Shown here: piece by piece, positions 1-64,000 of the stretch
Layout of the letters: each line of letters starts with the position of its first letter
Position numbering within the stretch: position 1 is the first letter of the stretch
Assembly: GCF_035994185.1 (NCBI RefSeq)
Contig: NZ_CP108538.1
Location: 5,681,501-5,745,500, forward strand
Length of the DNA stretch: 64,000 nt
Direction: 5' to 3'
From: Streptomyces sp. NBC_01217
GTDB lineage: Bacteria; Actinomycetota; Actinomycetes; Streptomycetales; Streptomycetaceae
Position numbers and translations under genes: made by a program
The notes under the pieces: model-generated
Databases searched by the model: none
What the model was told of the DNA's origin: nothing
The model's input: the letters and a program-made list of their open reading frames with translations, nothing else

Positions 1-145
1 TGACGCCGCCATCAAACGCCTCGACCGGCGCCTGGCCCGGGACGGCGAGAGCGTCGAACGGGCCCTGGAGGAGCTGAGAGCGGCCGACCCCTGCCTCGAC
101 ACGATGCGGGAACTGATGCGCCAGGACCTGGGTGTCACCGAGTGA
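1..145 (+). CDS. C-terminal end of an unidentified protein (partial)
   Basis: An open frame enters from the left edge and stops with TGA at 143-145, giving the last 47 residues of a protein. The visible part is charged and probably all helical, rich in Arg, Glu, Asp and Leu, with one Cys, and ends in Gly-Val-Thr-Glu. Nothing in it is diagnostic of a family. The next gene is convergent and only 15 bp separate the two stop codons. Function cannot be assigned from this fragment. Confidence 0.55.
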   Translation, partial: DAAIKRLDRRLARDGESVERALEELRAADPCLDTMRELMRQDLGVTE

Positions 146-160
146 ACCCACCGGTAGGCC

Positions 161-1816
161 CTAGCAGGACCCGAACGGCCACAGCCGATAGCGCGAGTCC
201 AGCCGGTACTCGCCGCCCCGCTCCACCGTGAGCCGCGTCCACTCGCCGTCCTGTTGCAGGCACCCGCCGCCGTCGGCCCGCAGCCAGGGCGAGTACGCGA
301 TCCGTACCGTCACCGAACCGGCGGCGGGCATCCGTACCACCAGCGAGGCGTCGTCCCCGCGTACGACGGAGCCCGGTGCGGAGACCAGCGGGACGGCGCC
401 CCGCACCCGGTAGATCCGCCACCCCGCGTCCTGCCACACCGGCTCCAGCCAGTCGGTCCCGCGCCGGACGATCTCCGCCTCCGCCTCGGCCGGGCTGTCC
501 GGACTGCCGCTGTGCAGCACGACGAGGCCCACGCCCCAGCGGTCCAGCCAGGCGCGGTACGCCGCCGGGGTCGGCCTCCCCTCGTAGAACAGCCGCCCGC
601 GCTCCACGTCGAGCTGCCGGTTCCAGCCGCGCGCCATGTTCACATGGGGGGCGAGCACGGCCGCCTCCCGGTGATCACGGGCCGGCACGACCTCCACCCG
701 CATCCGTTGCGCACCGAGCCTGCGCAGCTCGGCGACCACGCCGTCGGTGTGCGCCGCCCAGGCGGGCACGCTGTTGGAGACCCGCAGATCGTCATCGGTC
801 TTGTTGACCACCCAGCCGGTGTTGAACGCGAGCATCCCGACGAGCACGACGGCCCGCACCCGCAGCAGCCGGCCGCCCCGCGCCCACCCCGTCAGACAGG
901 CCAGGGCCGCCGCGCACAGCACGGGCGGACCGGCCACCCCCACCAGCCGCTCCACGTTCGTCCCGATGGGCGAGGGGATCAGAAAGGTCAGCACGACACC
1001 GCCCGCGTACACCGCACTCGCGAACCGCACCACCCGCCAGCCGCCCTCGCGCGGCGCGGCGAACCACAGAGCCGCGCAGGCGGCCAACGGCATCCACAAC
1101 TTCCCCACGGGCATCGGCTGTTCGCCCCTGAACGGGAAGAGGGCCGTCGTCGCCGCCACCACCAGGATCGGCGGCAGGAGAAGCGCGGCCGCCCGCCGCC
1201 GCTGCCGGCCGAGCCCGTACGCCGCACCCGCCACCACCAGGAACAGCCCCGCCACCGGACTCGCCGCCGTCGCCAGCACCGCGCACCCCGCGGCGAGGCC
1301 CGCCCGCCGCCGTACGTACAACAGCGCGACCAGCCCGATCGCCACGCCCAGCGCGAACGTCGTACGCCCGGAGGCGACATTGCACCAGAGCACCGACGAC
1401 CCCAGCACCGAGACCGCGACCGGCCACCGCACCCCGGCCCGCACACAGAGCCGTCCCAGTGCCCACGCCCCGCCGATCCCGGCGGCGACGGTGACGGCCC
1501 GCACCCCGGACACCGCCATGAGCGGCGGCGTCAGCAGGCTGTAGTTGGCTGTGTGCATCCCCCCGTACCAGGAGAGGTTGTACGCGGACCCCGGATGCCG
1601 CGACGCGAACCCGGCCCAGGCGACCTGCGCCGCCAGATCACCGCCACCGGTGGCCAGCACCAGCGCCCACACGAGATACAACGGCACGACGACCAGCACC
1701 GCGAGCCCCGGCACCCACCACAGCGCCGCATCCGCATCCGCGACCACCCGGCGCACACCCGTGCCGACCCGCCCGCCTCCCCGCTCGCGCGGCACAGCCC
1801 TCTCGGTGATCCCCAC
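161..1816 (-). CDS. Polytopic membrane protein, GT-C glycosyltransferase-like
   Basis: A 551-residue protein with a basic N-terminus, then about ten hydrophobic segments up to roughly residue 340, then a soluble C-terminal domain of about 190 residues. The first extracytoplasmic loop carries the acidic motif GGDLAAQ (residues 58-64), followed by an aromatic stretch with Trp83, Tyr84 and His88. An acidic residue in this loop before a multi-helix body and a large outer C-terminal domain is the layout of GT-C enzymes that use polyprenyl-linked sugars. Such proteins are often mislabelled as MFS transporters. Substrate is unknown. The start is GTG at 1816 and no strong ribosome site is visible, so a slightly later start is possible. 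Confidence 0.7.
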   Translation of the reverse strand: MGITERAVPRERGGGRVGTGVRRVVADADAALWWVPGLAVLVVVPLYLVWALVLATGGGDLAAQVAWAGFASRHPGSAYNLSWYGGMHTANYSLLTPPLMAVSGVRAVTVAAGIGGAWALGRLCVRAGVRWPVAVSVLGSSVLWCNVASGRTTFALGVAIGLVALLYVRRRAGLAAGCAVLATAASPVAGLFLVVAGAAYGLGRQRRRAAALLLPPILVVAATTALFPFRGEQPMPVGKLWMPLAACAALWFAAPREGGWRVVRFASAVYAGGVVLTFLIPSPIGTNVERLVGVAGPPVLCAAALACLTGWARGGRLLRVRAVVLVGMLAFNTGWVVNKTDDDLRVSNSVPAWAAHTDGVVAELRRLGAQRMRVEVVPARDHREAAVLAPHVNMARGWNRQLDVERGRLFYEGRPTPAAYRAWLDRWGVGLVVLHSGSPDSPAEAEAEIVRRGTDWLEPVWQDAGWRIYRVRGAVPLVSAPGSVVRGDDASLVVRMPAAGSVTVRIAYSPWLRADGGGCLQQDGEWTRLTVERGGEYRLDSRYRLWPFGSC

Positions 1817-1980
1817 CCCGCAAACACTAACGGGACCGTTCGCACCGCACGATGGTCACCGCCGGGGCCCCCAGCCCCGGCAACGGCCGGGCAGCCACCC
1901 CGTCCCCGGTGGCGAAACCCCACCGGCCCGGAGCGGCCGGCGCCGGCTGAGCCGTATGTCCCGCCCTGCGGCCGCGCGGC

Positions 1981-2246
1981 TCAGTTCGCCAGGGCAATGG
2001 CAAGGCCGACGACCATGAGGACGAACCCGCCCGGAGCGACCACACCCCCGGCAAACCGGAAGAACCAGGCCCTTCTAGACGCGACTCCTCCATGAGCTCG
2101 ATCTGCATGGTCCGGGCTCCCGTAGTGGCCCTTATCGCGTTCCGCCGCTGAGCCGCCTTGTCCGCAGCACCGCGGACATTGAACAGAAAGACACATCCCC
2201 AGACCGCTCCGGCCAGGCCGATGGCGGCCAGCAATATTCCTGTCAC
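1981..2246 (-). pseudogene. Frameshifted small two-helix membrane protein
   Basis: Reading from a GTG at 2246, preceded by a GGGGGAAG ribosome site, gives a first transmembrane segment (VTGILLAAIGLAGAVWG) and a charged stretch ending in MEESR. A second frame, in phase from about 2090, continues with FFRFAGGVV and a second membrane segment ending VVGLAIALAN before a stop at 1981. Neither frame alone makes both helices, so there is one shift near 2075-2090, next to a CTAGA sequence. It may be a real decay event or a base-call error. The intact product would be about 85-90 residues with two membrane spans and a cytoplasmic or periplasmic linker. Function unknown. Confidence 0.5.
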
Positions 2247-2340
2247 TGCGCACTTCCCCCCACACGAGCTCCCGGAACGGAGCGCCGACCCCAGCCCGTT
2301 GAGCCGGGTGTCGCCGCAGAGCCTCGCACCTTCCTCATGA

Positions 2341-2710
2341 TGCCGACAACGCACAATTGGCCGATCGGCGCGCACCGGGTGTCCGGCGCGGGCGAGACGG
2401 TGTTCCCACTACGAGCTCTGCTCCGACGATCTCCTGACAGCGCTCGACGGCGAGGCGGACTACGAGAAGACCAGCGCCCTTCTGAAGCGGTACAGAGCCC
2501 TGAAACTGTCCCAGGAGGTCAACCGGAGGCCCCTGTCGCAGGACGGCGAAGAAGACGGCGAGGGGCACAGCACGGCGGTGCGCCGCTCGCGGCGGCCGAC
2601 GACCGCAGGGCCGGTTGGACGGGCACGGAATCGCTCGGAACCCCCGCGCGTTGGAGCAAGTGGACATGGGTTGCCGGTGGTGTGTGAACCGAGCAGCCCG
2701 AGTGACTGAG
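2341..2710 (+). pseudogene. Possible coding relic upstream of msrA
   Basis: Frame 1 is open from 2341 to a TGA at 2708 but has no ATG and no convincing start. Its first half (2401-2530) reads like genuine protein: Tyr-Glu-Leu-Cys, then a helical run including DDLLTALDGEADYEK and LLKRYRALKLSQEVNR. The second half is Arg/Pro-rich and looks non-coding, and a second frame over the same bases ends in plausible sequence too. I read it as the remnant of a small gene, now partly occupied by the msrA promoter. Low certainty. Confidence 0.25.
2627..2652 (+). promoter_or_regulatory. Sigma-R-type promoter of msrA
   Basis: GGAAT at 2627-2631 and GTT at 2650-2652 are separated by exactly 18 bp, the established consensus for the thiol-oxidative-stress sigma factor SigR in Streptomyces. 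Transcription would start near 2658-2662, about 75 bp before msrA. msrA is a known SigR target, which supports the call. Confidence 0.7.
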
Positions 2711-2733
2711 CTGAGACATATTGGAGGGCCGCA

Positions 2734-3246
2734 ATGGTGGCGCAGACGCAGAGGGCCGTGCTGGCGGGCGGATGCTTCTGGGGGATGCAGGACCTGATCC
2801 GCCGGCAGCCGGGCGTGACGGCGACTCGGGTCGGATACACCGGCGGTGACGTGCCGAACGCCACGTACCGTGACCATGGCACGCACGCGGAGGCCATTGA
2901 GATCCTCTTCGACCCCGAGAGGACCGACTTCCGCGCGATCCTGGAGCTGTTCTTCCAGATTCACGACCCGAGCACCAAGAACCGGCAGGGCAACGACATC
3001 GGTCTCAGCTACCGCTCGGCGATCTACTACGTGGATGACGAGCAGAAGCGGATCGCCGAGGACACGATCGCGGATGTGGACGCCTCCGGACTGTGGCCGG
3101 GCAAGGTCGTCACCGAGGTCGAGCCGGTCGGCCCCTTCTGGGAGGCCGAGCCCGAGCACCAGGACTACCTGGAGCGTTACCCGGAGGGTTACACCTGCCA
3201 CTTCCCGCGCCCGGGATGGCGGCTGCCCGCCCGCGCGGAGGGCTGA
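2734..3246 (+). CDS. msrA: Peptide-methionine (S)-S-oxide reductase
   Basis: MsrA reduces methionine-S-sulfoxide, free or in proteins, in the cytoplasm using thioredoxin-type reductants. The 170-residue product has the invariant GCFWG motif with catalytic Cys14, the RVGYTGGD and [13 protein letters not shown] blocks, and the SYRSAIYY segment typical of the family. A Cys near residue 157 (YTCHF) may act in recycling. The start is ATG at 2734, preceded by GGAGGG eight bases upstream. The gene is monocistronic: it has its own SigR-type promoter and a hairpin follows before a convergent gene. Length is normal for the short single-domain form. Confidence 0.97.
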
Positions 3247-3253
3247 CCGCGAG

Positions 3254-3281
3254 CGGCGGCCCGGCGTGCGTCAGGCCGCCG
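3254..3281. terminator. Hairpin after msrA
   Basis: CGGCGGCC at 3254-3261 pairs with GGCCGCCG at 3274-3281 around a 12-base loop, six bases after the msrA stop. There is no T tract, as is common in Streptomyces. The convergent gene ends at 3346, so it could serve both directions. Confidence 0.5.
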
Positions 3282-3345
3282 ACGACCCGTAAGCGGCGGA
3301 ACAATCACCGCACAGGGGCTGAGCAGGCGCGGAGCCGCCCCGCCG

Positions 3346-4449
3346 CTACCGCGGCAACGTCGCCGGGCTGCCGCCGTTCGCCTCGTAGCCGGCCACCGCC
3401 AGCGCCCGGTAGACCGTGTACTCGGCGGCCGGGTCGGGACCCTGCGTCCACGGCAGCGCGCCCACATGGCCGTCGACGTGGACAAGCTGGTTCATCGCCT
3501 CGGACCAGCGCTCCATCCGGACCAGGAACAGCACCAGCAGATGGCGGACGTGCGCGAGCATCGGGTCGTCCGCGCGGGCCGCGTGCACCGCGAACAGGGC
3601 GCCCTCGACCGCCTTGGTCACCACCGCGCTGCGGTAGAAGCCCTGGACGAGATTGACCTCGGGCAGATGCTCGTACACCGCGAACAGCGGCAGCGCGGCA
3701 AGCAGCGAGCCCTGCGGGGCGCGGGCCGCGGCCGTGGTGGCGAAGCGGTCGGCCTCCTCGCGGGAGCCGTGCCACTTCTCGCACCAGTAGTGCAGCGCGG
3801 CGATGTGCGCGCCCATGTGGCCCGGGGCCCGGTCGATCACCTTCGCCCACAGCCGGTCGAACTCCTCGTGGGAGTAGCCGAGTCCGCGGGCCACGGCCAG
3901 TTCGGTGAGGTACGGGACCGGATCCCCGGGCGCCAGCAGTGCCGCCTCGCCGCAGACCGTACGGGCCTCCTCCAGGATGATCCGGAAGTCGTCCGTCCCC
4001 GCGGTCGACGAACGCCAGGCCTGCTGCACCAGGAACTCGGCGTGCACCGCCGCACCGCCCGCGTCCTTCGGCGCCTCGGCCCGCCATGTACGCAGCCACG
4101 CGCCACCGGCACCGGGGTGCTGCGCCAGCTCCAGCGAGGCCGCACCGGCGAAGGCCTGGACCCGCTGCCAGCGCACCTCGCCCTCCTTGGGCGTACCGGC
4201 CAGCAGCTGCGACGCCGCCCGCCAGTCCTGGGAGCGCTGCACGACATCGAGGACATCGAGCAGATCCTGGTCCGGGCCCGGCAGCCGGACGTCCAGCTCC
4301 TCCTGGCGAATGAAGCCGTACGTGTCCGGATCGGCGGCGTCCGGCGAACCGGGCGCGACCTGCCGGATACCGCCGCGGCGGCGCAGGACGAAGGGGCCGA
4401 TGACCGCGGCGAGCATGCACAGCGCGATCAGGAACCAGAGAATCTCCAT
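3346..4449 (-). CDS. Membrane-anchored helical-repeat protein, function unknown
   Basis: A 367-residue protein with one N-terminal membrane segment (residues 3-23, MEILWFLIALCML onward) followed by RRRG, so the bulk is predicted cytoplasmic. The rest is rich in Ala, Leu, Trp and Glu and reads as helical pairs of the TPR type, with motifs such as DWRAASQLL, HEEFDRLWAKVI and HYWCEKWHGS. The body resembles conserved actinobacterial proteins of unknown function with DUF4034-like repeats; that family link is from memory and not verified. The next gene, metB, is divergent, with 68 bp between the two starts. No catalytic motif is visible. Confidence 0.75.
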   Translation of the reverse strand: MEILWFLIALCMLAAVIGPFVLRRRGGIRQVAPGSPDAADPDTYGFIRQEELDVRLPGPDQDLLDVLDVVQRSQDWRAASQLLAGTPKEGEVRWQRVQAFAGAASLELAQHPGAGGAWLRTWRAEAPKDAGGAAVHAEFLVQQAWRSSTAGTDDFRIILEEARTVCGEAALLAPGDPVPYLTELAVARGLGYSHEEFDRLWAKVIDRAPGHMGAHIAALHYWCEKWHGSREEADRFATTAAARAPQGSLLAALPLFAVYEHLPEVNLVQGFYRSAVVTKAVEGALFAVHAARADDPMLAHVRHLLVLFLVRMERWSEAMNQLVHVDGHVGALPWTQGPDPAAEYTVYRALAVAGYEANGGSPATLPR

Positions 4450-4517
4450 ACCCCCATTGTCACCGGACGGCCCCGTGGCCGGGTGGGCGCCCTCGTGACG
4501 AACTACGCTCTGGCCCC

Positions 4518-5663
4518 ATGAGCGACCAGCACAGCTTCGAGACTCTCGCGATCCACGCGGGAAACCCCGCCGATCCCCTCACCGGCGCCGTCGTACCGCC
4601 CATTTACCAGGTGTCCACGTACAAGCAGGACGGCGTGGGCGGACTGCGCGGCGGCTACGAGTACAGCCGCAGCGCCAACCCGACCCGTACCGCCCTGGAG
4701 GACAACCTCGCGGCTCTGGAGGGCGGCCGGCGCGGACTCGCCTTCGCCTCCGGCCTCGCCGCCGAGGACTGCCTGCTCCGTACGCTGCTCACCCCGGGCG
4801 ATCACGTGGTCATCCCGAACGACGCCTACGGCGGCACGTTCCGGCTGTTCGCGAAGGTCGTCTCGCGGTGGGGCGTGGACTTCTCGGTCGCCGACACCTC
4901 GGACGTGGTGGCGGTGCGGGCGGCGATCACCCCGCGCACCAAGGCGATCTGGGTGGAGACCCCGTCCAACCCGCTGCTCGGCATCACCGACATCGCCGCG
5001 GTCGCCGGTGTGGCCCGTGCTGCGGGTGCGCGTCTGGTCGTCGACAACACCTTCGCCAGTCCCTACCTCCAGCAGCCCCTGGCCCTTGGCGCCGACGTCG
5101 TGGTGCACTCCACCACGAAGTACATGGGCGGCCACTCGGACGTCGTCGGCGGCGCGCTGATCGTCAACGACCCGGAACTGGCCGAGGAGTTGGCGTACCA
5201 CCAGAACGCGATGGGTGCGGTCGCCGGACCGTTCGACGCCTGGCTGGTGCTGCGCGGCATCAAGACCCTCGCGGTCCGCATGGACCGGCACACCGAGAAC
5301 GCCACCAAGATCGCCGATCTGCTGACCCGGCACCCCAAGGTCACCCAGGTCCTCTACCCGGGGCTGCCCGAGCATCCGGGGCACGAGGTCGCCGCCAAGC
5401 AGATGAAGGGCTTCGGCGGCATGATCTCCTTCCGCGTCGTGGGCGGTGAGGACGCGGCGGTCCACGTCTGCAACCGGACCAAGCTGTTCACCCTCGGTGA
5501 GTCCCTGGGCGGCGTCGAGTCCCTCGTGGAGCACCCGGGCCGCATGACGCACGCCTCGGCCGCCGGTTCCCCGCTGGAGGTGCCGGCCGACCTCGTCCGG
5601 CTCTCCGTCGGCATCGAGTCCGCCGACGACCTGATCGCCGATCTGACGCAGGCGCTCGGCTAG
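4518..5663 (+). CDS. metB: Cystathionine gamma-synthase
   Basis: A PLP enzyme of the Cys/Met metabolism family that joins an O-acylated homoserine and cysteine to make cystathionine; homologues may also act as gamma-lyases. The 381-residue protein has the N-terminal ETLAIHAG block, YSRSANPTR, the PLP-aspartate segment VVDNTFASP and the Schiff-base lysine K201 in HSTTKYMGGHSDV. A C-terminal SLGGVESLVEHP with RLSVGIE closes the family signature. It begins with ATG at 4518 and is divergent from the membrane-anchored protein. No S-adenosylmethionine riboswitch-like leader is visible: the leader is under 70 bp. It ends at a bidirectional hairpin. Confidence 0.95.
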   Translation: MSDQHSFETLAIHAGNPADPLTGAVVPPIYQVSTYKQDGVGGLRGGYEYSRSANPTRTALEDNLAALEGGRRGLAFASGLAAEDCLLRTLLTPGDHVVIPNDAYGGTFRLFAKVVSRWGVDFSVADTSDVVAVRAAITPRTKAIWVETPSNPLLGITDIAAVAGVARAAGARLVVDNTFASPYLQQPLALGADVVVHSTTKYMGGHSDVVGGALIVNDPELAEELAYHQNAMGAVAGPFDAWLVLRGIKTLAVRMDRHTENATKIADLLTRHPKVTQVLYPGLPEHPGHEVAAKQMKGFGGMISFRVVGGEDAAVHVCNRTKLFTLGESLGGVESLVEHPGRMTHASAAGSPLEVPADLVRLSVGIESADDLIADLTQALG

Positions 5664-5692
5664 TCGCAGATGCGGGGGCGGCGGGTGTCCGC

Positions 5693-5721
5693 CCGGTGGG
5701 CTCGATCGCTGAGCCCACCGG
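5693..5721. terminator. Bidirectional hairpin between metB and the small membrane gene
   Basis: CCGGTGGGCTC (5693-5703) pairs perfectly with GAGCCCACCGG (5711-5721) around a 7-base loop. Flanking GGCGG/CCGCC sequence can lengthen the stem. It lies between two converging genes. Confidence 0.75.
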
Positions 5722-5765
5722 TCCGCCCGCCCCGTAGCTGCCCCGTCACCGGTCCGGACCGGCGC

Positions 5766-6017
5766 TCACCAGCCGTCCAGCGGTGGTGTCGTCTCGGAGG
5801 GCGGCAGCTGCCACGGATGCGCCGCCACCACCCACACCATGAAGGCCACCACCGCGGCGAACGCCACCAGCAGCATCAGCCGGCGGGCGAAACGGCGCCG
5901 GCGCAGCAGCCGGGCGCCGCGCTCCGCCGCCCGCCGGGCCAGATCGGCGGGCACCTGCGGATGCGGGCCGTCCAGCATGCGCCGGACCTCGTCCTCCCGG
6001 CCGCTGCTCCGGCTCAT
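5766..6017 (-). CDS. Small single-span membrane protein, possible anti-sigma partner
   Basis: An 83-residue protein whose ATG at 6017 overlaps the stop codon of the upstream sigma-factor gene (ATGA), so the two are translationally coupled. The N-terminal 45 residues are charged and cytoplasmic, with a short helix around VRRMLDGPHPQVPADLARRA. A membrane segment follows (about residues 49-67) and a short Pro-rich outer tail ends GW. The coupling and topology suggest it could hold or sense for the sigma factor, as short anti-sigma proteins do. It has no recognisable zinc HxxxCxxC anti-sigma motif, so that role is inference only. Confidence 0.75.
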   Translation of the reverse strand: MSRSSGREDEVRRMLDGPHPQVPADLARRAAERGARLLRRRRFARRLMLLVAFAAVVAFMVWVVAAHPWQLPPSETTPPLDGW

Positions 6018-6517
6018 GGCGCCGGCGCCAGGGGTCGGTGCATCCCCCACCGCGCCGTGGGCCGGCGGGTGCCGCGCATCGTGGACACCGAGCGGTTGCA
6101 GATCGCCCGGACACGCTCCACCGGAAGCCCGAGCAGCGCCGCGGCCTGCTCCTCCGCGACACCCTCGTACAGCCGCAGCACGAGAATCAGGCGCTCCTGC
6201 GGTGTCAGCCGGTCCAGCAGCCCGCCGCGCGGCCGGTGGTGCCGCCAGACCTCATGGGCGAACCGCACGGCCAGCTCCCGCCGGGTGCGGTCGTACGGGT
6301 CCTCGCCGCGCAGCTCGCCCCACTGCGCGTATGTGCGTGCCAGCGCGGCCATGAGCATGCGCTGGGCGCGCGGGTTCGCGCCGGGCGGCTGCATGGGCTC
6401 GGCGGTGAGCAGCGTCGCCGTGTGCAGCAGTCGGCCTGCCGCGCCCGCCACGAAGGTCTCGAACTCCCGGGCGCGGCGCCGCTCCCGGCCCGCCTGGCGC
6501 TCTCGCACAGTGTTCAT
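6014..6517 (-). CDS. SigE-family (ECF-like) RNA polymerase sigma factor
   Basis: A 167-residue protein starting with ATG at 6517. The N-terminal part (FETFVAGAAGRLLHTATLL, then AQRMLMAALARTYAQWGEL) resembles region 2 of the actinobacterial SigE-family ECF group. The C-terminal part (LTPQERLILVLRLYEGVA, then LLGLPVERVRAICNRSV) is a clear region 4 helix-turn-helix that would contact the -35 element. Region 2 lacks some aromatic residues used in promoter melting, so activity may be weak or specialised. It forms a two-gene operon with the small membrane protein by ATGA overlap. Confidence 0.75.
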   Translation of the reverse strand: MNTVRERQAGRERRRAREFETFVAGAAGRLLHTATLLTAEPMQPPGANPRAQRMLMAALARTYAQWGELRGEDPYDRTRRELAVRFAHEVWRHHRPRGGLLDRLTPQERLILVLRLYEGVAEEQAAALLGLPVERVRAICNRSVSTMRGTRRPTARWGMHRPLAPAP

Positions 6518-6621
6518 CCGAGCCCTTGCGCGGCTCCTGGTCAAGAGGCGTGCACAAGAGGTGTGAACAAGAGGTGTGCGCCCGGCAGACCGAGCGGCGG
6601 CGCCGGGCGCCGCCGCTCCCG

Positions 6622-7152
6622 CTAGCCGGCCGCGGGCGTCTGGTGCGAGGCCTGGCGGGCGGCGAGCGCCAGATTGAACCGGGTGAGCAGCGTGCAGAAC
6701 GACTCGCGCTCCTCGGCCGTCCAGTCGTCCGTCACCTGTGTCATGAGCTCGCGGCGGGACGCGCGGACCTCGTTCAGCCGGGCCTGGCCGCGCGGCGACA
6801 GTTGCAGCACGACGGCCCGGCCGTCCTCCGGATGCGAGGTGCGCTTGACCAGGCCGGTGTCGACGAGGGGCGCGACCTGCCGGGTCACGGTCGAGGAGTC
6901 GATCCCCATCCCCGCGGCCAGGGCCTTGACGCCCATCGGACCTTCCCGGTCCAGCCGGTTGAGCAGCAGATACGCGGCCCGGTCCATGGAATTGCGCACC
7001 TGGCCGACGCCGCCGAGGCGGGTCTGCTCGGCACGGCGGGCGAATACCGCGACCTGGTGCTGCAGCGCATCGAGGACGTGGTCGGAACCCGTGGAACCGG
7101 GGGCGGCGCCCCCGGAAGGAGACGCAGCTGTCGTCATGTCCTGAGGGGGCAT
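6622..7152 (-). CDS. MarR-family transcriptional regulator
   Basis: A 176-residue winged-helix protein. The DNA-binding core is visible as AAYLLLNRLDREGPMGVKAL, then GIDSSTVTRQVAPLVDTGLV and the wing RTSHPEDGRAVVLQLSP. The TRQVAPL segment is the recognition helix. The ATG at 7152 is preferred because GAGAG lies nine bases upstream; an in-frame ATG at 7137 lacks a site. It is divergent from ilvA with about 157 bp between starts, so it may control its own gene or ilvA. No Cys pair suggests redox sensing. The ligand cannot be told from sequence. Confidence 0.9.
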   Translation of the reverse strand: MPPQDMTTAASPSGGAAPGSTGSDHVLDALQHQVAVFARRAEQTRLGGVGQVRNSMDRAAYLLLNRLDREGPMGVKALAAGMGIDSSTVTRQVAPLVDTGLVKRTSHPEDGRAVVLQLSPRGQARLNEVRASRRELMTQVTDDWTAEERESFCTLLTRFNLALAARQASHQTPAAG

Positions 7153-7308
7153 GGCCGTGGGCTCTCTTCGTACGGTGTCGGATGGGTGGGGGACAGAGTA
7201 CGCGGCCACGGGGCAACGCGTACCAGTGCTGCACAAACCTGTGGACAACGGCGCAGGACGGGTCCGCACGAGGCGTCCGGCACCCTGCCGAGCTGCAAGA
7301 CTTGCGGT

Positions 7309-8538
7309 ATGAACTTCCGTGCGCCCGGCCATTTTCCCCCAGTGATCCTCGACGACATCCGCGGGGCGCAGAAGATGCTCTCCGGCGTGGCCAGGGTGAC
7401 CGCCATGGAGGGCAGCCGCCATCTGACCGAGCTGGTGGGCGCACCGGTCCACTTCAAGTGCGAGAACCTGCAGCGGACCGGTTCGTTCAAGCTGCGCGGC
7501 GCCTACGTACGGATCGCCGGGCTGTCCCCGGTGGAGCGGGCCGCCGGGGTCGTGGCCGCGAGCGCCGGGAACCATGCGCAGGGTGTCGCACTCGCCTCTG
7601 CGCTGCTCGGCGTACGGTCGACGGTCTTCATGCCGGTCGGGGCGCCGCTGCCGAAGGTCGCCGCCACCCGCCAGTACGGGGCGCAGGTGCGGCTGCACGG
7701 CCATGTCGTCGACGAGACGCTGGCCGCCGCCCAGGAGTACGCGGAAGAGACCGGTGCGGTCTTCATCCACCCCTTCGACCACCCGGACATCATCGCCGGA
7801 CAGGGCACGGTGGGCCTGGAGATCCTCGAACAGTGCCCCGAGGTGCGCACCATCGTCGTCGGGATCGGCGGCGGCGGTCTCGCGGCGGGCATCGCGGTGG
7901 CGGTCAAGGCGGTCCGGCCCGACGTGCGGATCGTCGGTGTGCAGGCGGCGGGCGCGGCCTGCTATCCGCCGTCGCTGACCGCGGGCCACCCGGTGTCGAT
8001 CGGCTCGCTGAACACGATGGCGGACGGCATCAAGGTTGGGCGCCCCGGCGATGTGCCGTTCGAGCTGGTCAAGGAGCTGGTCGACGAGGTCCGTACGGTC
8101 TCCGAGGACGAGCTGTCCAGCGCGCTGCTGCTCTGCCTGGAGCGGGCGAAGCTGGTGGTGGAGCCGGCCGGTGCGAGCCCCGTCGCGGCCCTGCTGAGCG
8201 ACCCGGAGTCGTTCCGCGGGCCGGTGGTCGCGCTGCTGTCGGGCGGCAATGTGGACCCGCTGCTGATGCAGCGCATCCTGACCCACGGCATGGTGGCGGC
8301 CGGGCGCTATCTGAGCCTGCGGCTGCGGCTGACCGACCGCCCCGGCGCGCTGGCCACGCTGCTCGCCGTGCTCTCGGCGGTCGATGCCAACGTCCTCGAC
8401 ATCGGCCATGTGCGGACCGATCCCCGGCTCGGGCTCACCGAGGTCGAGGTGGAGCTGCAGCTGGAGACGAAGGGCCCGGACCACTGCGAGGAGGTCTCGG
8501 CGGCGCTGCGCGACGCGGGCTATCTGGTGATGAGCTGA
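7309..8538 (+). CDS. ilvA: Threonine ammonia-lyase (threonine dehydratase)
   Basis: A PLP enzyme that deaminates threonine to 2-oxobutanoate, the first step toward isoleucine or threonine catabolism. The 409-residue protein has the Schiff-base lysine K61 in GSFKLRGAY, the ASAGNHAQGVA block, the phosphate-binding GIGGGGLAAG loop and the GGNVD motif. The last 80 residues form an ACT domain beginning LRLRLTDRPGALATLL, so allosteric control is likely. This single-ACT length fits the short form common in actinobacteria. The ATG at 7309 has no good ribosome site and the message may be leaderless or nearly so. It ends at a strong bidirectional hairpin facing greA. Confidence 0.95.
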   Translation: MNFRAPGHFPPVILDDIRGAQKMLSGVARVTAMEGSRHLTELVGAPVHFKCENLQRTGSFKLRGAYVRIAGLSPVERAAGVVAASAGNHAQGVALASALLGVRSTVFMPVGAPLPKVAATRQYGAQVRLHGHVVDETLAAAQEYAEETGAVFIHPFDHPDIIAGQGTVGLEILEQCPEVRTIVVGIGGGGLAAGIAVAVKAVRPDVRIVGVQAAGAACYPPSLTAGHPVSIGSLNTMADGIKVGRPGDVPFELVKELVDEVRTVSEDELSSALLLCLERAKLVVEPAGASPVAALLSDPESFRGPVVALLSGGNVDPLLMQRILTHGMVAAGRYLSLRLRLTDRPGALATLLAVLSAVDANVLDIGHVRTDPRLGLTEVEVELQLETKGPDHCEEVSAALRDAGYLVMS

Positions 8539-8575
8539 GTCCGGCGCCTCGCGGCAGGCCGTGATGCGCCGCACA

Positions 8576-8616
8576 CGCGGGGAGCCTCCGGCCCGTCGGA
8601 CCGGAGGCTCCCCGCG
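8576..8616. terminator. Bidirectional hairpin between ilvA and greA
   Basis: A perfect 16-bp stem: the arm at 8576-8591 (CGCGGGGAGCCTCCGG) pairs with 8601-8616 around a 9-base loop. The two flanking genes converge on it. Confidence 0.9.
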
Positions 8617-8630
8617 TCAGTGCTGCGGGA

Positions 8631-9128
8631 TCAGCCCGTGTAGGGCTTCGCCGCGAGGATCTTCACGGTGGCCGTCCTGCCGTTCGGCAGTTCGTACTGG
8701 GCGTCGTCGCCCATGCGCTTGCCGTTCACGCCGGAGCCGAGCGGCGACTGCGGGGAGTACGTCTCGATCTCCGAGCTCGCGTACTCGCGCGAGGCGAGCA
8801 GGAAGGTCATCGTGTCGTCCGGGTCGCCGTCGAAGGCGATCGTCACCATCATGCCGGGCTCGACCACGCCGTCGTCGGCAGGCGCCTCGCCGACCTTCGC
8901 GTGCTCCAGGAGCTGGGTGAGCTGGCGCACCCGCAACTCCATCTTGCCCTGCTCCTCCTTGGCCGCGTGGTAGCCGCCATTTTCGCGGAGGTCACCTTCC
9001 TCACGGGCCGCCGCGATCTTTACGGAGATTTCCGTGCGCGCGGGACCAGACAGGTACTCCAGCTCGGCCTTGAGCTGGTTGTACGCCTCCTGCGTGAGCC
9101 AGGTGACGTTTTCGCTGGTCTGGGTCAC
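8631..9128 (-). CDS. greA: Transcription elongation factor GreA
   Basis: GreA binds the secondary channel of RNA polymerase and stimulates cleavage of backtracked RNA. The 165-residue product has the N-terminal coiled coil with the tip motif AREEGDLRENGGYHAAKEEQ (acidic Asp-Leu-Arg-Glu-Asn), followed by the C-terminal FKBP-like fold ending SPLGSGVNGKRMGD. The GTG start at 9128 is chosen because GACGAGGAG sits about six bases upstream; this gives the usual GreA length, while the upstream ATG at 9182 adds 18 atypical residues. It is single and ends at the shared hairpin. Confidence 0.96.
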   Translation of the reverse strand: MTQTSENVTWLTQEAYNQLKAELEYLSGPARTEISVKIAAAREEGDLRENGGYHAAKEEQGKMELRVRQLTQLLEHAKVGEAPADDGVVEPGMMVTIAFDGDPDDTMTFLLASREYASSEIETYSPQSPLGSGVNGKRMGDDAQYELPNGRTATVKILAAKPYTG

Positions 9129-9311
9129 AGGGTGCTCCTCGTCGGTACTGGGAATACAAAGCATCGCCCTACCCGTAAGCATGTGCCTTCACGGGTGGGC
9201 GAAACCACGAGCCTAACAATTCACCGGGAAAAGGGGGAGAAGGTAAACCGTCAGGACCACGTATGTGCAGGTCAGCGACTGCAACACCGGTTCACCGTCG
9301 GCGTGCGGCGA

Positions 9312-9728
9312 TCAGCGCGCCGCGCCGCCGTCGTCGGTGCAGCCCAGCAGCTCGACGTTGGTGGCCCTCGATGTCGTACGCAGCGACAGCACGCGGTCGA
9401 TGCGGTCCGTGCGCTCGTCGAAGCGGAAGTCCTTGCGGGCGACGTCGCTGCCGTCCTCGTGCTGCGAGCGGAGCGTGCAGTAGCCCTTGGTGCCGGTGCC
9501 CTTGCGCACCTCCAGGTGCACATCGACCCGCTCGTCCGAGACGACCTTGAACTTGATCACCTCGGCGCTGATGCCCTGGCCGGCGACATAGCCGTAACCG
9601 ATCCAGCCGACCACGCCGATGAGGACCGCGCCCAGCACCGCGCCGACGATCTTGAGCTTGCGGTCCGCGCGCTGGTCGGCGGAGCGGCCGTAGCGGTTCT
9701 CCTGAAGCGCTTCGCGCACCGCGGTCAT
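9312..9728 (-). CDS. DUF4307 single-span membrane protein
   Basis: A 138-residue actinobacterial protein: a cytoplasmic N-terminus (MTAVREALQENRYGRSAD), one membrane helix near residues 29-53 (IVGAVLGAVLIGVVGWIGYGYVAG), and an outer domain of about 85 residues with two Cys (GYCTL and LLGCT) that could form a disulfide. The ATG at 9728 has GGGAGGA nine bases upstream. The pattern matches DUF4307 proteins, which are usually encoded divergently from mca as here. Their role is not known to me; the position suggests a link to thiol or envelope stress, but that is inference. Confidence 0.85.
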   Translation of the reverse strand: MTAVREALQENRYGRSADQRADRKLKIVGAVLGAVLIGVVGWIGYGYVAGQGISAEVIKFKVVSDERVDVHLEVRKGTGTKGYCTLRSQHEDGSDVARKDFRFDERTDRIDRVLSLRTTSRATNVELLGCTDDGGAAR

Positions 9729-9755
9729 GATCGTTCCTCCCGTACCGGGGTCGGC

Positions 9756-9781
9756 GGAATTTTCCACCCCCCGGTTCGGTC
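9756..9781 (+). promoter_or_regulatory. Probable sigma-R-type promoter of mca
   Basis: GGAAT at 9756-9760 is followed after 18 bp by GTC at 9779-9781, one base off the GGAAT-N18-GTT consensus. It is about 100 bp before mca, a known member of the SigR regulon in S. coelicolor, and 28 bp upstream of the divergent DUF4307 start. Confidence 0.5.
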
Positions 9782-9879
9782 ACTATAGAAGCCCCCGCCC
9801 GCCGCCCGACCGCCACCCCACACCGACGTCCCTCCGGGACGACACCCATCGATGGCGTTCAATCACTGAGGATCGAGCT

Positions 9880-10761
9880 TTGACTGAGCAGCTGCGACTG
9901 ATGGCCGTTCACGCCCACCCCGACGACGAGTCGAGCAAGGGCGCGGCCACCATGGCCAAGTATGTGTCCGAGGGGGTGGACGTGCTGGTCGTGACCTGCA
10001 CCGGAGGCGAGCGCGGCTCCATCCTCAACCCGAAGCTCCAGGGCGATGCGTACATCGAGGAGAACATCCACGAGGTGCGCAGGAAGGAGATGGACGAGGC
10101 CCGGGAGATCCTGGGCGTCGGGCAGGAGTGGCTCGGCTTCGTCGACTCCGGCCTGCCCGAGGGCGACCCGCTTCCTCCGCTGCCCGAGGGCTGCTTCGCG
10201 CTGGAGGACGAGGAGAAGGCCGCGGGGCGTCTCGTCCGCAGCATCCGCGCGTTCCGGCCGCAGGTCGTCACGACGTACGACGAGAACGGCGGGTACCCGC
10301 ACCCCGACCACATCATGACCCACAAGATCTCGATGATCGCCTTCGACGGCGCGGCGGACACCGAGACGTTCCCCGAGTCGGAGTTCGGCCCGGCCTGGCA
10401 GCCGCAGAAGCTGTACTACAACCAGGGCTTCAACCGGCCGCGCACGGTCGCGCTGCACGAGGCGCTGCTGGCCCGCGGCCTGGAGTCCCCGTACGGCGAG
10501 TGGCTTGAGCGCTGGAAGGAGTTCGAGCGCGTCGAGCGCACGCTGACCACGTATGTTCCGTGCGCGGACTTCTTCGAGATCCGCGACAAGGCGCTGATCG
10601 CGCATGCGACGCAGATCGACCCCGACGGCGGCTGGTTCCGCGTTCCGATGGACATCCAGAAGGAGGTCTGGCCGACCGAGGAGTACGAGCTGGCGAAGTC
10701 TCTCGTCGATACCTCCCTCCCCGAGAGCGACCTCTTCGCGGGCATCCGCGACAATGCCTGA
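9880..10761 (+). CDS. mca: Mycothiol S-conjugate amidase
   Basis: Mca is a zinc amidase that cuts mycothiol-toxin conjugates to a mercapturic acid, which is exported, and GlcN-inositol, which is recycled into mycothiol. The 293-residue protein has the LmbE/PIG-L fold: the zinc motif AHPDDE (residues 12-17), a second metal region HPDHIMTHKIS near residue 150, and EWLGFVDSGLPEG typical of Mca as opposed to the deacetylase MshB. The chosen start is TTG at 9880, preceded by GAGGA eight bases upstream. The next gene overlaps its 3' end. Confidence 0.95.
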   Translation: MTEQLRLMAVHAHPDDESSKGAATMAKYVSEGVDVLVVTCTGGERGSILNPKLQGDAYIEENIHEVRRKEMDEAREILGVGQEWLGFVDSGLPEGDPLPPLPEGCFALEDEEKAAGRLVRSIRAFRPQVVTTYDENGGYPHPDHIMTHKISMIAFDGAADTETFPESEFGPAWQPQKLYYNQGFNRPRTVALHEALLARGLESPYGEWLERWKEFERVERTLTTYVPCADFFEIRDKALIAHATQIDPDGGWFRVPMDIQKEVWPTEEYELAKSLVDTSLPESDLFAGIRDNA

Positions 10762-11008
10762 TATGTACGCGACCCAGGCACTGACCCATCTCGTCCCTCT
10801 CGCCAAGGAGGTCGACGACAACAAGGTGACCCCCGGCGTTCTCGGCTTCATCGTCTTCGCGGCGCTCGCCGCGGGCGTGTGGCTGCTCATGAAGTCCATG
10901 AACCGTCACATGGGCAAGGTCGACTTCGAGGAGGCCCCGGACCCGGCTGCGGCGCCGGGTGACGGCGCCCCCGCGGGGGCGGGGGCGGGGTCCGCGAGGC
11001 GGAAGTAG
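10754..11008 (+). CDS. Small single-span membrane protein downstream of mca
   Basis: An 84-residue protein with one membrane helix (VLGFIVFAALAAGVWLLMKSM, about residues 29-49) and an Asp/Glu/Ala/Gly/Pro-rich C-terminal tail ending SARRK. The ATG at 10754 overlaps the mca stop by eight bases; an in-frame ATG at 10763 immediately after the stop is an equally good choice, and neither has a clear ribosome site. Translation is therefore probably coupled to mca. No function is known to me. Confidence 0.7.
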   Translation: MPDMYATQALTHLVPLAKEVDDNKVTPGVLGFIVFAALAAGVWLLMKSMNRHMGKVDFEEAPDPAAAPGDGAPAGAGAGSARRK

Positions 11009-11133
11009 GCGCGGGGCGGTACGAGGCAGCCGGTGGCTGCCACGTCCGCCACGCGTTGACCTGGCGTGTTGTGGCCGGCTGAGGTCAGCGATGGCCTCGA
11101 TCGCCGGACGGGCCGGTCATGAACCGGTGGCCG

Positions 11134-14100
11134 TCAGCCGATCCGTACGCCCATGACCTCCCTTGCGTGGCGTGTGGGGGTCATGCCCAGGCGCCATGCC
11201 TGCCAGCCGTCCTCCAGGTCCACACCGCGGTTCAGCACCACGGTGTACGCCTCCGCGCAGTCCTCCAGCTTGCCGTCGCGCGTCGGGTGGGCGGCCCGGA
11301 GCAGGTCGGCCAGTTCCTGCTGGGCCACCGCCGTGCCCACCTCGCTGCCGCCCGGCGACGCGTACGGCAGCAGCGTGCAGCGCAGGAAACGGGCCCAGTC
11401 CGCGCCCCGTGTGTCGCCGTAGGAGTCGAACAGCTCCGCCGCCTCGCCGCACAGCTCCAGCGCCTGCGGTGCGCGGTTGTTGCCCGCGTCGATCAGGGCC
11501 AGCTCCAGGCACGTCCACGCCTCGCCGTGGGCCACGCCGATGCGCCGGAAGTCGGCCCGGGCATCGGCCAGCAGCTGGCGGGCGAAGCCGGAGTTGCGGA
11601 GGTTCCCGGTCTGCGCGGCCCGCTGGTCGCGGGTGACCCGGCCCGAGTGGTGCCGGGCGCACGCCAGCCCGTACGTGTCCCGCATCCGGGAGAACATCGT
11701 GCGGGCCCGCTCCAGCTGCCGCACCGCCCCGTCGGTGTCGCCGTTCTCCTCCAGGGCCTGGCCCAGGTAGTACAGCGTCCACGCCTCGCCGCGCGCGTCC
11801 TCGTTGTCGCGGTGGCGGGCCAGGGCGTCGTTCAGCTGCCCGACCGCGGGGGCCGGGTCGCCGTCCAGCAGCCGGGCGCGGGCCAACTGGGTCAGCGCCC
11901 ACGCCTCGCCGCGCTCGTCGCGCGTACGGCCGTACAGGTCCAGGGCCGTACGCAGCGCGTCCTCGGCCCGCTCCACATCGCCCGTCCGCAGCAGGGTCTG
12001 GCCCAGCTGGAACTGCGTCCACGCCTCGCCGTGCAGCGACTCGCCCTCCCGGTGCAGGGCCAGCGCGGTGTCCAGGAGCGCCAGGGCCCGGGCCGGATGC
12101 GCCAGGTCGCGCTCCACGGCGGCCAGGGCGTGCAGCGACCAGGCGCGGTCCTCGGCCTGCTCGTCGGAGGACTGCAGCTCGATCGCCTCGCGCAGCCGTG
12201 CCCCCGCCTCGGTCAGATTGCCCTGGTGGTGCAGGGTGATGCCGAGCGAGCAGAGCGCCAGCGCCGTGCCCGCCTCGTTCTGTGCCTCGCGGTAGAGCCC
12301 GACGACCGACGACAGCGTGGTGCGGGCCTTGTCCAGCTCGCCGAGCTGACGGGCCGCGATGCCGGTGCGCCACTGCACGGACCGCTCCAGCAGTCCCTTG
12401 TCCACGGCCTGCGTCAACTCGCTGATCTCGCCCAGCCGGTAGAGGTCGCCGCGCAGCAGGCAGTAGTCGCACAGCGCGCCCAGCAGATCCAGTACGGCGC
12501 CCTGGTCGACGCCCTCCGCGTGCCGCAGCGCCGACGTGATGAAGCTCGACTCCTCGTCCAGCCAGCGCAGCGCCGCGTCCAGCGAACCGAAGCCGTGCGA
12601 GCCGAACTGCCCGGCCCGGGTGGACATCTTGCCGTCCACCATGCGGATCACGGCACCGGCGAGATCCGCGTAGTTCCGGATCAGCCGCTCCTGGGCCGCG
12701 GTACGGTCGGCCGCCTCCTCCTCGTCCCGCAGCCGGGCCAGGGCGAAGCCCCGTACGAGATCGTGCAGCCGGTAGCGCGAGCCCCGCACATGGTCCAGGA
12801 GCCCCGCCCCGGCCAGGGCCTTCAGCAGCCGCTCGGCCTCCTGCTCGTCGGCCGAGAGCAGCGCGGCGGCCGCCGCGGCGCCCAGGCTGGCCCGCCCGGC
12901 GAGCGCGAGCCGGCGCAGCAGCCGCCGCGCCTGTTCGGACTGGTCGGTGTAGCGCAGCCACAGCGCCCGTTCGACCGGTGCGACCGGCCCGTACGCGGCG
13001 AGACCGGCGGCGAGCGTGTCCCGGGTGCGCGAGCCGAGCGAGGAGCCCGCTATGCGCAGCGCCAGCGGCAGCCCGCCGCACAGCTCGGTGACGGTGTCCG
13101 TCGACCGGGAGTCGTACGGACCCTCCTCCTGTGCCTCGGCCGCCTCGCGCAGCAGCTCCTCCGCGCCCGCCGCGTCCAGCGCGCCGACCGGCAGCTGATG
13201 GACCCGGGCCGGGATGTCGGCGGGCAGTTCCAGGGGCTCACGGGCGGTGACGAGGACGAGGCTGTCGGAACGCTCGGGGACCAGCGTGCGGACCTGGGCC
13301 GCGTCGCCCGCGTCGTCGAGGACGATCGTCACCGGGGTGCCGGTCAGATGCCGGTGGTACAGCTCGCTCAGCCGCCGCACCTGCTGCTCGGCGGAGTCCC
13401 TTCCCCGGGGGCCCGGTCCCCCTCGGCCGGGGGAGCCGCCGTCGCGGAACAGCAGCTGCTCGCGGGGTGCGCCGAGCCGGTTCAGCAGATGCAGCAGCGC
13501 GTCCCGCGTCGGCAGCGGGGCCTCCCCGGCCACATTGCCGCGCAGGTCCACCACGCAGGCGCCCCGGAACTGGTCCTTCAGGCTGTGCGCCGCCCGTACC
13601 GCGAGCGTGGTGCGCCCGGAGCCGGGCGTGCCGTGCAGGACGACGACGGTCGGCCTGGTCTCCGTCGACGCGCGGCCCTCGCGCACCCACCGCGCGATCT
13701 GCGCCAGCTCGGCCCGCCGCCCGGCGAACGGCGCGTCGGCGGCGGGCAGATGGCCGAAGGACTGGTCGAGCACGGCGCGCATCCGGGCCGCCGCGCTGCG
13801 GTCCCCTCCGCGCAGCTGCGGGGAGGTCCGCGACTGCGCGGGGATCTTCTTCGCCGCGGTGCGCGACGAGGGGCTGAGCATCCGCTGCTGGTCGAGGAAC
13901 GGGCGTATGCCCCGTACCTCCAGCGCCGCCAGCCACTGCAGCCGCAGCTGTTCGGCGCCGCCGGGCTGTCCGAGCGCGGCCGCCCGCCGGTGGGCTGCGG
14001 GCCAGTGCGATGCGGTGACCTTGGCGACGGTCGTCGTGGCCCCCGCGAGGGCCACGACGGCGCCCGCGCCGAGGGCCGGCCCCGTCGCCGTACCGAACGC

Positions 14101-14391
14101 GACATCCGCGCCGAAGGCGGCGACCGCGGCAACTCCGGTGACCAGCAGGGGAGTTCCCAGGGCCGTGCGGCTGAACCGCCGCGACAGCGGCTGCCGTCCG
14201 GCCTCCGCCGCGTCCAGCGCCTGGAGATACGCGGCGTACTCGTCGGCCGCGCCCGCCGCGAGGGAATCGAGTGCGGCCCGCCCGCGCGCCGTCAGCGCAC
14301 CGGCGTCGGCCCGCCCGCCCGAGCGCCGTACCTCTTCCTCGACGGCGCGTACCAACAGCCGTTCGGCTTCCGCCCGATGGCTGTCCCGCAT
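11134..14391 (-). CDS. STAND-type NB-ARC/TPR ATPase with N-terminal membrane region
   Basis: A 1085-residue protein. Order: a helical N-terminus, two hydrophobic segments around residues 79-122, then an NB-ARC-type ATPase. Its P-loop is GTPGSGRT near residue 253, its Walker B is TIVLDDAG, its sensor region is SLVLVTAREPLEL, and GGLPLALRIAG is the GLPL motif of STAND proteins. A winged-helix-like segment follows (YRLHDLVRGFALARL). From about residue 600 to the end it is TPR repeats (for example GEAWTQFQLGQTLLRTGD and GEAWTLYYLGQALEENGD). The domain order is that of AfsR/SARP-type regulators without a SARP DNA-binding domain. It would act as a nucleotide-switched sensor or scaffold at the membrane. 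Target unknown. It is divergent from the remnant at 14517. Confidence 0.85.
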   Translation of the reverse strand: MRDSHRAEAERLLVRAVEEEVRRSGGRADAGALTARGRAALDSLAAGAADEYAAYLQALDAAEAGRQPLSRRFSRTALGTPLLVTGVAAVAAFGADVAFGTATGPALGAGAVVALAGATTTVAKVTASHWPAAHRRAAALGQPGGAEQLRLQWLAALEVRGIRPFLDQQRMLSPSSRTAAKKIPAQSRTSPQLRGGDRSAAARMRAVLDQSFGHLPAADAPFAGRRAELAQIARWVREGRASTETRPTVVVLHGTPGSGRTTLAVRAAHSLKDQFRGACVVDLRGNVAGEAPLPTRDALLHLLNRLGAPREQLLFRDGGSPGRGGPGPRGRDSAEQQVRRLSELYHRHLTGTPVTIVLDDAGDAAQVRTLVPERSDSLVLVTAREPLELPADIPARVHQLPVGALDAAGAEELLREAAEAQEEGPYDSRSTDTVTELCGGLPLALRIAGSSLGSRTRDTLAAGLAAYGPVAPVERALWLRYTDQSEQARRLLRRLALAGRASLGAAAAAALLSADEQEAERLLKALAGAGLLDHVRGSRYRLHDLVRGFALARLRDEEEAADRTAAQERLIRNYADLAGAVIRMVDGKMSTRAGQFGSHGFGSLDAALRWLDEESSFITSALRHAEGVDQGAVLDLLGALCDYCLLRGDLYRLGEISELTQAVDKGLLERSVQWRTGIAARQLGELDKARTTLSSVVGLYREAQNEAGTALALCSLGITLHHQGNLTEAGARLREAIELQSSDEQAEDRAWSLHALAAVERDLAHPARALALLDTALALHREGESLHGEAWTQFQLGQTLLRTGDVERAEDALRTALDLYGRTRDERGEAWALTQLARARLLDGDPAPAVGQLNDALARHRDNEDARGEAWTLYYLGQALEENGDTDGAVRQLERARTMFSRMRDTYGLACARHHSGRVTRDQRAAQTGNLRNSGFARQLLADARADFRRIGVAHGEAWTCLELALIDAGNNRAPQALELCGEAAELFDSYGDTRGADWARFLRCTLLPYASPGGSEVGTAVAQQELADLLRAAHPTRDGKLEDCAEAYTVVLNRGVDLEDGWQAWRLGMTPTRHAREVMGVRIG

Positions 14392-14516
14392 GTGCGTCCC
14401 CCTCCGGATACGACATCTGCAACTGCCCCTGCTGTCATCGCCGCCCAGTCTCCTGCGTACGGCGCGTCAGCGCGAGAGAGCGATGCGATCAACCGGGCCC
14501 GGGAGAGGACGTGGGT

Positions 14517-14684
14517 ATGCCGAATCGCCTGGACCGTGAGACTTCCCCGTACCTCCTCCGGCATGCCGACGATCCCGTCGACCGCCGGCCCCGGCCGCCC
14601 GAGGCCTTCGAGGAGGCGTGGAGGCACAACGTGCCGGTGCTGCTCGGCGTCGGGTACGCGGGCCGCCACTGGCACCGAGTAGAT
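14517..14684 (+). pseudogene. Decayed 5' fragment of a DUF255/thioredoxin-fold gene
   Basis: From ATG at 14517, with a GAGAGGA ribosome site, about 56 codons match the N-terminus of the full gene at 27447: SPYLLRHADDPVD here against [13 protein letters not shown] there, and NVPVLLGVGYAGRHWH against the VGYASCHWCH expected of the family. The frame is open but key residues have decayed: three Trp codons of the DWWPW motif are now Arg codons, and both Cys of CHWC are gone. Homology ends just after the CACTGG hexamer at 14668. This is the Streptomyces-like original 5' end, left behind when the downstream segment arrived. Confidence 0.75.
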
Positions 14685-14804
14685 GAAGGCAACCAGGTGG
14701 CACAGACCACCGAAGGTGATCACTGTGGCGGCCCTGCCATGCTGTTTGGCCGGGTTCCGGTGGGAGCCGGTGCGGCCGGCGGGGCAGTGGACCCGGAGGG
14801 CCGA

Positions 14805-15290
14805 TCACGGGCTGTCGAGTGCGGGCGGCCGGGGCGTGACCGAGTCGTCGAGGGATACCCGCGTGCGGGCGAGCAGTGTCTCCAAGTCGGTCAGCTGGCC
14901 GGCGTCGAGGGCTCCGAAGACGTGCCGCAGAGCCTGTCGGCCGGTCTGCTCGCCGGCCGCGAGAGCTGACCGTCCCTTGTCCGTCAGGTCGACGGTCTTG
15001 CGGCGTCGGTCGGTGGGATCGGTGGCGCGGGTGATCAGGCGGAGGCGTTCGAGAGCCTCGACGGTCTGGGTCACCGAGCGCGGTGCCCGGCCGAGTGCCT
15101 CGGCGAGTTCCGACTGGTGCATGGCGCCGTGCCGGGCGAGCAGCTGGAGCAGCTTGGTTCGGGACAGCGACAGTCCTGCGGTGGCCATGTGCTGGTCGAC
15201 CGCACTCCTGGCCTGATGGGCGACGGTCAGGAAGCGCAGGCCCACGTCGGCAGGGTCGGGGCTGTTCAGCGGTGTTTCGCGCTCACTCAT
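14805..15290 (-). CDS. MarR-family transcriptional regulator
   Basis: A 161-residue winged-helix repressor-type protein: dimerisation helices at both ends, a recognition helix in RAPRSVTQTVEALERLRLI, and the wing RATDPTDRRRKTVDLT. It is divergent from the short-chain dehydrogenase gene with 41 bp between starts. That gap and the neighbouring start codon hold a 14-bp perfect palindrome, the expected operator for a MarR dimer. It probably represses both itself and the dehydrogenase and is released by a small aromatic ligand, as is usual for the family. No Cys residues are present, so direct thiol oxidation sensing is unlikely. Confidence 0.92.
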   Translation of the reverse strand: MSERETPLNSPDPADVGLRFLTVAHQARSAVDQHMATAGLSLSRTKLLQLLARHGAMHQSELAEALGRAPRSVTQTVEALERLRLITRATDPTDRRRKTVDLTDKGRSALAAGEQTGRQALRHVFGALDAGQLTDLETLLARTRVSLDDSVTPRPPALDSP

Positions 15291-15316
15291 GGTGTCGAGT
15301 ATCGTCGCACAAAGAA

Positions 15317-15336
15317 TTGATGAGGTACCTCATGAA
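15317..15336. promoter_or_regulatory. MarR operator palindrome over the SDR start codon
   Basis: ATGAGGTACCTCAT at 15320-15333 is a perfect 14-bp palindrome; extended to 20 bp it matches at 18 positions. It covers the ribosome site and start codon of the dehydrogenase and lies 26 bp before the MarR start, so a bound dimer would block both genes. Confidence 0.7.
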
Positions 15337-16216
15337 TGGACTGATGGTGAACCGACCCCTCGCTGTGATCACCGGTGCTACGTCCGGACTGGGCCGGATC
15401 ACGGCTCTGGAAATGGCACGCCGCGGCTACCGGCTGGGCATCGTGGCGCGCTCCGAGACGAAGTCGCAAGCACTGTTGGACGAACTGAAGAACGTGGCCG
15501 ACGACGTTCGGGCCGACGTCTTCTTCGCCAACCTCTCCCTGGTCGGCGAGGCCCGTCGGGTGGGACGGGAGATCGCCTCGCGGTACGGTCGGCTGGACGT
15601 ACTGGTCAACAACGCGGGTCTGCACGCCTTCCATCAGCGCGTCACAGCCGAGGGCCTGGCGGAAATGACTGCGGTGAACTATCTCGCCCCGTTCGCGCTC
15701 ACCCTGCAGCTGACCAGCACGCTTCTGGCATCCGCCCCGGCGCGGATCGTGAACGTCGCCTCGGAGGCCGCCCGGCAGGCCGGCAGCATCACTCCCGCTA
15801 CGGACCTGCGGAACACCGCACCGTACACGCGGCGCGAGTCGATGGCGCTGTACGGCCGCACGAAGTTGATGACGATCATGTGGACCCAGGAGCTGGCTCG
15901 GCGTCTTGACGCCACGAAGGTCACCGTGAACTGCTGCGACCCCGGCTTCAACGCCACCGGTCTGGGACGGGACCTGCCCGGCTCCGCCGTGCTGCAGCGC
16001 GTGCTGAACACACTCCGGGTGGGAGATCCGCGCCGGGGCGCCGGGATCATTGTGCGCCTCGTGACCGACCCGGCGTTCGCACAGACCAGTGGGGGTTATC
16101 TCTCCGTGCGCGACGCCGAGCCGCTGCAGTGCCCTGAGCCCGGACGTGGCGAGCAGGTGCAGCGACGACTGTGGTCGGAGACGGTGTCCTTGCTCGACGG
16201 CCTGGGCGCTGCGTAG
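15332..16216 (+). CDS. Short-chain dehydrogenase/reductase
   Basis: A 294-residue SDR enzyme. It has the Rossmann NAD(P) motif TGATSGLG near residue 17, the NNAG motif (VLVNNAGLHAF), a catalytic Tyr-x-x-x-Lys (ALYGRTKLM) and the later CCDPGFNATGLGR segment. Arg after the second strand (IVARSETK) suggests NADP preference. Sequence features resemble the retinol-dehydrogenase-like SDRs that reduce aldehydes or ketones; the substrate is unknown. ATG at 15332 has GAGG seven bases upstream; an in-frame ATG at 15320 is the alternative. Control by the divergent MarR protein is likely. Confidence 0.92.
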   Translation: MNGLMVNRPLAVITGATSGLGRITALEMARRGYRLGIVARSETKSQALLDELKNVADDVRADVFFANLSLVGEARRVGREIASRYGRLDVLVNNAGLHAFHQRVTAEGLAEMTAVNYLAPFALTLQLTSTLLASAPARIVNVASEAARQAGSITPATDLRNTAPYTRRESMALYGRTKLMTIMWTQELARRLDATKVTVNCCDPGFNATGLGRDLPGSAVLQRVLNTLRVGDPRRGAGIIVRLVTDPAFAQTSGGYLSVRDAEPLQCPEPGRGEQVQRRLWSETVSLLDGLGAA

Positions 16217-16276
16217 CACTGCCCACGACAGGTCCGCGGGCGCGCGGCCCTGTCCCCCTTCGGCGACGGGCGGATC

Positions 16277-16314
16277 CGGTACCGCCGTACCGAATCACCG
16301 GTACTGCGGTACCG
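16277..16314. promoter_or_regulatory. Tandem GGTAC-N4-GTACC operators upstream of the MMPL operon
   Basis: GGTAC-CGCC-GTACC at 16278-16291 and GGTAC-TGCG-GTACC at 16300-16313 are two inverted repeats whose starts are 22 bp apart, two helical turns. Together they also form a 16-bp hairpin (16277-16292 with 16299-16314, one mismatch). They are 125 bp before the MMPL start. The likely binder is the NarL-type response regulator of the same operon. Confidence 0.6.
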
Positions 16315-16437
16315 CCCGGTGCCGGCATTGCGTCCGGTGGTAGCTGCCGACGGCTTTCCCCGTTCTCTACGTTGAGGCTCCGGGCTCGCATCGGCCCGTG
16401 ACCGAACGTCTTCTTCTCCTCATGGGAGTACCTTTTC

Positions 16438-18666
16438 GTGGCCACCTTCCTCTACCGGCTGGGCCGGACGGCTTTCCGGCGGCGCCGGCTCGTGCTGCTG
16501 ATATGGATCGCCGTGCTTGTTGCCGCCGTGGCCGGTGCCGGCAGCGTCTCCGGCAGTACGACCGACAACTTCACTCTGCCCGGGACACAGTCCCAGCAGG
16601 CTCTGGACCTGCTGGAGAAGGAGTTCCCGCAAGCGTCCGCCTCCGGTGCCACCGCCCGTGTCGTCTTCGAGAGCACAGACGGGAACAAGCTCGCCTCAGC
16701 CGCTCACAAGGCCGGCGTCGAAGCCGTGGTGGCCGATCTGAAGAAGGCGCCGCAGGTGGCGGCGGTGATCGATCCCTTCACCGGCGGAATGGTCAGCACA
16801 TCAGGCACCATTGCTTACGCCCAGGTCACCTACGCCGTGCCGTCGGCCGACATCACCGCGGGTGCCTCCGACACCCTGAAGGAGATTGCGCGGCGGGGCG
16901 AGCAGGCCGGGCTGACGGTGAGCCTGGGCGGCAACGCGGCCCAGGACGACGGCGAGAGTCGGGCCACGGAGTTGATCGGCCTGGTGGTTGCGGCCCTGGC
17001 ACTGGTGATCACATTCGGCTCGATGATCGCGGCCGGTCTGCCGCTGCTGACCGCCATCGCCGGTGTCGGTGTCGCGCTCTGCGCGATCACCATCGCGTCC
17101 TCCGTCACCGATATGGCCTCCAACGCCTCCACGCTGGCGCTGATGCTGGGGCTGGCGGTCGCCATCGACTACGCCCTGTTCATCGTCTCCCGTTACCGCA
17201 GCGAACTGCGGGAGGGGCATCAGCCGGAGGAGGCCGTGGGGCGGGCGCTGGGCACGGCGGGCTCGGCGGTGGTCTTCGCCGGGCTCACAGTGATCATCGC
17301 GCTGGCGGGACTGAGCGTCATCGGTATCCAGATGCTCACCACTATGGGCCTGGCCGCCGCCTTCGCGATCGCCATCGCGGTCCTGATCGCGCTCACTCTG
17401 CTGCCGGCCACGCTGGGTTTCACCGGGTCACGGGTGGCCCACGGGCGCCTCACCTCGCGTCGTGTGCGCCGGGCCGAGCGCGGCCAGGCCGACACGATGG
17501 GTGTGCGCTGGGGGCGGTTCGTCACCCGTCATCCGTGGCAGATGCTTCTGGCCTCCGTGATCGGCCTGGGGGTCCTGGCCATCCCGGCGGCGTCGTTGCG
17601 GCTGACACTGCCCGACGACAGCATGGCCGCCCCGGACAGCACCCAGCGCGTCGCCTACGACACCCTCAGCAACGGCTTCGGGCCCGGCTTCAGCGGCCCC
17701 CTCATCGTGGTGGTGGACGCCCGCGCGAGCCACGATCCCCAGGCCGCGGCCGAGAACACCACGGGCCTGCTGGACAGGCTGGACGATATCGCCATCGTGC
17801 GTCCGGCCGTCTTCAACAAGGCCGGCGACGTCGCTCTGGTCACCGCCGTCCCGGAAAGCGCACCCACCAGCCAGGCCACCGTCGACCTCGTCGCCCACAT
17901 CCGCGAACGCAGCGCCGAACTGGAAAAGGACAGCGGCGCACAGCTGATGGTCACCGGAACCACCGCCGTCAACATCGACGTCTCCGACAAGCTCGGCGAC
18001 GCCATGGTCCCCTACCTGGCGATCGTCGTCGGACTGGCACTCATCCTGCTCATGCTGGTCTTCCGCTCGATCTTGGTGCCGCTCAAGGCCGCCCTCGGCT
18101 TCCTGCTCAGCGTGGTCGCCACCCTCGGGGTCCTGGTGGCGGTGTTCCAGTGGGGATGGCTGAAGGATCTCTTCGGCATCGACCAGACCGCGCCCATCGT
18201 CAGCCTGCTGCCGATCCTGCTGATCGGCGTGGTCTTCGGCCTCGCCATGGATTACGAGGTGTTCCTCGTCTCCCGCATGCGCGAGGAGTACGTCCACGGC
18301 GCCACCCCCACCGAGGCGATCACCGCGGGCTTCCGTCATGGGGCGCGCGTGGTCACCGCAGCGGCGATCGTCATGATCTCCGTCTTCGCCGGGTTCCTCC
18401 TCGACGACGTCGCCCTGGTCAAGTCGATCGGCATGGGCCTGGCCACTGCGGTCCTGTTCGACGCCTTCGTCGTACGGATGACGATCGTCCCGGCCGTGAT
18501 GACCCTGCTCGGGCACCGCGCCTGGAGCCTGCCGAAGTGGCTCGACCGGGTCCTGCCCAACGTCGACGTCGAAGGCGAGAAGCTGCGTCACGCTCTGGCT
18601 ACCGGCGACCACGCCACCGGCCCGGCAGCCGGCGATCCCGAGCCAGTGGCCTCCGCACGCCGGTAG
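16438..18666 (+). CDS. MMPL-family exporter (RND superfamily)
   Basis: A 742-residue inner-membrane transporter of the MMPL type. It has an N-terminal membrane helix, an outer loop with TTDNFTLPGTQSQQALDLL, a block of membrane helices including MLGLAVAIDYALFIVSRYR, then a second outer loop and a second helix block with LIGVVFGLAMDYEVFLVSRMR. The repeated Asp-Tyr in the two halves is the proton-relay signature. Relatives export lipids, siderophores or antibiotics. The GTG at 16438 follows GGGAGTA. It leads an operon with a histidine kinase and response regulator, which suggests drug- or envelope-induced export. Substrate unknown. Confidence 0.92.
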   Translation: MATFLYRLGRTAFRRRRLVLLIWIAVLVAAVAGAGSVSGSTTDNFTLPGTQSQQALDLLEKEFPQASASGATARVVFESTDGNKLASAAHKAGVEAVVADLKKAPQVAAVIDPFTGGMVSTSGTIAYAQVTYAVPSADITAGASDTLKEIARRGEQAGLTVSLGGNAAQDDGESRATELIGLVVAALALVITFGSMIAAGLPLLTAIAGVGVALCAITIASSVTDMASNASTLALMLGLAVAIDYALFIVSRYRSELREGHQPEEAVGRALGTAGSAVVFAGLTVIIALAGLSVIGIQMLTTMGLAAAFAIAIAVLIALTLLPATLGFTGSRVAHGRLTSRRVRRAERGQADTMGVRWGRFVTRHPWQMLLASVIGLGVLAIPAASLRLTLPDDSMAAPDSTQRVAYDTLSNGFGPGFSGPLIVVVDARASHDPQAAAENTTGLLDRLDDIAIVRPAVFNKAGDVALVTAVPESAPTSQATVDLVAHIRERSAELEKDSGAQLMVTGTTAVNIDVSDKLGDAMVPYLAIVVGLALILLMLVFRSILVPLKAALGFLLSVVATLGVLVAVFQWGWLKDLFGIDQTAPIVSLLPILLIGVVFGLAMDYEVFLVSRMREEYVHGATPTEAITAGFRHGARVVTAAAIVMISVFAGFLLDDVALVKSIGMGLATAVLFDAFVVRMTIVPAVMTLLGHRAWSLPKWLDRVLPNVDVEGEKLRHALATGDHATGPAAGDPEPVASARR

Positions 18667-18792
18667 AGCCGACCCCGGCCCGCTGTCGGCGGCGCCATCG
18701 CGCGCCCCGCTGTTCCCGCCCGCCGACCCACATCCCCCGGGGCCGGCGGGCGGTTTCCTCAAGGACCGGAGCCCGAAAGGCACAGCATCCCA

Positions 18793-20097
18793 GTGGCCCG
18801 ACCCGAAACGGCACCCGCAGCCGTCGCCGCACGGCTGCCCCAAGCCCTGACAGAAGATCCGACCCAGCGGGTCACCGTCTCCATCATCAAAGGCCTGGCC
18901 GCCTGGCGCATGGCTGATGAAACCCGTCCCCGGCTGCGCCGCTGGGGCGTGCCGGTCATGTGTGTCCTGCTCGGCCTTCCGGCCGTCCTCGCCTCCGGCA
19001 ACCGCTCCCACCTGCCCGTCGAGCTCGCGCTCACGCTCGCGCTCACGCTGCCACTGGTATGGCGCGAGCAGCGGCCCGTGCTCGTGTTCACCCTTGCCAC
19101 CGCCGTCTCCCTGGCCGCACTGCCACTGGGGGTACTCAACGGAGCCGACGCCGCCCGCGTCGTCGCGCTGTACAACGTCGGCCGCTACGGCACTCCGCGG
19201 CAGCTGGCCGTCGCCTCCACTGTGACGGCGGCCCATCTGGCCGTGTGGGCCACGGTCTTCTGGGGCAGCGGCCATCTCCAACACGCCAAGCGCCCCGAAA
19301 TGATGACGCTCCTGGCCATGCTGGCCGTCACCGCCTGCGCCGGACTCGCCCTCACCGGGCGCCTGGCCAAGGCGTACATCGTCGCCCTGGAGAGCGAACG
19401 CGAACAGCAGACCCGCCTCGCCGCCGCCCAGGAACGCGCACGGGTCTCCCGCGAGATGCATGACGTCCTCGGCCACACCCTGGCTGTCATCGTCGGACTC
19501 GCCGACGGAGCCGCAGCCCTGGCAGCAACCCGGCCCGAACGATCAGCCAACGCACTGGGCATCATCGCCGACAGCGGTCGCGATGCCCTGGCCGAACTGC
19601 GGCGCCTGCTCATCGTCGTCGACCCGGAGCCCGCCCCCACAGAAGGCCATCCGCTCGCCCCCCAACCGGGGCTGGCCGACCTCGATGCACTGATGGAGCG
19701 GGTCGGAGCCGCCGGACCCACCGTGGCACGGCAAACGAGCGGCAGCCTGGCAAGCCTGAGTTCCGGCGTGCAGCTGACGGTCTACCGCATCGTCCAGGAA
19801 GCGCTCACCAACACCATCAAACACGCCGCCCCGGACACCACCGTCACCGTCACCCTGACCGCCGGGGCAGACAGAGTCGACGTCACGGTCGAAGACACTG
19901 GCCCCCCGCGCACCGCTCCCTCCCACCGCCCGGCGAACGGCGAAGGCCGGGGCCTGCTCGGTATCCGTGAACGCGCCGCCCTCTACCAAGGCCACCTCAC
20001 CGCAGGCCCCACCCACAGCGGCGGCTGGAGGCTCCACACGGTCCTGACCCCGCACCGCTCCCTGCCCACAACCGCCCCGAAGGACCCGTCCCCATGA
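18793..20097 (+). CDS. Sensor histidine kinase (NarX/HisKA_3 type)
   Basis: A 434-residue membrane kinase starting with GTG at 18793 (MADETRPR at 18910 is a possible later start). Five or so hydrophobic segments fill residues 50-195. The dimerisation domain has the phospho-acceptor H223 in SREMHDVLGHTLAVIVG, and the HATPase_c domain has VQEALTNTIKHA as N-box and GRGLLGIRERAALY as G-box. The short outer loops suggest sensing inside or at the membrane. Its stop overlaps the next ATG (ATGA), so it is coupled to the response regulator. Together with MMPL it makes a self-contained sensing and export operon. Confidence 0.93.
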   Translation: MARPETAPAAVAARLPQALTEDPTQRVTVSIIKGLAAWRMADETRPRLRRWGVPVMCVLLGLPAVLASGNRSHLPVELALTLALTLPLVWREQRPVLVFTLATAVSLAALPLGVLNGADAARVVALYNVGRYGTPRQLAVASTVTAAHLAVWATVFWGSGHLQHAKRPEMMTLLAMLAVTACAGLALTGRLAKAYIVALESEREQQTRLAAAQERARVSREMHDVLGHTLAVIVGLADGAAALAATRPERSANALGIIADSGRDALAELRRLLIVVDPEPAPTEGHPLAPQPGLADLDALMERVGAAGPTVARQTSGSLASLSSGVQLTVYRIVQEALTNTIKHAAPDTTVTVTLTAGADRVDVTVEDTGPPRTAPSHRPANGEGRGLLGIRERAALYQGHLTAGPTHSGGWRLHTVLTPHRSLPTTAPKDPSP

Positions 20098-20777
20098 CCA
20101 CCGTCCTCATCGCCGACGACCAAACACTCCAACGCCTCGGCTTTCGCATGCTGCTCGAAGCACAACCCGACATGGCCGTCGTCGGCGAAGCCGCCCAGGG
20201 CCGGGACGCCGTCCGCCTGACCGCCGAACTGCGACCCGACGTCGTCCTGATGGACGTGCGGATGCCCGGCATGGACGGCATCGAAGCCACCCGTCGCATC
20301 GCAGAATCCGGCGGACGCTCCCGCGTGCTCGTCCTGACCACATTCGACCTCGACGAATACGCCTACGAAGCCCTGTGTGCCGGCGCCGCGGGCTTCTTCC
20401 TCAAAGACGCCCGACCCGACGAACTCGTCGTGGGCATCCGCGCCGTGGCAGCCGGAGACTCCGTCATCTCCCCCAGCCTCACCCACAAGCTCATCAGCGC
20501 CTTCACCGCACACCACTCACCGCACCGGCCGCCATCAACCCCGCTCGAACTCACCCACGGGCAGCGACAACGGCTTGCCGGCCTCACCGATCGAGAACGC
20601 GAAGTCCTACGCTGCATCGCAGCGGGCCGCAGCAACCAGGAGATCGCCAACCAGCTCCACCTGGCGGAATCCACCGTGAAATCGCATGTCAGCCGCATCC
20701 TCACCAAGATCCATGCCCGCGACCGCGTTCAGGCCGTCATCTTTGCCTACGACGTCGGCCTTGCGCACCTTGCCTGA
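20094..20777 (+). CDS. NarL/FixJ-family response regulator
   Basis: A 227-residue regulator: receiver domain with acidic IADDQ, phospho-acceptor D54 in VLMDVRMPGMDGIEA, and Lys in FFLKDARPDEL, then a LuxR-type helix-turn-helix (LTDREREVLRCIAAGRSNQEIAN, in two parts with HLAESTVKSHVSRIL). It is partner to the kinase just upstream. Proteins of this class bind short inverted repeats as dimers, so the tandem GGTAC-N4-GTACC sites before the MMPL gene are the natural target. The codon usage is somewhat less GC-rich than the core genes. Confidence 0.94.
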   Translation: MTTVLIADDQTLQRLGFRMLLEAQPDMAVVGEAAQGRDAVRLTAELRPDVVLMDVRMPGMDGIEATRRIAESGGRSRVLVLTTFDLDEYAYEALCAGAAGFFLKDARPDELVVGIRAVAAGDSVISPSLTHKLISAFTAHHSPHRPPSTPLELTHGQRQRLAGLTDREREVLRCIAAGRSNQEIANQLHLAESTVKSHVSRILTKIHARDRVQAVIFAYDVGLAHLA

Positions 20778-20803
20778 GCGACCCTCACCAACGTCAGGAA
20801 CCG

Positions 20804-20873
20804 CACTACTTCGCCGACCCGCACCGTCCCTGGCAGCGCGCGGCACCAACGAGAACACGAATGGTCTGTTGCG
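20804..20873 (+). pseudogene. IS30-family transposase C-terminal relic
   Basis: One frame reads YFADPHRPWQR and, two bases out of phase, continues GTNENTNGLLR. Joined, they are the conserved C-terminal block of IS30-type DDE transposases, including the catalytic Glu region. A 2-bp shift at 20839-20842 breaks it. No further transposase sequence or inverted repeat is visible on either side. The rest of the stretch 20778-21207 has no gene; it holds a weak GCCTCC/GGAGGC repeat near 20957-20971 and the palindrome at 21064. Confidence 0.65.
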
Positions 20874-21063
20874 CTATCGGGGCCCCGGCGGCGTGGTTCG
20901 TCACCGCGTCCGACGAGCGATGTCGGTCAGGCGCTGCTGAACCGGCGGAAGGGCCTCCATACAGGGGAGGCATTAGTTCCGCGAACTCTACGGGTGAACG
21001 AACGGTGAGCCGTCCCAAGTGACACGCCCGGCTCATCGCTCAACGCGCGCGCTCTTTCATCGG

Positions 21064-21079
21064 TGATTAAGGTTAATCA
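21064..21079. promoter_or_regulatory. Palindromic operator before the molybdenum hydroxylase operon
   Basis: TGATTAAGGTTAATCA is a 7-bp perfect inverted repeat around GG, in an unusually AT-rich patch 130 bp before the operon. It fits a dimeric regulator of GntR, LysR or MarR type. No such regulator gene is adjacent on this operon's side. Confidence 0.45.
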
Positions 21080-21207
21080 TCACGTGAGGTGCTATTTCAT
21101 ATGGTTTACCCCCCAATGGTGGCGCGAGTGCCTGCAGAGCGCCTGCGAAGTGGAGCCGTCCACGGTTGGTGCCCGCGAGATCTCAAGCGCACAAGTGCAG
21201 GGGAGTA

Positions 21208-23520
21208 ATGGTGGATCAGTGGGCACGGCGCGAGGACCAGAGGCTGCTCACGGGGAACGGCCGGTATGTCGCCGATATTGAAGTGCCGGGATGTCTCGAT
21301 GCCGTGTTCGTGAGAAGTAAAGTCGGACACGGCACGCTGCGAGCGGTGGACTGCGGTGCGGCACGGGAGGTTCCCGGGGTGGTGGGGGCCTGGGCCGCCA
21401 CAGATCTCACAGGTATGCCGCCGTGTGCACACTCGGCCGCCATCTTGCAGGACCTGCCGCCAGTGCCGCACACCGTGCTCGCCAAGCTGTCCTCGGACGA
21501 GGCGGTGGTCGGCCGCGAGTGGCCGGCGCTGGTGAAGGACCGCGTGCGGTACGCCGGCGAGGCGGTCGCGGTCGTCCTCGGCGAGGACCGCTACCAGGCC
21601 GAGGACGGAGCAGCAGAGGTCACCTTCCAGGTCGACCCGCTGCCCGCAATGGTGACGCCCGCAGCCGCGGCGAAGGACCTCGTCCGCCTTTTCGAGGGGT
21701 TGAGCAACATCGCCCTTCAAGGGGAGGCCGGGCAGCCGATCGACGACGGCGTGTGGCAGCAGGCCGCGGCCGTGGTGGAGGGCCGATACCGCCAGAACCT
21801 GCTCATGCCCATGCCGATGGAGTGCAGGACGATCCTCGCCATCCCCGAGAAGGACCGTTTGACGGTGTGGTCGGGGCACCAGATGCCGCACCGGCTACGC
21901 CGTGAACTGGCCGCGCTGCTGGGCTGGTCGCAGGAACAGGTGCGCGTGGTGGTCCCGGACACGGGCGGCGCGTTCGGCTCCAAGAGCGCCTCCTTCCCGG
22001 AGTTCGTCGTCGTGGCCTTCCTGGCCGTCCAACTGCAGCGGCCCGTCCGGTGGATCGAGGACCGGCTGGAATCGATGATGGTGGCGACGCGAGGCCGTGG
22101 CCAGGACCAGCACGCCCGGCTCGCCGCGGATGCCGAGGGCCGCCTACTGGCCTACGAGTTGCACATCGATGCCGATGTCGGCGCCTATCCGCACCTCGGT
22201 GTGGGCCTGCCGATGCAGACCGCGTGGATGGCAACTGGCCCCTATGTCACTCCTCAGGTCCACGCGACCCTCCGCTCGATCCTCACCAACACCATGCTGA
22301 CCTACCCCTACCGGGGCGCCGGCCGCCCCGAGGCGGTGATCGCCCTGGAGCGGTCCATGGACACGCTGGCACGGCGGCTGGGCATCGACCCGGCGGAGCT
22401 GCGGCGGCGTAACTTCATCCCGCCCGAGAGCTTCCCCTATGAAACGCCCACCGGCCGGCAGTACGACAGCGGTGAATACGCCCGTGCGCTTGACCTGGCC
22501 TTGGAGACCATCGGGTACGACACGTGGCGTACCGAACAGGCCCGGCGCCGAACGGACCCGACCGCCAAGCCTCTGGGTATCGGTATCTCCTGCTACGTGG
22601 AGCGTTCCGGCGGCGAACCGGGCGGGTTGCACGAGTTCGGCAGCATCGAGGTCGCCGAGGACGGCACCATCACTGTCCGGTTGGGCGCGGCATCCAGTGG
22701 CCAGAGCCACGAGACGGTCTTCCCCGCGCTGGTCGCGAAGTTCCTCTGTGTCGACGAGCACCGCGTTCGGCTGATCGAGGGAGACACTGCCGAGCAGCCC
22801 GAGGGACTGGGGTCCTTCGCCAGCCGCACGGCCCAGGTGGCCGGCGCGCTGCTCCAGCACGCCTCCCAGCTGCTCATCGAAGAGGCCCGGAAGAGGGCCG
22901 CGGGGCTGTGGGAGCTGCCAGTGGATCAGGTGGAATGGTCAGACGGCACCGTGCAAGCCACCACCAACGGATCGGTCATGGACGTGGGCGAACTGGTGAA
23001 GAACACCGGGCCGCTGCGGGTGGAGGACCGGTTCGAGACGGGAATGGCGTTCCCGTTCGGTACCCATGTGGCCGTTGCCGAGGTCGACCCGGAACTGGGC
23101 ACCGTGAAACTACTGAAGATCGTCACTGTCGACGACTGCGGAGTGGTCCTCAATCCGGAGATCGTGCGCGCACAAGCCTTCGGCTCCGCCCTCCAGGGCA
23201 TCGGCCAGGCGCTCTACGAGGCGATCCCCTACGACGAGGCCGGCACGCCCCTACTGGGCAACGGACTCCTGGACTATCTGCTGCCCACGTTCACCGAGGT
23301 ACCGCCCATCGAGGTCAAGGACACCTGCACCCCGAGTCCCAGTTCGCCCCTGGGCGCCAAGGGCGCCGGGGAGTCGGGCTGCATCGGCCTGCCGGCGGCG
23401 ATCGTCAACGCCGTGGTCGACGCGCTCCGGCCGGCCGACCCCGACCTGCTGCAGATGCCGCTCACACCGGACGTGGTCTGGCGCGCGGCCCGAGCCCCGA
23501 AACTGGAGGAGACCCGGTGA
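21208..23520 (+). CDS. Molybdenum hydroxylase large subunit (xanthine dehydrogenase/CO dehydrogenase family)
   Basis: A 770-residue molybdopterin-cytosine-dinucleotide-type subunit that hydroxylates a substrate with water at the Mo centre. It opens with an Ald_Xan_dh a/b hammerhead (LLTGNGRYVADIEVPG), followed by GGAFGSKSASFPE for cofactor binding. The active-site loop is YRGAGR at residues 368-373, matching form II enzymes rather than the AYxCSFR loop of true CO dehydrogenase. The C-terminal GAKGAGESGC carries the general-base Glu. Start ATG 21208 follows AGGGGAG. The partner FAD and [2Fe-2S] genes follow with overlaps. The context points to an N-heteroaromatic substrate. No XdhC/CoxI-like maturation gene is in the window. 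Confidence 0.93.
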   Translation: MVDQWARREDQRLLTGNGRYVADIEVPGCLDAVFVRSKVGHGTLRAVDCGAAREVPGVVGAWAATDLTGMPPCAHSAAILQDLPPVPHTVLAKLSSDEAVVGREWPALVKDRVRYAGEAVAVVLGEDRYQAEDGAAEVTFQVDPLPAMVTPAAAAKDLVRLFEGLSNIALQGEAGQPIDDGVWQQAAAVVEGRYRQNLLMPMPMECRTILAIPEKDRLTVWSGHQMPHRLRRELAALLGWSQEQVRVVVPDTGGAFGSKSASFPEFVVVAFLAVQLQRPVRWIEDRLESMMVATRGRGQDQHARLAADAEGRLLAYELHIDADVGAYPHLGVGLPMQTAWMATGPYVTPQVHATLRSILTNTMLTYPYRGAGRPEAVIALERSMDTLARRLGIDPAELRRRNFIPPESFPYETPTGRQYDSGEYARALDLALETIGYDTWRTEQARRRTDPTAKPLGIGISCYVERSGGEPGGLHEFGSIEVAEDGTITVRLGAASSGQSHETVFPALVAKFLCVDEHRVRLIEGDTAEQPEGLGSFASRTAQVAGALLQHASQLLIEEARKRAAGLWELPVDQVEWSDGTVQATTNGSVMDVGELVKNTGPLRVEDRFETGMAFPFGTHVAVAEVDPELGTVKLLKIVTVDDCGVVLNPEIVRAQAFGSALQGIGQALYEAIPYDEAGTPLLGNGLLDYLLPTFTEVPPIEVKDTCTPSPSSPLGAKGAGESGCIGLPAAIVNAVVDALRPADPDLLQMPLTPDVVWRAARAPKLEETR

Positions 23521-24449
23521 AGCCCGCCGCGTTCGACTACGTGGTGCCCCGCACGGTGTCCGAGGCCGTCGACGCCCTGGGGGACGGGGAGCGCAGGGCC
23601 CAGGTCCTGGCCGGTGGCCAGAGCCTGCTCCTGGAGATGCACCTGGAACGCATCCGCCCCGACCTGGTCGTCGACATCAACCGCATCCCGGAACTCGACG
23701 ACATGCGGGTCGTCGACAACACACTGCAGGTCGGCGCCCTGATCAGGCATCAGGCCTTCGAGTCCGCGCGGGCCGTGCCAGGCCCCCTCGGCTCGTTGTT
23801 CTCCCTTGCCGTCGTCAACATCGCCCACCCGCCGATCCGGTCGCGGGGAACGATGGTGGGCAGCTTCGGCTGGGGACATCCCGCGTCCGAGTGGTGCGCC
23901 ATCGCCATGGCCTTGGACGCCGACATCCGACTGCGAGGACCCGAAGGCGCTCGTACCGTCGCGGCCCGCGACTACTTCCACGGTCCGCTCAAGACCGCCC
24001 GCCAGCCGCGAGAGCTCATCACCTCTGTGCGGTACCCGCTGCTCGGCGACGACGTCGGCGTCGGCTTCATCGAGCACCGGCGCACGCACTTCTGCTTCGC
24101 GCAGGTGGCCTCCTCGGCGGCGCTCACGGTACGCGACGGGGTGATTGTCGAGGCGAGAATCGGGCTGGTCAACTGCGCCGACCGGCCGCTGCGGGCGCAC
24201 GCGGCGGAGCAGGCCCTGGCGGGCGTGGAGGTCGGACCCCCGATGGACGGTTACCTGTTGCCCGAGGAACATCCGTTCGCCCGTGCCGGCCGGATCGCTG
24301 CGGAGCACGACGCCGCCCCGATCGCCGAGCCGTACGCCGACCTCGAATACCGTCGGCACGCCATCGCCGTCGTCCTCGCCAGAACGCTGTGCCAGGCGGC
24401 GAACGACCACCGTTCGCGCGTCGGTGAGCTCAAGGGAGACAGCCAATGA
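23517..24449 (+). CDS. Molybdenum hydroxylase FAD-binding (medium) subunit
   Basis: A 310-residue subunit of the CoxM/NdhM type that passes electrons from the iron-sulfur subunit to an acceptor. FAD motifs are visible: AGGQSLLLEMHLERIRPD near residue 35 and the second motif GTMVGSFGWGHPASEW near residue 110; in relatives this reads TxGGxxxxAxPxxE. The CO-dehydrogenase C-terminal domain follows. The GTG at 23517 overlaps the previous stop (GTGA) after a GGAGGAGA site, so translation is coupled. The gene order large-medium-small differs from the cox order medium-small-large. Confidence 0.92.
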   Translation: MKPAAFDYVVPRTVSEAVDALGDGERRAQVLAGGQSLLLEMHLERIRPDLVVDINRIPELDDMRVVDNTLQVGALIRHQAFESARAVPGPLGSLFSLAVVNIAHPPIRSRGTMVGSFGWGHPASEWCAIAMALDADIRLRGPEGARTVAARDYFHGPLKTARQPRELITSVRYPLLGDDVGVGFIEHRRTHFCFAQVASSAALTVRDGVIVEARIGLVNCADRPLRAHAAEQALAGVEVGPPMDGYLLPEEHPFARAGRIAAEHDAAPIAEPYADLEYRRHAIAVVLARTLCQAANDHRSRVGELKGDSQ

Positions 24450-24928
24450 AGATCACCCTCACCGTGAACGGCGAGGAGTTCCCCCTCGACGTGGAGCCTC
24501 GGCGCATCCTCGCGGACGTACTGCGGGAGGACTGTCGGCTGACCGGCACGCATCTGGGATGCGAGCACGGTGTCTGCGGGGCCTGCACGGTGCTGGTGGA
24601 CGGTGAGGCGGTCCGCTCCTGCCTGATGCTGGCCGTGCAGTGCGACGGCAGCTCTGTACGGACCGTGGAGGGACTGACCGGCCCGGACGGCGAGCCCAGC
24701 GCGCTGCAGCGGGCCTTTTCCGCCGAACACGCGCTGCAGTGCGGCTTCTGCACGCCCGGATTCCTGATGGTGGCCGCCGGGGCACTGGAAGCCGAGCCCG
24801 CCCTGGCGGATCACCCCGAGCGTGTGGATCACATCGTCGGATCCAACGTATGCCGGTGCACCGGCTACGAACCCATCCGTCGCGCGATCATGCGGGCAGC
24901 GCGGGAACAGCAGGAGTCCGTGACCTGA
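24446..24928 (+). CDS. Molybdenum hydroxylase [2Fe-2S] (small) subunit
   Basis: A 160-residue electron-transfer subunit with two [2Fe-2S] clusters. The N-terminal plant-ferredoxin cluster is bound by Cys39, Cys44, Cys47 and Cys59 (GCEHGVCGAC then SC). The C-terminal helical-bundle cluster is bound by Cys99, Cys102, Cys136 and Cys138 (CGFCTPGF and CRCTGYEPI). All eight ligands are present. The ATG at 24446 overlaps the preceding stop (ATGA). With the two genes upstream it forms a complete three-subunit enzyme. Confidence 0.95.
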   Translation: MKITLTVNGEEFPLDVEPRRILADVLREDCRLTGTHLGCEHGVCGACTVLVDGEAVRSCLMLAVQCDGSSVRTVEGLTGPDGEPSALQRAFSAEHALQCGFCTPGFLMVAAGALEAEPALADHPERVDHIVGSNVCRCTGYEPIRRAIMRAAREQQESVT

Positions 24929-24969
24929 TCCTGTTCTCGTGCCGATCCCGGCGGTGTTGAGGAGTGGAA

Positions 24970-25959
24970 ATGGCTGTAACGGGAAGCGTCCGTGCCGGAG
25001 TCATCGACGTCCACGCACACTGGCTGCCCCGGGAACTGCTCTCCCTCCCACCGGGGTCCCCCCTGGGCGGCATGAGCGACCGCGACGGGGAGTTGTATCT
25101 GGGGGACAACCCGCTGTTCCTCGCCACCACGGCGATGACCGACATCGACGTGCTCGTCGCCGACACGCTGAAGGCGGGTCTCGGGGCACGCGCTGTCTCG
25201 GCGCCTCCCTTCGCTTTCCCCGTCCACGTGCCGTCCGAGGCGGACGACTACATCAAGGCCTACAACGACCGGCTCGCCGAAGCCGTCTCCTCCACCGACG
25301 GCATCCTGGTCGGGCTCGGACTGACCCGCGTGGACAACGTGGATGCCGCCCACCGCGAGATGACCCGGTTGACGGCGATGGGCGGCGTCGCCGGCGTCGC
25401 CGTCCCTCCCCTCGTCCAAGGGCAGTCCTACGGTGAAGGCGTCATGCGGGAGGTACTGGCTGCCGCCGCCGACACAGGTCTTGCTGTCCTCGTGCACCCC
25501 ATGCAGTTGCCGAGGCCCGAATGGAAGGACCACTACCTGGCCAACCTGATCGGCAACCTGGTGGAGACCACGACAGCCGTGGCATCGCTGATCCTGAGCG
25601 GTGCCATGGAGGAACTGCCGGACCTGCGGATCTGCTTCGTTCACGGCGGCGGTTGCGCACCGTCGCTGGTCGGCCGGTGGGAACACGGATGGCATGCGCG
25701 GGCGGACGTACGCCGGGGGAGTGCCCGCCCGCCCGCCGAGGTGTTCACCAGGCTGTACTTCGACACGATCACGCACGACCCCGAAGTACTCGGGCTCCTG
25801 GCAGCTCATGCCGCGCGGGACCGGATTCTGTGCGGGAGCGACTACCCCTTCGACATGGCACAACCGGACCCCGTCCGCTTCCTCCTGGACAACGGCCTCG
25901 ACACCGCGACGCTCGAAGCGAACGGCCGCCGGTTCCTGGGCATCGAGTCCCGGGCCTGA
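24970..25959 (+). CDS. Amidohydrolase-2 family metal-dependent hydrolase or decarboxylase
   Basis: A 329-residue TIM-barrel protein of the ACMSD/amidohydrolase-2 family. Metal ligands are visible: H15 and H17 in VIDVHAHWLP, a His in LVHPMQLPRP, a later His in FVHGGGCAP and the Asp of CGSDYPFDM. Family members either decarboxylate aromatic acids without oxygen or hydrolyse rings and amides. In this operon it probably acts on the hydroxylated heterocycle or its ring-cleavage product; which one cannot be told. ATG at 24970 is chosen because GAGGAG lies five bases before it; the GTG two codons earlier is less likely. Confidence 0.88.
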   Translation: MAVTGSVRAGVIDVHAHWLPRELLSLPPGSPLGGMSDRDGELYLGDNPLFLATTAMTDIDVLVADTLKAGLGARAVSAPPFAFPVHVPSEADDYIKAYNDRLAEAVSSTDGILVGLGLTRVDNVDAAHREMTRLTAMGGVAGVAVPPLVQGQSYGEGVMREVLAAAADTGLAVLVHPMQLPRPEWKDHYLANLIGNLVETTTAVASLILSGAMEELPDLRICFVHGGGCAPSLVGRWEHGWHARADVRRGSARPPAEVFTRLYFDTITHDPEVLGLLAAHAARDRILCGSDYPFDMAQPDPVRFLLDNGLDTATLEANGRRFLGIESRA

Positions 25960-25967
25960 GGCGCACG

Positions 25968-27155
25968 ATGTCCGGGAACGGAGCGTTCAAGGCGCTGATC
26001 GTCGGCGGATCGGTCGGAGGCCTGGCAGTCGCACACGAACTGCGGGCCATCGACGCCGACGTCGCGGTCTACGAGCGGTCGACGGGCCGCACGCAGGCGC
26101 GCGGCGCGGGGATCGTCATGCAGCCCGAGGTCGAGGCACTCCTGACGCGCCTGGGCGTCTCCGCGTCGTCCGTGAGCGTCGAACTGCACGAACGCCAGCA
26201 ACTCCATACCGACGGTAGGGCCGCGTTGTACCGAGCTCCCCAGCTGATGACCGCCTGGGACACCCTCTACCGCGCGCTGCGAGAACCGCTCGCCCCGGTG
26301 TGCTACCGCCTGGACAGTTCGCTGCGCACCGTACGGGTGGACGGAGCCGAGGTGACCGCCGCATTCACCGACGGCTACACAGCACAGGGGAACTTCCTGG
26401 TCGGCGCCGACGGCATCGGCTCGATGACGCGCAGACTGCTCGACGCCACCTCCCAACCGACCTACGCCGGTTATGTGGCCTGGCGCGGTCTGGAACCCGA
26501 ATCCGCGCTACCGGACCACCTGCTGGACCTGCTGTCCGGTCGGTTCACCTTCTTCGGGGCGAGTGGAATGCAGATGCTGTGCTACCTGGTCCCCGGAGCC
26601 AACGGGGAGAGGGAGGAAGGCTCGCGGCGCGTCAACTGGGTCTGGTACGTCAACGTTGAAGAGTCGGACCTGCCGCACCTCCTGACGGGTCGCACCGGGA
26701 AGCAGTTCACGTACTTCCTCCCGCCGGGAGAGTTGCCTCCCGAGACAGCGGACCAGATCATCGCTGAAGCAGATACCTCGCTTCCGCCGCAGTTCGCCGA
26801 ACTGGTCCGGCTCTCCGACGTCTTCATGCAGCCGGTGTTCGACCTGCCCCCTCGCCGCATGGTCGCCGATCACGCCGCGCTGATCGGCGATGCCGCCGGC
26901 ACGGTCCGCCCGCACACCGCCTCGGGAACGTCCAAGGCCTTCGGTGACGCCGCCGGCCTGGCAGCCGCCCTGCGCGACTGGACACCCTCCCAGGAACTCC
27001 CCGCCCAGGCTCTTCACGCGTGGGAGCTACACCGACTCAGCCGACTCCTCACCCTGGCCGAGTCCGGCCTCCAACTGGCAGCGAGATCGATGCTGGGCGT
27101 CCCCGAGGGCGGCCAGTTCTTCCGGTCCGAGGGATCGCTCGGCGAACCCGGTTGA
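25968..27155 (+). CDS. FAD monooxygenase, 2,6-dihydroxypyridine 3-monooxygenase-like
   Basis: A 395-residue class A flavoprotein hydroxylase. The dinucleotide fold is at residues 10-20 (LIVGGSVGGLA), the second FAD motif is ALIGDAAGTVRPHTASG near residue 306, and the mid-section has TYAGYVAWRGLEP and a VNWVWYVNV block. These segments closely match remembered features of DhpH from Arthrobacter nicotine degradation (GIVxQPE, TYAGYVTWRG, GDAAxTPRPH). It would insert oxygen into a hydroxylated ring using NADH. It is last in the five-gene operon and is followed five bases after its stop by a perfect hairpin. Exact substrate is inferred. Confidence 0.88.
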   Translation: MSGNGAFKALIVGGSVGGLAVAHELRAIDADVAVYERSTGRTQARGAGIVMQPEVEALLTRLGVSASSVSVELHERQQLHTDGRAALYRAPQLMTAWDTLYRALREPLAPVCYRLDSSLRTVRVDGAEVTAAFTDGYTAQGNFLVGADGIGSMTRRLLDATSQPTYAGYVAWRGLEPESALPDHLLDLLSGRFTFFGASGMQMLCYLVPGANGEREEGSRRVNWVWYVNVEESDLPHLLTGRTGKQFTYFLPPGELPPETADQIIAEADTSLPPQFAELVRLSDVFMQPVFDLPPRRMVADHAALIGDAAGTVRPHTASGTSKAFGDAAGLAAALRDWTPSQELPAQALHAWELHRLSRLLTLAESGLQLAARSMLGVPEGGQFFRSEGSLGEPG

Positions 27156-27159
27156 TATC

Positions 27160-27197
27160 CCCGCTTCCACATCGGCCACGACCGATGTGGAAGCGGG
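27160..27197. terminator. Terminator of the catabolic operon
   Basis: A perfect 16-bp stem: 27160-27175 (CCCGCTTCCACATCGG) pairs with 27182-27197 around a 6-base loop. There is no T tract. The remaining 250 bp to the next start hold nothing I can identify. Confidence 0.85.
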
Positions 27198-27446
27198 ATG
27201 ATACGAGCAAAACGTCTTGCCGTCGGTAACGGCGACGAGCCAGGCATGGGCCGTGGCTCCGGCTCGTCTGTGGATGTCCACCGGGTGCAAGCGGGCAAAT
27301 TCCTCCGGGCAGCGAGGTCGGCGGGCCTGCCGCGCAGGTCAGGACGGCTCGGCCCGGTCTCCTCGGTCGGAGTGGCAAGCCCTTGCTTCTGGTCCGTCCC
27401 GCGGAAGCTGCGGGCTGGACGGACCGGATCGTGCGACGATGCCGGT

Positions 27447-29503
27447 ATGAATCGACTGGCCAACTCGCAGTCGCCCTACCTGCTCCAGCACGCTTCCAAT
27501 CCGGTGGATTGGTGGCCATGGGGAGAGGAGGCGATGAATGAAGCTAAGCGGCGGGACGTGCCCATTTTCTTGAGTGTGGGCTATGCGTCCTGCCACTTAT
27601 GCTTCCAGCGGTTTACTGGTGTCACGTCATGGCGCACGAGTCCTTCGAGGACGACGACACCGCCGCGTACATGAACGAGCACTTCGTGTCCGTCAAGGTG
27701 GACCGTGAGGAGCGGCCCGACGTGGACGCCGTCTACATGGAGGCCGTGCAGGCCGCCACGGGGCAGGGCGGCTGGCCGATGTCCGTCTTCATGACGCCGG
27801 ACGGGGAGCCGTTCTACTTCGGCACGTACTTCCCGCCGGAGCCCCGCCATGGGATGCCGTCCTTCCGGCAGGTACTCGAAGGCGTCCACAGCGCGTGGAC
27901 GAGTCGACGCGACGAGGTGGGCGAAGTCGCCGCGAAGATCACCAGGGACCTTGCCGGGCGGGAGCTGAGTATCGAGTCCGCAGGGGTGCCCACCGACGAG
28001 ACCCAGACCCTGGCGCTCCTCCAACTGACCCGGGACATCGACCCCGCGAGCGGCTGGTTCAAGGGAGACACCAAGTTCCCGCCGTCGATGGTGGTCGAGT
28101 TCCTGTTGCGCCACCATGTGCGTGCCGGTTCCGTGGCGGCGCTGGAGATGGCAGAGGGGCTGTGCGGCGCGATGGCTCGTTCGAGCCTGTACGACCAGGT
28201 GGGAGGCGGGTTCCACCGGTACGTACTCACGCCGAGGGCTGGTGGACCTTTGGTACCCCACTTCGAGAAGATGCTCTACGACAATGCGCTGCTCTGCCGG
28301 GCGTACGCGCACCTGTGGCGCTCCACGGGCTCGGAACTGGCCCGCCGGGTCGCCCTGGAGACCGCCGACTTCATGGTGCGCGAGCTGCGCACGGCACAGG
28401 GCGGCTTCGCCTCCGCGCTCGACGCCGACAGCGAGGACGGGGCCGGGAAGCACGTCGAGGGCGCGTACTACGTGTGGACGCCCGAGCAACTGCGGGAGGT
28501 CCTCGGCGATCAGGACGCGGCCTTCGCCGCGGAGTATTTCGGGGTGACGCAGGAGGGTACGTTCGAGGAGGGCTCCTCGGTCCTCCGGCTCGCGCGGACG
28601 GGCGCCGCGGTGGACGCGGACCGGGCCGCCGACGTACGGGCCAAGCTGCTGGCCGCCCGTGAACTGCGCCCGCGCCCCGGGCGGGACGACAAGGTGGTAG
28701 CCGCCTGGAACGGCCTGGCGATCGCCGCGCTCGCCGAGACGGGGGCGTACTTCGACCGGCCCGACCTGGTCGAGCGCGCCACCGAGGCGGCGGATCTGCT
28801 GGTACGGGTCCACATGGGCGACGTCGCCCGGCTGGCCCGTACGTCGAAGGACGGGCGGACCGGCGCGAACGCCGGGGTCCTGGAGGACTACGGCGATGTC
28901 GCGGAGGGCTTCCTCGCCCTGGCCGCGGTCACCGGCGAGGGCGTCTGGCTGGAGTTCGCCGGCTTCCTGCTCGACATCGTGCTCCAGCACTTCACTGGCG
29001 AGGGCGGCCGGCTGTACGACACGGCGGACGACGCCGAGCAGCTGATCCGCCGCCCGCAGGACCCCACCGACAGTGCGACCCCGGCCGGCTGGACGGCGGC
29101 GGCAGGCGCGCTGCTCTCGTACGCCGCGTACACCGGCTCCGAGGCCCATCGCACCGCCGCGGAGGGCGCGTTGGGCGTGGTGAGGGCGCTCGGCCCGCGG
29201 GTTCCGCGGTTCATCGGCTGGGGCCTCGCGGTCGCGGAGGCGTTCCTCGACGGCCCGCGCGAGGTCGCGGTAGCCGGCCCGGTCGGCGGCGAACTGCACC
29301 GCACGGCCCTGCTGGGCCGGGCACCGGGCGCGGTGGTGGCGGCGGGGGAGACGGCCGGTGCGGAGTTCCCACTGCTGGCGGACCGGCCGATAGTGGGCGG
29401 TGCGCCGACGGCGTACGTATGCAGACACTTCGTGTGCGACGCACCGACGACGGAGGCGGACGTGCTGGCGCTGAGTCTGGGCGCGGGGGTGTCCGCCGAC
29501 TGA
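27447..29503 (+). pseudogene. DUF255/thioredoxin-fold protein (YyaL-like), frameshifted at the active site
   Basis: Two frames together make a complete DUF255 protein of about 670 residues: an N-terminal thioredoxin-like domain followed by a six-hairpin-type alpha/alpha barrel. The 5' part (ATG 27447) reads [18 protein letters not shown] and VGYASCH, then shifts. The rest resumes with [24 protein letters not shown] from 27617. The break is a 20-bp insertion (27597-27616) exactly between His and Trp of the CHWC motif. The insertion supplies an in-frame ATG at 27599, so a shortened protein with only the second Cys might still be made, though no ribosome site is seen. The first 150 bp use less GC-rich codons than the rest. 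Confidence 0.8.
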
Positions 29504-29568
29504 GGGCGGGGCAGGGACGGGGCTTGCGGCGCAGGGCGGCGCCCGCGGCGGTCGGCAGAGGTCCGGCG

Positions 29569-30204
29569 CTACAGCGTCAGGCCGTCCTCGAGCGTGTCCA
29601 GGGCCTGGTCGATCAGCGCCGCCAGGTCGCCCTCCTGGCCGTGCTCGCCCCAGTACAGCGTCACCTCGCGCAGCGCCCCCAGCACCGTCGCGACGAACAG
29701 CCGGACCTCCAGGTCGTCCGGGCTGCGGCCGCTGCGGTCGGCGAGTACCCGGGCGAGCGTCTTCGCCGTGTCCGACATGGTCTCCGTCATCCGCGCCCGG
29801 ACGGCGGGGACCTCCACCATCAGCCGGGTGCGCTCCCGCATCTCCTCGCTCCCGACGGACGCCGTCAGAGCCTTGGCCAGGATGAACCGCAGCGACTCCA
29901 GCGGCGGTTCGTCGGCGGGCCGGCTGCGTAGTTCGGCCTCCATGAGCGGGTCGTACTCGTCGGTGAGGACGATGTCCTCCTTGGCCGCGAAGTACCGGAA
30001 GACGGTGCTCGCGGACACCTCGGCCGCCTCCGCGATCTGCTCGATGGTCGTCGCGTCGTACCCCTGCTCGGCGATCAGCCGGTACGTCGCCCGGCGGATC
30101 GCGATCCTGGTCCTGAGCTTCTTCCGCTCGCGCAGCCCCGGCCGGGGTGGCGTCCCGGGGGCGGAAACGGAACGGGTACGGGAGGTGGCGGCCATGGTCG
30201 TCAT
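29569..30204 (-). CDS. TetR-family transcriptional regulator
   Basis: A 211-residue regulator. After a basic lead, the helix-turn-helix reads ATYRLIAEQGYDATTIEQIA and SASTVFRYFAAKEDIV, the classic TetR recognition sequence. The C-terminal ligand domain is helical with LESLRFILAKAL and ALDTLEDGL at the end, typical of the MftR-like C-terminal type. The start could be ATG 30204 or 30195; no clear ribosome site distinguishes them. It is convergent with the DUF255 gene and follows the PAQR gene, separated by a strong hairpin, so it has its own promoter. Its targets are not evident. Confidence 0.9.
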   Translation of the reverse strand: MTTMAATSRTRSVSAPGTPPRPGLRERKKLRTRIAIRRATYRLIAEQGYDATTIEQIAEAAEVSASTVFRYFAAKEDIVLTDEYDPLMEAELRSRPADEPPLESLRFILAKALTASVGSEEMRERTRLMVEVPAVRARMTETMSDTAKTLARVLADRSGRSPDDLEVRLFVATVLGALREVTLYWGEHGQEGDLAALIDQALDTLEDGLTL

Positions 30205-30231
30205 TGTCGGGCATCGCCGGGCCCGTGCACG

Positions 30232-30268
30232 CCGAGTGGCCGCGGCTTCGAAAGCCGCGGCCACTCGG
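30232..30268. terminator. Terminator of the PAQR gene
   Basis: A perfect 17-bp stem: 30232-30248 (CCGAGTGGCCGCGGCTT) pairs with 30252-30268 around a 3-base loop. It is downstream of the minus-strand PAQR gene and upstream of the TetR start. Confidence 0.88.
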
Positions 30269-30298
30269 AGGGCGGAGATCAGGGACGCAAGGCGGTGC

Positions 30299-30997
30299 TC
30301 AGTTGTGGTTGTAGGCCACCAGCGAGATGCCGACGTAGTGCACGACGAAGGCCGCCAGGGTCAGCGAGTGGAAGACCTCGTGGAAGCCGAACCAGCGCGG
30401 TGACGGGTTGGGCCGCTTGATGCCGTAGATGACACCGCCCGCGCTGTAGAGCAGCCCGCCGACGACGACCAGCACCAGTACCGCGATCCCGCCGGTCCGC
30501 ATGAAGTCCGGCAGGAAGAAGACCGCCGCCCAGCCCATCGCTATGTAGCAGGGCGTGTAGAGCCAGCGCGGTGCGCCGACCCAGAACACCCGGAAGGCGA
30601 TGCCCGCGACCGCCGCCGCCCAGACCGCCCACAGGAGTGGTGTCCCGGTCGACTCGGGGAGCAGGAGCAGGGTCAGCGGGGTGTAGGTGCCCGCGATGAT
30701 CAGGAAAATATTCGCGTGGTCGAGCCGGCGGAGCACCGCCTCGCCGCGCGGACCCCACGTACCGCGGTGGTACAGCGCGCTCACGCCGAACAGCAGGCAC
30801 GCGGTCAGGATGTAGATGCCGCAGGCGATCCGGCCGCGGACGCTGTCCGTCAGCGCGATCAGCACGATCCCGGCGACGATCACGGCGGGAAACATCCCGG
30901 CGTGCAGCCAGCCACGCATCCGTGGTTTCACCGGGACGGTGTCGGACTCGGCTGTTTCCAGCCCGGCTGGCTCGGGCGCGTCGGCGGCAGCAGTCAT
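30299..30997 (-). CDS. PAQR/hemolysin III family membrane protein
   Basis: A 232-residue protein with seven predicted membrane helices from residue 30 on. Family motifs are present: SALYHRGTW (with the first His), LDHANIFLIIAGTYTPL, and the C-terminal HEVFHSLTLAAFVVHYVG with three His that bind zinc in PAQR receptors. Bacterial relatives are annotated TrhA or hemolysin III and probably tune membrane fluidity; haemolytic activity is not implied. The start is ATG 30997; an upstream ATG would add a basic, unlikely N-terminus. Single gene, closed by the hairpin at 30232. Confidence 0.92.
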   Translation of the reverse strand: MTAAADAPEPAGLETAESDTVPVKPRMRGWLHAGMFPAVIVAGIVLIALTDSVRGRIACGIYILTACLLFGVSALYHRGTWGPRGEAVLRRLDHANIFLIIAGTYTPLTLLLLPESTGTPLLWAVWAAAVAGIAFRVFWVGAPRWLYTPCYIAMGWAAVFFLPDFMRTGGIAVLVLVVVGGLLYSAGGVIYGIKRPNPSPRWFGFHEVFHSLTLAAFVVHYVGISLVAYNHN

Positions 30998-31208
30998 TCC
31001 CGCATCGTACCTACGCGACCGTAGGTAACGGATGCGAGTGGCGATGCTCACGTGTGCGGTCCCCTGGACATATGGGCGAATCGGTCGGATGATCAAATGA
31101 GTGCGGTCGGCACCGGATGAGCGCCAGCGGGATTCGAAGGGGTCGAAGCATCCGGGTCGCAGCCCCCACGGGGCACCTACAAACAGACACCCTCACCAAG
31201 GAGCGATC

Positions 31209-33059
31209 GTGGCGCGCGACATCGCGGCTCCCCTCACTGTCCCCACCCGTCACCAGGAGCTCGTCTCCTGGGTGAATGAGATAGCAGCCCTCACAGAGCC
31301 GGACCGGGTGGTCTGGTGCGACGGCTCCGAGGCCGAGTACGAGCGCCTGTGCGAGGAGCTCGTGGCCAAGGGCACGTTCACGAAGCTGGACGAGACCAAG
31401 CGCCCGAACTCCTACTACGCCGCGTCCGACCCGAGCGATGTGGCGCGCGTCGAGGACCGTACGTTCATCTGCTCCGAGAAGGAGGAGGACGCCGGTCCGA
31501 CGAACCACTGGAAGGCCCCCGCCGAGATGCGGGCCATCTTCACCGGGGAAGAGGGAAACGGCTCCACCGGTGAGAAGGGCGTCTTCCGCGGCTCCATGCG
31601 TGGTCGCACCATGTACGTCGTGCCGTTCTGCATGGGCCCCGTCGGCTCCCCGCTCTCCGCGATCGGCGTCGAGATCACCGACTCCGCGTACGTCGCCGTC
31701 TCGATGCGCACCATGACGCGCATGGGCCAGGTCGTCCTCGACGAGCTCGGCACCGACGGCTTCTTCGTCAAGGCCGTGCACACGCTGGGCGCGCCCCTGG
31801 CCGAGGGCCAGGAAGACGTTCCGTGGCCGTGCAACTCCACCAAGTACATCTCGCACTTCCCCGAGGACCGCGAGATCTGGTCGTACGGCTCCGGCTACGG
31901 CGGCAACGCCCTGCTCGGCAAGAAGTGCTACGCGCTGCGCATCGCCTCGGTGATGGCCCGCGACGAGGGCTGGCTCGCCGAGCACATGCTGATCCTGAAG
32001 CTCACGCCGCCGCAGGGTGAGTCGAAGTACGTCGTGGCCGCGTTCCCGAGCGCCTGCGGCAAGACCAACCTCGCCATGCTGGAGCCCACGGTCCCCGGCT
32101 GGACCGTGGAGACCATCGGTGACGACATCGCCTGGATGCGGTTCGGCGAGGACGGCCGCCTCTACGCGATCAACCCCGAGGCCGGTTTCTTCGGCGTCGC
32201 GCCCGGCACCGGTGAGCACACCAACGCCAACGCGATGAAGACCATGTGGGGCAACTCCGTCTTCACGAACGTCGCGCTCACCGACGACGGCGACGTGTGG
32301 TGGGAGGGCATGACGGAGACCGCTCCGGCCCACCTCACCGACTGGAAGGGCAACGACTGGACGCCCGCGTCCGACACGCCGGCCGCCCACCCCAACTCGC
32401 GCTTCACCGTCCCGGCCGCCCAGTGCCCGATCATCGCGCCCGAGTGGGAGGACCCGAAGGGCGTGCCGATCTCGGCCATCCTCTTCGGCGGCCGCCGCGC
32501 CTCGGCCGTACCGCTGGTCACCGAGTCCTTCACCTGGCAGCACGGCGTCTTCCTCGGGGCCAACGTCGCCTCCGAGAAGACCGCGGCCGCCGAGGGCAAG
32601 GTCGGTGAGCTGCGCCGCGACCCGTTCGCCATGCTGCCGTTCTGCGGCTACAACATGGGCGACTACATGGCCCACTGGCTCAAGGTCGGCGCCGACAAGC
32701 CGGACCAGTCCAAGCTCCCGAAGATCTACTACGTGAACTGGTTCCGCAAGAACGACGCGGGCAAGTTCGTCTGGCCCGGCTTCGGCGAGAACAGCCGCGT
32801 CCTGAAGTGGATCGTCGAGCGCCTGGAGGGCAAGGCCGAGGGCGTCGAGACGCCGATCGGCGTCCTGCCCGCGAAGGGCGCCCTGGACACCGAGGGCCTG
32901 GACCTGTCCGACTCCGACCTGGACTTCCTGCTCAACGTCGACAAGGAGGTCTGGCGCGAGGAGGCCGGGCTGATCCCCGAGCACCTCAACGCCTTCGGCG
33001 ACCACGCTCCGAAGGAGCTGTGGGACGAGTACCGCGCGCTGGTCCAGCGCCTGGGCTGA
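31209..33059 (+). CDS. pckG: Phosphoenolpyruvate carboxykinase (GTP)
   Basis: Converts oxaloacetate and GTP to phosphoenolpyruvate, CO2 and GDP, the entry to gluconeogenesis from TCA intermediates. The 616-residue protein has the family marks: [12 protein letters not shown], the PEPCK-specific loop [12 protein letters not shown] (P-loop near residue 280), the metal site GDDIAWMRF, and NWFRK in the C-terminal GTP domain. The GTG at 31209 has AAGGAG six bases upstream. The roughly 180-bp leader shows no obvious riboswitch. It ends in a strong hairpin with T-rich runs. Confidence 0.98.
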
Positions 33060-33134
33060 CGCCCCCGCACACCCCGTGGCCGGGTCTCCTGACATCCCGC
33101 CCTGACCTGTGGCGTCATCGGCCCGCCGCGGTAC

Positions 33135-33167
33135 GGCCCCCGGAATCCCCTCACGATTCCGGGGGCC
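33135..33167. terminator. Terminator of pckG
   Basis: GGCCCCCGGAATC (33135-33147) pairs perfectly with 33155-33167 around a 7-base loop, followed by GCC, TTTT and, 9 bases on, TTTTTT. One of the few hairpins here with a T tract. Confidence 0.92.
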
Positions 33168-33308
33168 GCCTTTTGCTCCCCTTTTTTGCAAAGAACGTCC
33201 AAGTATCGCCATGTACTTGCGCACAACATATCCACAACGCTTCGATGTTTCCTCACATAGCCCCCGGTCGAGCCGACCGGGGGCCAACCGGGCCTGTGGG
33301 GGACTCAG

Positions 33309-35048
33309 TTGAACAAGATCCGGCACCATGGACGCATCGCGGCGACGCTGGCCGCGCTGACACTCGGCACCGCGGGACTCACCGTTCTCGCCCCGCCCTC
33401 CGCGCACGCGGCCGACGGCCCCGTGGCCGGCGACACCGTGGCCAAGCTGCCGATCGCGTCGTACTCGGCCATGGTCGTCGACTCCGTGCACGATCGGGTC
33501 TACATCACGGACGACCGCAGGGACCGGGTCGCGAACCAGGTCCACGTCTACAACTTCGAGGGACAGAAGGTCGGTTCGCTGCCCACCGGCACCGCACCGT
33601 CCGGAATGGCCCTCAGCACGGACGGTGGGACGCTCTACGTCTCGCAGTCCTCGGGGATCCTCGCGTTCGACACCGTGACACAGGAGCGCACCGGCTTCGT
33701 CTTCACCGCCTACGACGTGGGCTGCCCGCGCGATCTCGCCTTCGCCGGCGGCAAGGAGTGGCACACCGAGACGCCGTACTACTCGGGCTGCGACACGAAC
33801 CAGAGCTGGTTGTACGGCGCGAGCGGCACGCAGTCCGTCAACACCGGCTGGAACGCCGCGGGCCGGCTGCGGCTGACGAGCGGCCCGGAGGCGCCCGACA
33901 GGGTGGTCATGGCGCAGTCCCGCAGTACGGGGGAGCCGAACCCGTTCCTCACCACGTTCGACGCGAGCGGCGACACGCTCGTGCGCGGCCCGGAGCGCCG
34001 GTTCGCGGACAGCGAGGGCCGTGGCGCGCTCGACATGAAGGACGTCGCCCAGTCCGCCGACGGCCGGCGGGTCGCGGTCGCCGACGCCGCCCACGGCACC
34101 CGGCTCCTGGACGCCGCGGACCTGTCCGACGCGGCGACCGCGTACCAGCCGCTGCCCGAAGGGGCCACGGCCTCCGCGGTCGCCTTCAGTGGCGACGGGA
34201 AGTACATCGCACGGGGCGCCGCCGCGACCGGGTCCACGGTCGACCTGCTGGTACAGCCCGCGGACCCGGCGGACGGTACGGCTCCGCTGGAGTTCGCCTT
34301 CGAGGGCGCGCTCGACGGGGACCGGATCGCGCCGCGCGGGCTCGGCTGGTCGAAGGACGGGGCGCGCCTGTTCGCCGTCACCACCAATTCGTACGGCAAC
34401 GAGTACTGGCTGCATGTCATCCAGCCCCCGGCCGCCCAGTACGACTCCCGCTTCACCGGCACTCTCTCCACCACCCCGGCACAGCCCGTGGTCGGCGAAC
34501 CCCTCGGAATCCGGGGCCGGTTGGAGCTGGACGGACCCGTGCCCACCGAGCCGGTCAGGGTGACCGCGGTACGCCATGACGCGAACGGCGACCGCAAGGC
34601 GGCCCCCGCCGAGGTCGACGCCGACGGTTCGTTCACCGTTCTCGACGTGCCGTCGCTGGTCGGCGACGCCACCTACACCGTCTCCTTCACCGGTGACATC
34701 ACCCACCGCCCGGCCGAGGACATCACCCTCTCCGTCACGGTCGCCAAGGCCCCGACCACCATCACGCTCACGGCCCCCGCGGAGGCGACGAAGAGCGCGG
34801 GCCTGACCATCACCGGAACCCTGACCGGTCAGGGGCGTGCGCTCCCCGCCGGGATCACCCTGTCCGTGCAGCGCACCGACAGAAAGGGCACCGGCACGCT
34901 GACATCGGCAGGCGTCGCGCCCGACGGCACGTTCACGGTCAACGACCTGCCCCGGGCCGTGGGCCAGGTGACGTACGAGGTCGGCTACTCGGGCGACGAC
35001 CTGCACAGCGCATCGACGGCGTCGGCGACGGTGCGGGTCCGCAACTAG
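33309..35048 (+). CDS. Secreted beta-propeller protein with Ig-like C-terminal domains
   Basis: A 579-residue secreted protein starting at TTG 33309. A Sec signal peptide is clear (KIRHHGRIAATLAAL, then a hydrophobic stretch and cleavage near SAHA-AD). Residues 45-375 are beta-propeller blades of the YVTN/WD type (VVDSVHDRVYITDD, GTLYVSQSSGILAFD, AVAFSGDGKYIARG). Two Ig-like bacterial repeats follow (residues 385-480 and 485-578), each with VDADGSFTV or VAPDGTFTV and YxVxFTGD/YSGDD segments. No cell-wall sorting signal is visible, so it is probably released. It may bind surface or matrix partners; no catalytic site is seen. Confidence 0.85.
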   Translation: MNKIRHHGRIAATLAALTLGTAGLTVLAPPSAHAADGPVAGDTVAKLPIASYSAMVVDSVHDRVYITDDRRDRVANQVHVYNFEGQKVGSLPTGTAPSGMALSTDGGTLYVSQSSGILAFDTVTQERTGFVFTAYDVGCPRDLAFAGGKEWHTETPYYSGCDTNQSWLYGASGTQSVNTGWNAAGRLRLTSGPEAPDRVVMAQSRSTGEPNPFLTTFDASGDTLVRGPERRFADSEGRGALDMKDVAQSADGRRVAVADAAHGTRLLDAADLSDAATAYQPLPEGATASAVAFSGDGKYIARGAAATGSTVDLLVQPADPADGTAPLEFAFEGALDGDRIAPRGLGWSKDGARLFAVTTNSYGNEYWLHVIQPPAAQYDSRFTGTLSTTPAQPVVGEPLGIRGRLELDGPVPTEPVRVTAVRHDANGDRKAAPAEVDADGSFTVLDVPSLVGDATYTVSFTGDITHRPAEDITLSVTVAKAPTTITLTAPAEATKSAGLTITGTLTGQGRALPAGITLSVQRTDRKGTGTLTSAGVAPDGTFTVNDLPRAVGQVTYEVGYSGDDLHSASTASATVRVRN

Positions 35049-35060
35049 TCATGGGTGGCA

Positions 35061-35095
35061 CCCGGTCCACGCGCCTCGGCGGCCCGTGGACCGGG
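35061..35095. terminator. Bidirectional hairpin between two convergent genes
   Basis: CCCGGTCCACG (35061-35071) pairs perfectly with CGTGGACCGGG (35085-35095) around a 13-base loop, between the secreted protein gene and the next minus-strand gene. Confidence 0.8.
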
Positions 35096-35099
35096 GCCG

Positions 35100-35504
35100 T
35101 CAGTGGGCGCCGACCAGGTGCGACGGGGCGGCGGTGGCGGCGGCGATCGCCGCCGTGTGGGCGTCCATGCGCTCGGCCGAGAGGATCGCGACCGCCGTGT
35201 CGGCGCGGGACGCGGCCACCACCAGTGCGCGGCCCGCGAGGGCGTGGGCGCGGCGGTGGAGGGCGAGTGCGGGTGCATCGGTGCGACCGGCGTGCCGGGC
35301 GGGCGGCGCGCCGCGCAGCCTGGCCACCTGCTCGGCGATGCGGTCGCCCGCCGCGCCGAGGTCCAGCTCGTCGGTGACCGCGAGAAGAGCGGCCAGATGC
35401 CCGGCGAGCTGGATGTCCAGCTCCTCATCGCGGGAACGGTGCGGGAAGTCGTCGGCGTGGTCGGCCGGTGTGTGGACCGATTTGGTGCGGATCGGTTCGT
35501 ACAT
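35100..35504 (-). CDS. SCO4983-like conserved Streptomyces protein
   Basis: A 134-residue soluble, Ala/His/Arg-rich protein, probably all helical, with RSRDEELDIQLAGHLAALLAVTDEL and ALHRRAHALAGRALVVAASRADTAVAIL segments. The ATG at 35504 has AGGAGG six bases upstream. It looks like the small protein family called SCO4983 in Streptomyces annotation, which also sits near PEP carboxykinase there; this is from memory. No motif suggests an enzyme. Function unknown. Confidence 0.7.
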   Translation of the reverse strand: MYEPIRTKSVHTPADHADDFPHRSRDEELDIQLAGHLAALLAVTDELDLGAAGDRIAEQVARLRGAPPARHAGRTDAPALALHRRAHALAGRALVVAASRADTAVAILSAERMDAHTAAIAAATAAPSHLVGAH

Positions 35505-35611
35505 GGATGGCCTCCTGGTGTTGCTGTGGGACCATCCTACCTTGGATTAAGTCTAAAGTTGTCTGCGATCGATTCCCGTCTTCGGTCGATTCCGGTGTGA
35601 CCCGCCAGGTG

Positions 35612-36823
35612 CTACGGCTGGCCGTATCCGTCCAGGAAGGTGGCGATCCGGGTCACCGCGTCCGTCAGGTCCTCGGTCGAGGGCAGCGTCACGATCCGGA
35701 AGTGATCGGGCTCCGGCCAGTTGAAGCCCGTACCCTGCACGACCATGATCTTCTCGGCCCGCAGCAGATCGAAGACCATCTGCCGGTCGTCCTTGATCTT
35801 GTAGACCTTGGGGTCGAGGCGCGGGAAGAGATACAGCGCCCCCTTCGGCTTCACGCAGGTCACGCCCGGGATCTGGGTCAGCAGGTCGTACGCGACGTCC
35901 CGCTGCTCCAGGATCCGGCCGCCCGGCAGCACCAGGTCGTTGATCGACTGCCGCCCGCCGAGCGCGGTGGCCACGGCGTGCTGCGAGGGCATGTTGGCGC
36001 ACAGGCGCATGTTGGCGAGGATCGTCAGCCCCTCGATGTACGAGGAGGCGTGTGCCTTCGGGCCGCAGACGGCCAGCCATCCCGAGCGGTATCCGGCCAC
36101 CCGGTAGTTCTTGGAGAGGCCGTTGAAGGTCAGCACCATCAGATCGGGCGCGATCGTGGCGGTCGGGGTGTGGGTCGCTCCGTCGTACAGGATCCGGTCG
36201 TAGATCTCGTCGGAGCAGACGACCAGATTGTGGCGCCTGGCGATCTCCGTCAGCGCGCGCAGCATCTCGTCGTCGTACACCGCACCCGTCGGATTGTTCG
36301 GGTTGATGATCACGAGCGCCTTGGTGCGGTCGGTGATCTTCCGCTCGATGTCGGCGAGGTCCGGCATCCAGTCGGCCTGCTCGTCGCACCGGTAGTGCAC
36401 GGCCGTGCCGCCGGCCAGCGCCACCGACGCGGTCCACAGCGGATAGTCCGGAGCCGGTACGAGGACCTCGTCGCCGTCGTCGAGCAGCGCCTGCATCGAC
36501 ATCTGGATCAGCTCGGAGACGCCGTTGCCCAGGTAGATGTCCTCGACGTCGAGCTCGATCCCCTTGGTCTGGTAGTGCTGCATCACCGCCCGCCGCGCGG
36601 ACAGCAGCCCCTTCGCATCGCCGTAACCGTGCGCCCCGGAGAGGTTGCGCAGTATGTCCTCGAGGATCTCGGGCGGGCACTCGAACCCGAACGCGGCGGG
36701 GTTGCCGGTGTTCAGCTTGAGGATGCGGTGACCGGCTGCTTCCAGCCGCATCGCCTCCTCCAGCACGGGGCCGCGGATCTCGTAACAGACATTGGCGAGC
36801 TTTGTGGACTGGATGACCTGCAT
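35612..36823 (-). CDS. AlaA-like class I aminotransferase
   Basis: A 403-residue PLP enzyme that most likely makes alanine from pyruvate and glutamate. Motifs: LNTGNPAAFGFECPPEI, GYGDAKGLLSARRAVMQHYQ, the PLP-stacking region IYLGNGVSELI, NPNNPTGAVY, and the Schiff-base Lys (about residue 237) in NGLSKNYRVAGYRSGW. These match the AlaA group rather than aspartate or aromatic transaminases. The ATG at 36823 gives the usual N-terminus (MQVIQSTKLANVCYEIRGP); a GTG 27 bases upstream is less likely. It has its own promoter region of about 275 bp, in which I see nothing distinctive. Confidence 0.92.
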   Translation of the reverse strand: MQVIQSTKLANVCYEIRGPVLEEAMRLEAAGHRILKLNTGNPAAFGFECPPEILEDILRNLSGAHGYGDAKGLLSARRAVMQHYQTKGIELDVEDIYLGNGVSELIQMSMQALLDDGDEVLVPAPDYPLWTASVALAGGTAVHYRCDEQADWMPDLADIERKITDRTKALVIINPNNPTGAVYDDEMLRALTEIARRHNLVVCSDEIYDRILYDGATHTPTATIAPDLMVLTFNGLSKNYRVAGYRSGWLAVCGPKAHASSYIEGLTILANMRLCANMPSQHAVATALGGRQSINDLVLPGGRILEQRDVAYDLLTQIPGVTCVKPKGALYLFPRLDPKVYKIKDDRQMVFDLLRAEKIMVVQGTGFNWPEPDHFRIVTLPSTEDLTDAVTRIATFLDGYGQP

Positions 36824-37098
36824 GTCTGGGAGCTTACGACTGTGTTTCACGCCCTGCCCGGGCTTTCCCCTCCGGTTGCCCCACCCGGGTATCCGAAGTC
36901 ACCCGCCCCGGCTTCCATAGCCATGCACCCACCACCGCCGGACCGTGGGAACGCCGGTCGGCGACGGGCTCGGGCTTGGAATGGGCCGGGACGGGGCGTG
37001 ACGGAAACGAACGGGTGAGATGCGCCACGTGAGCGGCGCGGCGGTGACATGGCTGCACTTCGGCGCCGTCCGTCGGTTCCGGTCCCTCGTGGGCGCGG

Positions 37099-37980
37099 TC
37101 AGCGTGCCAGCAGGTCGACCACACCCGTGGTGCTCTCGTCGCCGCGCCCGTCCGCGAGGAGCCGCTCCATGAGGGCCATGTACGGAGTCAGCAGTTCGGC
37201 GCTGACGCCCTGTTCCTCGGCCGTGCGCAGCAGGGTGGCGTTGCCCGCGACCTGCATGGCGAGGCTGGACACCACTTCGCGTGTGTAGTCCCCGTCGGCC
37301 AGTTGGGCGGCGACCGTGTGCACGGAGGGCGTCATCGCGACGAGCCAGTCGGCGAGCAGCGGTGCGAAGGCCACCGGATCGATGTCCTCCTTGCGGATCA
37401 GGGCGAACGCGTGCGAGATCCCGGCGAACATCCCGTCCATCGCGCTCAGCAGCGCCACGTCGTGCAGGGCGGCGAAGCCGGCGTCCTCGCCGACGTACGA
37501 GGTGGCGGCCGGGACGGCCAGGGTGTCGCGGTGGGTGTCGAAGAGGGCGCGGGAGCCGCTGTAGAAGACATGGGCGCCGGAGCCCGGGGCGCCGATCATC
37601 GGCGGGACCGCCATGATCCCGCCGTCCATGAAACGGGCCCCGCGTCCGTCGGCCCGGACGGCGAGGGCGCGGGCCCGGTCAGGAGTGGAGGTGGTGAGGT
37701 CGACCAGGTCCTTGCCGGTCAGGTCGGCGCCGGTCAGGGCCTCGTCGACCGAGGCGTCGTCGAGCAGGCAGATCACGGTCAGCCGGCTCGCAGCCACCGC
37801 CTCGGCAACGGTCCCGGCGACGGACGCCCCTTCGGCGGCGAGCGGCCGGGCCCTTTCGGGACTGCGGTTCCAGACGGTGAGCGGGTGCCCGGCGGCGAGC
37901 CAGGCGCGGGCGAGCGCGGTGCCCATGGCCCCGAGCCCGAGGAGGGTGAGCGGCTGCTTCTCAACGGTGTTGTCGGTCAT
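37099..37980 (-). CDS. NAD(P)-dependent oxidoreductase, imine reductase/beta-hydroxyacid dehydrogenase-like
   Basis: A 293-residue protein with an N-terminal Rossmann fold (LLGLGAMGTALARAWL, residues 13-28; VWNRSPERA for NADP selectivity) and a helical C-terminal domain. The segment GARFMDGGIMAVPPMIGAPG is typical of imine-reductase-like members, in place of the catalytic Lys region of true 3-hydroxyisobutyrate dehydrogenase. It is divergent from an HxlR regulator with an operator-like repeat between. Likely substrate is an imine or small ketone; not determined. The ATG at 37980 lacks a clear ribosome site and may be leaderless. Confidence 0.85.
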   Translation of the reverse strand: MTDNTVEKQPLTLLGLGAMGTALARAWLAAGHPLTVWNRSPERARPLAAEGASVAGTVAEAVAASRLTVICLLDDASVDEALTGADLTGKDLVDLTTSTPDRARALAVRADGRGARFMDGGIMAVPPMIGAPGSGAHVFYSGSRALFDTHRDTLAVPAATSYVGEDAGFAALHDVALLSAMDGMFAGISHAFALIRKEDIDPVAFAPLLADWLVAMTPSVHTVAAQLADGDYTREVVSSLAMQVAGNATLLRTAEEQGVSAELLTPYMALMERLLADGRGDESTTGVVDLLAR

Positions 37981-38005
37981 GCCGATTAGGCTTGTCGCAG
38001 GCCCG

Positions 38006-38026
38006 GAAGTGTTCAAGTACGCACTT
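38006..38026. promoter_or_regulatory. HxlR operator-like inverted repeats
   Basis: GAAGTG (38006-38011) and CACTTC (38021-38026 region) are inverted over 10 bp, with a nested AAGT-N4-ACTT core. The site lies between the divergent reductase and HxlR starts, about 25 bp from the reductase. Confidence 0.45.
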
Positions 38027-38076
38027 CGCAGTGGGTGGTTACCGCCGGGTGAGCGAGCAGGTGGGAGGGGCGGACC

Positions 38077-38424
38077 ATGGGGACCGTACGGAGGCCGGGG
38101 TCGTACGTCTGCGGGATCGACGCCGCGATGGATGTGATCGGCGGCAAGTGGAAGGTGCTGATCCTCTGGGCGCTCAATGAACAGACGTGCCGCTTCGGCG
38201 AGTTGCGCAGGATGGTGCCCGGGGTGACGGAGAAGGTGCTCACGTCGCATCTGCGGGAGCTAGAGGAGGACGGCATCGTGCACCGGGAGGTGCATGCGGA
38301 GGTGCCGCCGCGCGTCGAGTATTCACTGACCCCGCTGGGTGTAGAACTCAACGAGGCGCTGGGGCCGCTCGGCGTCTGGGGGAGGGAGAACGTCCTTCAG
38401 GACGCGCCCTCGTCCCTGCCGTGA
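38077..38424 (+). CDS. HxlR-family transcriptional regulator
   Basis: A 115-residue winged-helix protein: SYVCGIDAAMDVIGGKWKVL with the family's Cys and GGKWK motif, LNEQTCRFGELRRMVPGVTEKVLTSHL as the DNA-binding region, and the wing PPRVEYSLTPLG. The conserved N-terminal Cys is used for redox or aldehyde sensing in some HxlR proteins (YodB, HypR). It probably controls the divergent oxidoreductase. ATG 38077 follows GGGAGGGGCGGACC. It converges with the response regulator gene 17 bp downstream. Confidence 0.92.
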   Translation: MGTVRRPGSYVCGIDAAMDVIGGKWKVLILWALNEQTCRFGELRRMVPGVTEKVLTSHLRELEEDGIVHREVHAEVPPRVEYSLTPLGVELNEALGPLGVWGRENVLQDAPSSLP

Positions 38425-38441
38425 CGCGTTGCCTCGCCTTC

Positions 38442-39164
38442 CTACGTGTCGCAGGCCGTCCGCAGCCGTTCCACGGCCTTTTCCAGTTCGACGATGCGGT
38501 CGGCGAGGCCCGTCCGGCCGGAACTGTCGGCATCCCGTAGCAGGACTTCCAGCCGGGCCAGCTGGCCGACGATCTCGGCGAGCCGGTCGGGCTCTTCCTG
38601 CGGTGCCGCATGGTCCGTGTCGTACGAGGGGTGGTCCGTGTCGTACGACGGCTCGGTGGATGTGCGCGCCGGGTCGGGGACGGCCGGCACGACCCCGGGC
38701 CGTCCGCCGTCGGCAGTCAGGAGACGCTTCAACTGTTCTGCCTGCTCGACGAGTTGGTGGTTCTTGCGGTGCAGGTCGAGGAAGACGTTGACCTTGGTCC
38801 GCAGCAGCCAGGGGTCGAACGGCTTGATCAGGAAGTCGGCGGCGCCGACCGTATAGCCGTGGTAGGCGTAGTTCGGATCGACCGCGGCACCGGTCAGCAG
38901 GATGATCGGGACATCCTTCGTCTGGTCGAGCCCCTTGATGTTGGCGGCGGTCTCGAAGCCGTTCATGCCCGGCATCATCACGTCGATGAGCACGACCGCG
39001 AACTCCTGGCGCAGCATCGCCTTGAGGGCCTCCTCGCCCGACTGCGCGCGGACCACATGGGCCAGCGAGCCGAGTACGGCTTCGAGGGCGACCAGATTCT
39101 CCTCCATGTCGTCGACGATGAGGATGCTGGAGGTCTCCGGCGCTGCTTCCCGTGCCGCTGTCAT
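38442..39164 (-). CDS. OsaB-like stand-alone response regulator
   Basis: A 240-residue protein: a receiver domain (residues 12-130; SILIVDDMEENL, phospho-Asp in VVLIDVMMPGMNGFE, Lys in DFLIKPFDP) followed by a short coiled coil (residues 132-150) and a variable tail with a second helical segment. It has no DNA-binding domain. The tail has a duplicated SYDTDH, from a 21-bp direct repeat at about 38612-38653. The ATG overlaps the stop of the hybrid kinase (ATGA), so the pair is co-translated. Domain layout and pairing match OsaB of the S. coelicolor osmoadaptation system. Confidence 0.85.
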   Translation of the reverse strand: MTAAREAAPETSSILIVDDMEENLVALEAVLGSLAHVVRAQSGEEALKAMLRQEFAVVLIDVMMPGMNGFETAANIKGLDQTKDVPIILLTGAAVDPNYAYHGYTVGAADFLIKPFDPWLLRTKVNVFLDLHRKNHQLVEQAEQLKRLLTADGGRPGVVPAVPDPARTSTEPSYDTDHPSYDTDHAAPQEEPDRLAEIVGQLARLEVLLRDADSSGRTGLADRIVELEKAVERLRTACDT

Positions 39165-42100
39165 CAGGGCCCTCCCGTTGTGCCGTTGCCGTCCTGGTCC
39201 CCGTCCACGGGGCGGGCATTGTCGGAGGGATCCGGCCGGGGCTCCGTCGAAGCGCGCTGCGGATCGAGGAGTCCGCAGATCACGGACAGCAGGCGGTCGA
39301 CGTCCACCGGCTTGGGGACGTAGTCGTTGGCGCCGCTCTCGATGGCCTTCTCCCGGTCACCGGGCATGGCCTTCGCGGTGAGCGCGATGACCGGCAGGTC
39401 CGCGAAACGAGGCGTGCGGCGGATCGCCGCGATCATCTCGTAACCGTCCATCTCGGGCATCATGATGTCCATCAGCACCAGTGATACGTCAGGTGTCCGG
39501 TCCAGGACCTCAAGGCCCTCGCGGCCGTTCTCCGCGTACTTGACGCTGATGCCGACGCGGCCCAGCACATGTGTCAGCGCGAAGACGTTGCGGATGTCGT
39601 CGTCGACGATGAGGATGCAGCGGTTGGCCAGCACCCCGGCTGCGTGGCCGGTCAGCCAGTCCTTGAGCCGGGTCGTCTCGGGCCAGCTGACGTCGTCGCC
39701 GCTGCCGTCGGGCCGGGGCGCGGTGCGGGGCGCGGTGCGGGGCACGGACTGGGCGTCGAACACATCGACCTGCGACGCGGGCCCGGTCTCGGCCGTGGGC
39801 CGGGCGTCCGGGGCGGTGAGTTCGGCGACGGCCGGAGCGGGGCCGCTCGCGGGGCGCGGTTCCAACGCGGGGACGGCGTCGGAGGGCGGACTCGTGTAGT
39901 GCGCGGGGACGAAGAGCGTGAAGGAGGAGCCGACGCCCGGCTCGCTCTCGGCGGTGATCCGGCCGCCGAGCAGACCCGCCATGTCCCGGCTGATGGAGAG
40001 GCCGAGGCCGGTGCCGCCGTATTTGCGGTTGGTGGTGCCGTCGGACTGCTGGAACGCCTCGAAGATCCCGTCGAGCTTCTCCGGCGGGATGCCGATCCCG
40101 GTGTCCTTGACGGTCAGAGCGATGACGGCGTCGGCGTTGCGCAGCGTCTCCTCGGTGAATTTCGAGGGCGTCGCGCGTTCGACGATCAGCTGCACTCCAC
40201 CGGACGAGGTGAACTTGACCGCGTTGGACAGGAGGTTGCGGAGGATCTGCTGGAGGCGCTGCTCGTCGGAGAAGAGGGTGAGGGGGACGTTCTCGCCGAC
40301 CCTTATGTCGAAGGACAGGCCCCGGTCCGAGGAGAGCGGCTGGAACGTCGCCCGTACGTAGTCGAGCAGCTTGATGAGCGGCAGCGTCTTGGGATGCACA
40401 TCCATCCGGCCCGCTTCGATCTTCGACAGGTCGAGGATGTCGTTGATCAGCTGCAGCAGGTCGGAGCCCGCCCGGTGGATGGTGACGGCGAACTCCACCT
40501 CCTGCGCGGAGAGGTGCTCGTCGGGGTTGTCGGCGAGGAGCCGGGACAGCACGAGGAGCGAGTTGAGAGGCGTGCGCAGTTCGTGCGACATGTTCGCCAG
40601 GAATTCCGACTTGTACTGGGAGGACGTGGCCAGCAGCGCCGCCTTCTCCTCCAGCTCGGCATTGGTGAGCTGCAACTCGTCGGAACGCTTGCGCAGTTCG
40701 GCGGTGAGGCGCTGGGACTCCGAGAGGAGGGACTCGGTACGGGAGTTGGCGATGATGGTGTTGATGGAGACACCGATGGTGTTCACGAACTGGTCGACGA
40801 AGGCGAGGTGGACCTCGCTGAAGCGGCTGAACGAGGCCAGTTCGATGACTCCGAGCACCCGGTCCTCGAAGAGGATCGGCAGGATCACGACGCTGGCCGG
40901 GGGCGCGGAGCCGAGGCCGGAGCTGATGGTGATGTACTCCGTGGGGACCGATTCGATCAGGATCCGCCGTTTCTCCGTGGCGGCCTGGGTGATCAGACCC
41001 CAGCCGGGGGTGTCGAGGCTCGGCCGGGCGCGCCGGCGGCGGGTCTCGGGCTGGCCGGTGCCGTAACCGGCCAGGAGCTCCAGGTCCTCGCCGGGTGCCG
41101 CGCCCGCCTCAGCCAGGAAGAACGCACCGTACTGGGCGTTCACCAGGGGGGTCAGCTCGCGCAGGATCAGGTCGGCGACCTCGACCAGGTCGCGGTGGCC
41201 CTGCATGAGTCCGGCGATACGGGTCAGGTTGGATTCCAGCCAGTCCTTGGCGCGGGTGGTCTCACGGAGGTTCGCCACCATGAGGTTGATGTTGTTCTTC
41301 AGGGCGGCGACCTCGCCCTGGGCCTCCACCGAGATGGAGCCGGACATGTCGCCCTGCGTGACGGCGCTGGCGACCTCGGCGATCGCGCGCACCTGGGTGG
41401 TCAGGTTCAGGGCCAGTTCATTGACGCTGGTGGTCAGCTGCTTCCACGTCCCGTAGACGCCCTCCACCCGGGCCTGGCCTCCCAGCTGCCCCTCGCTGCC
41501 CACCTCGCGGGCCACGCGGGTCACCTCGGAGGCGAACGCGGAGAGCGTGTCGACCATCGTGTTGATCGTGGACTTGAGCTCCAGGATCTCGCCGCGCGCG
41601 TCGACGTCGATCTTCTTCGACAGGTCGCCCTCCGCGACGGCGGTGGCGACCTGGGCGATGTTGCGGACCTGGGAGGTGAGGTTGTCGGCCATGAAGTTGA
41701 CGTTGTCGGTGAGGTTCTTCCAGACCCCGGAGACGCCGTGGACCTGGGCCTGGCCGCCGAGCCGCCCCTCGGTGCCGACCTCGCGGGCCACCCTGGTCAC
41801 CTCGTCCGCGAACGCGCGCAGTTGCTGGACCATCGTGTTGACGGTGTCCTTGAGCTCCAGGATCTCGCCGCGCGCGTCGACGTCGATCTTCTTCGACAGG
41901 TCGCCGTTGGCGACGGCGGTGGTCACCTGGGCGATGTTGCGGACCTGGGAGGTCAGATTCAGCGCCATGCTGTTGACGTTGTCGGTGAGGTCCTTCCAGA
42001 CCCCGGAAGCGCCCCTGACCTGTGCCTGACCGCCCAGGTTGCCCTCGGTGCCGACCTCGCGGGCGACGCGGGTGACCTCGTCGGCGAAGGCGGAGAGCTG

Positions 42101-43426
42101 GTCGACCATGGTGTTGATCGTCGACTTCAGCTCCAGGATCTCCCCCTTGGCCTCCACGGTGATCGTCTTGCCGAGGTCGCCCTCCGCGACGGCGGTGGCG
42201 ACCTGGGCGATGTTGCGGACCTGGGAGGTGAGGTTGTCGGCCATGAAGTTGACGTTGTCGGTGAGGTCCTTCCAGACCCCGGATACGCCCCTGACGTGGG
42301 CGCGGCCGCCGAGCTGGCCCTCGGTGCCGACCTCGCGGGCGACGCGGGTGACCTCGTCGGCGAAGGCGGAGAGCTGGTCGACCATGGTGTTGATCGTCGA
42401 CTTCAGCTGCAGGATCTCGCCCCGCGCGTCCACGGTGATCTTCTGGCTGAGGTCGCCGTTGGCGACGGCGGTGGTCACCTGGGCGATGTTGCGGACCTGG
42501 GACGTCAGGTTCGACGCCATGAAGTTGACGTTGTCGGTGAGGTCCTTCCAGACCCCGGATACGCCCCTGACCTGGGCCCGGCCGCCGAGCTGGCCCTCGG
42601 TGCCGACCTCGCGGGCGACCCGGGTGACCTCGTCGGCGAAGGCCCGGAGCTGGTCGACCATGGTGTTGACCGTGAGCTTCAGCTCCAGCAGCTCGCCGGT
42701 GGCCTCGACCGTCACCTGCTGTGTCAGGTCGCCGCGCGCCACCGCCGTCGTCACGACCGCGATGTCCCGCACCTGCGCCGTCAGCCGGGACGCCATGGTG
42801 TTGACCGCCTCGGTCACATGGAGCCAGTCGCCCGACAGTCCCTGCGCCTTCGCGCGGCCGCCGAGCCGGCCCTCGGTGCCGACCTCGCGGGCGACCCGGG
42901 TCACCTCGCCGGTGAAGAGGGAGAGCTGGTCCACCATGCGGTTCACGCCGATGCCCAGGCGCCGCAGGTCGCCGCGGAGCTGGCGGCTGCCGTCGTGCAG
43001 ATCGACGTGCTGGGTCAGATCGCCGTCCGCGACGGCGTCGAGCACCCGGGTGGCCTTGGCCACGGGCACCACCAGCGCTTCGAGCACCGTATTGGCGGCC
43101 TCGACGTTCGTCGTCCAGGTCCCCGAGCCGGGACTCGCCGAGATCCGCTCGTCCAGCCGCCCCTGCCGGATGATCTCGTGGCGCACCCGCTGGAGCTCGG
43201 AGGCGAGATGTGCGTTCCGCGCGACGATCTGCTGGAACACCCCGGCCATCTCGGCCGGTACCCCGTCCGGCAGGGCGCCCCCGTCCCGTTCCTCCGATTC
43301 CTCCACGCGCGCCGTGAAATCACCGTCGCACAGGGCCTTCATCGCGACGAGCAGCGGTCGCAGATCGCCCGTACGTACCCACTGTCCGTCCGGCTCCGTA
43401 CCGGGCCGGGTCGGGGTCAGCGTCAT
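39164..43426 (-). CDS. OsaA-like hybrid histidine kinase with multiple HAMP repeats
   Basis: A soluble 1420-residue kinase. Order: an N-terminal helical region; a long array of HAMP units (about residues 140-720); a GAF domain (about 760-900; [12 protein letters not shown]); a coiled coil; HisKA with the phospho-His in [17 protein letters not shown]; HATPase_c ([26 protein letters not shown]); and a C-terminal receiver ([35 protein letters not shown]). There is no membrane segment, so it senses cytoplasmic conditions, as poly-HAMP kinases for osmotic stress do. ATG 43426 is preferred over 43489. It is coupled to the OsaB-like gene. Confidence 0.88.
41498..42900 (-). repeat. 276-bp direct repeats encoding poly-HAMP units
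   Basis: The codons for [13 protein letters not shown] recur six times with a spacing of 276 bp (92 residues), from about 41498 to 42878. Units share long identical DNA stretches, so the array could expand or contract by recombination. Confidence 0.9.
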
Positions 43427-43505
43427 GGAACACCCACCGTCCAAGATCCATTGCCGCACATCAGGGTCTGGTGCACACGAGAGGTTCATTGGTCACGCAT
43501 GTCAT

Positions 43506-43528
43506 AGTATAAAGCGCCTGAATATACT
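43506..43528. promoter_or_regulatory. Face-to-face TATACT boxes between divergent signalling genes
   Basis: AGTATA (43506-43511) and TATACT (43523-43528) form an inverted repeat over an 11-bp centre in the AT-rich gap between the OsaA-like and OsaC-like genes. Each is a good -10 box for one direction, so the two promoters would overlap or one factor may bind both. Confidence 0.45.
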
Positions 43529-43573
43529 CTTTATCGTGCTGAATTGGTGCATACGGGGGAAACGGAGATCCCG

Positions 43574-45448
43574 TTGTCCGTGCATGCGAGCAAGACGATG
43601 TCGAGCGAATCGGTGTCCAGGAAGGGACTGCCGGCGAACAGGCTGGCGGCCGCCCGAGCGCGGGAGTTCGTGTACGCGGCGCTCCACGGCTGGACGCAGG
43701 TGCCCGCGGACGGGCGCGGGGGCGTGGCCGGGGCCACCGACGCGCCTCCCGGAGCGGGCGCGGCCCCGGTTTTGGAGACGGTCCCCGAGGAGCTCGTCGA
43801 CGACGCGGTGCTCCTCGTGAGTGAGCTGGTCACCAACGCCGTCATGTACGCCGGAACCGACATCGACGTGGTCTGCCGCCTGGAGCGTGACCCGGCCACC
43901 CGGCCGTGCGTCGTCGTGGAGGTCGCGGACCGCCACCCCTCCCGGGGGGTGCGGTGCGGAGCGGAAGCCCGGCGCGGTGAGGCCGGCTACGGCCTCCAGC
44001 TGGTGAGCGCGCTCTCGGAGTCCTGGGGCGTGACCTACCGGCGGGCGGAGAAGCGGGTCTGGTTCCGGCTGCAGGCCGCGGAGCAGGAAACCGCGGAAGT
44101 GGATGCGGCCTCCTCCGGGCCCGCTGCCGCCGGGCCCGATGGCGCTACCCGGTCCCGGGACGCGGGGGCATACGTACATCCGGCGCATGCCCGTGGATAC
44201 GCCGCCGAGTGGGTCGACCGCCGCGGACCCTCGTTCCTGGCCGAGACCAGCGAGCTCCTGGCCGGCCAGCTCGACGAGGCCATGGTCACCGCGCTCGCGG
44301 CCCAGATGCTCGTACCCAGACTCGCGGACTGGTGCGGCATCTGGCTCGGCGCGCCGGGCAGGACCCCGCAGCTGTCCCGGGTCTGGCACGCCGACGAGCA
44401 GCGCATCGATCCGCTGCGCGAGGAGCTGGAAAGAATTCCGCCGCCCACCGCGCTCCGCACCGGGGGCGTGCCCTGGCCGTGTCCGGAGAGCGCCGGTGCC
44501 GACCGTGCGGGCGGGTCGGCGTTCGCCTTCCCGCTGATCGCCCGCGACGCCGACCTGGGCGTACTGCTCCTCGGCCGGGCGGAGCAGACGCAGATGAACG
44601 ACGCCGTGATGCGGATGGTGCAGGATGTGGGTCGCAGGCTCGCGCAGGCCGTGTTCACCGCCCGCCAGTACACCCGGCAGCGCCGGATCAGTGCCGCGCT
44701 CCAGCGCAGGCAGCTGCCCTCGGCGCTGGCCAGGATCGTCGGCGTCGACACGGCGATCGTCTACGAGCCGCACGGCGAGGGGCAGACCGTCGGCGGCGAC
44801 TTCTACGACATCTTCCCGATGGGCGGGGGCCGCTGGTGCTTCCTGCTCGGGGACGTACAGGGAAAGGACCCGGAGGCGATGTCCGTCACCGGCCTGGCCC
44901 GGCACCTGGTGAGGCTGCTGGCGCGCGAGGGCCATGGCGTCGAGTCGGTGCTCGGCCGGCTGAACGTCGCCATGGCCGAGGAGAGTGCCGAGGCATTCGC
45001 GCTCGGCGGCGAGCAGACGGGCTCCCGCTTCCTGAGTCTGCTGTACGGGGAGCTGACGGTCGAGCCGGGCGTGCCCGGAGCCCGCTGCACGGTCGCCACC
45101 GCGGGGCATCCCCCGCCGCTGCATCTGTTCACCGACGGCAGGGTGGAACCGGCCTCCGAGCCCCAGATGCTGCTCGGCATCGACGAGGGCGCCGAATTCC
45201 GGGCCGGCACCTTCGACCTCGCACCCGGCGAGACGCTGTTGTGCGTGACCGACGGCGTCACCGAACGCCGCTGCGGCAACTGGCAGCTGGACGACAACGA
45301 CGGTCTGGCCGATGTGCTCCGCCAGGGCATGGGTCTGGGTGCGAAGGCACTCGCGGAGTACGTACGACGGGCGGCGCACGACTTCGGGACGGGGCCGGTC
45401 GAGGACGACCTCTCGGTACTGGTGCTGCAGGCGGTGGCGGGGGACTGA
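43574..45448 (+). CDS. OsaC-like protein: RsbW-type ATPase, GAF and SpoIIE/PP2C phosphatase
   Basis: A 624-residue multidomain signalling protein. The N-terminal domain (about residues 20-175) is an anti-sigma-type HATPase ([28 protein letters not shown]). A GAF-like domain follows (about 215-390; [20 protein letters not shown]), then a SpoIIE-type PP2C phosphatase (400-624; [47 protein letters not shown]) with all the metal-binding Asp residues. This combination can both phosphorylate and dephosphorylate partner-switching proteins. It is divergent from the OsaA-like kinase, as osaC is near osaAB in S. coelicolor. TTG 43574 is chosen for a GGAG six bases upstream; GTG 43547 and 43580 are alternatives. 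Confidence 0.85.
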
Positions 45449-45524
45449 CTCCGGTCCGCGACGGACCGGCCGGCCGGCCGCTTTCCGGGTGCGGCGGCGG
45501 ACCGTGCTCCGGCACACTGCACCG

Positions 45525-46379
45525 GTGAGCGCAGAGATGAGAGCCCTGAGCCATGTCGCCTCCAGGTCCGCGGGCAGGCCGCTCGACCCCGCCCTGCCCC
45601 TGACGCTGAACTTCCACCCCGACCGGACGGCGGGCGGTCTGCCGATCCTGGCCCGGCTGGCCGAGGACGGTGTCTACCGGTCGCAGTTCGTCACCGGCAC
45701 CAGCAACGGGGGGCTGACCGCGCACCCGGGCGGTGACCGGTGGCGCTGGGAGAGCCGGATCTTCGGCGGCGCGTACGACGAAGCCCCCGCCGAACAGCGG
45801 CCGGTGTACGGCGCGTTGAACTTCCGCCACCGCACCGTCGGCGCGGCGCCGAGGTTCGGGTCCGCACACTTCCGGCTGACCCCGGACACCCTCCCGCGCG
45901 CCACCTTCTGCTATCCGGACAGCGCTGCCGAGCCGGCGGATTTCGGCGTCGCGTCCGGCATGCACCTCATCGAACTGGCCGAGGCCGACGACCGGGATGC
46001 GCTCAACGACTACATCGAGGCGCAGATCCACGGCCCGGTCGTCCTCGGCCGTCATGTCGAGGCCCTGGTGCTGGACCCCTGTCACCGCTCCACACCGGTC
46101 GAGGAGGCGGCCCGCCGGCTTCCCTGCCGCACGGAGTGGCATGCCGGATTCCGGCTGACCGTCGGGGAACTGCGCCGCCACCCCGACTACCGGGGCGCCG
46201 AGTTCGTCGAACTCGGCGCCGGGATCGCGCAGGACGGTGTGCTCGACCCCCGCGTCATCGGGGACGCCGCCCGCACCGGCCGGTACGAGCCGCAGTCGCT
46301 CAAGATGGTCTGGCACTGCCTCGCCCGCTTCGGCGCCCCGCCGCAGCCGCCCCGGCCGATCCGGGCCCTGACGGTTTGA
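45525..46379 (+). CDS. DUF3626-type protein, function unknown
   Basis: A 284-residue soluble protein that matches the DUF3626 pattern: LTLNFHPDRTAGGLPILARLAEDGVYRSQF early on, ESRIFGGAYD, GAAPRFGSAHFRL, and VLDPCHRSTPVEEAARRL. It is conserved in many bacteria, but no activity is known to me. The conserved His/Asp/Arg residues in NFHPDR and RFGSAHF could form a catalytic site, and one could guess at ADP-ribosylation-like chemistry, but the sequence does not prove it. The start could be GTG 45525 or ATG 45537. It follows the phosphatase gene by 76 bp and may be transcribed with it. Confidence 0.75.
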   Translation: MSAEMRALSHVASRSAGRPLDPALPLTLNFHPDRTAGGLPILARLAEDGVYRSQFVTGTSNGGLTAHPGGDRWRWESRIFGGAYDEAPAEQRPVYGALNFRHRTVGAAPRFGSAHFRLTPDTLPRATFCYPDSAAEPADFGVASGMHLIELAEADDRDALNDYIEAQIHGPVVLGRHVEALVLDPCHRSTPVEEAARRLPCRTEWHAGFRLTVGELRRHPDYRGAEFVELGAGIAQDGVLDPRVIGDAARTGRYEPQSLKMVWHCLARFGAPPQPPRPIRALTV

Positions 46380-46407
46380 GGCAACCGGCGGCTTGAAACA
46401 GCCCCTT

Positions 46408-46511
46408 GTGGGGGTCCCCCTCGTGCGCCAACATGCGCATGTCAAAACCGGAGGAACTTCGGTCGCAGGGGCCACCAGGGCCCTGCACAGGTCACCAGAG
46501 GGGACCCCCAC
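46408..46511 (+). promoter_or_regulatory. Long-range inverted repeat across the protease leader
   Basis: GTGGGGGTCCCC (46408-46419) is perfectly complementary to GGGGACCCCCAC (46500-46511), which ends right at the protease ATG and includes part of its ribosome site. In RNA the 12-bp stem would hide the start. A smaller hairpin (CAGGG/CCCTG) lies in the loop. Confidence 0.5.
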
Positions 46512-47411
46512 ATGAAGAAGCCTCTCGTCGGCGCGCTCTTCGCCGTTCTGCTCCTCGGAGCGGGAACGGCCCCCGCCGTCGCGGCCACGAGCCACGACAC
46601 GGCCGCGCCCACGACCAGGGCCGCCGCACCGCGGGCGGCCACGGCCAAGACGGCCACGGCCGGGACGATCACTGCCAAGGCGGTCAACTTCGCCGGAACC
46701 GTCGCGCTCAGCAACTGTTCGGGCTCCGTCGTCCGTACGCCCGGCTCCCTGCCCTCCGACCCCGCGCTCGTGCTCTCCAACGGGCACTGCTTGGAGTCGG
46801 GATTCCCCGGCCCGGGCGAGGTCGTGTTCAACCAGCGCTCCACCCGCAGCTTCACCCTGCTGAACGCCGCGGGCAGCGGTGTCGGCACCCTGCGGGCGAG
46901 CAAGATCGCGTACGGGACGATGACCGACACCGACATATCGGTGTACCAACTCACCCGCACCTACGCCCAGATCGAGAGCACCTACGGCATCAAGGCGCTG
47001 GAGCTCAACGCCGCACACCCCGTCCAGGGCACCGCGATCACCGTCGTGTCCGGCTACTGGAAGCGCACGTACGCCTGCAACGTGGACGGCTTCGTCTACC
47101 GCCTCAAGGAGGGCGAGTGGACCTGGAAGGACTCCGTCCGCTACACCTCCGCCTGCCAGACCATCGGCGGCACGTCCGGCTCCCCGGTGATCGACAACGC
47201 CACCGGCAAAGTCGTCGCCGTCAACAACACCGGCAATGAGGACGGCCAGCAGTGCACGGACAACAATCCGTGCGAGGTCGACGAGAGCGGCAATGTGACG
47301 GTGCGCCAGGGCATCAACTACGCCCAGGAGACGTACGGCATCGTGCCCTGCATCGGAACGGGCAACCAGTTCGATCTCGACCGCCCGGGGTGTGAGCTGC
47401 CCAAACCGTAG
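46512..47411 (+). CDS. Secreted trypsin-like serine protease
   Basis: A 299-residue secreted protease. The signal peptide is MKKPLVGALFAVLLLGAG with cleavage near AVA-AT; an Ala/Thr-rich pro-region follows to about residue 55. The catalytic triad is His92 (NGHC), Asp141 (TDTDISVY) and Ser222 (GGTSGSPV). Cys residues at SNCSG/GHC, ACN/SAC and the C-terminal EQC-type segment likely form disulfides. It resembles V8/trypsin-like peptidases rather than alpha-lytic proteases. The leader carries a long inverted repeat that may limit translation. Confidence 0.92.
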   Translation: MKKPLVGALFAVLLLGAGTAPAVAATSHDTAAPTTRAAAPRAATAKTATAGTITAKAVNFAGTVALSNCSGSVVRTPGSLPSDPALVLSNGHCLESGFPGPGEVVFNQRSTRSFTLLNAAGSGVGTLRASKIAYGTMTDTDISVYQLTRTYAQIESTYGIKALELNAAHPVQGTAITVVSGYWKRTYACNVDGFVYRLKEGEWTWKDSVRYTSACQTIGGTSGSPVIDNATGKVVAVNNTGNEDGQQCTDNNPCEVDESGNVTVRQGINYAQETYGIVPCIGTGNQFDLDRPGCELPKP

Positions 47412-47460
47412 GGTCCGTCAGGCGGCGGGACACCGCCTTGCGCGATTATGTCCCGGTATC

Positions 47461-47492
47461 GGAGCGCGCTTCTCCGCGGAGGGGCGCGCTCC
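47461..47492. terminator. Hairpin after the protease gene
   Basis: GGAGCGCGC (47461-47469) pairs with GCGCGCTCC (47484-47492) around a 14-base loop, 50 bp after the protease stop and 15 bp before the next start. It could also influence the next gene's leader. Confidence 0.6.
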
Positions 47493-47507
47493 GTACAATG
47501 CGCCGCC

Positions 47508-47987
47508 ATGAGCCACCGGAGTGACCAGAACAGCGCGGTCTTCGTCGACGCCTCGGGGCGGCGCGGCCGCTTCATGAAATACGCGGCCGCGTTGCTCGGC
47601 GTCGTCTGTGTCCTCTTCCTCGGAACCGTCGTGGTCGGGCTCTCCGGCTCGGGGCCGGCCGGTGGCTCCCTGCCCTGGGGCGGGAACGGGGACGACAAGC
47701 CGCCCGTGCGGGCCGAGCACTCGCCCCCGCCGGCGGACGCTCCCCGTCCGAAGGCGTCCGCCGTCCCGGCAGGATCGTCCAAGGGCACCGGCGCCGCGTC
47801 CGCGAGCACCGGACCCACCACCGGCTCCGACGGCACGGCCACCGGTTCTGCGACCGCCTCCGCGCCGCCCGCCCCCACGCCGACCACAGGCGCGACGTCC
47901 GCCCCCGCGCCCGGCAACGCCGCCGACAACCCGGGCCGCGGCACTCCGGCGGCGCCCGCCGCCACCGGCAAGGGGAAGAGCCATTGA
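47508..47987 (+). CDS. Membrane protein with Pro/Ala/Ser/Thr-rich outer tail
   Basis: A 159-residue protein: cytoplasmic start (MSHRSDQNSAVFVDASGRRGRFMK), one membrane helix (about residues 25-46, AALLGVVCVLFLGTVVVGL), and a long low-complexity extracytoplasmic tail of Ala, Pro, Ser, Thr and Gly. The tail is a likely flexible wall spacer or glycosylated stalk. Its TGA stop overlaps the TTG start of the NodB-GT2 gene, so the two are coupled and it probably assists that enzyme. No catalytic motif. Confidence 0.85.
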   Translation: MSHRSDQNSAVFVDASGRRGRFMKYAAALLGVVCVLFLGTVVVGLSGSGPAGGSLPWGGNGDDKPPVRAEHSPPPADAPRPKASAVPAGSSKGTGAASASTGPTTGSDGTATGSATASAPPAPTPTTGATSAPAPGNAADNPGRGTPAAPAATGKGKSH

Positions 47988-50068
47988 CCAGGCATGCGCA
48001 GCGCCGTGAGCCCCGTGCCCACTGGGTGCTGTTGATACTGACGCTGACGGCCGCCGCCACGGCGCTGGTGTTCAGCGGATACGGCCGTCATGAGATAGCC
48101 CCGACCGCCGCGCCCGCCGCCTGCGCCGCCGCCGGGCCGGACCTCTTCCAGGGCGGCCCCGTCGTCCGTCTGGACCCCAAGACGGGGGGCGTCCGCGCAT
48201 CGGAGGTGCTGCCCGGCAGCGTCGCCCTCACCTACGACGGCGGCCCGGACCCGGCCTGGACCCCGGACCTGCTGGACCTGCTCCGCAAGCACCACGCCAA
48301 GGCGACGTTCTTCCTCACCGGCACCGAAGCCGCCGCTCATCCCGATCTCGTACGGCGGATCAAGGACGAGGGCCACGAGATCGGTTCGCACACCTACACC
48401 GACGCCGACCTCGGCTCCGTCTCCGGCGTCCGTGCGGGCCTTGAGCTCTCCCTCACCCAGAACACCCTCGCCGGCACCGCGGGTATCGGCACCCCGCTGC
48501 TGCGCCTGCCCCACACGAGCACCACCGAGAGCTTCTGCGGCGCGCAGTGGGAGGCCGGGCGGCGCGCCATCCTCGACGGCTATGTGCTGGTCGCCGCCGA
48601 TGGCCCGGGAAGGAGTCCGGAGCGGGGCGCCGTACGGCAGTTCACCGGATCGGCCGAGGCCGTGACGGAGACCGGGAAGCTGTTCCGGGCGGCGCCGGCG
48701 GCCGGGGGCCTGACGTACACCACGATCAGCGAGGGGCTCGGCCAGCCCTCGGCGATGCACGAAGCGAGCACGCTCTCCGAGTGGCGGGGCACCGCCGTCG
48801 TCCTGGCGCAGCGCGGCTCCCGGGCCTTCGCAGACGCGATGACCTGGCTGCTCGCCGTCGCCGGAGCGCTCACCCTGCTGCGGCTCGTCCTGCTGCTCAC
48901 CGTGGCCCGCGTCCATGTGAAGCGGGTGCGCGCGAAGCGCGGCCGACGCCGTGGCGCGACGCGCCTGCCCCCGCTCACCGATCCGGTCTCGGTGATCGTC
49001 CCGGCGTACAACGAGGAGGCGGGCATCGAGGCGACCGTGCGCTCGCTGCTCGCGTCCACCCATGAGTACGTGCAGGTCATCGTGGTGGACGACGGATCCA
49101 GCGACCGTACGTACGAGATCGCCGAATCCATCCCCGATCCCAGGGTGATGGTCGTCCGCCAGCCCAACGGGGGCAAGGCGAGCGCCCTTAACACCGGTCT
49201 GGCCTGGGCCCACTTCGACATCGTCGTGATGATCGACGGCGACACCGTCTTCGAGCCGGAGGCCGTCCGCAATCTGATCCAGCCGCTCGCCGATCCGCGA
49301 GTCGGCGCGGTCAGCGGCAATACCAAGGTCGGCAACCGCCGGGGGATCCTGGGGCGTTGGCAGCATCTCGAGTACGTCATCGGGTTCAACCTCGACCGCC
49401 GGATGTTCGACGTCATGGAGTGCATGCCGACGGTGCCCGGCGCGATCGGGGCGTTCCGGCGGGAGGCGCTGATGGGCGTCGGCGGTGTCAGCGAGGACAC
49501 CCTCGCCGAGGACACGGACCTCACGATGGCGCTCTGCCGTGCCGGATGGCGGGTGGTCTACGAGGAGTCGGCCATCGCCTGGACCGAGGCACCGTCCTCC
49601 GTCCGGCAGCTGTGGAAGCAGCGCTACCGCTGGTGCTACGGGACACTCCAGGCGATGTGGAAGCACCGCAGGGCCCTGGTCGAGCGTGGTCCCGCGGGCA
49701 AGCTGGGCCGGCGGGGACTGACCTATCTCGCGCTCTTCCAGACGGTTCTGCCGCTGCTCGCACCGCTGGTCGATGTCTTCGCGCTGTACGGTCTGCTCTT
49801 CCAGGACGCCGGGCAGGCGGGCCTGGTGTGGCTCGGCTTCACCGCCGTCCAGGTCTTCGGTGCGGTGTACGCACTCCGGCTGGACCGGGAGAAGTTCGAG
49901 CCGCTGTGGAGCCTGCCGCTGCAGATCTTCGTCTACCGGCAGTTGATGTACCTGGTGGTGGTCCAGTCGGTGGTGACCGCACTGCTCGGGAACCGGCTCG
50001 GATGGCAACGCATGCACCGCACCGGCTCGGCCACGGACTCGTGGGAGCAGCAGCCCGCCGGCCGCTGA
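47984..50068 (+). CDS. Fusion of NodB-like deacetylase domain and GT2 polysaccharide synthase
   Basis: A 694-residue membrane protein that starts with TTG at 47984. Order: a membrane helix (about 15-32); a NodB polysaccharide-deacetylase fold (about 75-270); a membrane helix (about 285-310); a family-2 glycosyltransferase (about 330-550; IVPAYNEE, VVDDGSSD, DGDTVFEP, EDTDLTMAL, QRYRWCYG); and three or four C-terminal membrane helices. The GT2 motifs are complete, so it should polymerise and export a beta-linked glycan such as poly-N-acetylglucosamine. The NodB metal site is altered: TYDGGPD (residues 83-89) in place of TFDDGPD, and Asp140 where the second metal His is expected, so deacetylase activity is doubtful. 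Confidence 0.9.
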   Translation: MTRHAQRREPRAHWVLLILTLTAAATALVFSGYGRHEIAPTAAPAACAAAGPDLFQGGPVVRLDPKTGGVRASEVLPGSVALTYDGGPDPAWTPDLLDLLRKHHAKATFFLTGTEAAAHPDLVRRIKDEGHEIGSHTYTDADLGSVSGVRAGLELSLTQNTLAGTAGIGTPLLRLPHTSTTESFCGAQWEAGRRAILDGYVLVAADGPGRSPERGAVRQFTGSAEAVTETGKLFRAAPAAGGLTYTTISEGLGQPSAMHEASTLSEWRGTAVVLAQRGSRAFADAMTWLLAVAGALTLLRLVLLLTVARVHVKRVRAKRGRRRGATRLPPLTDPVSVIVPAYNEEAGIEATVRSLLASTHEYVQVIVVDDGSSDRTYEIAESIPDPRVMVVRQPNGGKASALNTGLAWAHFDIVVMIDGDTVFEPEAVRNLIQPLADPRVGAVSGNTKVGNRRGILGRWQHLEYVIGFNLDRRMFDVMECMPTVPGAIGAFRREALMGVGGVSEDTLAEDTDLTMALCRAGWRVVYEESAIAWTEAPSSVRQLWKQRYRWCYGTLQAMWKHRRALVERGPAGKLGRRGLTYLALFQTVLPLLAPLVDVFALYGLLFQDAGQAGLVWLGFTAVQVFGAVYALRLDREKFEPLWSLPLQIFVYRQLMYLVVVQSVVTALLGNRLGWQRMHRTGSATDSWEQQPAGR

Positions 50069-50093
50069 GCGGGCCGGACAGGGGCCGGAGGCC

Positions 50094-51734
50094 TCATGGG
50101 CGACCCCGGGTGCGCCCCGCGCCCCGTACGGACCGGCCCGCCAGGACGTCGGTTCGGTGGCCGTCCTCGATGACGAAGCGGCCGTCGATCAGTACGTGCG
50201 GGATGCCGACCGGCAGTGTGCGCGGTTCCTCGAACGTCGAGCCCGCCGCGACGGTTGCCGGGTCGAAGAGGACCAGGTCGGCGCGGTAGCCCTCGCGTAC
50301 GTACCCCCGGTCGGTCAGGCCGAGTCGCTTTGCCGGGCGGGAGGTCAGGTGGGCGACGCACTCCTCCAGCGACAGGATGCCCAACTCCCGTGCGTACCGG
50401 CCGAGATACTGCGGGAACGTGCCGTACGCGCGCGGGTGCGGCTTGTCGCCCTGGAGGATGCCGTCGCTGCCGCCGGTGTGCACCCGGTGGCGCATGATCT
50501 GCCGGACGTTCTCCTCGTGGCCCACGTGCTGGAGGATCGTCGAGCCGAGCCGGTCCTCGACGAGCAGCCGGCGCGCGGTCACCCAGGGCGCCTCGCCGCG
50601 CAGGCGGGCGGACTGCGCCACCGTACGGCCGACATGCCCGGCGAGGCCGGGCGCGCCGACGCCCGAGATCTCGATCGTGTCCCACTCGATCGGCACGCCG
50701 TGGCAGCCGTCCGAGCCCAGCACCTCCAGGTGGTGCCGGATCCGTTCCGCCGTCGCGTCGTCCGCCAGGCGCGCGAGGACCGACTCGGGTCCACCCTCGC
50801 CCGCCCAGCTCGGCAGCATCGCGACCAGGGTCGTGCAGCCGGGGGTGTACGGGTAGGTGTCGAGGGAGATGTCCGCGCCCGCGTCCAGGGCGTCGTCGAG
50901 CAGGGCGAGGAGGTCCGGCGCCCTGCCCTTGTTCACACCGAAGTTCATGGTGGCGTGCGCGAGATGGAGCGCGCAGCCCGCGTTCCTGGTGAGCTGCACC
51001 ATCTCCTCGTACGCGCCGAGCGCGCCCGCCCCGTACGAGCGGTGGTGCGGGCAGTAGTAGCCGCCGTACCCGGCCACCACCCGGCACAGCTCGGTGAGTT
51101 CGGCGTCGTTCGCGTACATGCCGGGGGTGTACGTGAGGCCGGAGGACATGCCGACCGCGCCCTGTGCCATCCCCTGGGCCACGAGCTCCTTCATCCGGGT
51201 CAGCTCGGCGTCGGTGGCCGGGCGGTCCTCCCAGCCCATCGCGTACATCCGGACCGTGCCCTGCGGGACGAGGTAGGCGGCGTTGACGGCGATGCCCCGG
51301 CCGCCGAAGTTGCGGTCCAGGCGGTCCAGGTACTCGCCGACCGTGCGCCAGTCGAAGTCGATGTCCGAACCGTCGCCGTTCCAGCCGGTGATCGTCTTTT
51401 GCACCTCGGTGAGCGTGCGGTCGTCGGCCGGGGCGTACGACAGGCCGTCCTGGCCGAGGACTTCGAGTGTGACGCCCTGCGCGGCCTTGGCGCTGTGGTC
51501 GGGGTCGCGCAGCAGCGCGAGATCGCTGTGCGCGTGCATGTCGATGAACCCGGGGGCGAGGACGAGCCCGTCGGCGTCGAGAGTACGACGGGCGGTGGGG
51601 CGGGGGCCGGGGGCGTGCTCGGGGTGGATCTCGACGATCCGGCCGCCGTCCATGGCCACGTCGGCGCGGGGGGTGGTGGAGGTGGGGGTGCCGGTGCCGT
51701 CCATGACGTGCGCGTTGCGGATGACCAGGTCCAT
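50094..51734 (-). CDS. N-acyl-D-amino-acid deacylase (D-aminoacylase)
   Basis: A 546-residue zinc amidohydrolase that removes acyl groups from N-acyl-D-amino acids. Motifs: LAPGFIDMHAHSDLALLRDPD (metal His-x-His) near residue 65, GMSSGLTYTPGMYAN, YYCPHHRSYG with a metal His pair, LHLAHATMNFGVNKG, and the C-terminal GTFPQYLGRY and LSLEECVAHLTSRPAKRLGL typical of D-aminoacylases. The PLP enzyme gene lies just upstream on the same strand with 19 bp between, so the two are one operon. The predicted job is freeing D-amino acids for the next enzyme. Confidence 0.93.
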   Translation of the reverse strand: MDLVIRNAHVMDGTGTPTSTTPRADVAMDGGRIVEIHPEHAPGPRPTARRTLDADGLVLAPGFIDMHAHSDLALLRDPDHSAKAAQGVTLEVLGQDGLSYAPADDRTLTEVQKTITGWNGDGSDIDFDWRTVGEYLDRLDRNFGGRGIAVNAAYLVPQGTVRMYAMGWEDRPATDAELTRMKELVAQGMAQGAVGMSSGLTYTPGMYANDAELTELCRVVAGYGGYYCPHHRSYGAGALGAYEEMVQLTRNAGCALHLAHATMNFGVNKGRAPDLLALLDDALDAGADISLDTYPYTPGCTTLVAMLPSWAGEGGPESVLARLADDATAERIRHHLEVLGSDGCHGVPIEWDTIEISGVGAPGLAGHVGRTVAQSARLRGEAPWVTARRLLVEDRLGSTILQHVGHEENVRQIMRHRVHTGGSDGILQGDKPHPRAYGTFPQYLGRYARELGILSLEECVAHLTSRPAKRLGLTDRGYVREGYRADLVLFDPATVAAGSTFEEPRTLPVGIPHVLIDGRFVIEDGHRTDVLAGRSVRGAGRTRGRP

Positions 51735-51753
51735 GGGCTCGCCTTTCAGGAGG

Positions 51754-53067
51754 TCAGAAGAACGTGCGGATGTAGTCCGTGACCGTGCCGTCCGCCCGCA
51801 CCAGCGGAATCAGCTGCCACTTGTCGAAACTCGTGCACGGATGCGAAAGCCCCATCCCCACCCAGTCCCCTACTTCGAGCTCCGCACCCGGCTCCGTACG
51901 CACCCATGTGTGCTGGTCCGACAGGCCGCTGACGGTGACACCCGTCGCGGGCCGGACCGTGCCGTCGCGGCCGGACCGTACGACCTGCGCCTGCGGGAGG
52001 TCGAGGTCGTACGCCGCGTCCCGCTTGCCCGCGTTGAGGAACGCCTGCTCAGCGGAGGGCCGGGAGACGACCTGGGCCCAGAGCCGGAAGGCGGGCTGCA
52101 GGGCCCCCTCCTCCGGGATGCGGTTGAACGGGGTGAGGTGGCGGTAGTGGCCGTCGTCGTGCGAGACGTACGCCCCCGAGCGCAGCAGCTTGAGCACCGG
52201 ACCGGAGAGCTCCGGGATCCGGGCGAACACGTCCGCCACCGCGTCGAACCACGCGCTGCCGCCCGCGCTGATCACGATCCCCTCACCGGCCGCCGCCCCC
52301 GCGAACCGGCCCGCCCGGTCGAAGTCGGCGGCCAGTGCGACGAGGCGGCGCAGCCACTCCCGTACCCGCTCGCCGGACGCGTCCGGCACCTCGCCCTCGT
52401 ACCCCGCCACGCCCACCAGCCGCAGCGTCCGGGCCGCTGCCACCGCATCGGCCACCGCCGCGCAGTCGGCCTCGGTACGGGCTCCGGTACGCGCACCCTC
52501 GCCCGCGCCCAGCTCCACGACGACGTCGACGGGGCGGGAGGCGCCCGCCGCCCGCAGCGCCTCGTCCATCAGCTCCACGCCGCGCACCGAGTCCACGTAA
52601 CAGATGAAACGGAACTCCGGATCGGCGTCCAGCTCACCGGCCAGCCAGCGCAGCGCCACCGCGTCGACCAGCTCGTTGGCGAGGAAGATCCGCCGGATCC
52701 CGTACGCCCGGTAGACCCGCGCCTGGTGCGGCACGGCCGCGGTGATGCCCCAGGCGCCGTGCTCCAGCTGGCGGGCGAAGAGCTGCGGGGACATGGAGGT
52801 CTTGCCGTGCGGGGCGAAGGCCAGCCCGTGGCGTTCCGCGTAGGTCTCCAGCAGGGCGAGATTGTGCTCGACCGACTCGGCGGACAGGGCGAGCACCGGT
52901 GTGGTGAAGCCGCCCGTGTAGAGATTGCGCCGCTCGGCGGCGAGGGCGCCGACGGTCAGGCCCTCCGCGTCGGGCGGGAGCGCCTTGAAGCGGTGGTCGA
53001 CCAGCTCGTCGGCAAGTCCGGCCACAGGACGGTCGGCGGCCAAGGGGGCCTCCTCGATCGAAGTCAC
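51754..53067 (-). CDS. DSD1-like PLP enzyme (D-threonine aldolase/D-serine dehydratase family)
   Basis: A 437-residue fold-type III PLP enzyme. The PLP lysine is in FAPHGKTSMSPQLFARQL; the alanine-racemase-like barrel follows; the C-terminal domain has SDQHTWVR and GLSHPCTSFDKW, the His and Cys that bind zinc in eukaryotic-type D-serine dehydratase. It likely breaks down a D-amino acid released by the D-aminoacylase. The GTG at 53067 is chosen because the family N-terminus starts near TSIEEAP; an ATG 30 bases upstream would run through the operator and add a Cys-rich, atypical lead. First gene of the minus-strand operon. Confidence 0.88.
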   Translation of the reverse strand: MTSIEEAPLAADRPVAGLADELVDHRFKALPPDAEGLTVGALAAERRNLYTGGFTTPVLALSAESVEHNLALLETYAERHGLAFAPHGKTSMSPQLFARQLEHGAWGITAAVPHQARVYRAYGIRRIFLANELVDAVALRWLAGELDADPEFRFICYVDSVRGVELMDEALRAAGASRPVDVVVELGAGEGARTGARTEADCAAVADAVAAARTLRLVGVAGYEGEVPDASGERVREWLRRLVALAADFDRAGRFAGAAAGEGIVISAGGSAWFDAVADVFARIPELSGPVLKLLRSGAYVSHDDGHYRHLTPFNRIPEEGALQPAFRLWAQVVSRPSAEQAFLNAGKRDAAYDLDLPQAQVVRSGRDGTVRPATGVTVSGLSDQHTWVRTEPGAELEVGDWVGMGLSHPCTSFDKWQLIPLVRADGTVTDYIRTFF

Positions 53068-53084
53068 GTTGCAGCATGTGCAAC
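53068..53084. promoter_or_regulatory. Probable IclR operator
   Basis: GTTGCA-N5-TGCAAC (53068-53084) is a perfect inverted repeat that abuts the start of the DSD1-like gene in the divergent promoter region. An IclR regulator is encoded in the opposite operon, so it is the likely binder. Confidence 0.55.
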
Positions 53085-53213
53085 ACCCATTGCGCATATC
53101 GCTTAACGCTGTCTAACATCCGAGCCGACGCCGGGTCAATGCCGAGGGCCTGCGCCACCCTCCCAGAATCGCCGCCCCGAATCATCGAGCAGTCCGAATC
53201 AGCCGATGCTGCC

Positions 53214-53258
53214 GAACCCGCTCAACCCGCTGAACCCGCTGAACCCGCCGAACCCGCG
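53214..53258 (+). repeat. Five 9-bp tandem repeats before the kinase start
   Basis: The 9-mer GAACCCGCT and close variants occur five times in tandem. In the kinase frame they would encode Glu-Pro-Ala repeats, but the preferred start lies just downstream, so they are probably in the leader. Confidence 0.75.
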
Positions 53259-53270
53259 AGGAGCCCCCGA

Positions 53271-54392
53271 GTGTCCGGAACCCCGGCCAGGACCGCCGAC
53301 ACCGCCACGGCCGCCGAGGTCGTGTGCCTCGGCGAGTCCATGGTGACGTTCCTGCCGTCGCAGCCCGGACGCCTCGCCGACGTACCCTCCTTCAGCCGTG
53401 GCATCGGCGGCGCCGAGTCCAATGTCGCCTGCGCGCTCGCCGCCGCCGGGCACCGGGCGGCCTGGGTCAGCAGGGTCGGCGCGGACGGGTTCGGGGACCA
53501 TCTCGTCGAGGCGATCGCCGGGTACGGCGTCGACACCCGCGCCGTGCGGCGCGATCCGGCGCGGCCCACCGGGATCTACTTCCGTACGGCGACGGACCGG
53601 GCCACGGACGTCCACGAGGTCGCGTACTACCGCTCGGGGTCCGCCGCCTCCGCGATGTCCCCGGACAACGTCCCCTACGAGGCGCTGTTCGCGGGCCGCG
53701 TCCTGCACCTGTCCGGCATCACGGCGGCGCTCTCCGCGGACTGCCTGGCCCTGCTCCACGATCTGACCGCGCCCCGGTCCGGGCGCCCGCTGATCTCCTT
53801 CGACGTCAACCACCGCCCCGGCCTGTGGCGCGACGCCGGCGCGGCGCCCGATGTGCTCCTCGATCTGGCCCGCCGCTGCGACCTGGTCTTCGTCGGCGAG
53901 GACGAGGCGGAGGAGGCGTGGGGGGTGAAGGGGGCGGAGGCGATCCGTGCGGTGCTGCCGGAGCCGGGAGTGCTGGTCGTCAAGCGCGGCGCCACGGGGG
54001 CGACGGTGTTTTCGGGGCTCCGCCCCGGACCCCGCTCCTCAATCGCCGGAGGGGCTGAATTTGCCCCGGGAGAGGCTGAAACGGTCCCCGGACGGGCTGA
54101 GAGCGTCACCACCGTCCCCGCCCTCCGCGTGGACGTCGTCGCCCCCGTCGGTGCCGGGGACGCCTTCGCCGCCGGGTTTCTCTCCGCCACCCTCCGCGAC
54201 CTCCCCGTGCGCGACCGCGTCCGGCACGGTCACCTCATGGCCGCCGCCGTCCTCACCGTCCCCGGCGACCTCACCGACCCTCCCGCCCGCGCTCACGCCG
54301 ACGCCCTTGCCGCACTGGACGACGAGGCCTGGGGGAGACTTCGTCTCGGCCCCGGGTGGACGGGGGACGACCAGGAGGTACGTACGACATGA
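53271..54392 (+). CDS. PfkB-family sugar kinase (2-keto-3-deoxygluconate kinase-like)
   Basis: A 373-residue ribokinase-fold enzyme. Motifs: VVCLGESMVTFLP, GGAESNVACALAAAGH (PfkB signature 1), SFDVNHRPGLW, and the catalytic signature VDVVAPVGAGDAFAAGF with the Asp base. The pattern is closest to KDG kinases. GTG 53271 has GAGGAG eight bases upstream. About 30 residues between GATVF and TVPALRVDVV are not expected in the family and derive from a dispersed repeat. The enzyme may phosphorylate a keto-deoxy sugar acid; its place in a D-amino-acid cluster is not obvious. Its TGA overlaps the IclR start. Confidence 0.88.
   Translation: MSGTPARTADTATAAEVVCLGESMVTFLPSQPGRLADVPSFSRGIGGAESNVACALAAAGHRAAWVSRVGADGFGDHLVEAIAGYGVDTRAVRRDPARPTGIYFRTATDRATDVHEVAYYRSGSAASAMSPDNVPYEALFAGRVLHLSGITAALSADCLALLHDLTAPRSGRPLISFDVNHRPGLWRDAGAAPDVLLDLARRCDLVFVGEDEAEEAWGVKGAEAIRAVLPEPGVLVVKRGATGATVFSGLRPGPRSSIAGGAEFAPGEAETVPGRAESVTTVPALRVDVVAPVGAGDAFAAGFLSATLRDLPVRDRVRHGHLMAAAVLTVPGDLTDPPARAHADALAALDDEAWGRLRLGPGWTGDDQEVRTT
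54011..54064. repeat. Streptomyces dispersed GC-rich repeat inside the kinase gene
   Basis: The stretch from TTCGGGGCTCCGCCCCGGAC to GCCGGAGGGGCTGAATTTG is the sort of short repeat found in many Streptomyces intergenic regions. Here it lies in frame within a coding sequence and is followed by two degenerate GGGCTGA/AGGCTGA copies to about 54105. Confidence 0.6.
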
Positions 54393-55147
54393 GTCAGACC
54401 GTCGACCGCGCGCTGAGCATCCTGCCGCTGCTCGCCCAGGGGCCCGCCGACCTCGGGCAGGTCGCCGAGCGGCTCGGTGTCCACAAGTCCACCGCGCTGC
54501 GCCTGCTCCGTACGCTCCATGAGCACGGACTCGTCTACCGCCAGCAGGACCAGCGCTACCGCCTCGGCGCCCGGCTCTTCGCGCTCGCGCAGGAGGCCGT
54601 CGAGAACCTCGACGTGCGCGAGATCGCCCACCCCCACCTCGTCGAACTCAACGAGAACTGCGGCCACACGGTCCATCTCGCGGTGTACGAGGAGCAGGAG
54701 GTCCTCTACATCGACAAGGTCGAGAGCCGCTACCCGGTCAGGATGTACTCGCGCATCGGGAAGCCCGTCGCGATCACCGTCGCCGCCGTCGCGAAGCTGC
54801 TCCTCGCCGACCTCACCGAGCCCGAGCGCCGCGCCGTCGCCGAGAAGCTCGACTACCCCATGTACACGTCCCGTTCGATCCCGAACGCCGGTGCGTTCCT
54901 CAAGGAACTCGCCGTCGTCCGCGAACAGGGCTGGGCCACCGACCTCGGCGGCCACGAGGAGTCCATCAACTGCATCGGCGCCCCCATCCGGGGCGCGGAC
55001 GGGCGGGTCGTCGCCGCGATGTCGGTCTCCGCCCCCAATGTCGTCGTCACGGCCGAGGAACTCCTCACCCTGCTCCCGCTGGTGCGCCGTACCGCCGAAA
55101 CCATCAGCCGGGAGTACTCCGGCACCAACCAACCCAAGAAAGCCTGA
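54389..55147 (+). CDS. IclR-family transcriptional regulator
   Basis: A 252-residue regulator: N-terminal helix-turn-helix (LGQVAERLGVHKSTALRLLRTL), wing with YRLGARLF, and the C-terminal IclR effector domain (HTVHLAVYEEQEVLYIDKVES, WATDLGGHEESINCIGAPI). The ATG at 54389 overlaps the kinase stop (ATGA) after CAGGAGGT. It is followed six bases later by a RidA gene, so kinase-IclR-RidA form one operon. It likely controls this operon and the divergent D-aminoacylase operon through the palindrome at 53068. The effector is probably a D-amino acid or its keto acid. Confidence 0.94.
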   Translation: MSQTVDRALSILPLLAQGPADLGQVAERLGVHKSTALRLLRTLHEHGLVYRQQDQRYRLGARLFALAQEAVENLDVREIAHPHLVELNENCGHTVHLAVYEEQEVLYIDKVESRYPVRMYSRIGKPVAITVAAVAKLLLADLTEPERRAVAEKLDYPMYTSRSIPNAGAFLKELAVVREQGWATDLGGHEESINCIGAPIRGADGRVVAAMSVSAPNVVVTAEELLTLLPLVRRTAETISREYSGTNQPKKA

Positions 55148-55153
55148 ACAGCC

Positions 55154-55564
55154 ATGACCGAGAAGACCGCCCTCACCCCGAGCACCCACACCACACCGCC
55201 CGCGAAGTTCTCGCACGGGGTGAAGAAGGGGAACATCCTCCAGGTCGCCGGCCAGGTCGGCTTCCTTCCCGCAGTCGAGGGCCAGGCCCCGACGCCCGCC
55301 GGCCCCACGCTGCGCGAGCAGACCCTGCAGACCTTCGCCAACGTCAAGGCGATCCTGGAGGAGGGCGGCGCGAGCTGGGACGACGTGATGATGATGCGCG
55401 TCTACCTCACGGACGTGGACCACTTCGCCGAGATGAACGAGATCTACAACTCCTACTTCGGCGAGCAGAACCTCAAGGCGGCCCCGGCCGCCCGTACGAC
55501 GGTCTACGTCGGTCTCCCCAAGGGCCTGCTCATCGAGATCGACGCCCTCGCGGTCCTCGGCTGA
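55154..55564 (+). CDS. RidA-family (YjgF/UK114) imine deaminase
   Basis: A 136-residue protein of the RidA superfamily, whose members hydrolyse reactive enamine/imine products of PLP-dependent dehydratases. Family features: ILQVAGQVGF, TLQTFANVKAILEEGGASWDDV, VYLTDVDHFAEMNEIYNSYF, and AARTTVYVGLPKGLLIEIDALAVL with the catalytic Arg. In this operon it fits as a clean-up enzyme for 2-aminoacrylate-like products of the DSD1-like enzyme. Last gene of the operon; a transposon and chitinase relic follow directly. Confidence 0.93.
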   Translation: MTEKTALTPSTHTTPPAKFSHGVKKGNILQVAGQVGFLPAVEGQAPTPAGPTLREQTLQTFANVKAILEEGGASWDDVMMMRVYLTDVDHFAEMNEIYNSYFGEQNLKAAPAARTTVYVGLPKGLLIEIDALAVLG

Positions 55565-55599
55565 TCCACTTGCCTCCACCGCTCCACCGCTCCACCGCG

Positions 55600-55743
55600 C
55601 TCCGCTGAGTCCAGGTTGAAGGTGATGGCCTGCGGCGCGGTCGTAACGTCTGCGAAGGCAACCGTGATGGTTTCGCATTTCGCGGGCACGTTGCTGAACT
55701 TTTGGCCTGTCGCGCCGCGGTTGTTGAAGTTCTGCCATTGGCC
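55600..55743 (-). pseudogene. GH18 chitinase N-terminal relic
   Basis: On the minus strand the bases read GQWQNFNNRGATGQKFS, then NVPAKCETITVAFADVT and PQAITFNLDSAE. This is the start of the catalytic barrel of Streptomyces GH18 chitinases (typically GYWQNFNNGATVQKLSDVP, then AVAFAD and FNLDSAG). There is no start before it and homology stops at 8-bp tandem repeats (CTCCACCG, about 55572-55600) near the RidA stop. Only about 48 codons remain. The upstream part is cut off by the TnpB element. Confidence 0.65.
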
Positions 55744-55960
55744 TTCTCCCTCACGTGAGTGTGGGGGATTCTCTCCCTGGCGTCCGTGCGAACGGATCGC
55801 CTTGAGTCGGATTCCTGGTTCCTTCCCACCCGCAGGTGGGGCTTGTGCACGGTGCCGGGACAGGTCCCTGGTCTTACCTGTGCTCCGCAGGCGTTTACTC
55901 GCGCCGTTACCAGCGCGAGGCCCCCGGCCCGGGGGTGGGTGGTACCGCTTGGTGGGCGGC
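55744..55960 (-). ncRNA. Probable reRNA (omega RNA) of TnpB
   Basis: The 3' end of tnpB and about 160 bases beyond it, to the element edge, hold several hairpins: CCACCCCCGGGCCGGGGG, CCCCACCTGCGGGTGGGAAG, and a terminal palindrome. This is where IS605-type guide RNAs are encoded. The guide would begin at the element edge and read into the chitinase relic. No expression data; position is inferred from known systems. Confidence 0.45.
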
Positions 55961-57082
55961 GCGGATGAGCCGTCCCTCGGTTCTGATGTTCTGGCCCGCG
56001 TTGTGGTCCCGGTCATGCCGGGCACCACACGCGGAGCACGTCCAGGCACGGACGTGCAACGGCTTCGGGCCGTCGCGGTGTCCGCAGGCGGAACAGATCT
56101 GGGAAGACGGGAAGGCCCGGTCGACCTTGGTCAGAGTGCGCCCGTACCGGGACGCTTTGTACTCCAGCATGGTCACAAACGCCGACCAGCCCGCGTCGTG
56201 CACGGACTTCGACAGCCGCGTACGAGCCAGGCCCTTCACACCCAGGCTCTCCACACTGACCGTTTGGTTCTCACGGATCAGCTTCGTGGACAGCTCGTGG
56301 TGAAAGTTCCGGCGCGCATCCGCCACTCCCGCATGAGCGCGAGCGACCTTGATCCGCTGCTTGTTCCGGTTCTTCGACCCCTTCTCCTTCCGCGACAGGC
56401 TCCGCTGCTCGCGTTTGAGCTTCTTCTCCGCGCGGCGTAGAAACCTGGGTGACCGCACCCGGGAGCCGTCCGCCATGACGGCGAAGTGCGTCAGCCCCAG
56501 GTCGATGCCCTGGTCACGGTCGAGCGGCGGCAGAACCTCCGCCGCAGGGTCCGTCTCCACGGCGAAGCTGGCCCAGTACCGGCCGGCTGCGTCCCTGACC
56601 ACCGTCACCGTCGACGGGACCGACGGCAGGGTCCGGGACCAGCGCACCCGCACCAGGCCGATCTTCGGAAGGTTCAGCTTCCCGTCCGAAGTGATCGACC
56701 ACTTCGCGTTCGCGGTGAACCTCACGGACTGGCGACCGCCCCGCTTCGACTTGAACCGCGGCTCACCGGCCTTCGGCCCCTTCCGAATGCCCTTGATACT
56801 CCCGAAGAAACCCCGGTATGCCGCATCCAGGTCCCGCAACGACTGTTGCAGCACCACCGACGAGACTTCTCCGAGCCAGGACCGCTCCGGTGTCTTCTTC
56901 GCCTCGGTGATGTACCGCTTCGACAGCTCCGCCGACGTCGGATACGGCAGGCCCTGCTCATGAGCCTGCTTCCGGGCCCGCAGACAGTCGTTGAACACCA
57001 CCCGCGCACAACCGAACGCCCGCCCCAGCGCAAGACGCTGACCTGGGCCCGGTTCGATCCGAAAGGCATAACGAAGCTGCAC
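55907..57082 (-). CDS. tnpB: TnpB RNA-guided endonuclease (IS200/IS605 OrfB)
   Basis: A 391-residue TnpB, the ancestor type of Cas12. It cuts DNA guided by RNA from the element's right end. The N-terminal domain opens QLRYAFRIEPGPGQ; the RuvC acidic residues are the Asp of GIDLGLTHFAV (about residue 194), the Glu of SVESLGVKGLA (about 278) and the Asp of DRDHNAGQNI (about 360). The zinc ribbon has CSACGHRDG and CSACGARHD. All catalytic parts are intact, so it may be active. The GTG at 57082 gives a usual start; GTG 57088 is possible, and no strong ribosome site is seen. Confidence 0.93.
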   Translation of the reverse strand: MQLRYAFRIEPGPGQRLALGRAFGCARVVFNDCLRARKQAHEQGLPYPTSAELSKRYITEAKKTPERSWLGEVSSVVLQQSLRDLDAAYRGFFGSIKGIRKGPKAGEPRFKSKRGGRQSVRFTANAKWSITSDGKLNLPKIGLVRVRWSRTLPSVPSTVTVVRDAAGRYWASFAVETDPAAEVLPPLDRDQGIDLGLTHFAVMADGSRVRSPRFLRRAEKKLKREQRSLSRKEKGSKNRNKQRIKVARAHAGVADARRNFHHELSTKLIRENQTVSVESLGVKGLARTRLSKSVHDAGWSAFVTMLEYKASRYGRTLTKVDRAFPSSQICSACGHRDGPKPLHVRAWTCSACGARHDRDHNAGQNIRTEGRLIRAAHQAVPPTPGPGASRW

Positions 57083-57243
57083 ACACACGACCGTACGACC
57101 GTTACTCGATGATCCATGCGACAAGATCAAAACTGGCAGGAATTGTCCTCTTGCTAACCAAATCGCACGATTGCGATCGTAGCCCGCTCCGTGCATGCCA
57201 AAGAGGTCATATGTTGGCCGAGAGGCCGCGTCGGTCGATAAGC

Positions 57244-57268
57244 TGGTCCAGACCAATCAAGTTGTCAA
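57244..57268 (-). promoter_or_regulatory. DasR-type operator (dre) and -35 box of a lost chitinase promoter
   Basis: TGGTCCAGACCA (57244-57255) matches the dre sequence bound by the GlcNAc repressor DasR. On the minus strand a TTGACA -35 box (57263-57268) precedes it, the arrangement in Streptomyces chitinase promoters. The gene now downstream is tnpB, with the chitinase relic beyond it. Confidence 0.6.
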
Positions 57269-57744
57269 GACCTCTGGTGACGACAGCTGCCCGGGCCGCG
57301 CCCGCCGGCACGCCCTGCGGAGGTTCCGCAACGGCCGGGATCCCGCCGTGAATTGACTTTTTGTTGACCTCCCCCACCCCCGTGCGGGTGAGGTGGTCCA
57401 AGTGTCCGCACAGTGACGGACCGGCCCGGTCGCGACCCGGCCCCGGCCGCGCGCCGCGGCCTCCGTATCCGGCCTGACGTGCGGAGATGAATTACCGGTC
57501 CCGGGAAATCGGAAGCCGGATTCGTAACACTCCGCAGTGGTACAGGAGTTAACCATTCTCGATTTGATCCGATTTAGCAGGGAGATCTTGTCCGGGCGGC
57601 TCGCACGCGTTGTCGTACTGACCTCCGAAAAGTGTTCTCTGCCAGGTAAGACGTGGATAAAGTGCTGAGGCAGAAGTGCGGAGCAGGAGCGATTGCGGCC
57701 GACGTCATGACCGTCGTTTGGCCGGAGCCGAAACGGGGAAAAGC
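57269..57744. other. Gene-free leader region before the pilus operon
   Basis: No coding sequence is supported here. The first part (to about 57420) is GC-rich and belongs to the old chitinase upstream region, with a CACCCCCGTGCGGGTGAGGTGG hairpin near 57372. From about 57480 it becomes more AT-rich (ATTCTCGATTTGATCCGATTTAG near 57552), which is a reasonable promoter area for the pilus operon; I could not assign -35 and -10 boxes with confidence. Confidence 0.5.
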
Positions 57745-58629
57745 GTGCCGACCGCAATAGCAGTGACCAGTGCTGATCTGGTGCTACCTCCGACCGACCA
57801 GCAGACACCGACCGCCGCTCTGCTGCAGGCTCCCGGCGCCCAGCCGCTGGAGATGGCGATCGGGGACATGCACGTGCTGCTCGAACAGCACGGCTACGTC
57901 GTCGCCGTCTACCCCACCGGCATCGCACCCGCCCATGAACGCCGGCTCCACTCCGTACGGTCCGTGCTGGAGAGCGACCGCATCGCTCTGCTCAAGGTGG
58001 ACCTCCCCCCCTTGGGTGTCGCCGTACTCGTCAGGCAGCTGCGCCAGTTGTCCATCTGCGACTTCAGCCCGGGAGTGGTCGCCTCCGCCGCCCGGCTGCT
58101 GTCCCACTACATCCACGCGGGCGCCCTGCTGAACTCCGTCACCAAGTTCGACCGGGTTCCGGTCGACCTGAGGACGCACGCCAAGTCATGGGTGCCGGGC
58201 TCCCAGTTCGCCGTGGTCGCGGGGCCGAACCCGCAGCTCGTCAAGGTCGGTCCGAAGGCCGAACCGCCGGCCGGCCCGGAATTCGCCACCCAGCTCTTGA
58301 TCGCCAAAGGGCAGTCCCAGTCCGAGTGGGTGAAGCAGACTCTCGCGCCCGCGTGGCAGGTCCAGTCCATTCACGAGGCGGCGCTTCCCTCCGATTCCCC
58401 GGCATGGTGGGGAACCGGAAAGCTGGTGGAATTCGCCGCCTATCTTCCGGACATCTCCATCCTGTACCAACTGGTGGCCTCCGTACGCCGGGAGAACTGC
58501 CACTGGTGCGGAATGGAGCTCATCGGTGATCGCTGCGGGTTCTGCTCCTCCCCGCTGCCCGCGGCCGAGAACCGAATGCACTCCGCCGGTGTCCTCAGTC
58601 AGGGAGCGCCCGCACCACCGCAGTCCTAG
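57745..58629 (+). CDS. Conserved protein with C-terminal zinc ribbon, first gene of the Tad operon
   Basis: A 294-residue soluble protein starting with GTG 57745 after GGGGAAAAG. It has no membrane segment. The N-terminal two thirds are mixed alpha/beta (MHVLLEQHGYVVAVYPTG, KVDLPPLGVAVLVRQLRQL) and resemble nothing I can name. The C-terminus has two Cys pairs (CHWCGMEL, CGFCSS) forming a likely zinc ribbon. It lies 75 bp before cpaB in the same direction, so it may be a regulator or assembly factor for the pilus. Function not known. Confidence 0.75.
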   Translation: MPTAIAVTSADLVLPPTDQQTPTAALLQAPGAQPLEMAIGDMHVLLEQHGYVVAVYPTGIAPAHERRLHSVRSVLESDRIALLKVDLPPLGVAVLVRQLRQLSICDFSPGVVASAARLLSHYIHAGALLNSVTKFDRVPVDLRTHAKSWVPGSQFAVVAGPNPQLVKVGPKAEPPAGPEFATQLLIAKGQSQSEWVKQTLAPAWQVQSIHEAALPSDSPAWWGTGKLVEFAAYLPDISILYQLVASVRRENCHWCGMELIGDRCGFCSSPLPAAENRMHSAGVLSQGAPAPPQS

Positions 58630-58704
58630 CGCTTCCGCTTTCCTCCGTAGACGCCCTTCTGTCCGCTGCCCCACGCATCCGATTCGAACGAGGTTGTCCG
58701 GCCC

Positions 58705-59412
58705 ATGAACTCCCGCCAGCGCCGCGGCGTGATACTCCTGCTCCTGTCGGTCCTGTGCGCCTTCGGCGCCTTCGCCGGCGTGCTCTCGGTGATCAGCGAC
58801 GTCAACTCCAAGGTCGGCCCGGAGGTCCCGGCCTACCAGCTGAAGTCCGATGTGGCGCCCTACACCGCCCTGTCGCCCGGGCAGTTCGAGAAGATCTCGA
58901 TGCCGAAACGCTGGCTCTCCACCAACGCGGTGACCGACCTCTCCGAGGTCAACGGCAAGATCGCCGTCACCCAGTTGCGCAAGGGCTCGCTGCTCCAGTC
59001 CGACATGATGCAAAAGCGCCCCGAACTCCAGCCGGGGGAGCAGGAGATCGCCATCATGATCGACGCCGCGACCGGCGTCGCGGGCAAGATCACCCCCGGT
59101 GCGACGGTCAACATCTACGCCACCTTCGCGGGTGAGCGCGACGGCGACCCCTCCCAGTCGAAGGTCATCGTCTCCAACGCCAAGGTGCTGGACGTCGGCA
59201 AGCTGACCGCCCTGGAGCCGGGCCGCGACGCCAAGTCCAACATGGGCACCGAGGCCGTCCCGATCACCTTCGCGCTCAACACGCTCGACACCCAGCGCAT
59301 CGCCTACGCCGAGTCCTTCGCGGAGCACGTACGCCTCGCGCTCCTGGCCTCCGGCAGCGACAGCACCATCAGGCCCGGCGACCGCACCTACACGCTCGAC
59401 AAGGACAAGTGA
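58705..59412 (+). CDS. cpaB: CpaB-type Flp pilus assembly protein (SAF domain)
   Basis: A 235-residue membrane-anchored protein. One N-terminal membrane helix (residues 8-27, VILLLLSVLCAFGAFAGVL), then an SAF domain (about residues 44-105, with YTALSPGQFEKISMPKRW and GSLLQSDMM) and a RcpC/CpaB-like C-terminal domain (PGEQEIAIMIDAATGVAGKI, GATVNIYATF). In Gram-negative Tad systems the homologue works with the secretin; in this Gram-positive setting it probably helps pilus passage or assembly at the cell wall. ATG 58705. Confidence 0.88.
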   Translation: MNSRQRRGVILLLLSVLCAFGAFAGVLSVISDVNSKVGPEVPAYQLKSDVAPYTALSPGQFEKISMPKRWLSTNAVTDLSEVNGKIAVTQLRKGSLLQSDMMQKRPELQPGEQEIAIMIDAATGVAGKITPGATVNIYATFAGERDGDPSQSKVIVSNAKVLDVGKLTALEPGRDAKSNMGTEAVPITFALNTLDTQRIAYAESFAEHVRLALLASGSDSTIRPGDRTYTLDKDK

Positions 59413-59419
59413 GGATCGG

Positions 59420-60721
59420 ATGACCACCAGGATCCTCCCGGCCGTCGGTGACGTCGACGCGGCCAGATCCGTCACCACCCTGCTCAGCCAGCTCCCCGAC
59501 GCGGAACCCGCCGCTCCGGTCGGTGACTCGACCCAGCTCATCGACACCCTTGCCCGGCTCGCGGGCGAGTCCCTCGACGAGCTGCCCGAGGTCGTGCTGG
59601 TCCACGAGCGGATCGGCCCGGTGCCGGCGCTGGAACTGATCCGGGAGGTCTCCCTGCGCTTCCCCGCCATCGGGGTCGTGCTGATCACCGCCGATGTCAC
59701 ACCCGGCCTGTTCTCGTCCGCCATGGAGTCGGGTGCGCGCGGCGTCGTCACCCTCCCCCTGAGCTACGAGGAGCTCGTCAACCGGGTCCAGTCCGCCGCC
59801 CAGTGGTCCGTCGGCGTGCGCCGCCATCTGAGCACCGGAGCCGACGTCTTCACCGGCCCCGGCGGCACGGTGGTCACGGTCAGCGGCGCCAAGGGCGGCG
59901 TCGGCGCCACCGTCACCGCCGTACAACTGGCTCTGGCCGCCCAGGCGTCCGGGCGCTCCGCCGCCCTGGTCGACATGGACCTCCAGGCCGGTGACATCGG
60001 CTCGTACCTCGATGTGCAGTTCCGGCGCTCCATCGTCGACCTGTCCGCGATCACCGACATATCGCCGCGCGTCCTGTCCGACGCCGTCTTCAGCCACAGC
60101 TCCGGGCTCGCGCTGCTCCTGGCACCGGGCGACGGCGAGCGCGGCGAGGAGGTCAGCGACCGGTCCGCCCGGCAGATCGTCAGCGCCCTGCGCTCGCGCT
60201 ACGAGGTCGTGGTGATCGACTGCGGCAGCCAGCTGCAGGGGGCGAGCGCCGCGGCCATCGAGATGGCCGACACGGCGCTGCTGGTCACCACGCCCGATGT
60301 GATCGCGGTGCGCGGCGCGAAACGCCTCGTACGGATGTGGGACCGGCTCCAGATCCGCAAGGCGGAGGAGACGGTCACGATCGTCAACCGCTTCATACGC
60401 AACACCGAGATCCAGCCGCCGCTGATCGAGAAGATCACCGGAACGCGGATGGCGAACACGGCCGTTCCCGCGAACTTCAAGGAACTCCAGGCCGTCATCG
60501 ACGCCGGCCGGCTGCACGAACTCGACCCCAAGAGCACCGTCAAGCAGGCGCTCTGGGGCCTCGCGGGCGAACTGGGCATCGTGAAGATCCCGGACAGGCC
60601 CGAGAAGAACGGCGCGAAGAGCGGCGGAATGTTCAAGAACGACCGGGGCTCGATCGGGCGCCCGCGCGGCAGACGCGACGGCGACCCCCGCAACCGGGCG
60701 ACGACCAAGGGGGCAAGTTGA
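59420..60721 (+). CDS. cpaE: CpaE/TadZ-like pilus-localising ATPase
   Basis: A 433-residue protein: an N-terminal receiver-like domain (residues 1-125; VVLVHERIGPVPALELIREV) that lacks a clear phospho-Asp set, and a ParA/MinD-type ATPase with the deviant Walker A GAKGGVGATVTAVQLALA (about residue 155), then VDMDLQAGD and VVIDCGSQLQG. The C-terminus is basic and disordered. TadZ proteins mark the pilus site in the cell. The start ATG 59420 is eight bases after the cpaB stop, with GAGGAT upstream. Confidence 0.9.
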   Translation: MTTRILPAVGDVDAARSVTTLLSQLPDAEPAAPVGDSTQLIDTLARLAGESLDELPEVVLVHERIGPVPALELIREVSLRFPAIGVVLITADVTPGLFSSAMESGARGVVTLPLSYEELVNRVQSAAQWSVGVRRHLSTGADVFTGPGGTVVTVSGAKGGVGATVTAVQLALAAQASGRSAALVDMDLQAGDIGSYLDVQFRRSIVDLSAITDISPRVLSDAVFSHSSGLALLLAPGDGERGEEVSDRSARQIVSALRSRYEVVVIDCGSQLQGASAAAIEMADTALLVTTPDVIAVRGAKRLVRMWDRLQIRKAEETVTIVNRFIRNTEIQPPLIEKITGTRMANTAVPANFKELQAVIDAGRLHELDPKSTVKQALWGLAGELGIVKIPDRPEKNGAKSGGMFKNDRGSIGRPRGRRDGDPRNRATTKGAS

Positions 60722-60724
60722 CCG

Positions 60725-61186
60725 ATGGTGATTACCGAGACGACAGACACGGAGATACGGGGAAGGCGTTACGGTGACCCGTCCCCGACGGGCTCCCGCA
60801 TCCGCTTTCGCGTCCGGGGCCGCGAGCGCGACCGCGGCCAGACCGCGATCGAGTTCCTGGGCGTCACACCGCTGATCATCCTGCTGATGATCGCGCTCTG
60901 GCAGTGCGCACTGATCGGCTACACGTTCTCCCTGGCCGGGAACGCGGCGGACGAGGCGGCGCACCGGGGAGCCATCGCACAGGGCCTGCGCGGGCAGGAA
61001 TGCCGGAACGCGGCCGAGGAGCACCTGCCGAAGGCATGGCGGGATTCGATGAAGCGGACGACGTGCCGCACCTCGGGCGGCATGTACGAGGCCGAGGTCA
61101 GGCTGCAGGTGCCCGTCCTGGTGCCCGGCGTACTCAACTGGCCGTTCCGCGTCGAGGGCGACGCCGCGTTCCCGGTGGAGGGCTGA
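60725..61186 (+). CDS. TadE-like pseudopilin
   Basis: A 153-residue protein with a basic lead of about 36 residues and then the TadE signature RDRGQTAIEFLGVTPLIILLMIALWQ: prepilin-type cleavage is expected after the Gly, before QTAIEF, leaving a hydrophobic helix for assembly. The outer domain has four Cys (CRNAAEE, TTCRTSG among them). It starts three bases after the cpaE stop. Such minor pilins prime or decorate Flp pili. Confidence 0.85.
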   Translation: MVITETTDTEIRGRRYGDPSPTGSRIRFRVRGRERDRGQTAIEFLGVTPLIILLMIALWQCALIGYTFSLAGNAADEAAHRGAIAQGLRGQECRNAAEEHLPKAWRDSMKRTTCRTSGGMYEAEVRLQVPVLVPGVLNWPFRVEGDAAFPVEG

Positions 61187-61189
61187 GGG

Positions 61190-61603
61190 ATGAGCAGGCA
61201 CACGCACACACCCGACCGGACGGCCGCAGCCGTCGCCGCCACCGCCGTTCCCCGCCGCGACCGCGGCCAGGTCGCCATCGAGTATCTGGGCTTCATCCCC
61301 CTGCTGCTCCTGGTCGGCCTCCTCGCGATCCAGGCGGGCCTCGCCGTGTACGCCGCCAACCAGGCGGGCACCGGGGCGCGCGCGGCGGCCCGGATGGCCA
61401 GCATGTCGACGTCGGGCCGCTGCGACGAGCAGGCGGGCAAGGCCGCGATGAGCGACTGGACCGCCGACCGGGCCGACATCAAGGACAGCGGCTTCTCCTT
61501 CGACGAGGTCACCTGCACCACCCGCGTCGAAGTGCCCGACATCCTTCCCGGCGTCAACATCTGGGGCACGGCCGAACGAAGCTCCACGATGCCCCGCACC
61601 TGA
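61190..61603 (+). CDS. TadE/TadF-like pseudopilin
   Basis: A 137-residue paralogue of the previous gene: basic lead, RDRGQVAIEYLGFIPLLLLVGLLAIQ with predicted cleavage after Gly, one helix, and an outer domain with two Cys (GRCDEQ, VTCTT). It starts three bases after the preceding stop, so the two are coupled and probably pair with each other in the membrane. Confidence 0.85.
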   Translation: MSRHTHTPDRTAAAVAATAVPRRDRGQVAIEYLGFIPLLLLVGLLAIQAGLAVYAANQAGTGARAAARMASMSTSGRCDEQAGKAAMSDWTADRADIKDSGFSFDEVTCTTRVEVPDILPGVNIWGTAERSSTMPRT

Positions 61604-61671
61604 CCCCGCGGCGCGTCGCGCCGCTGCCTCACCAGCGGTTCAAGTTGCCAGTCGGAACGAGGAGTTACGCA

Positions 61672-63009
61672 ATGAGTCTGCGGGCACGCATCACCGCCCC
61701 CGAGAAGAACAGCGGGGGGCGGGAGGACGGTCACATGGTGGCCACCTACCGCGCCAAGCTGCTCGAAGAGATCGACCTCGCGGAGATGTCCTCGCTCGCC
61801 GCCGCGGACCGCAGGGCCCGGCTGGAGCGCGTACTCAGCCACATCATCAGCCGCGAGGGACCGGTCCTCTCGACCGTCGAACGCACCCAGCTGATCCGCC
61901 GGGTCGTCGACGAGGCCCTCGGTCTCGGCATCCTGGAACCGCTCCTGGAAGACGCGTCCATCACCGAGATCATGGTCAACGGGCCGGACCAGATCTTCGT
62001 CGAGCGCAGCGGCAGGGTCGAGCAGCTCCCGATGCGCTTCGGTTCGCACGAACAGCTGATGCAGACCATCGAGCGCATCGTGTCGACCGTCAACCGCCGA
62101 GTCGACGAGTCGAACCCGATGGTGGACGCGCGGCTGCCCAGCGGCGAGCGTGTCAACGTGATCATCCCGCCGCTCTCACTGACCGGCGCGACGCTCACCA
62201 TCCGACGGTTCCCGCGGGCCTTCACGCTCCAGGAGATGATCAACGTCGGCTCGCTCGACGAGCAGATGCTGATCCTGCTCGCCGGGCTCGTCCAGGCCAA
62301 GCTCAACGTGATCGTCTCCGGCGCCACCGGCACCGGGAAGACGACGCTCCTCAACGCGCTCTCCGGCCTCATCCCCAACAGCGAGCGCATCGTCACCATC
62401 GAGGACTCCGCCGAGCTCCAGCTCCAGCAGAGCCATGTGATCCGGCTGGAGTCCCGCCCGCCGAACGTCGAGGGGAAGGGCCAGATCACCATCCGTGACC
62501 TGGTCCGCAACTCCCTGCGTATGCGCCCCGACCGCATCGTCGTCGGTGAGGTCCGAGGCGGCGAGTCGCTCGACATGCTCCAGGCGATGTCGACCGGCCA
62601 CGACGGCTCGCTCGCCACCGTCCACGCCAACAACGCCGAGGACGCGCTCATGCGTCTGCAGACCCTGGCCTCGATGTCCGAGATCAAGATCCCCTTCGAG
62701 GCGCTGCACGACCAGATCAACAGCGCCGTCGACGTCATCGTCCAGCTCACCCGGCACGCCGACGGCTCCCGCAAGGTCACCGAGATCGCCGTCCTCGACT
62801 CGCACGGCCGCGACCCGTACCGCATCGTGACCGTCGCCCGGTTCAACGCCCGGCCGATGGACGCCGAGGGGCGGATCAACGGTGAGTTCCAGTACCTCCC
62901 GATCCCGCGCAAGATCGCCGAGCGTCTCTACATGGCCAGCCAGCCCATCCCGCAGGCCTTCGGGGTCGCCGCTTCCGCCGAACAGCTCGCCACCCGAGAG
63001 GCCAACTAG
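61672..63009 (+). CDS. tadA: TadA/CpaF-type secretion ATPase
   Basis: A 445-residue hexameric ATPase that drives pilus assembly. The N-terminal domain has LGLGILEPLLEDASITEIMVNG; the core has Walker A GATGTGKTTLLNALSG (about residue 216), the Asp box TIEDSAELQL, Walker B RPDRIVVGEVRGGESLDML, and the His box TGHDGSLATVHAN. The ATG at 61672 has GAGGAG eight bases upstream. The 68-bp gap before it may hold a processing or attenuation point. Confidence 0.95.
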   Translation: MSLRARITAPEKNSGGREDGHMVATYRAKLLEEIDLAEMSSLAAADRRARLERVLSHIISREGPVLSTVERTQLIRRVVDEALGLGILEPLLEDASITEIMVNGPDQIFVERSGRVEQLPMRFGSHEQLMQTIERIVSTVNRRVDESNPMVDARLPSGERVNVIIPPLSLTGATLTIRRFPRAFTLQEMINVGSLDEQMLILLAGLVQAKLNVIVSGATGTGKTTLLNALSGLIPNSERIVTIEDSAELQLQQSHVIRLESRPPNVEGKGQITIRDLVRNSLRMRPDRIVVGEVRGGESLDMLQAMSTGHDGSLATVHANNAEDALMRLQTLASMSEIKIPFEALHDQINSAVDVIVQLTRHADGSRKVTEIAVLDSHGRDPYRIVTVARFNARPMDAEGRINGEFQYLPIPRKIAERLYMASQPIPQAFGVAASAEQLATREAN

Positions 63010-63019
63010 GTATCGCGCC

Positions 63020-63958
63020 ATGACGAATCTCCCTCTGCTCACGATCGGCGTCACACTGCTGTGCGGTGTCACGGGCGTCACGGGCCTGCACGCCTACTCC
63101 GGCGGGAAGGCCGACCGGGACGCCCTGGTGGACCGTCTCTCGCACACCGGCCACATCCCCGAGACCGGACGCCACCGCCGCTTCCGGGGCCTGGACAGCA
63201 GGCTGCGCAGGACGGGCCTCGGCCGGAAGCTCGAACTGAAACTGGCCGCCACCGGGCTCGACATCACCCCGGGCGAGTTCTTCGTCTACGCGCTCGCCGC
63301 CATGGCCGGCCTCTGGATGATCGCCTCGTCCATGCTCGCCAGCTTCTTCGGTCCGGTCGCCGCCCTGATCGGCCTCTGGGGCACCAACGCCTTCCTGAAC
63401 TGGCAGCGGACCAAACGCACCGAACGCTTCATCAACCAGCTCCCCGAGCTGGCCCGCATCCTCGCCAACGCCACCCAGGCCGGACTCGCGCTGCGTACGT
63501 CCATCAGCATGGCGGCCGACGAGATGGAGGACCCGGCGGGCGAGGAACTGGCCCGGGTCTCGCGCCGCCTCGCCGTCGGCGAACCCCTCGACGACGCACT
63601 GAGCGAGCTGACCGACCGGCTGCCCTCCCGCGAACTCGTCGTCCTGGTGACCACCCTCGTCCTGTCCAACCGGGCCGGCGGTACGGTCGTCAGCTCGCTG
63701 CGCAACCTCACCGAGACGCTGGAGGAGCGCAAGGAGACCCGGCGCGAGGTCAAGACCCAGCTCTCCCAGGTCACCGTCACGGCCTACGCCGTGCCCATCT
63801 TCGGCCTGGGCGCCATGCTCCTGATGAACGCGGTCATGCCCGGCGCACTCGACCGCATGACCGGCGCCTTCATCGGCCAGGTCGCGGTGGTCGTCTCCAT
63901 CGCCCTGTACGCGATCGGATTCATCGTGATCCGCCGCATGTCCCGGATCGACGTCTGA
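63020..63958 (+). CDS. tadB: TadB-like pilus platform protein
   Basis: A 312-residue type II secretion F-domain membrane protein. Membrane helices lie near residues 5-22, 90-125, 250-275 and 285-305. The GspF domain (residues about 140-270) has INQLPELARILANATQAGLALRTSI and ELVVLVTTLVLSNRAGGTVVSSLRNLTETL. With TadC it makes the inner-membrane platform turned by TadA. ATG 63020 follows the tadA stop by 11 bases, and its stop overlaps the next ATG. Confidence 0.9.
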   Translation: MTNLPLLTIGVTLLCGVTGVTGLHAYSGGKADRDALVDRLSHTGHIPETGRHRRFRGLDSRLRRTGLGRKLELKLAATGLDITPGEFFVYALAAMAGLWMIASSMLASFFGPVAALIGLWGTNAFLNWQRTKRTERFINQLPELARILANATQAGLALRTSISMAADEMEDPAGEELARVSRRLAVGEPLDDALSELTDRLPSRELVVLVTTLVLSNRAGGTVVSSLRNLTETLEERKETRREVKTQLSQVTVTAYAVPIFGLGAMLLMNAVMPGALDRMTGAFIGQVAVVVSIALYAIGFIVIRRMSRIDV

Positions 63959-64000
63959 TGGGCGGGGCGAACATGGGCCTGTTGCTCGCCGGAGTCATGG
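63958..64000 (+). CDS. Start of a TadC-like gene (truncated by window edge)
   Basis: An ATG at 63958 overlaps the tadB stop (TGATG). The 14 visible residues begin MGGANMGLLLAGVM, a membrane helix start. By position this should be tadC, the second platform protein, but the fragment alone cannot prove it. Confidence 0.55.
   Translation, partial: MGGANMGLLLAGVM

Follow-up and report, generated by a model that had tools for sequence, protein, structure and literature searches.

Prophages with a large serine recombinase (LSR), those of the phiC31 kind among them, integrate in coding sequences, and cis-mobilisable elements (CIME) and their accretion are known from ICEs. SXT is described as relying on a tyrosine recombinase whose attP and attB are almost the same (PMC2791158), and IMEVchUSA3 restores the reading frame of dusA. 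The elements described here, which lie in a DUF255 gene of Streptomyces, are like the SXT/R391 ICEs (in prfC) and dusA islands such as IMEVchUSA3 in resupplying the 5' end of their target, but they differ from SXT in using an LSR with a differing phage arm, from IMEVchUSA3 in that the frame at the first scar is re-opened and not restored, and from the SXT and dusA elements in that one gene is struck at two points by two LSR families. No paper linking DUF255 to an integrase, or a thioredoxin-domain protein to a Streptomyces serine-integrase attB, was found in searches of open-access literature, and DUF255 is absent from the accessible part of the main text of a large survey of LSR targets (PMC10083194).

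The window analysed here is a 64,000-nucleotide stretch of Streptomyces sp. NBC_01217 (contig NZ_CP108538.1, positions 5,681,501 to 5,745,500 of the forward strand), with coordinates counted from its first base. We consider it highly probable that a 13-kb segment within it, at about 14673-27446, is an integrase-less remnant or passenger lying between attL and attR ends that belong to an LSR1-type element.

Architecture of the interrupted DUF255 gene

The N-terminal part of DUF255 is present twice in the window, as a first-pass annotation had claimed: the copies at 14517 and 27447 are the sole two such matches genome-wide (E<=0.001), with 55% protein identity to each other over 49 aa. The left copy, correctly described there as decayed, translates as MPNRLDRETSPYLLRHADDPVDRRPRPPEAFEE..GYAGRHWH, with three W-to-R changes and the Cys residues lost, and retains up to 79% DNA identity to native alleles. 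The two 5' ends are coded differently, and the contrast in codon use is again found in GC3, which is 0.90 in the left fragment, 0.74 in the right 5' end and 0.92 in the 3' part; at the CHW codons, both run into CACTGG or ACTGG. The native 5' end has been displaced by an insertion within the 5' coding region, as also in Streptomyces mashuensis (G035/L115). The host flanks, the left boundary and the cargo are as follows:

11134-14391, minus strand: STAND-type AAA/TPR protein, host left neighbour (Pfam AAA_16, TPR_12, NB-ARC)
14517-14672, plus strand: native DUF255 5' end remnant, decayed, ending at the CHW codons (tblastn and DNA match)
14667-14705, plus strand: attL remnant, CACTGG followed by the decayed phage right arm AGTAGATGAAGGCAACCAGGT (resemblance to relatives' attL)
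14805-15290, minus strand: MarR-type regulator, cargo (Pfam MarR)
15335-16216, plus strand: short-chain dehydrogenase, cargo (Pfam adh_short)
16438-18666, plus strand: MmpL-type exporter, cargo (Pfam MMPL)
18793-20777, plus strand: two-component pair, cargo, with a histidine kinase (18793-20097) and a LuxR-type response regulator (20094-20777) (Pfam HisKA_3, HATPase_c, Response_reg, GerE)
21166-24928, plus strand: three-subunit molybdenum hydroxylase of the xanthine/CO dehydrogenase type, cargo (Pfam MoCoBD_1/2, FAD_binding_5, CO_deh_flav_C, Fer2_2)
24964-27155, plus strand: amidohydrolase (24964-25959) and FAD monooxygenase-type protein (from 25956), cargo (Pfam Amidohydro_2, FAD_binding_3)
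28262-29503, plus strand: native DUF255 3' part (from 28274, 82-97% identical to G075, a relative)
29569-30264, minus strand: TetR regulator, host right neighbour (Pfam TetR_N)

The STAND-type gene adjoins DUF255 in the empty-site state: in 30 of 80 genomes drawn non-randomly from the Streptomyces match list, under 600 bp separate it from a lone DUF255 5' end whose CHWC codons are uninterrupted, which is the contiguity that the first-pass annotation had expected of relatives. TetR likewise follows DUF255 in G035, G075 and G092 (three of the seven relatives' stretches compared). That everything between the two 5' ends is accessory also agrees with a search of 199 Streptomyces genomes, the window's own included, in which, among the matches listed, none from another genome extends upstream of 27410, into the accessory side. 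This cargo of regulatory, export and molybdo-hydroxylase genes is not phage-like, which counts against the LSR1-type reading, and it is bounded by an attR that is clear and an attL that is decayed, with no recombinase gene in between. The attL remnant resembles those of G075 and G025 (among 2000 random windows of 50 bases, 7 and 15, respectively, score equally high) and, weakly, that of G035 (92 of 2000). Among the scar-bearing loci a left native fragment was found in the window and G035 only: in G019, G146 and G286 the STAND-type gene is present upstream of DUF255 and no such fragment was found, and in G335 the STAND gene is absent from the 55 kb around the locus. The decay of attL, its weak match to G035 and the rarity of left fragments likewise weigh against the LSR1-type reading.

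The first scar and the S. mashuensis prophage

The right boundary of the segment carries the scar of the first element:

27594-27621, plus strand: attR of LSR1, phage left arm CACTTATGCTTCCAGCGGTTTACTGG with the crossover dinucleotide TG at 27620-27621 (shared scar, attP dyad)

In G035 a ~57-kb prophage occupies the CHWC site of DUF255, in the order native 5' fragment, attL, prophage genes, LSR, surrogate 5' end, attR and host 3' part. Its LSR1, with Resolvase and Recombinase domains, adjoins the surrogate 5' end, its genes include by PHROGs those for tape measure, head, portal, terminase, endolysin, helicase and polymerase, and its attR carries the window's CACTTATGCTTC scar. With this prophage and the identical scar, the suggestion that the CHW codons were the entry point of an integrative element which brought a surrogate 5' end is borne out. 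The LSR1 target is the TG within CACTGGTGYCA, at the CxxC codons of DUF255. The exact scar TGYCACTTATGCTTC occurs in 5 of 392 Streptomyces genomes, every time at DUF255, and scar 1 is additionally present in SM11 and NBC_01669 and, with one base changed, in G286; besides the window, it stands beside the G035 prophage and at six further loci. In G286, a half-decayed case, pieces of LSR1 survive next to the surrogate. Across the 392 genomes searched (best 30 loci checked for adjacency) only one intact LSR1 element was found at DUF255, which speaks against the LSR1-type reading.

Within the window itself, the Recombinase, Resolvase and Phage_integrase families have no match, no remnant of LSR1 or LSR2 was found, and tyrosine recombinases, present in all 8 genomes searched, are likewise missing, so the earlier statement that the segment lacks an integrase stands. 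Its absence is explained in part by the LSRs present in relatives, none of which is left in the window: an LSR lies next to an att end in G035 and in G022, and not in the window. In both families the differences between attP and attB leave a 2-bp core (TG for LSR1, GA for LSR2) untouched, and the phage arms are dyadic: those of G035 form 13 of 20 pairs around TG (0.0002 of shuffles equally good; 0.0006-0.005 with other arm lengths tried), those of G022 14 of 20 around GA (0.0001 of shuffles; the centre is the best of those scanned). A Resolvase and Recombinase LSR by its att site, a dyad around a 2-bp core and prophage genes liken the system to LSR prophages of the phiC31 kind; it differs from them in that the G035 LSR, the only one compared, is 25-29% identical to the best 20 of 118 matching phage records and below 60% for all 118.

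Could the double 5' end instead stem from homologous recombination with an imported DUF255 allele and its neighbouring genes, without a site-specific recombinase? The window has none, and homologous exchange probably does occur at DUF255, since in G092 the gene seems to begin as a mosaic of surrogate-like and native codons, with the CHWC junction uninterrupted. We nonetheless give this explanation very little credence: the same junction base and the same phage arm recur at 8 loci, among them a prophage adjoining an LSR, and the phage arms form a dyad.

Searches beyond the Streptomyces genomes did not add a carrier. No isolated phage with an LSR1 attP was found, no phage among 50,697 records carries the surrogate, and the single match, MT839133, was rejected as a phage and taken as bacterial chromosome because its ORFs resemble NusA and InfB. 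Viral contigs gave 69 matches to the scar pattern, none beside DUF255, and no LSR1. A scan of genome contigs for the scar returned at least 118 stretches, mostly chance matches, of which 3 of 118 have a DUF255 match, all in Streptomyces, and yields no prevalence.

Overlapping reading frames and the second scar

The 3' portion of the locus is composite:

27412-27446, plus strand: leader and probable promoter of the surrogate, GATCGTGCGACGATGCCGGT before the ATG (conserved DNA)
27447-27674, plus strand: surrogate ORF1, DUF255 residues 1-52 followed by an out-of-frame tail (Pfam Thioredox_DsbH 1-52)
27599-29503, plus strand: ORF2, host-frame DUF255 3' part with its ATG within the phage arm (Pfam Thioredox_DsbH 49-162)
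27617-28261, plus strand: segment probably of an LSR2-element allele (G022 similarity)
28244-28270, plus strand: attR of LSR2, GGACCTTTGGTACCCCACTTCGAGAAG at the PHFEK codons (identical in the LSR2-bearing G022)

The first-pass annotation had the surrogate joined in frame to the host 3' part and thereby restoring the host frame, which the junction contradicts: across TGCCACTTATGCTTCCAGCGGTTTACTGGTGTCAC, ORF1 continues out of frame until its stop codon, which ends at 27674, the host frame starts at ATG 27599, and the two overlap in the window and in 7 other loci. In 8 of 9 junctions an in-frame ATG precedes the host TGG codon by 15 nt; the ninth, G135, is decayed, lacks the ATG and is left out of the 8-locus counts. 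No Shine-Dalgarno-like sequence was seen directly upstream of ATG 27599, and ORF1 in the window has lost the near stop present in 5 of the 8 loci, two points that count against the account that follows. Leader DNA upstream of the surrogate is conserved in G146, G019 and G035 and is predicted to be a promoter. By sequence, elements of the LSR1 type sit at the CHW codons with the surrogate 5' end at their right end, and the ATG within the phage arm opens the host frame, overlapping the end of the surrogate ORF; the surrogate would bring its own promoter, and ribosomes would restart at this ATG. In-frame fusion at scar 1 may be precluded because the phage arm of a serine recombinase must differ from the bacterial arm; restart would then yield the thioredoxin-like domain as two pieces split at the active site, and DUF255 is probably made as ORF1 and ORF2 products.

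Two other accounts of these frames were weighed. The gene may simply be broken, with ORF1 debris and ORF2 a drifting pseudogene, as the interruption at the CxxC active site and the out-of-frame tail of ORF1 in the window would suggest; this is unlikely, given that ORF2 stays open in the window (634 aa) as well as in G019 and G146 (628-633 aa) and that ORF1 has a pN/pS of 0.13 pooled over 8 loci, a value to which earlier selection, in the native gene or the phage, may partly contribute. A programmed -1 ribosomal frameshift fusing ORF1 and ORF2, with an insertion in the active site, fits the spacing and frame relation, which are constant across 8 loci, but by eye the ORF overlap holds no canonical slippery heptamer and the position of the ORF1 stop varies, and we regard it as improbable. 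Restart at the phage-arm ATG is the reading retained below.

That the right copy is a different 5' end meeting the gene at the CHW codons was correct, whereas the "normal 3' part" said to follow it is native only from ~28262. Between 27824 and 28261 the window is 82-91% identical in DNA to the G022 surrogate and 54-86% to ten other sequences (54-75% when G025 and G075, the nearest after G022, are set aside); over 27617-27823 the compared sequences are all too alike for an allele to be assigned, and the left limit of the LSR2 segment lies before 27824. The GGACCTTTGGTACCCCACTTCGAGAAG-site pattern occurs in 4 of 392 genomes, all four with an LSR2-type allele. Judged from its sequence, the window is marked by two insertion events, the LSR1 scar at the CHWC codons and the LSR2 scar at the PHFEK codons. 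In G022 the element restores the target reading frame at scar 2, its phage arm being coded in frame (GGPLVPHFEK), and LSR2 elements met the same problem by in-frame coding of the arm. The first-pass annotation had overlooked scar 2, at 28244 in the same DUF255 gene, and the multi-cassette nature of the hotspot.

Cassettes at the DUF255 site

Several relatives carry recombinase-less cassettes at the DUF255 site, some with defence genes (CBASS, Lamassu-like, AbiE, CRISPR-Cas); the LSR screen of the 80 flanks used the G035 LSR as its only query and missed LSR2 of G022, and "no LSR" in it means no LSR1. Two genomes, G025 and G075, hold tandem cassettes at one site and share a 5.4-kb cassette that is 98% identical, against 79% over 734 nt of the host gene. 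The ARYS/HRYV count is 63 and 2 of 65 genomes, 15 of the 80 having no readable stretch. An LSR1 relative in G025, which precedes the first 5' copy by ~20 kb, was rejected as the recombinase of the array because the surrounding 40 kb hold no DUF255 5' copy or STAND gene. Nine genomes with a stand-alone LSR show a GC3 dip at CHW (0.64 vs 0.87); recoding of the target by a resident LSR was dropped as its cause, since two LSR2 genomes dip at both sites and a surrogate origin accounts for the dip equally well.

With recombinase-free cargo flanked by attL and attR, and with tandem arrays, the DUF255 units recall CIME, from which they differ in that each bears its own target-gene 5' end; their mobilisation in trans is putative. 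The present cargo may have arrived with the original LSR1-type element or replaced the original later, its LSR being lost. Tentatively, and with rather less than even confidence in the two parts jointly, DUF255 may be a cassette dock at which phage-borne LSRs act in trans to move cargo units, each with an att core and a fresh 5' end, and the phage arm of the window's class a restart site that gives a two-piece thioredoxin-like protein split at CxxC. The units so envisaged are recombinase-less and often anti-phage systems.

As read from the genomes compared, mobile elements in Streptomyces repeatedly enter exact points of the DUF255 redox-protein gene and bring a replacement 5' end. The locus adds an integration hotspot in this genus where defence systems seem to be swapped as whole units, and two LSR families whose predicted attP/attB pairs could become genetic tools. 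It also offers a natural answer to a neglected problem, that of an LSR element whose phage arm is unlike the host sequence inside a useful gene, with two putative solutions in DUF255: restart within the arm, or coding of the arm in frame.

The two 5′ ends of the gene and its likely ancestral neighborhood

The DUF255 gene (Pfam Thioredox_DsbH) lies in pieces within the window (G000:C1:5681501-5745500), and its N-terminal part occurs twice, as the first-pass annotation had it; the two 5′ ends are the sole matches of a whole-genome search at E ≤ 0.001.

Features of the split gene (window positions)
14517–14672: decayed native 5′ end; the STAND-type gene, divergent to it, lies 125 bases away
27447 onward: second 5′ end, continuing into the 3′ part
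27447–27674: ORF1, the element-borne replacement 5′ end (surrogate)
27594–27621: scar 1, a right (attR) junction
27599–29503: ORF2, the host-frame 3′ part, an open frame of 634 aa
28244–28270: scar 2, a second attR junction

The right 5′ end indeed deviates in third-position GC (GC3 0.74 vs. 0.90 for the left fragment); the 3′ part, earlier described as simply Streptomyces-like, has 0.88 across 27617–28261 and 0.92 for the remainder. The cargo comprises MarR, SDR, MmpL, a two-component pair, molybdenum hydroxylase, amidohydrolase and an FAD monooxygenase-type protein. Directly after its final gene lies a long inverted repeat (CCCCGCTTCCACATCGG...CCGATGTGGAAGCGGG, 27158–27200), which looks like a transcription terminator and would keep read-through from the cargo operon out of the surrogate leader.

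We surveyed the flanks of 80 further Streptomyces genomes, drawn from matches to window 27160–27640, and in 30 found what had been predicted for relatives without the segment: a single DUF255 5′ end whose CHWC codons are uninterrupted, the STAND gene being under 600 bp away (27/49 with MPNRLAHETS-like ends, 3/11 with M.NRLAQATS, 0/16 with MNRLAGVTS and 0/4 with other 5′ ends). This argues that the adjacency is likely the ancestral state, and that the window’s left fragment is the displaced native 5′ end.

A serine recombinase prophage at the CHWC codons

With window 27160–27640 as query against 199 Streptomyces genomes, the surrogate was strongly matched in G146, G019 and G035 (Streptomyces mashuensis JCM 4059), the odd junction being identical. 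In G035 the scar lies beside DUF255 on NZ_BNBD01000011.1, and two DUF255 5′ ends are separated by 57 kb, with a prophage in between: nine proteins queried against PHROGs matched tape measure, major head protein, portal, terminase, endolysin, DNA primase (weakly), DnaB-like helicase, DNA polymerase and integrase. The integrase, LSR1, belongs to the large serine recombinases; its 573 aa include a Resolvase and a Recombinase domain, and its start is ~90 bases from the surrogate start, in divergent orientation. The earlier proposal that an integrative element entered the gene at the CHW codons with a surrogate 5′ end thus has its counterpart in this prophage. Its ends read TGTCACTGGTGCCAGTAGC... 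(attL) and CACTTATGCTTCTGATAATTTACTGGTGTCACGTC (attR), and the phage arms form a dyad, TACTGG-TG-CCAGTA (13/20 paired, equaled by 0.0002 of shuffles; 0.0006–0.005 at arm lengths 6, 12, 16 and 24), which makes the TG at window 27620–27621 the probable crossover dinucleotide. Just inside attL (loci L047 and L046), an ORF resembling porphobilinogen deaminase was read by eye.

The window itself holds neither an LSR1 remnant nor one of LSR2, a second such family, in keeping with the integrase-free segment first described; its attL arm is decayed, lacks the core TG, and shows modest similarity to others (7, 15 and 92 of 2000 random windows score equally against G075, G025 and G035, respectively). 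LSR1 relatives at E ≤ 1e-30 occur in 68 of 392 Streptomyces genomes, and among the best 30 loci 8 adjoin DUF255: one is that of G035, the other seven are LSR genes standing alone, and no second intact G035-like element was found at DUF255. Stand-alone relatives were seen in nine genomes (L055, L063, L066, L070, L071, L076, L077, L283 and L284), with 45–48% identity, co-directional within a 1.0–2.3 kb STAND-DUF255 gap and beside a continuous DUF255. The eight full-length ones retain the YARTS serine motif, and all nine lack a stretch aligning to G035 residues ~455–520, judged by position to be a probable coiled coil. PMC10754689 reports that phiC31 integrase no longer recombines once its coiled coil is deleted, and describes the motif in Listeria LI integrase as auxiliary, helping to control directionality.

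Scar 1 (TGYCACTTATGCTTC) is present in 5/392 Streptomyces genomes, every time at DUF255, and another scan added at least two further Streptomyces, SM11 and NBC_01669 (loci covered over 8 kb); G286 carries a variant differing by one base. The surrogate had been thought to restore the host frame; instead, at eight scar-1 loci the phage arm contains an ATG that is 15 nt upstream of the host TGG codon and shares the frame of the 3′ part (MLPAVYW, MLLIIYW, MLPVIHW, MLLLVHW, MLPLIHW, MFLMLYW, MLLRIHW and MLPVIHW), and a ninth junction, in G135, is decayed and without the ATG. ORF1 ends in CHLCF and a near stop at five loci and at a later stop in three, including the window. Its evolution is constrained (pN/pS 0.13, pooled over all, nonindependent, pairs of the eight loci), and part of this signal may date from when it was still native or was carried by the phage. 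A seamless fusion would be hard because serine integrases require an attP unlike attB, and the element would reopen the host frame via a start codon within its own arm. Cases of split thioredoxins able to reassemble are known. The left native fragment was not found in G019, G146 or G286 and among scar loci was seen only in the window and G035; the STAND gene is absent from the 55 kb covered at G335.

A second recombinase and a probably mosaic gene

In G022, LSR2 (580 aa) is located in the same gene at the PHFEK codons. A native 5′ fragment, ending in ...VVPHFEKVA, is followed by LSR2 and then by some genes, after which comes a surrogate that closes in frame with ...GGPLVPHFEKM. Relatives at E ≤ 1e-60 occur in 26/392 genomes, including the window’s own at a distant place, and of 29 loci examined those adjoining DUF255 come from seven genomes (G022, G269, G209, G336, G292, G323 and G296). 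The LSR2 arm GGACCTTTGGTACCCCACTTCGAGAAG stands at window 28244, a pattern shared in the 392 genomes only with G022, G209 and G296. Window 27824–28261 is 82–91% identical to G022, vs. 54–86% for ten other sequences, all of which G022 tops in each 150-base window, and from 28274 onward identity is 82–97% to G075. On these grounds the gene is read as LSR1 surrogate, LSR2-type surrogate and native 3′ end. The HRYV allele preceding VPHFEK is probably derived, since two of the 65 survey genomes with a readable stretch carry it.

L410 (G336) possibly represents a minimal element, made up of a left remnant of 21 aa, LSR2 and, ~130 bases from the latter, a surrogate 5′ end. L411 and L412 (G292 and G323) carry a decayed LSR2 between STAND and DUF255, with codons around PHFEK unusually AT-rich at the third position (GC3 0.50–0.58).

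Cassettes at the site and relation to known elements

Elsewhere the left junction reads CACTGGTG[CT]CAGT followed by element sequence (G178, G029, G135 and the first copies of G025 and G075), with one change in G028 and decay in the second copies of G025 and G075. More than one DUF255 5′-end cluster, fragments among them, occurs in 9/80 survey genomes. Cassettes between 5′ copies encode CBASS (G025), AbiE (G029), a type I methyltransferase/specificity protein (G178) and Lamassu-like LmuABC (G075); upstream of a single 5′ end lie type I-E Cas genes (G092) and, read by eye, sugar-transport and MFS-type genes (G019 and G146). Since cassettes were chosen where a duplicated 5′ end or a large gap was seen, we claim no defense enrichment. 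The segments of G025, G029, G178, G072, G075, G135, G092, G019 and G146 gave no Recombinase, Resolvase or Phage_integrase match, the Recombinase search covering five of the nine. G025 and G075 share a first cassette of 5.36 kb at 97.9% identity, vs. 79% over 734 nt of host gene, and second cassettes with common ends and differing interiors. In the stretch covered from G175 (L346), two broken 5′ ends, one MVNRLVHAQSPYLQQH, both lack the CHWC codons and are separated by 3 kb. Outside Streptomyces, paired 5′-end matches (G401:C11:60897-62762, 1.7 kb apart; G407:C10:298059-300597, 2.4 kb) could be either insertion or gene duplication.

LSR targets inside coding sequences are already known (PMC10083194); DUF255 is absent from the main text of that survey, and the open-access literature searched yielded no report of it as an integration site. 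In its working, the window’s element resembles dusA-specific IMEs and islands and the SXT/R391 ICEs at prfC (PMC2791158), but differs in that frame restoration, a defining feature of those elements, fails at scar 1.
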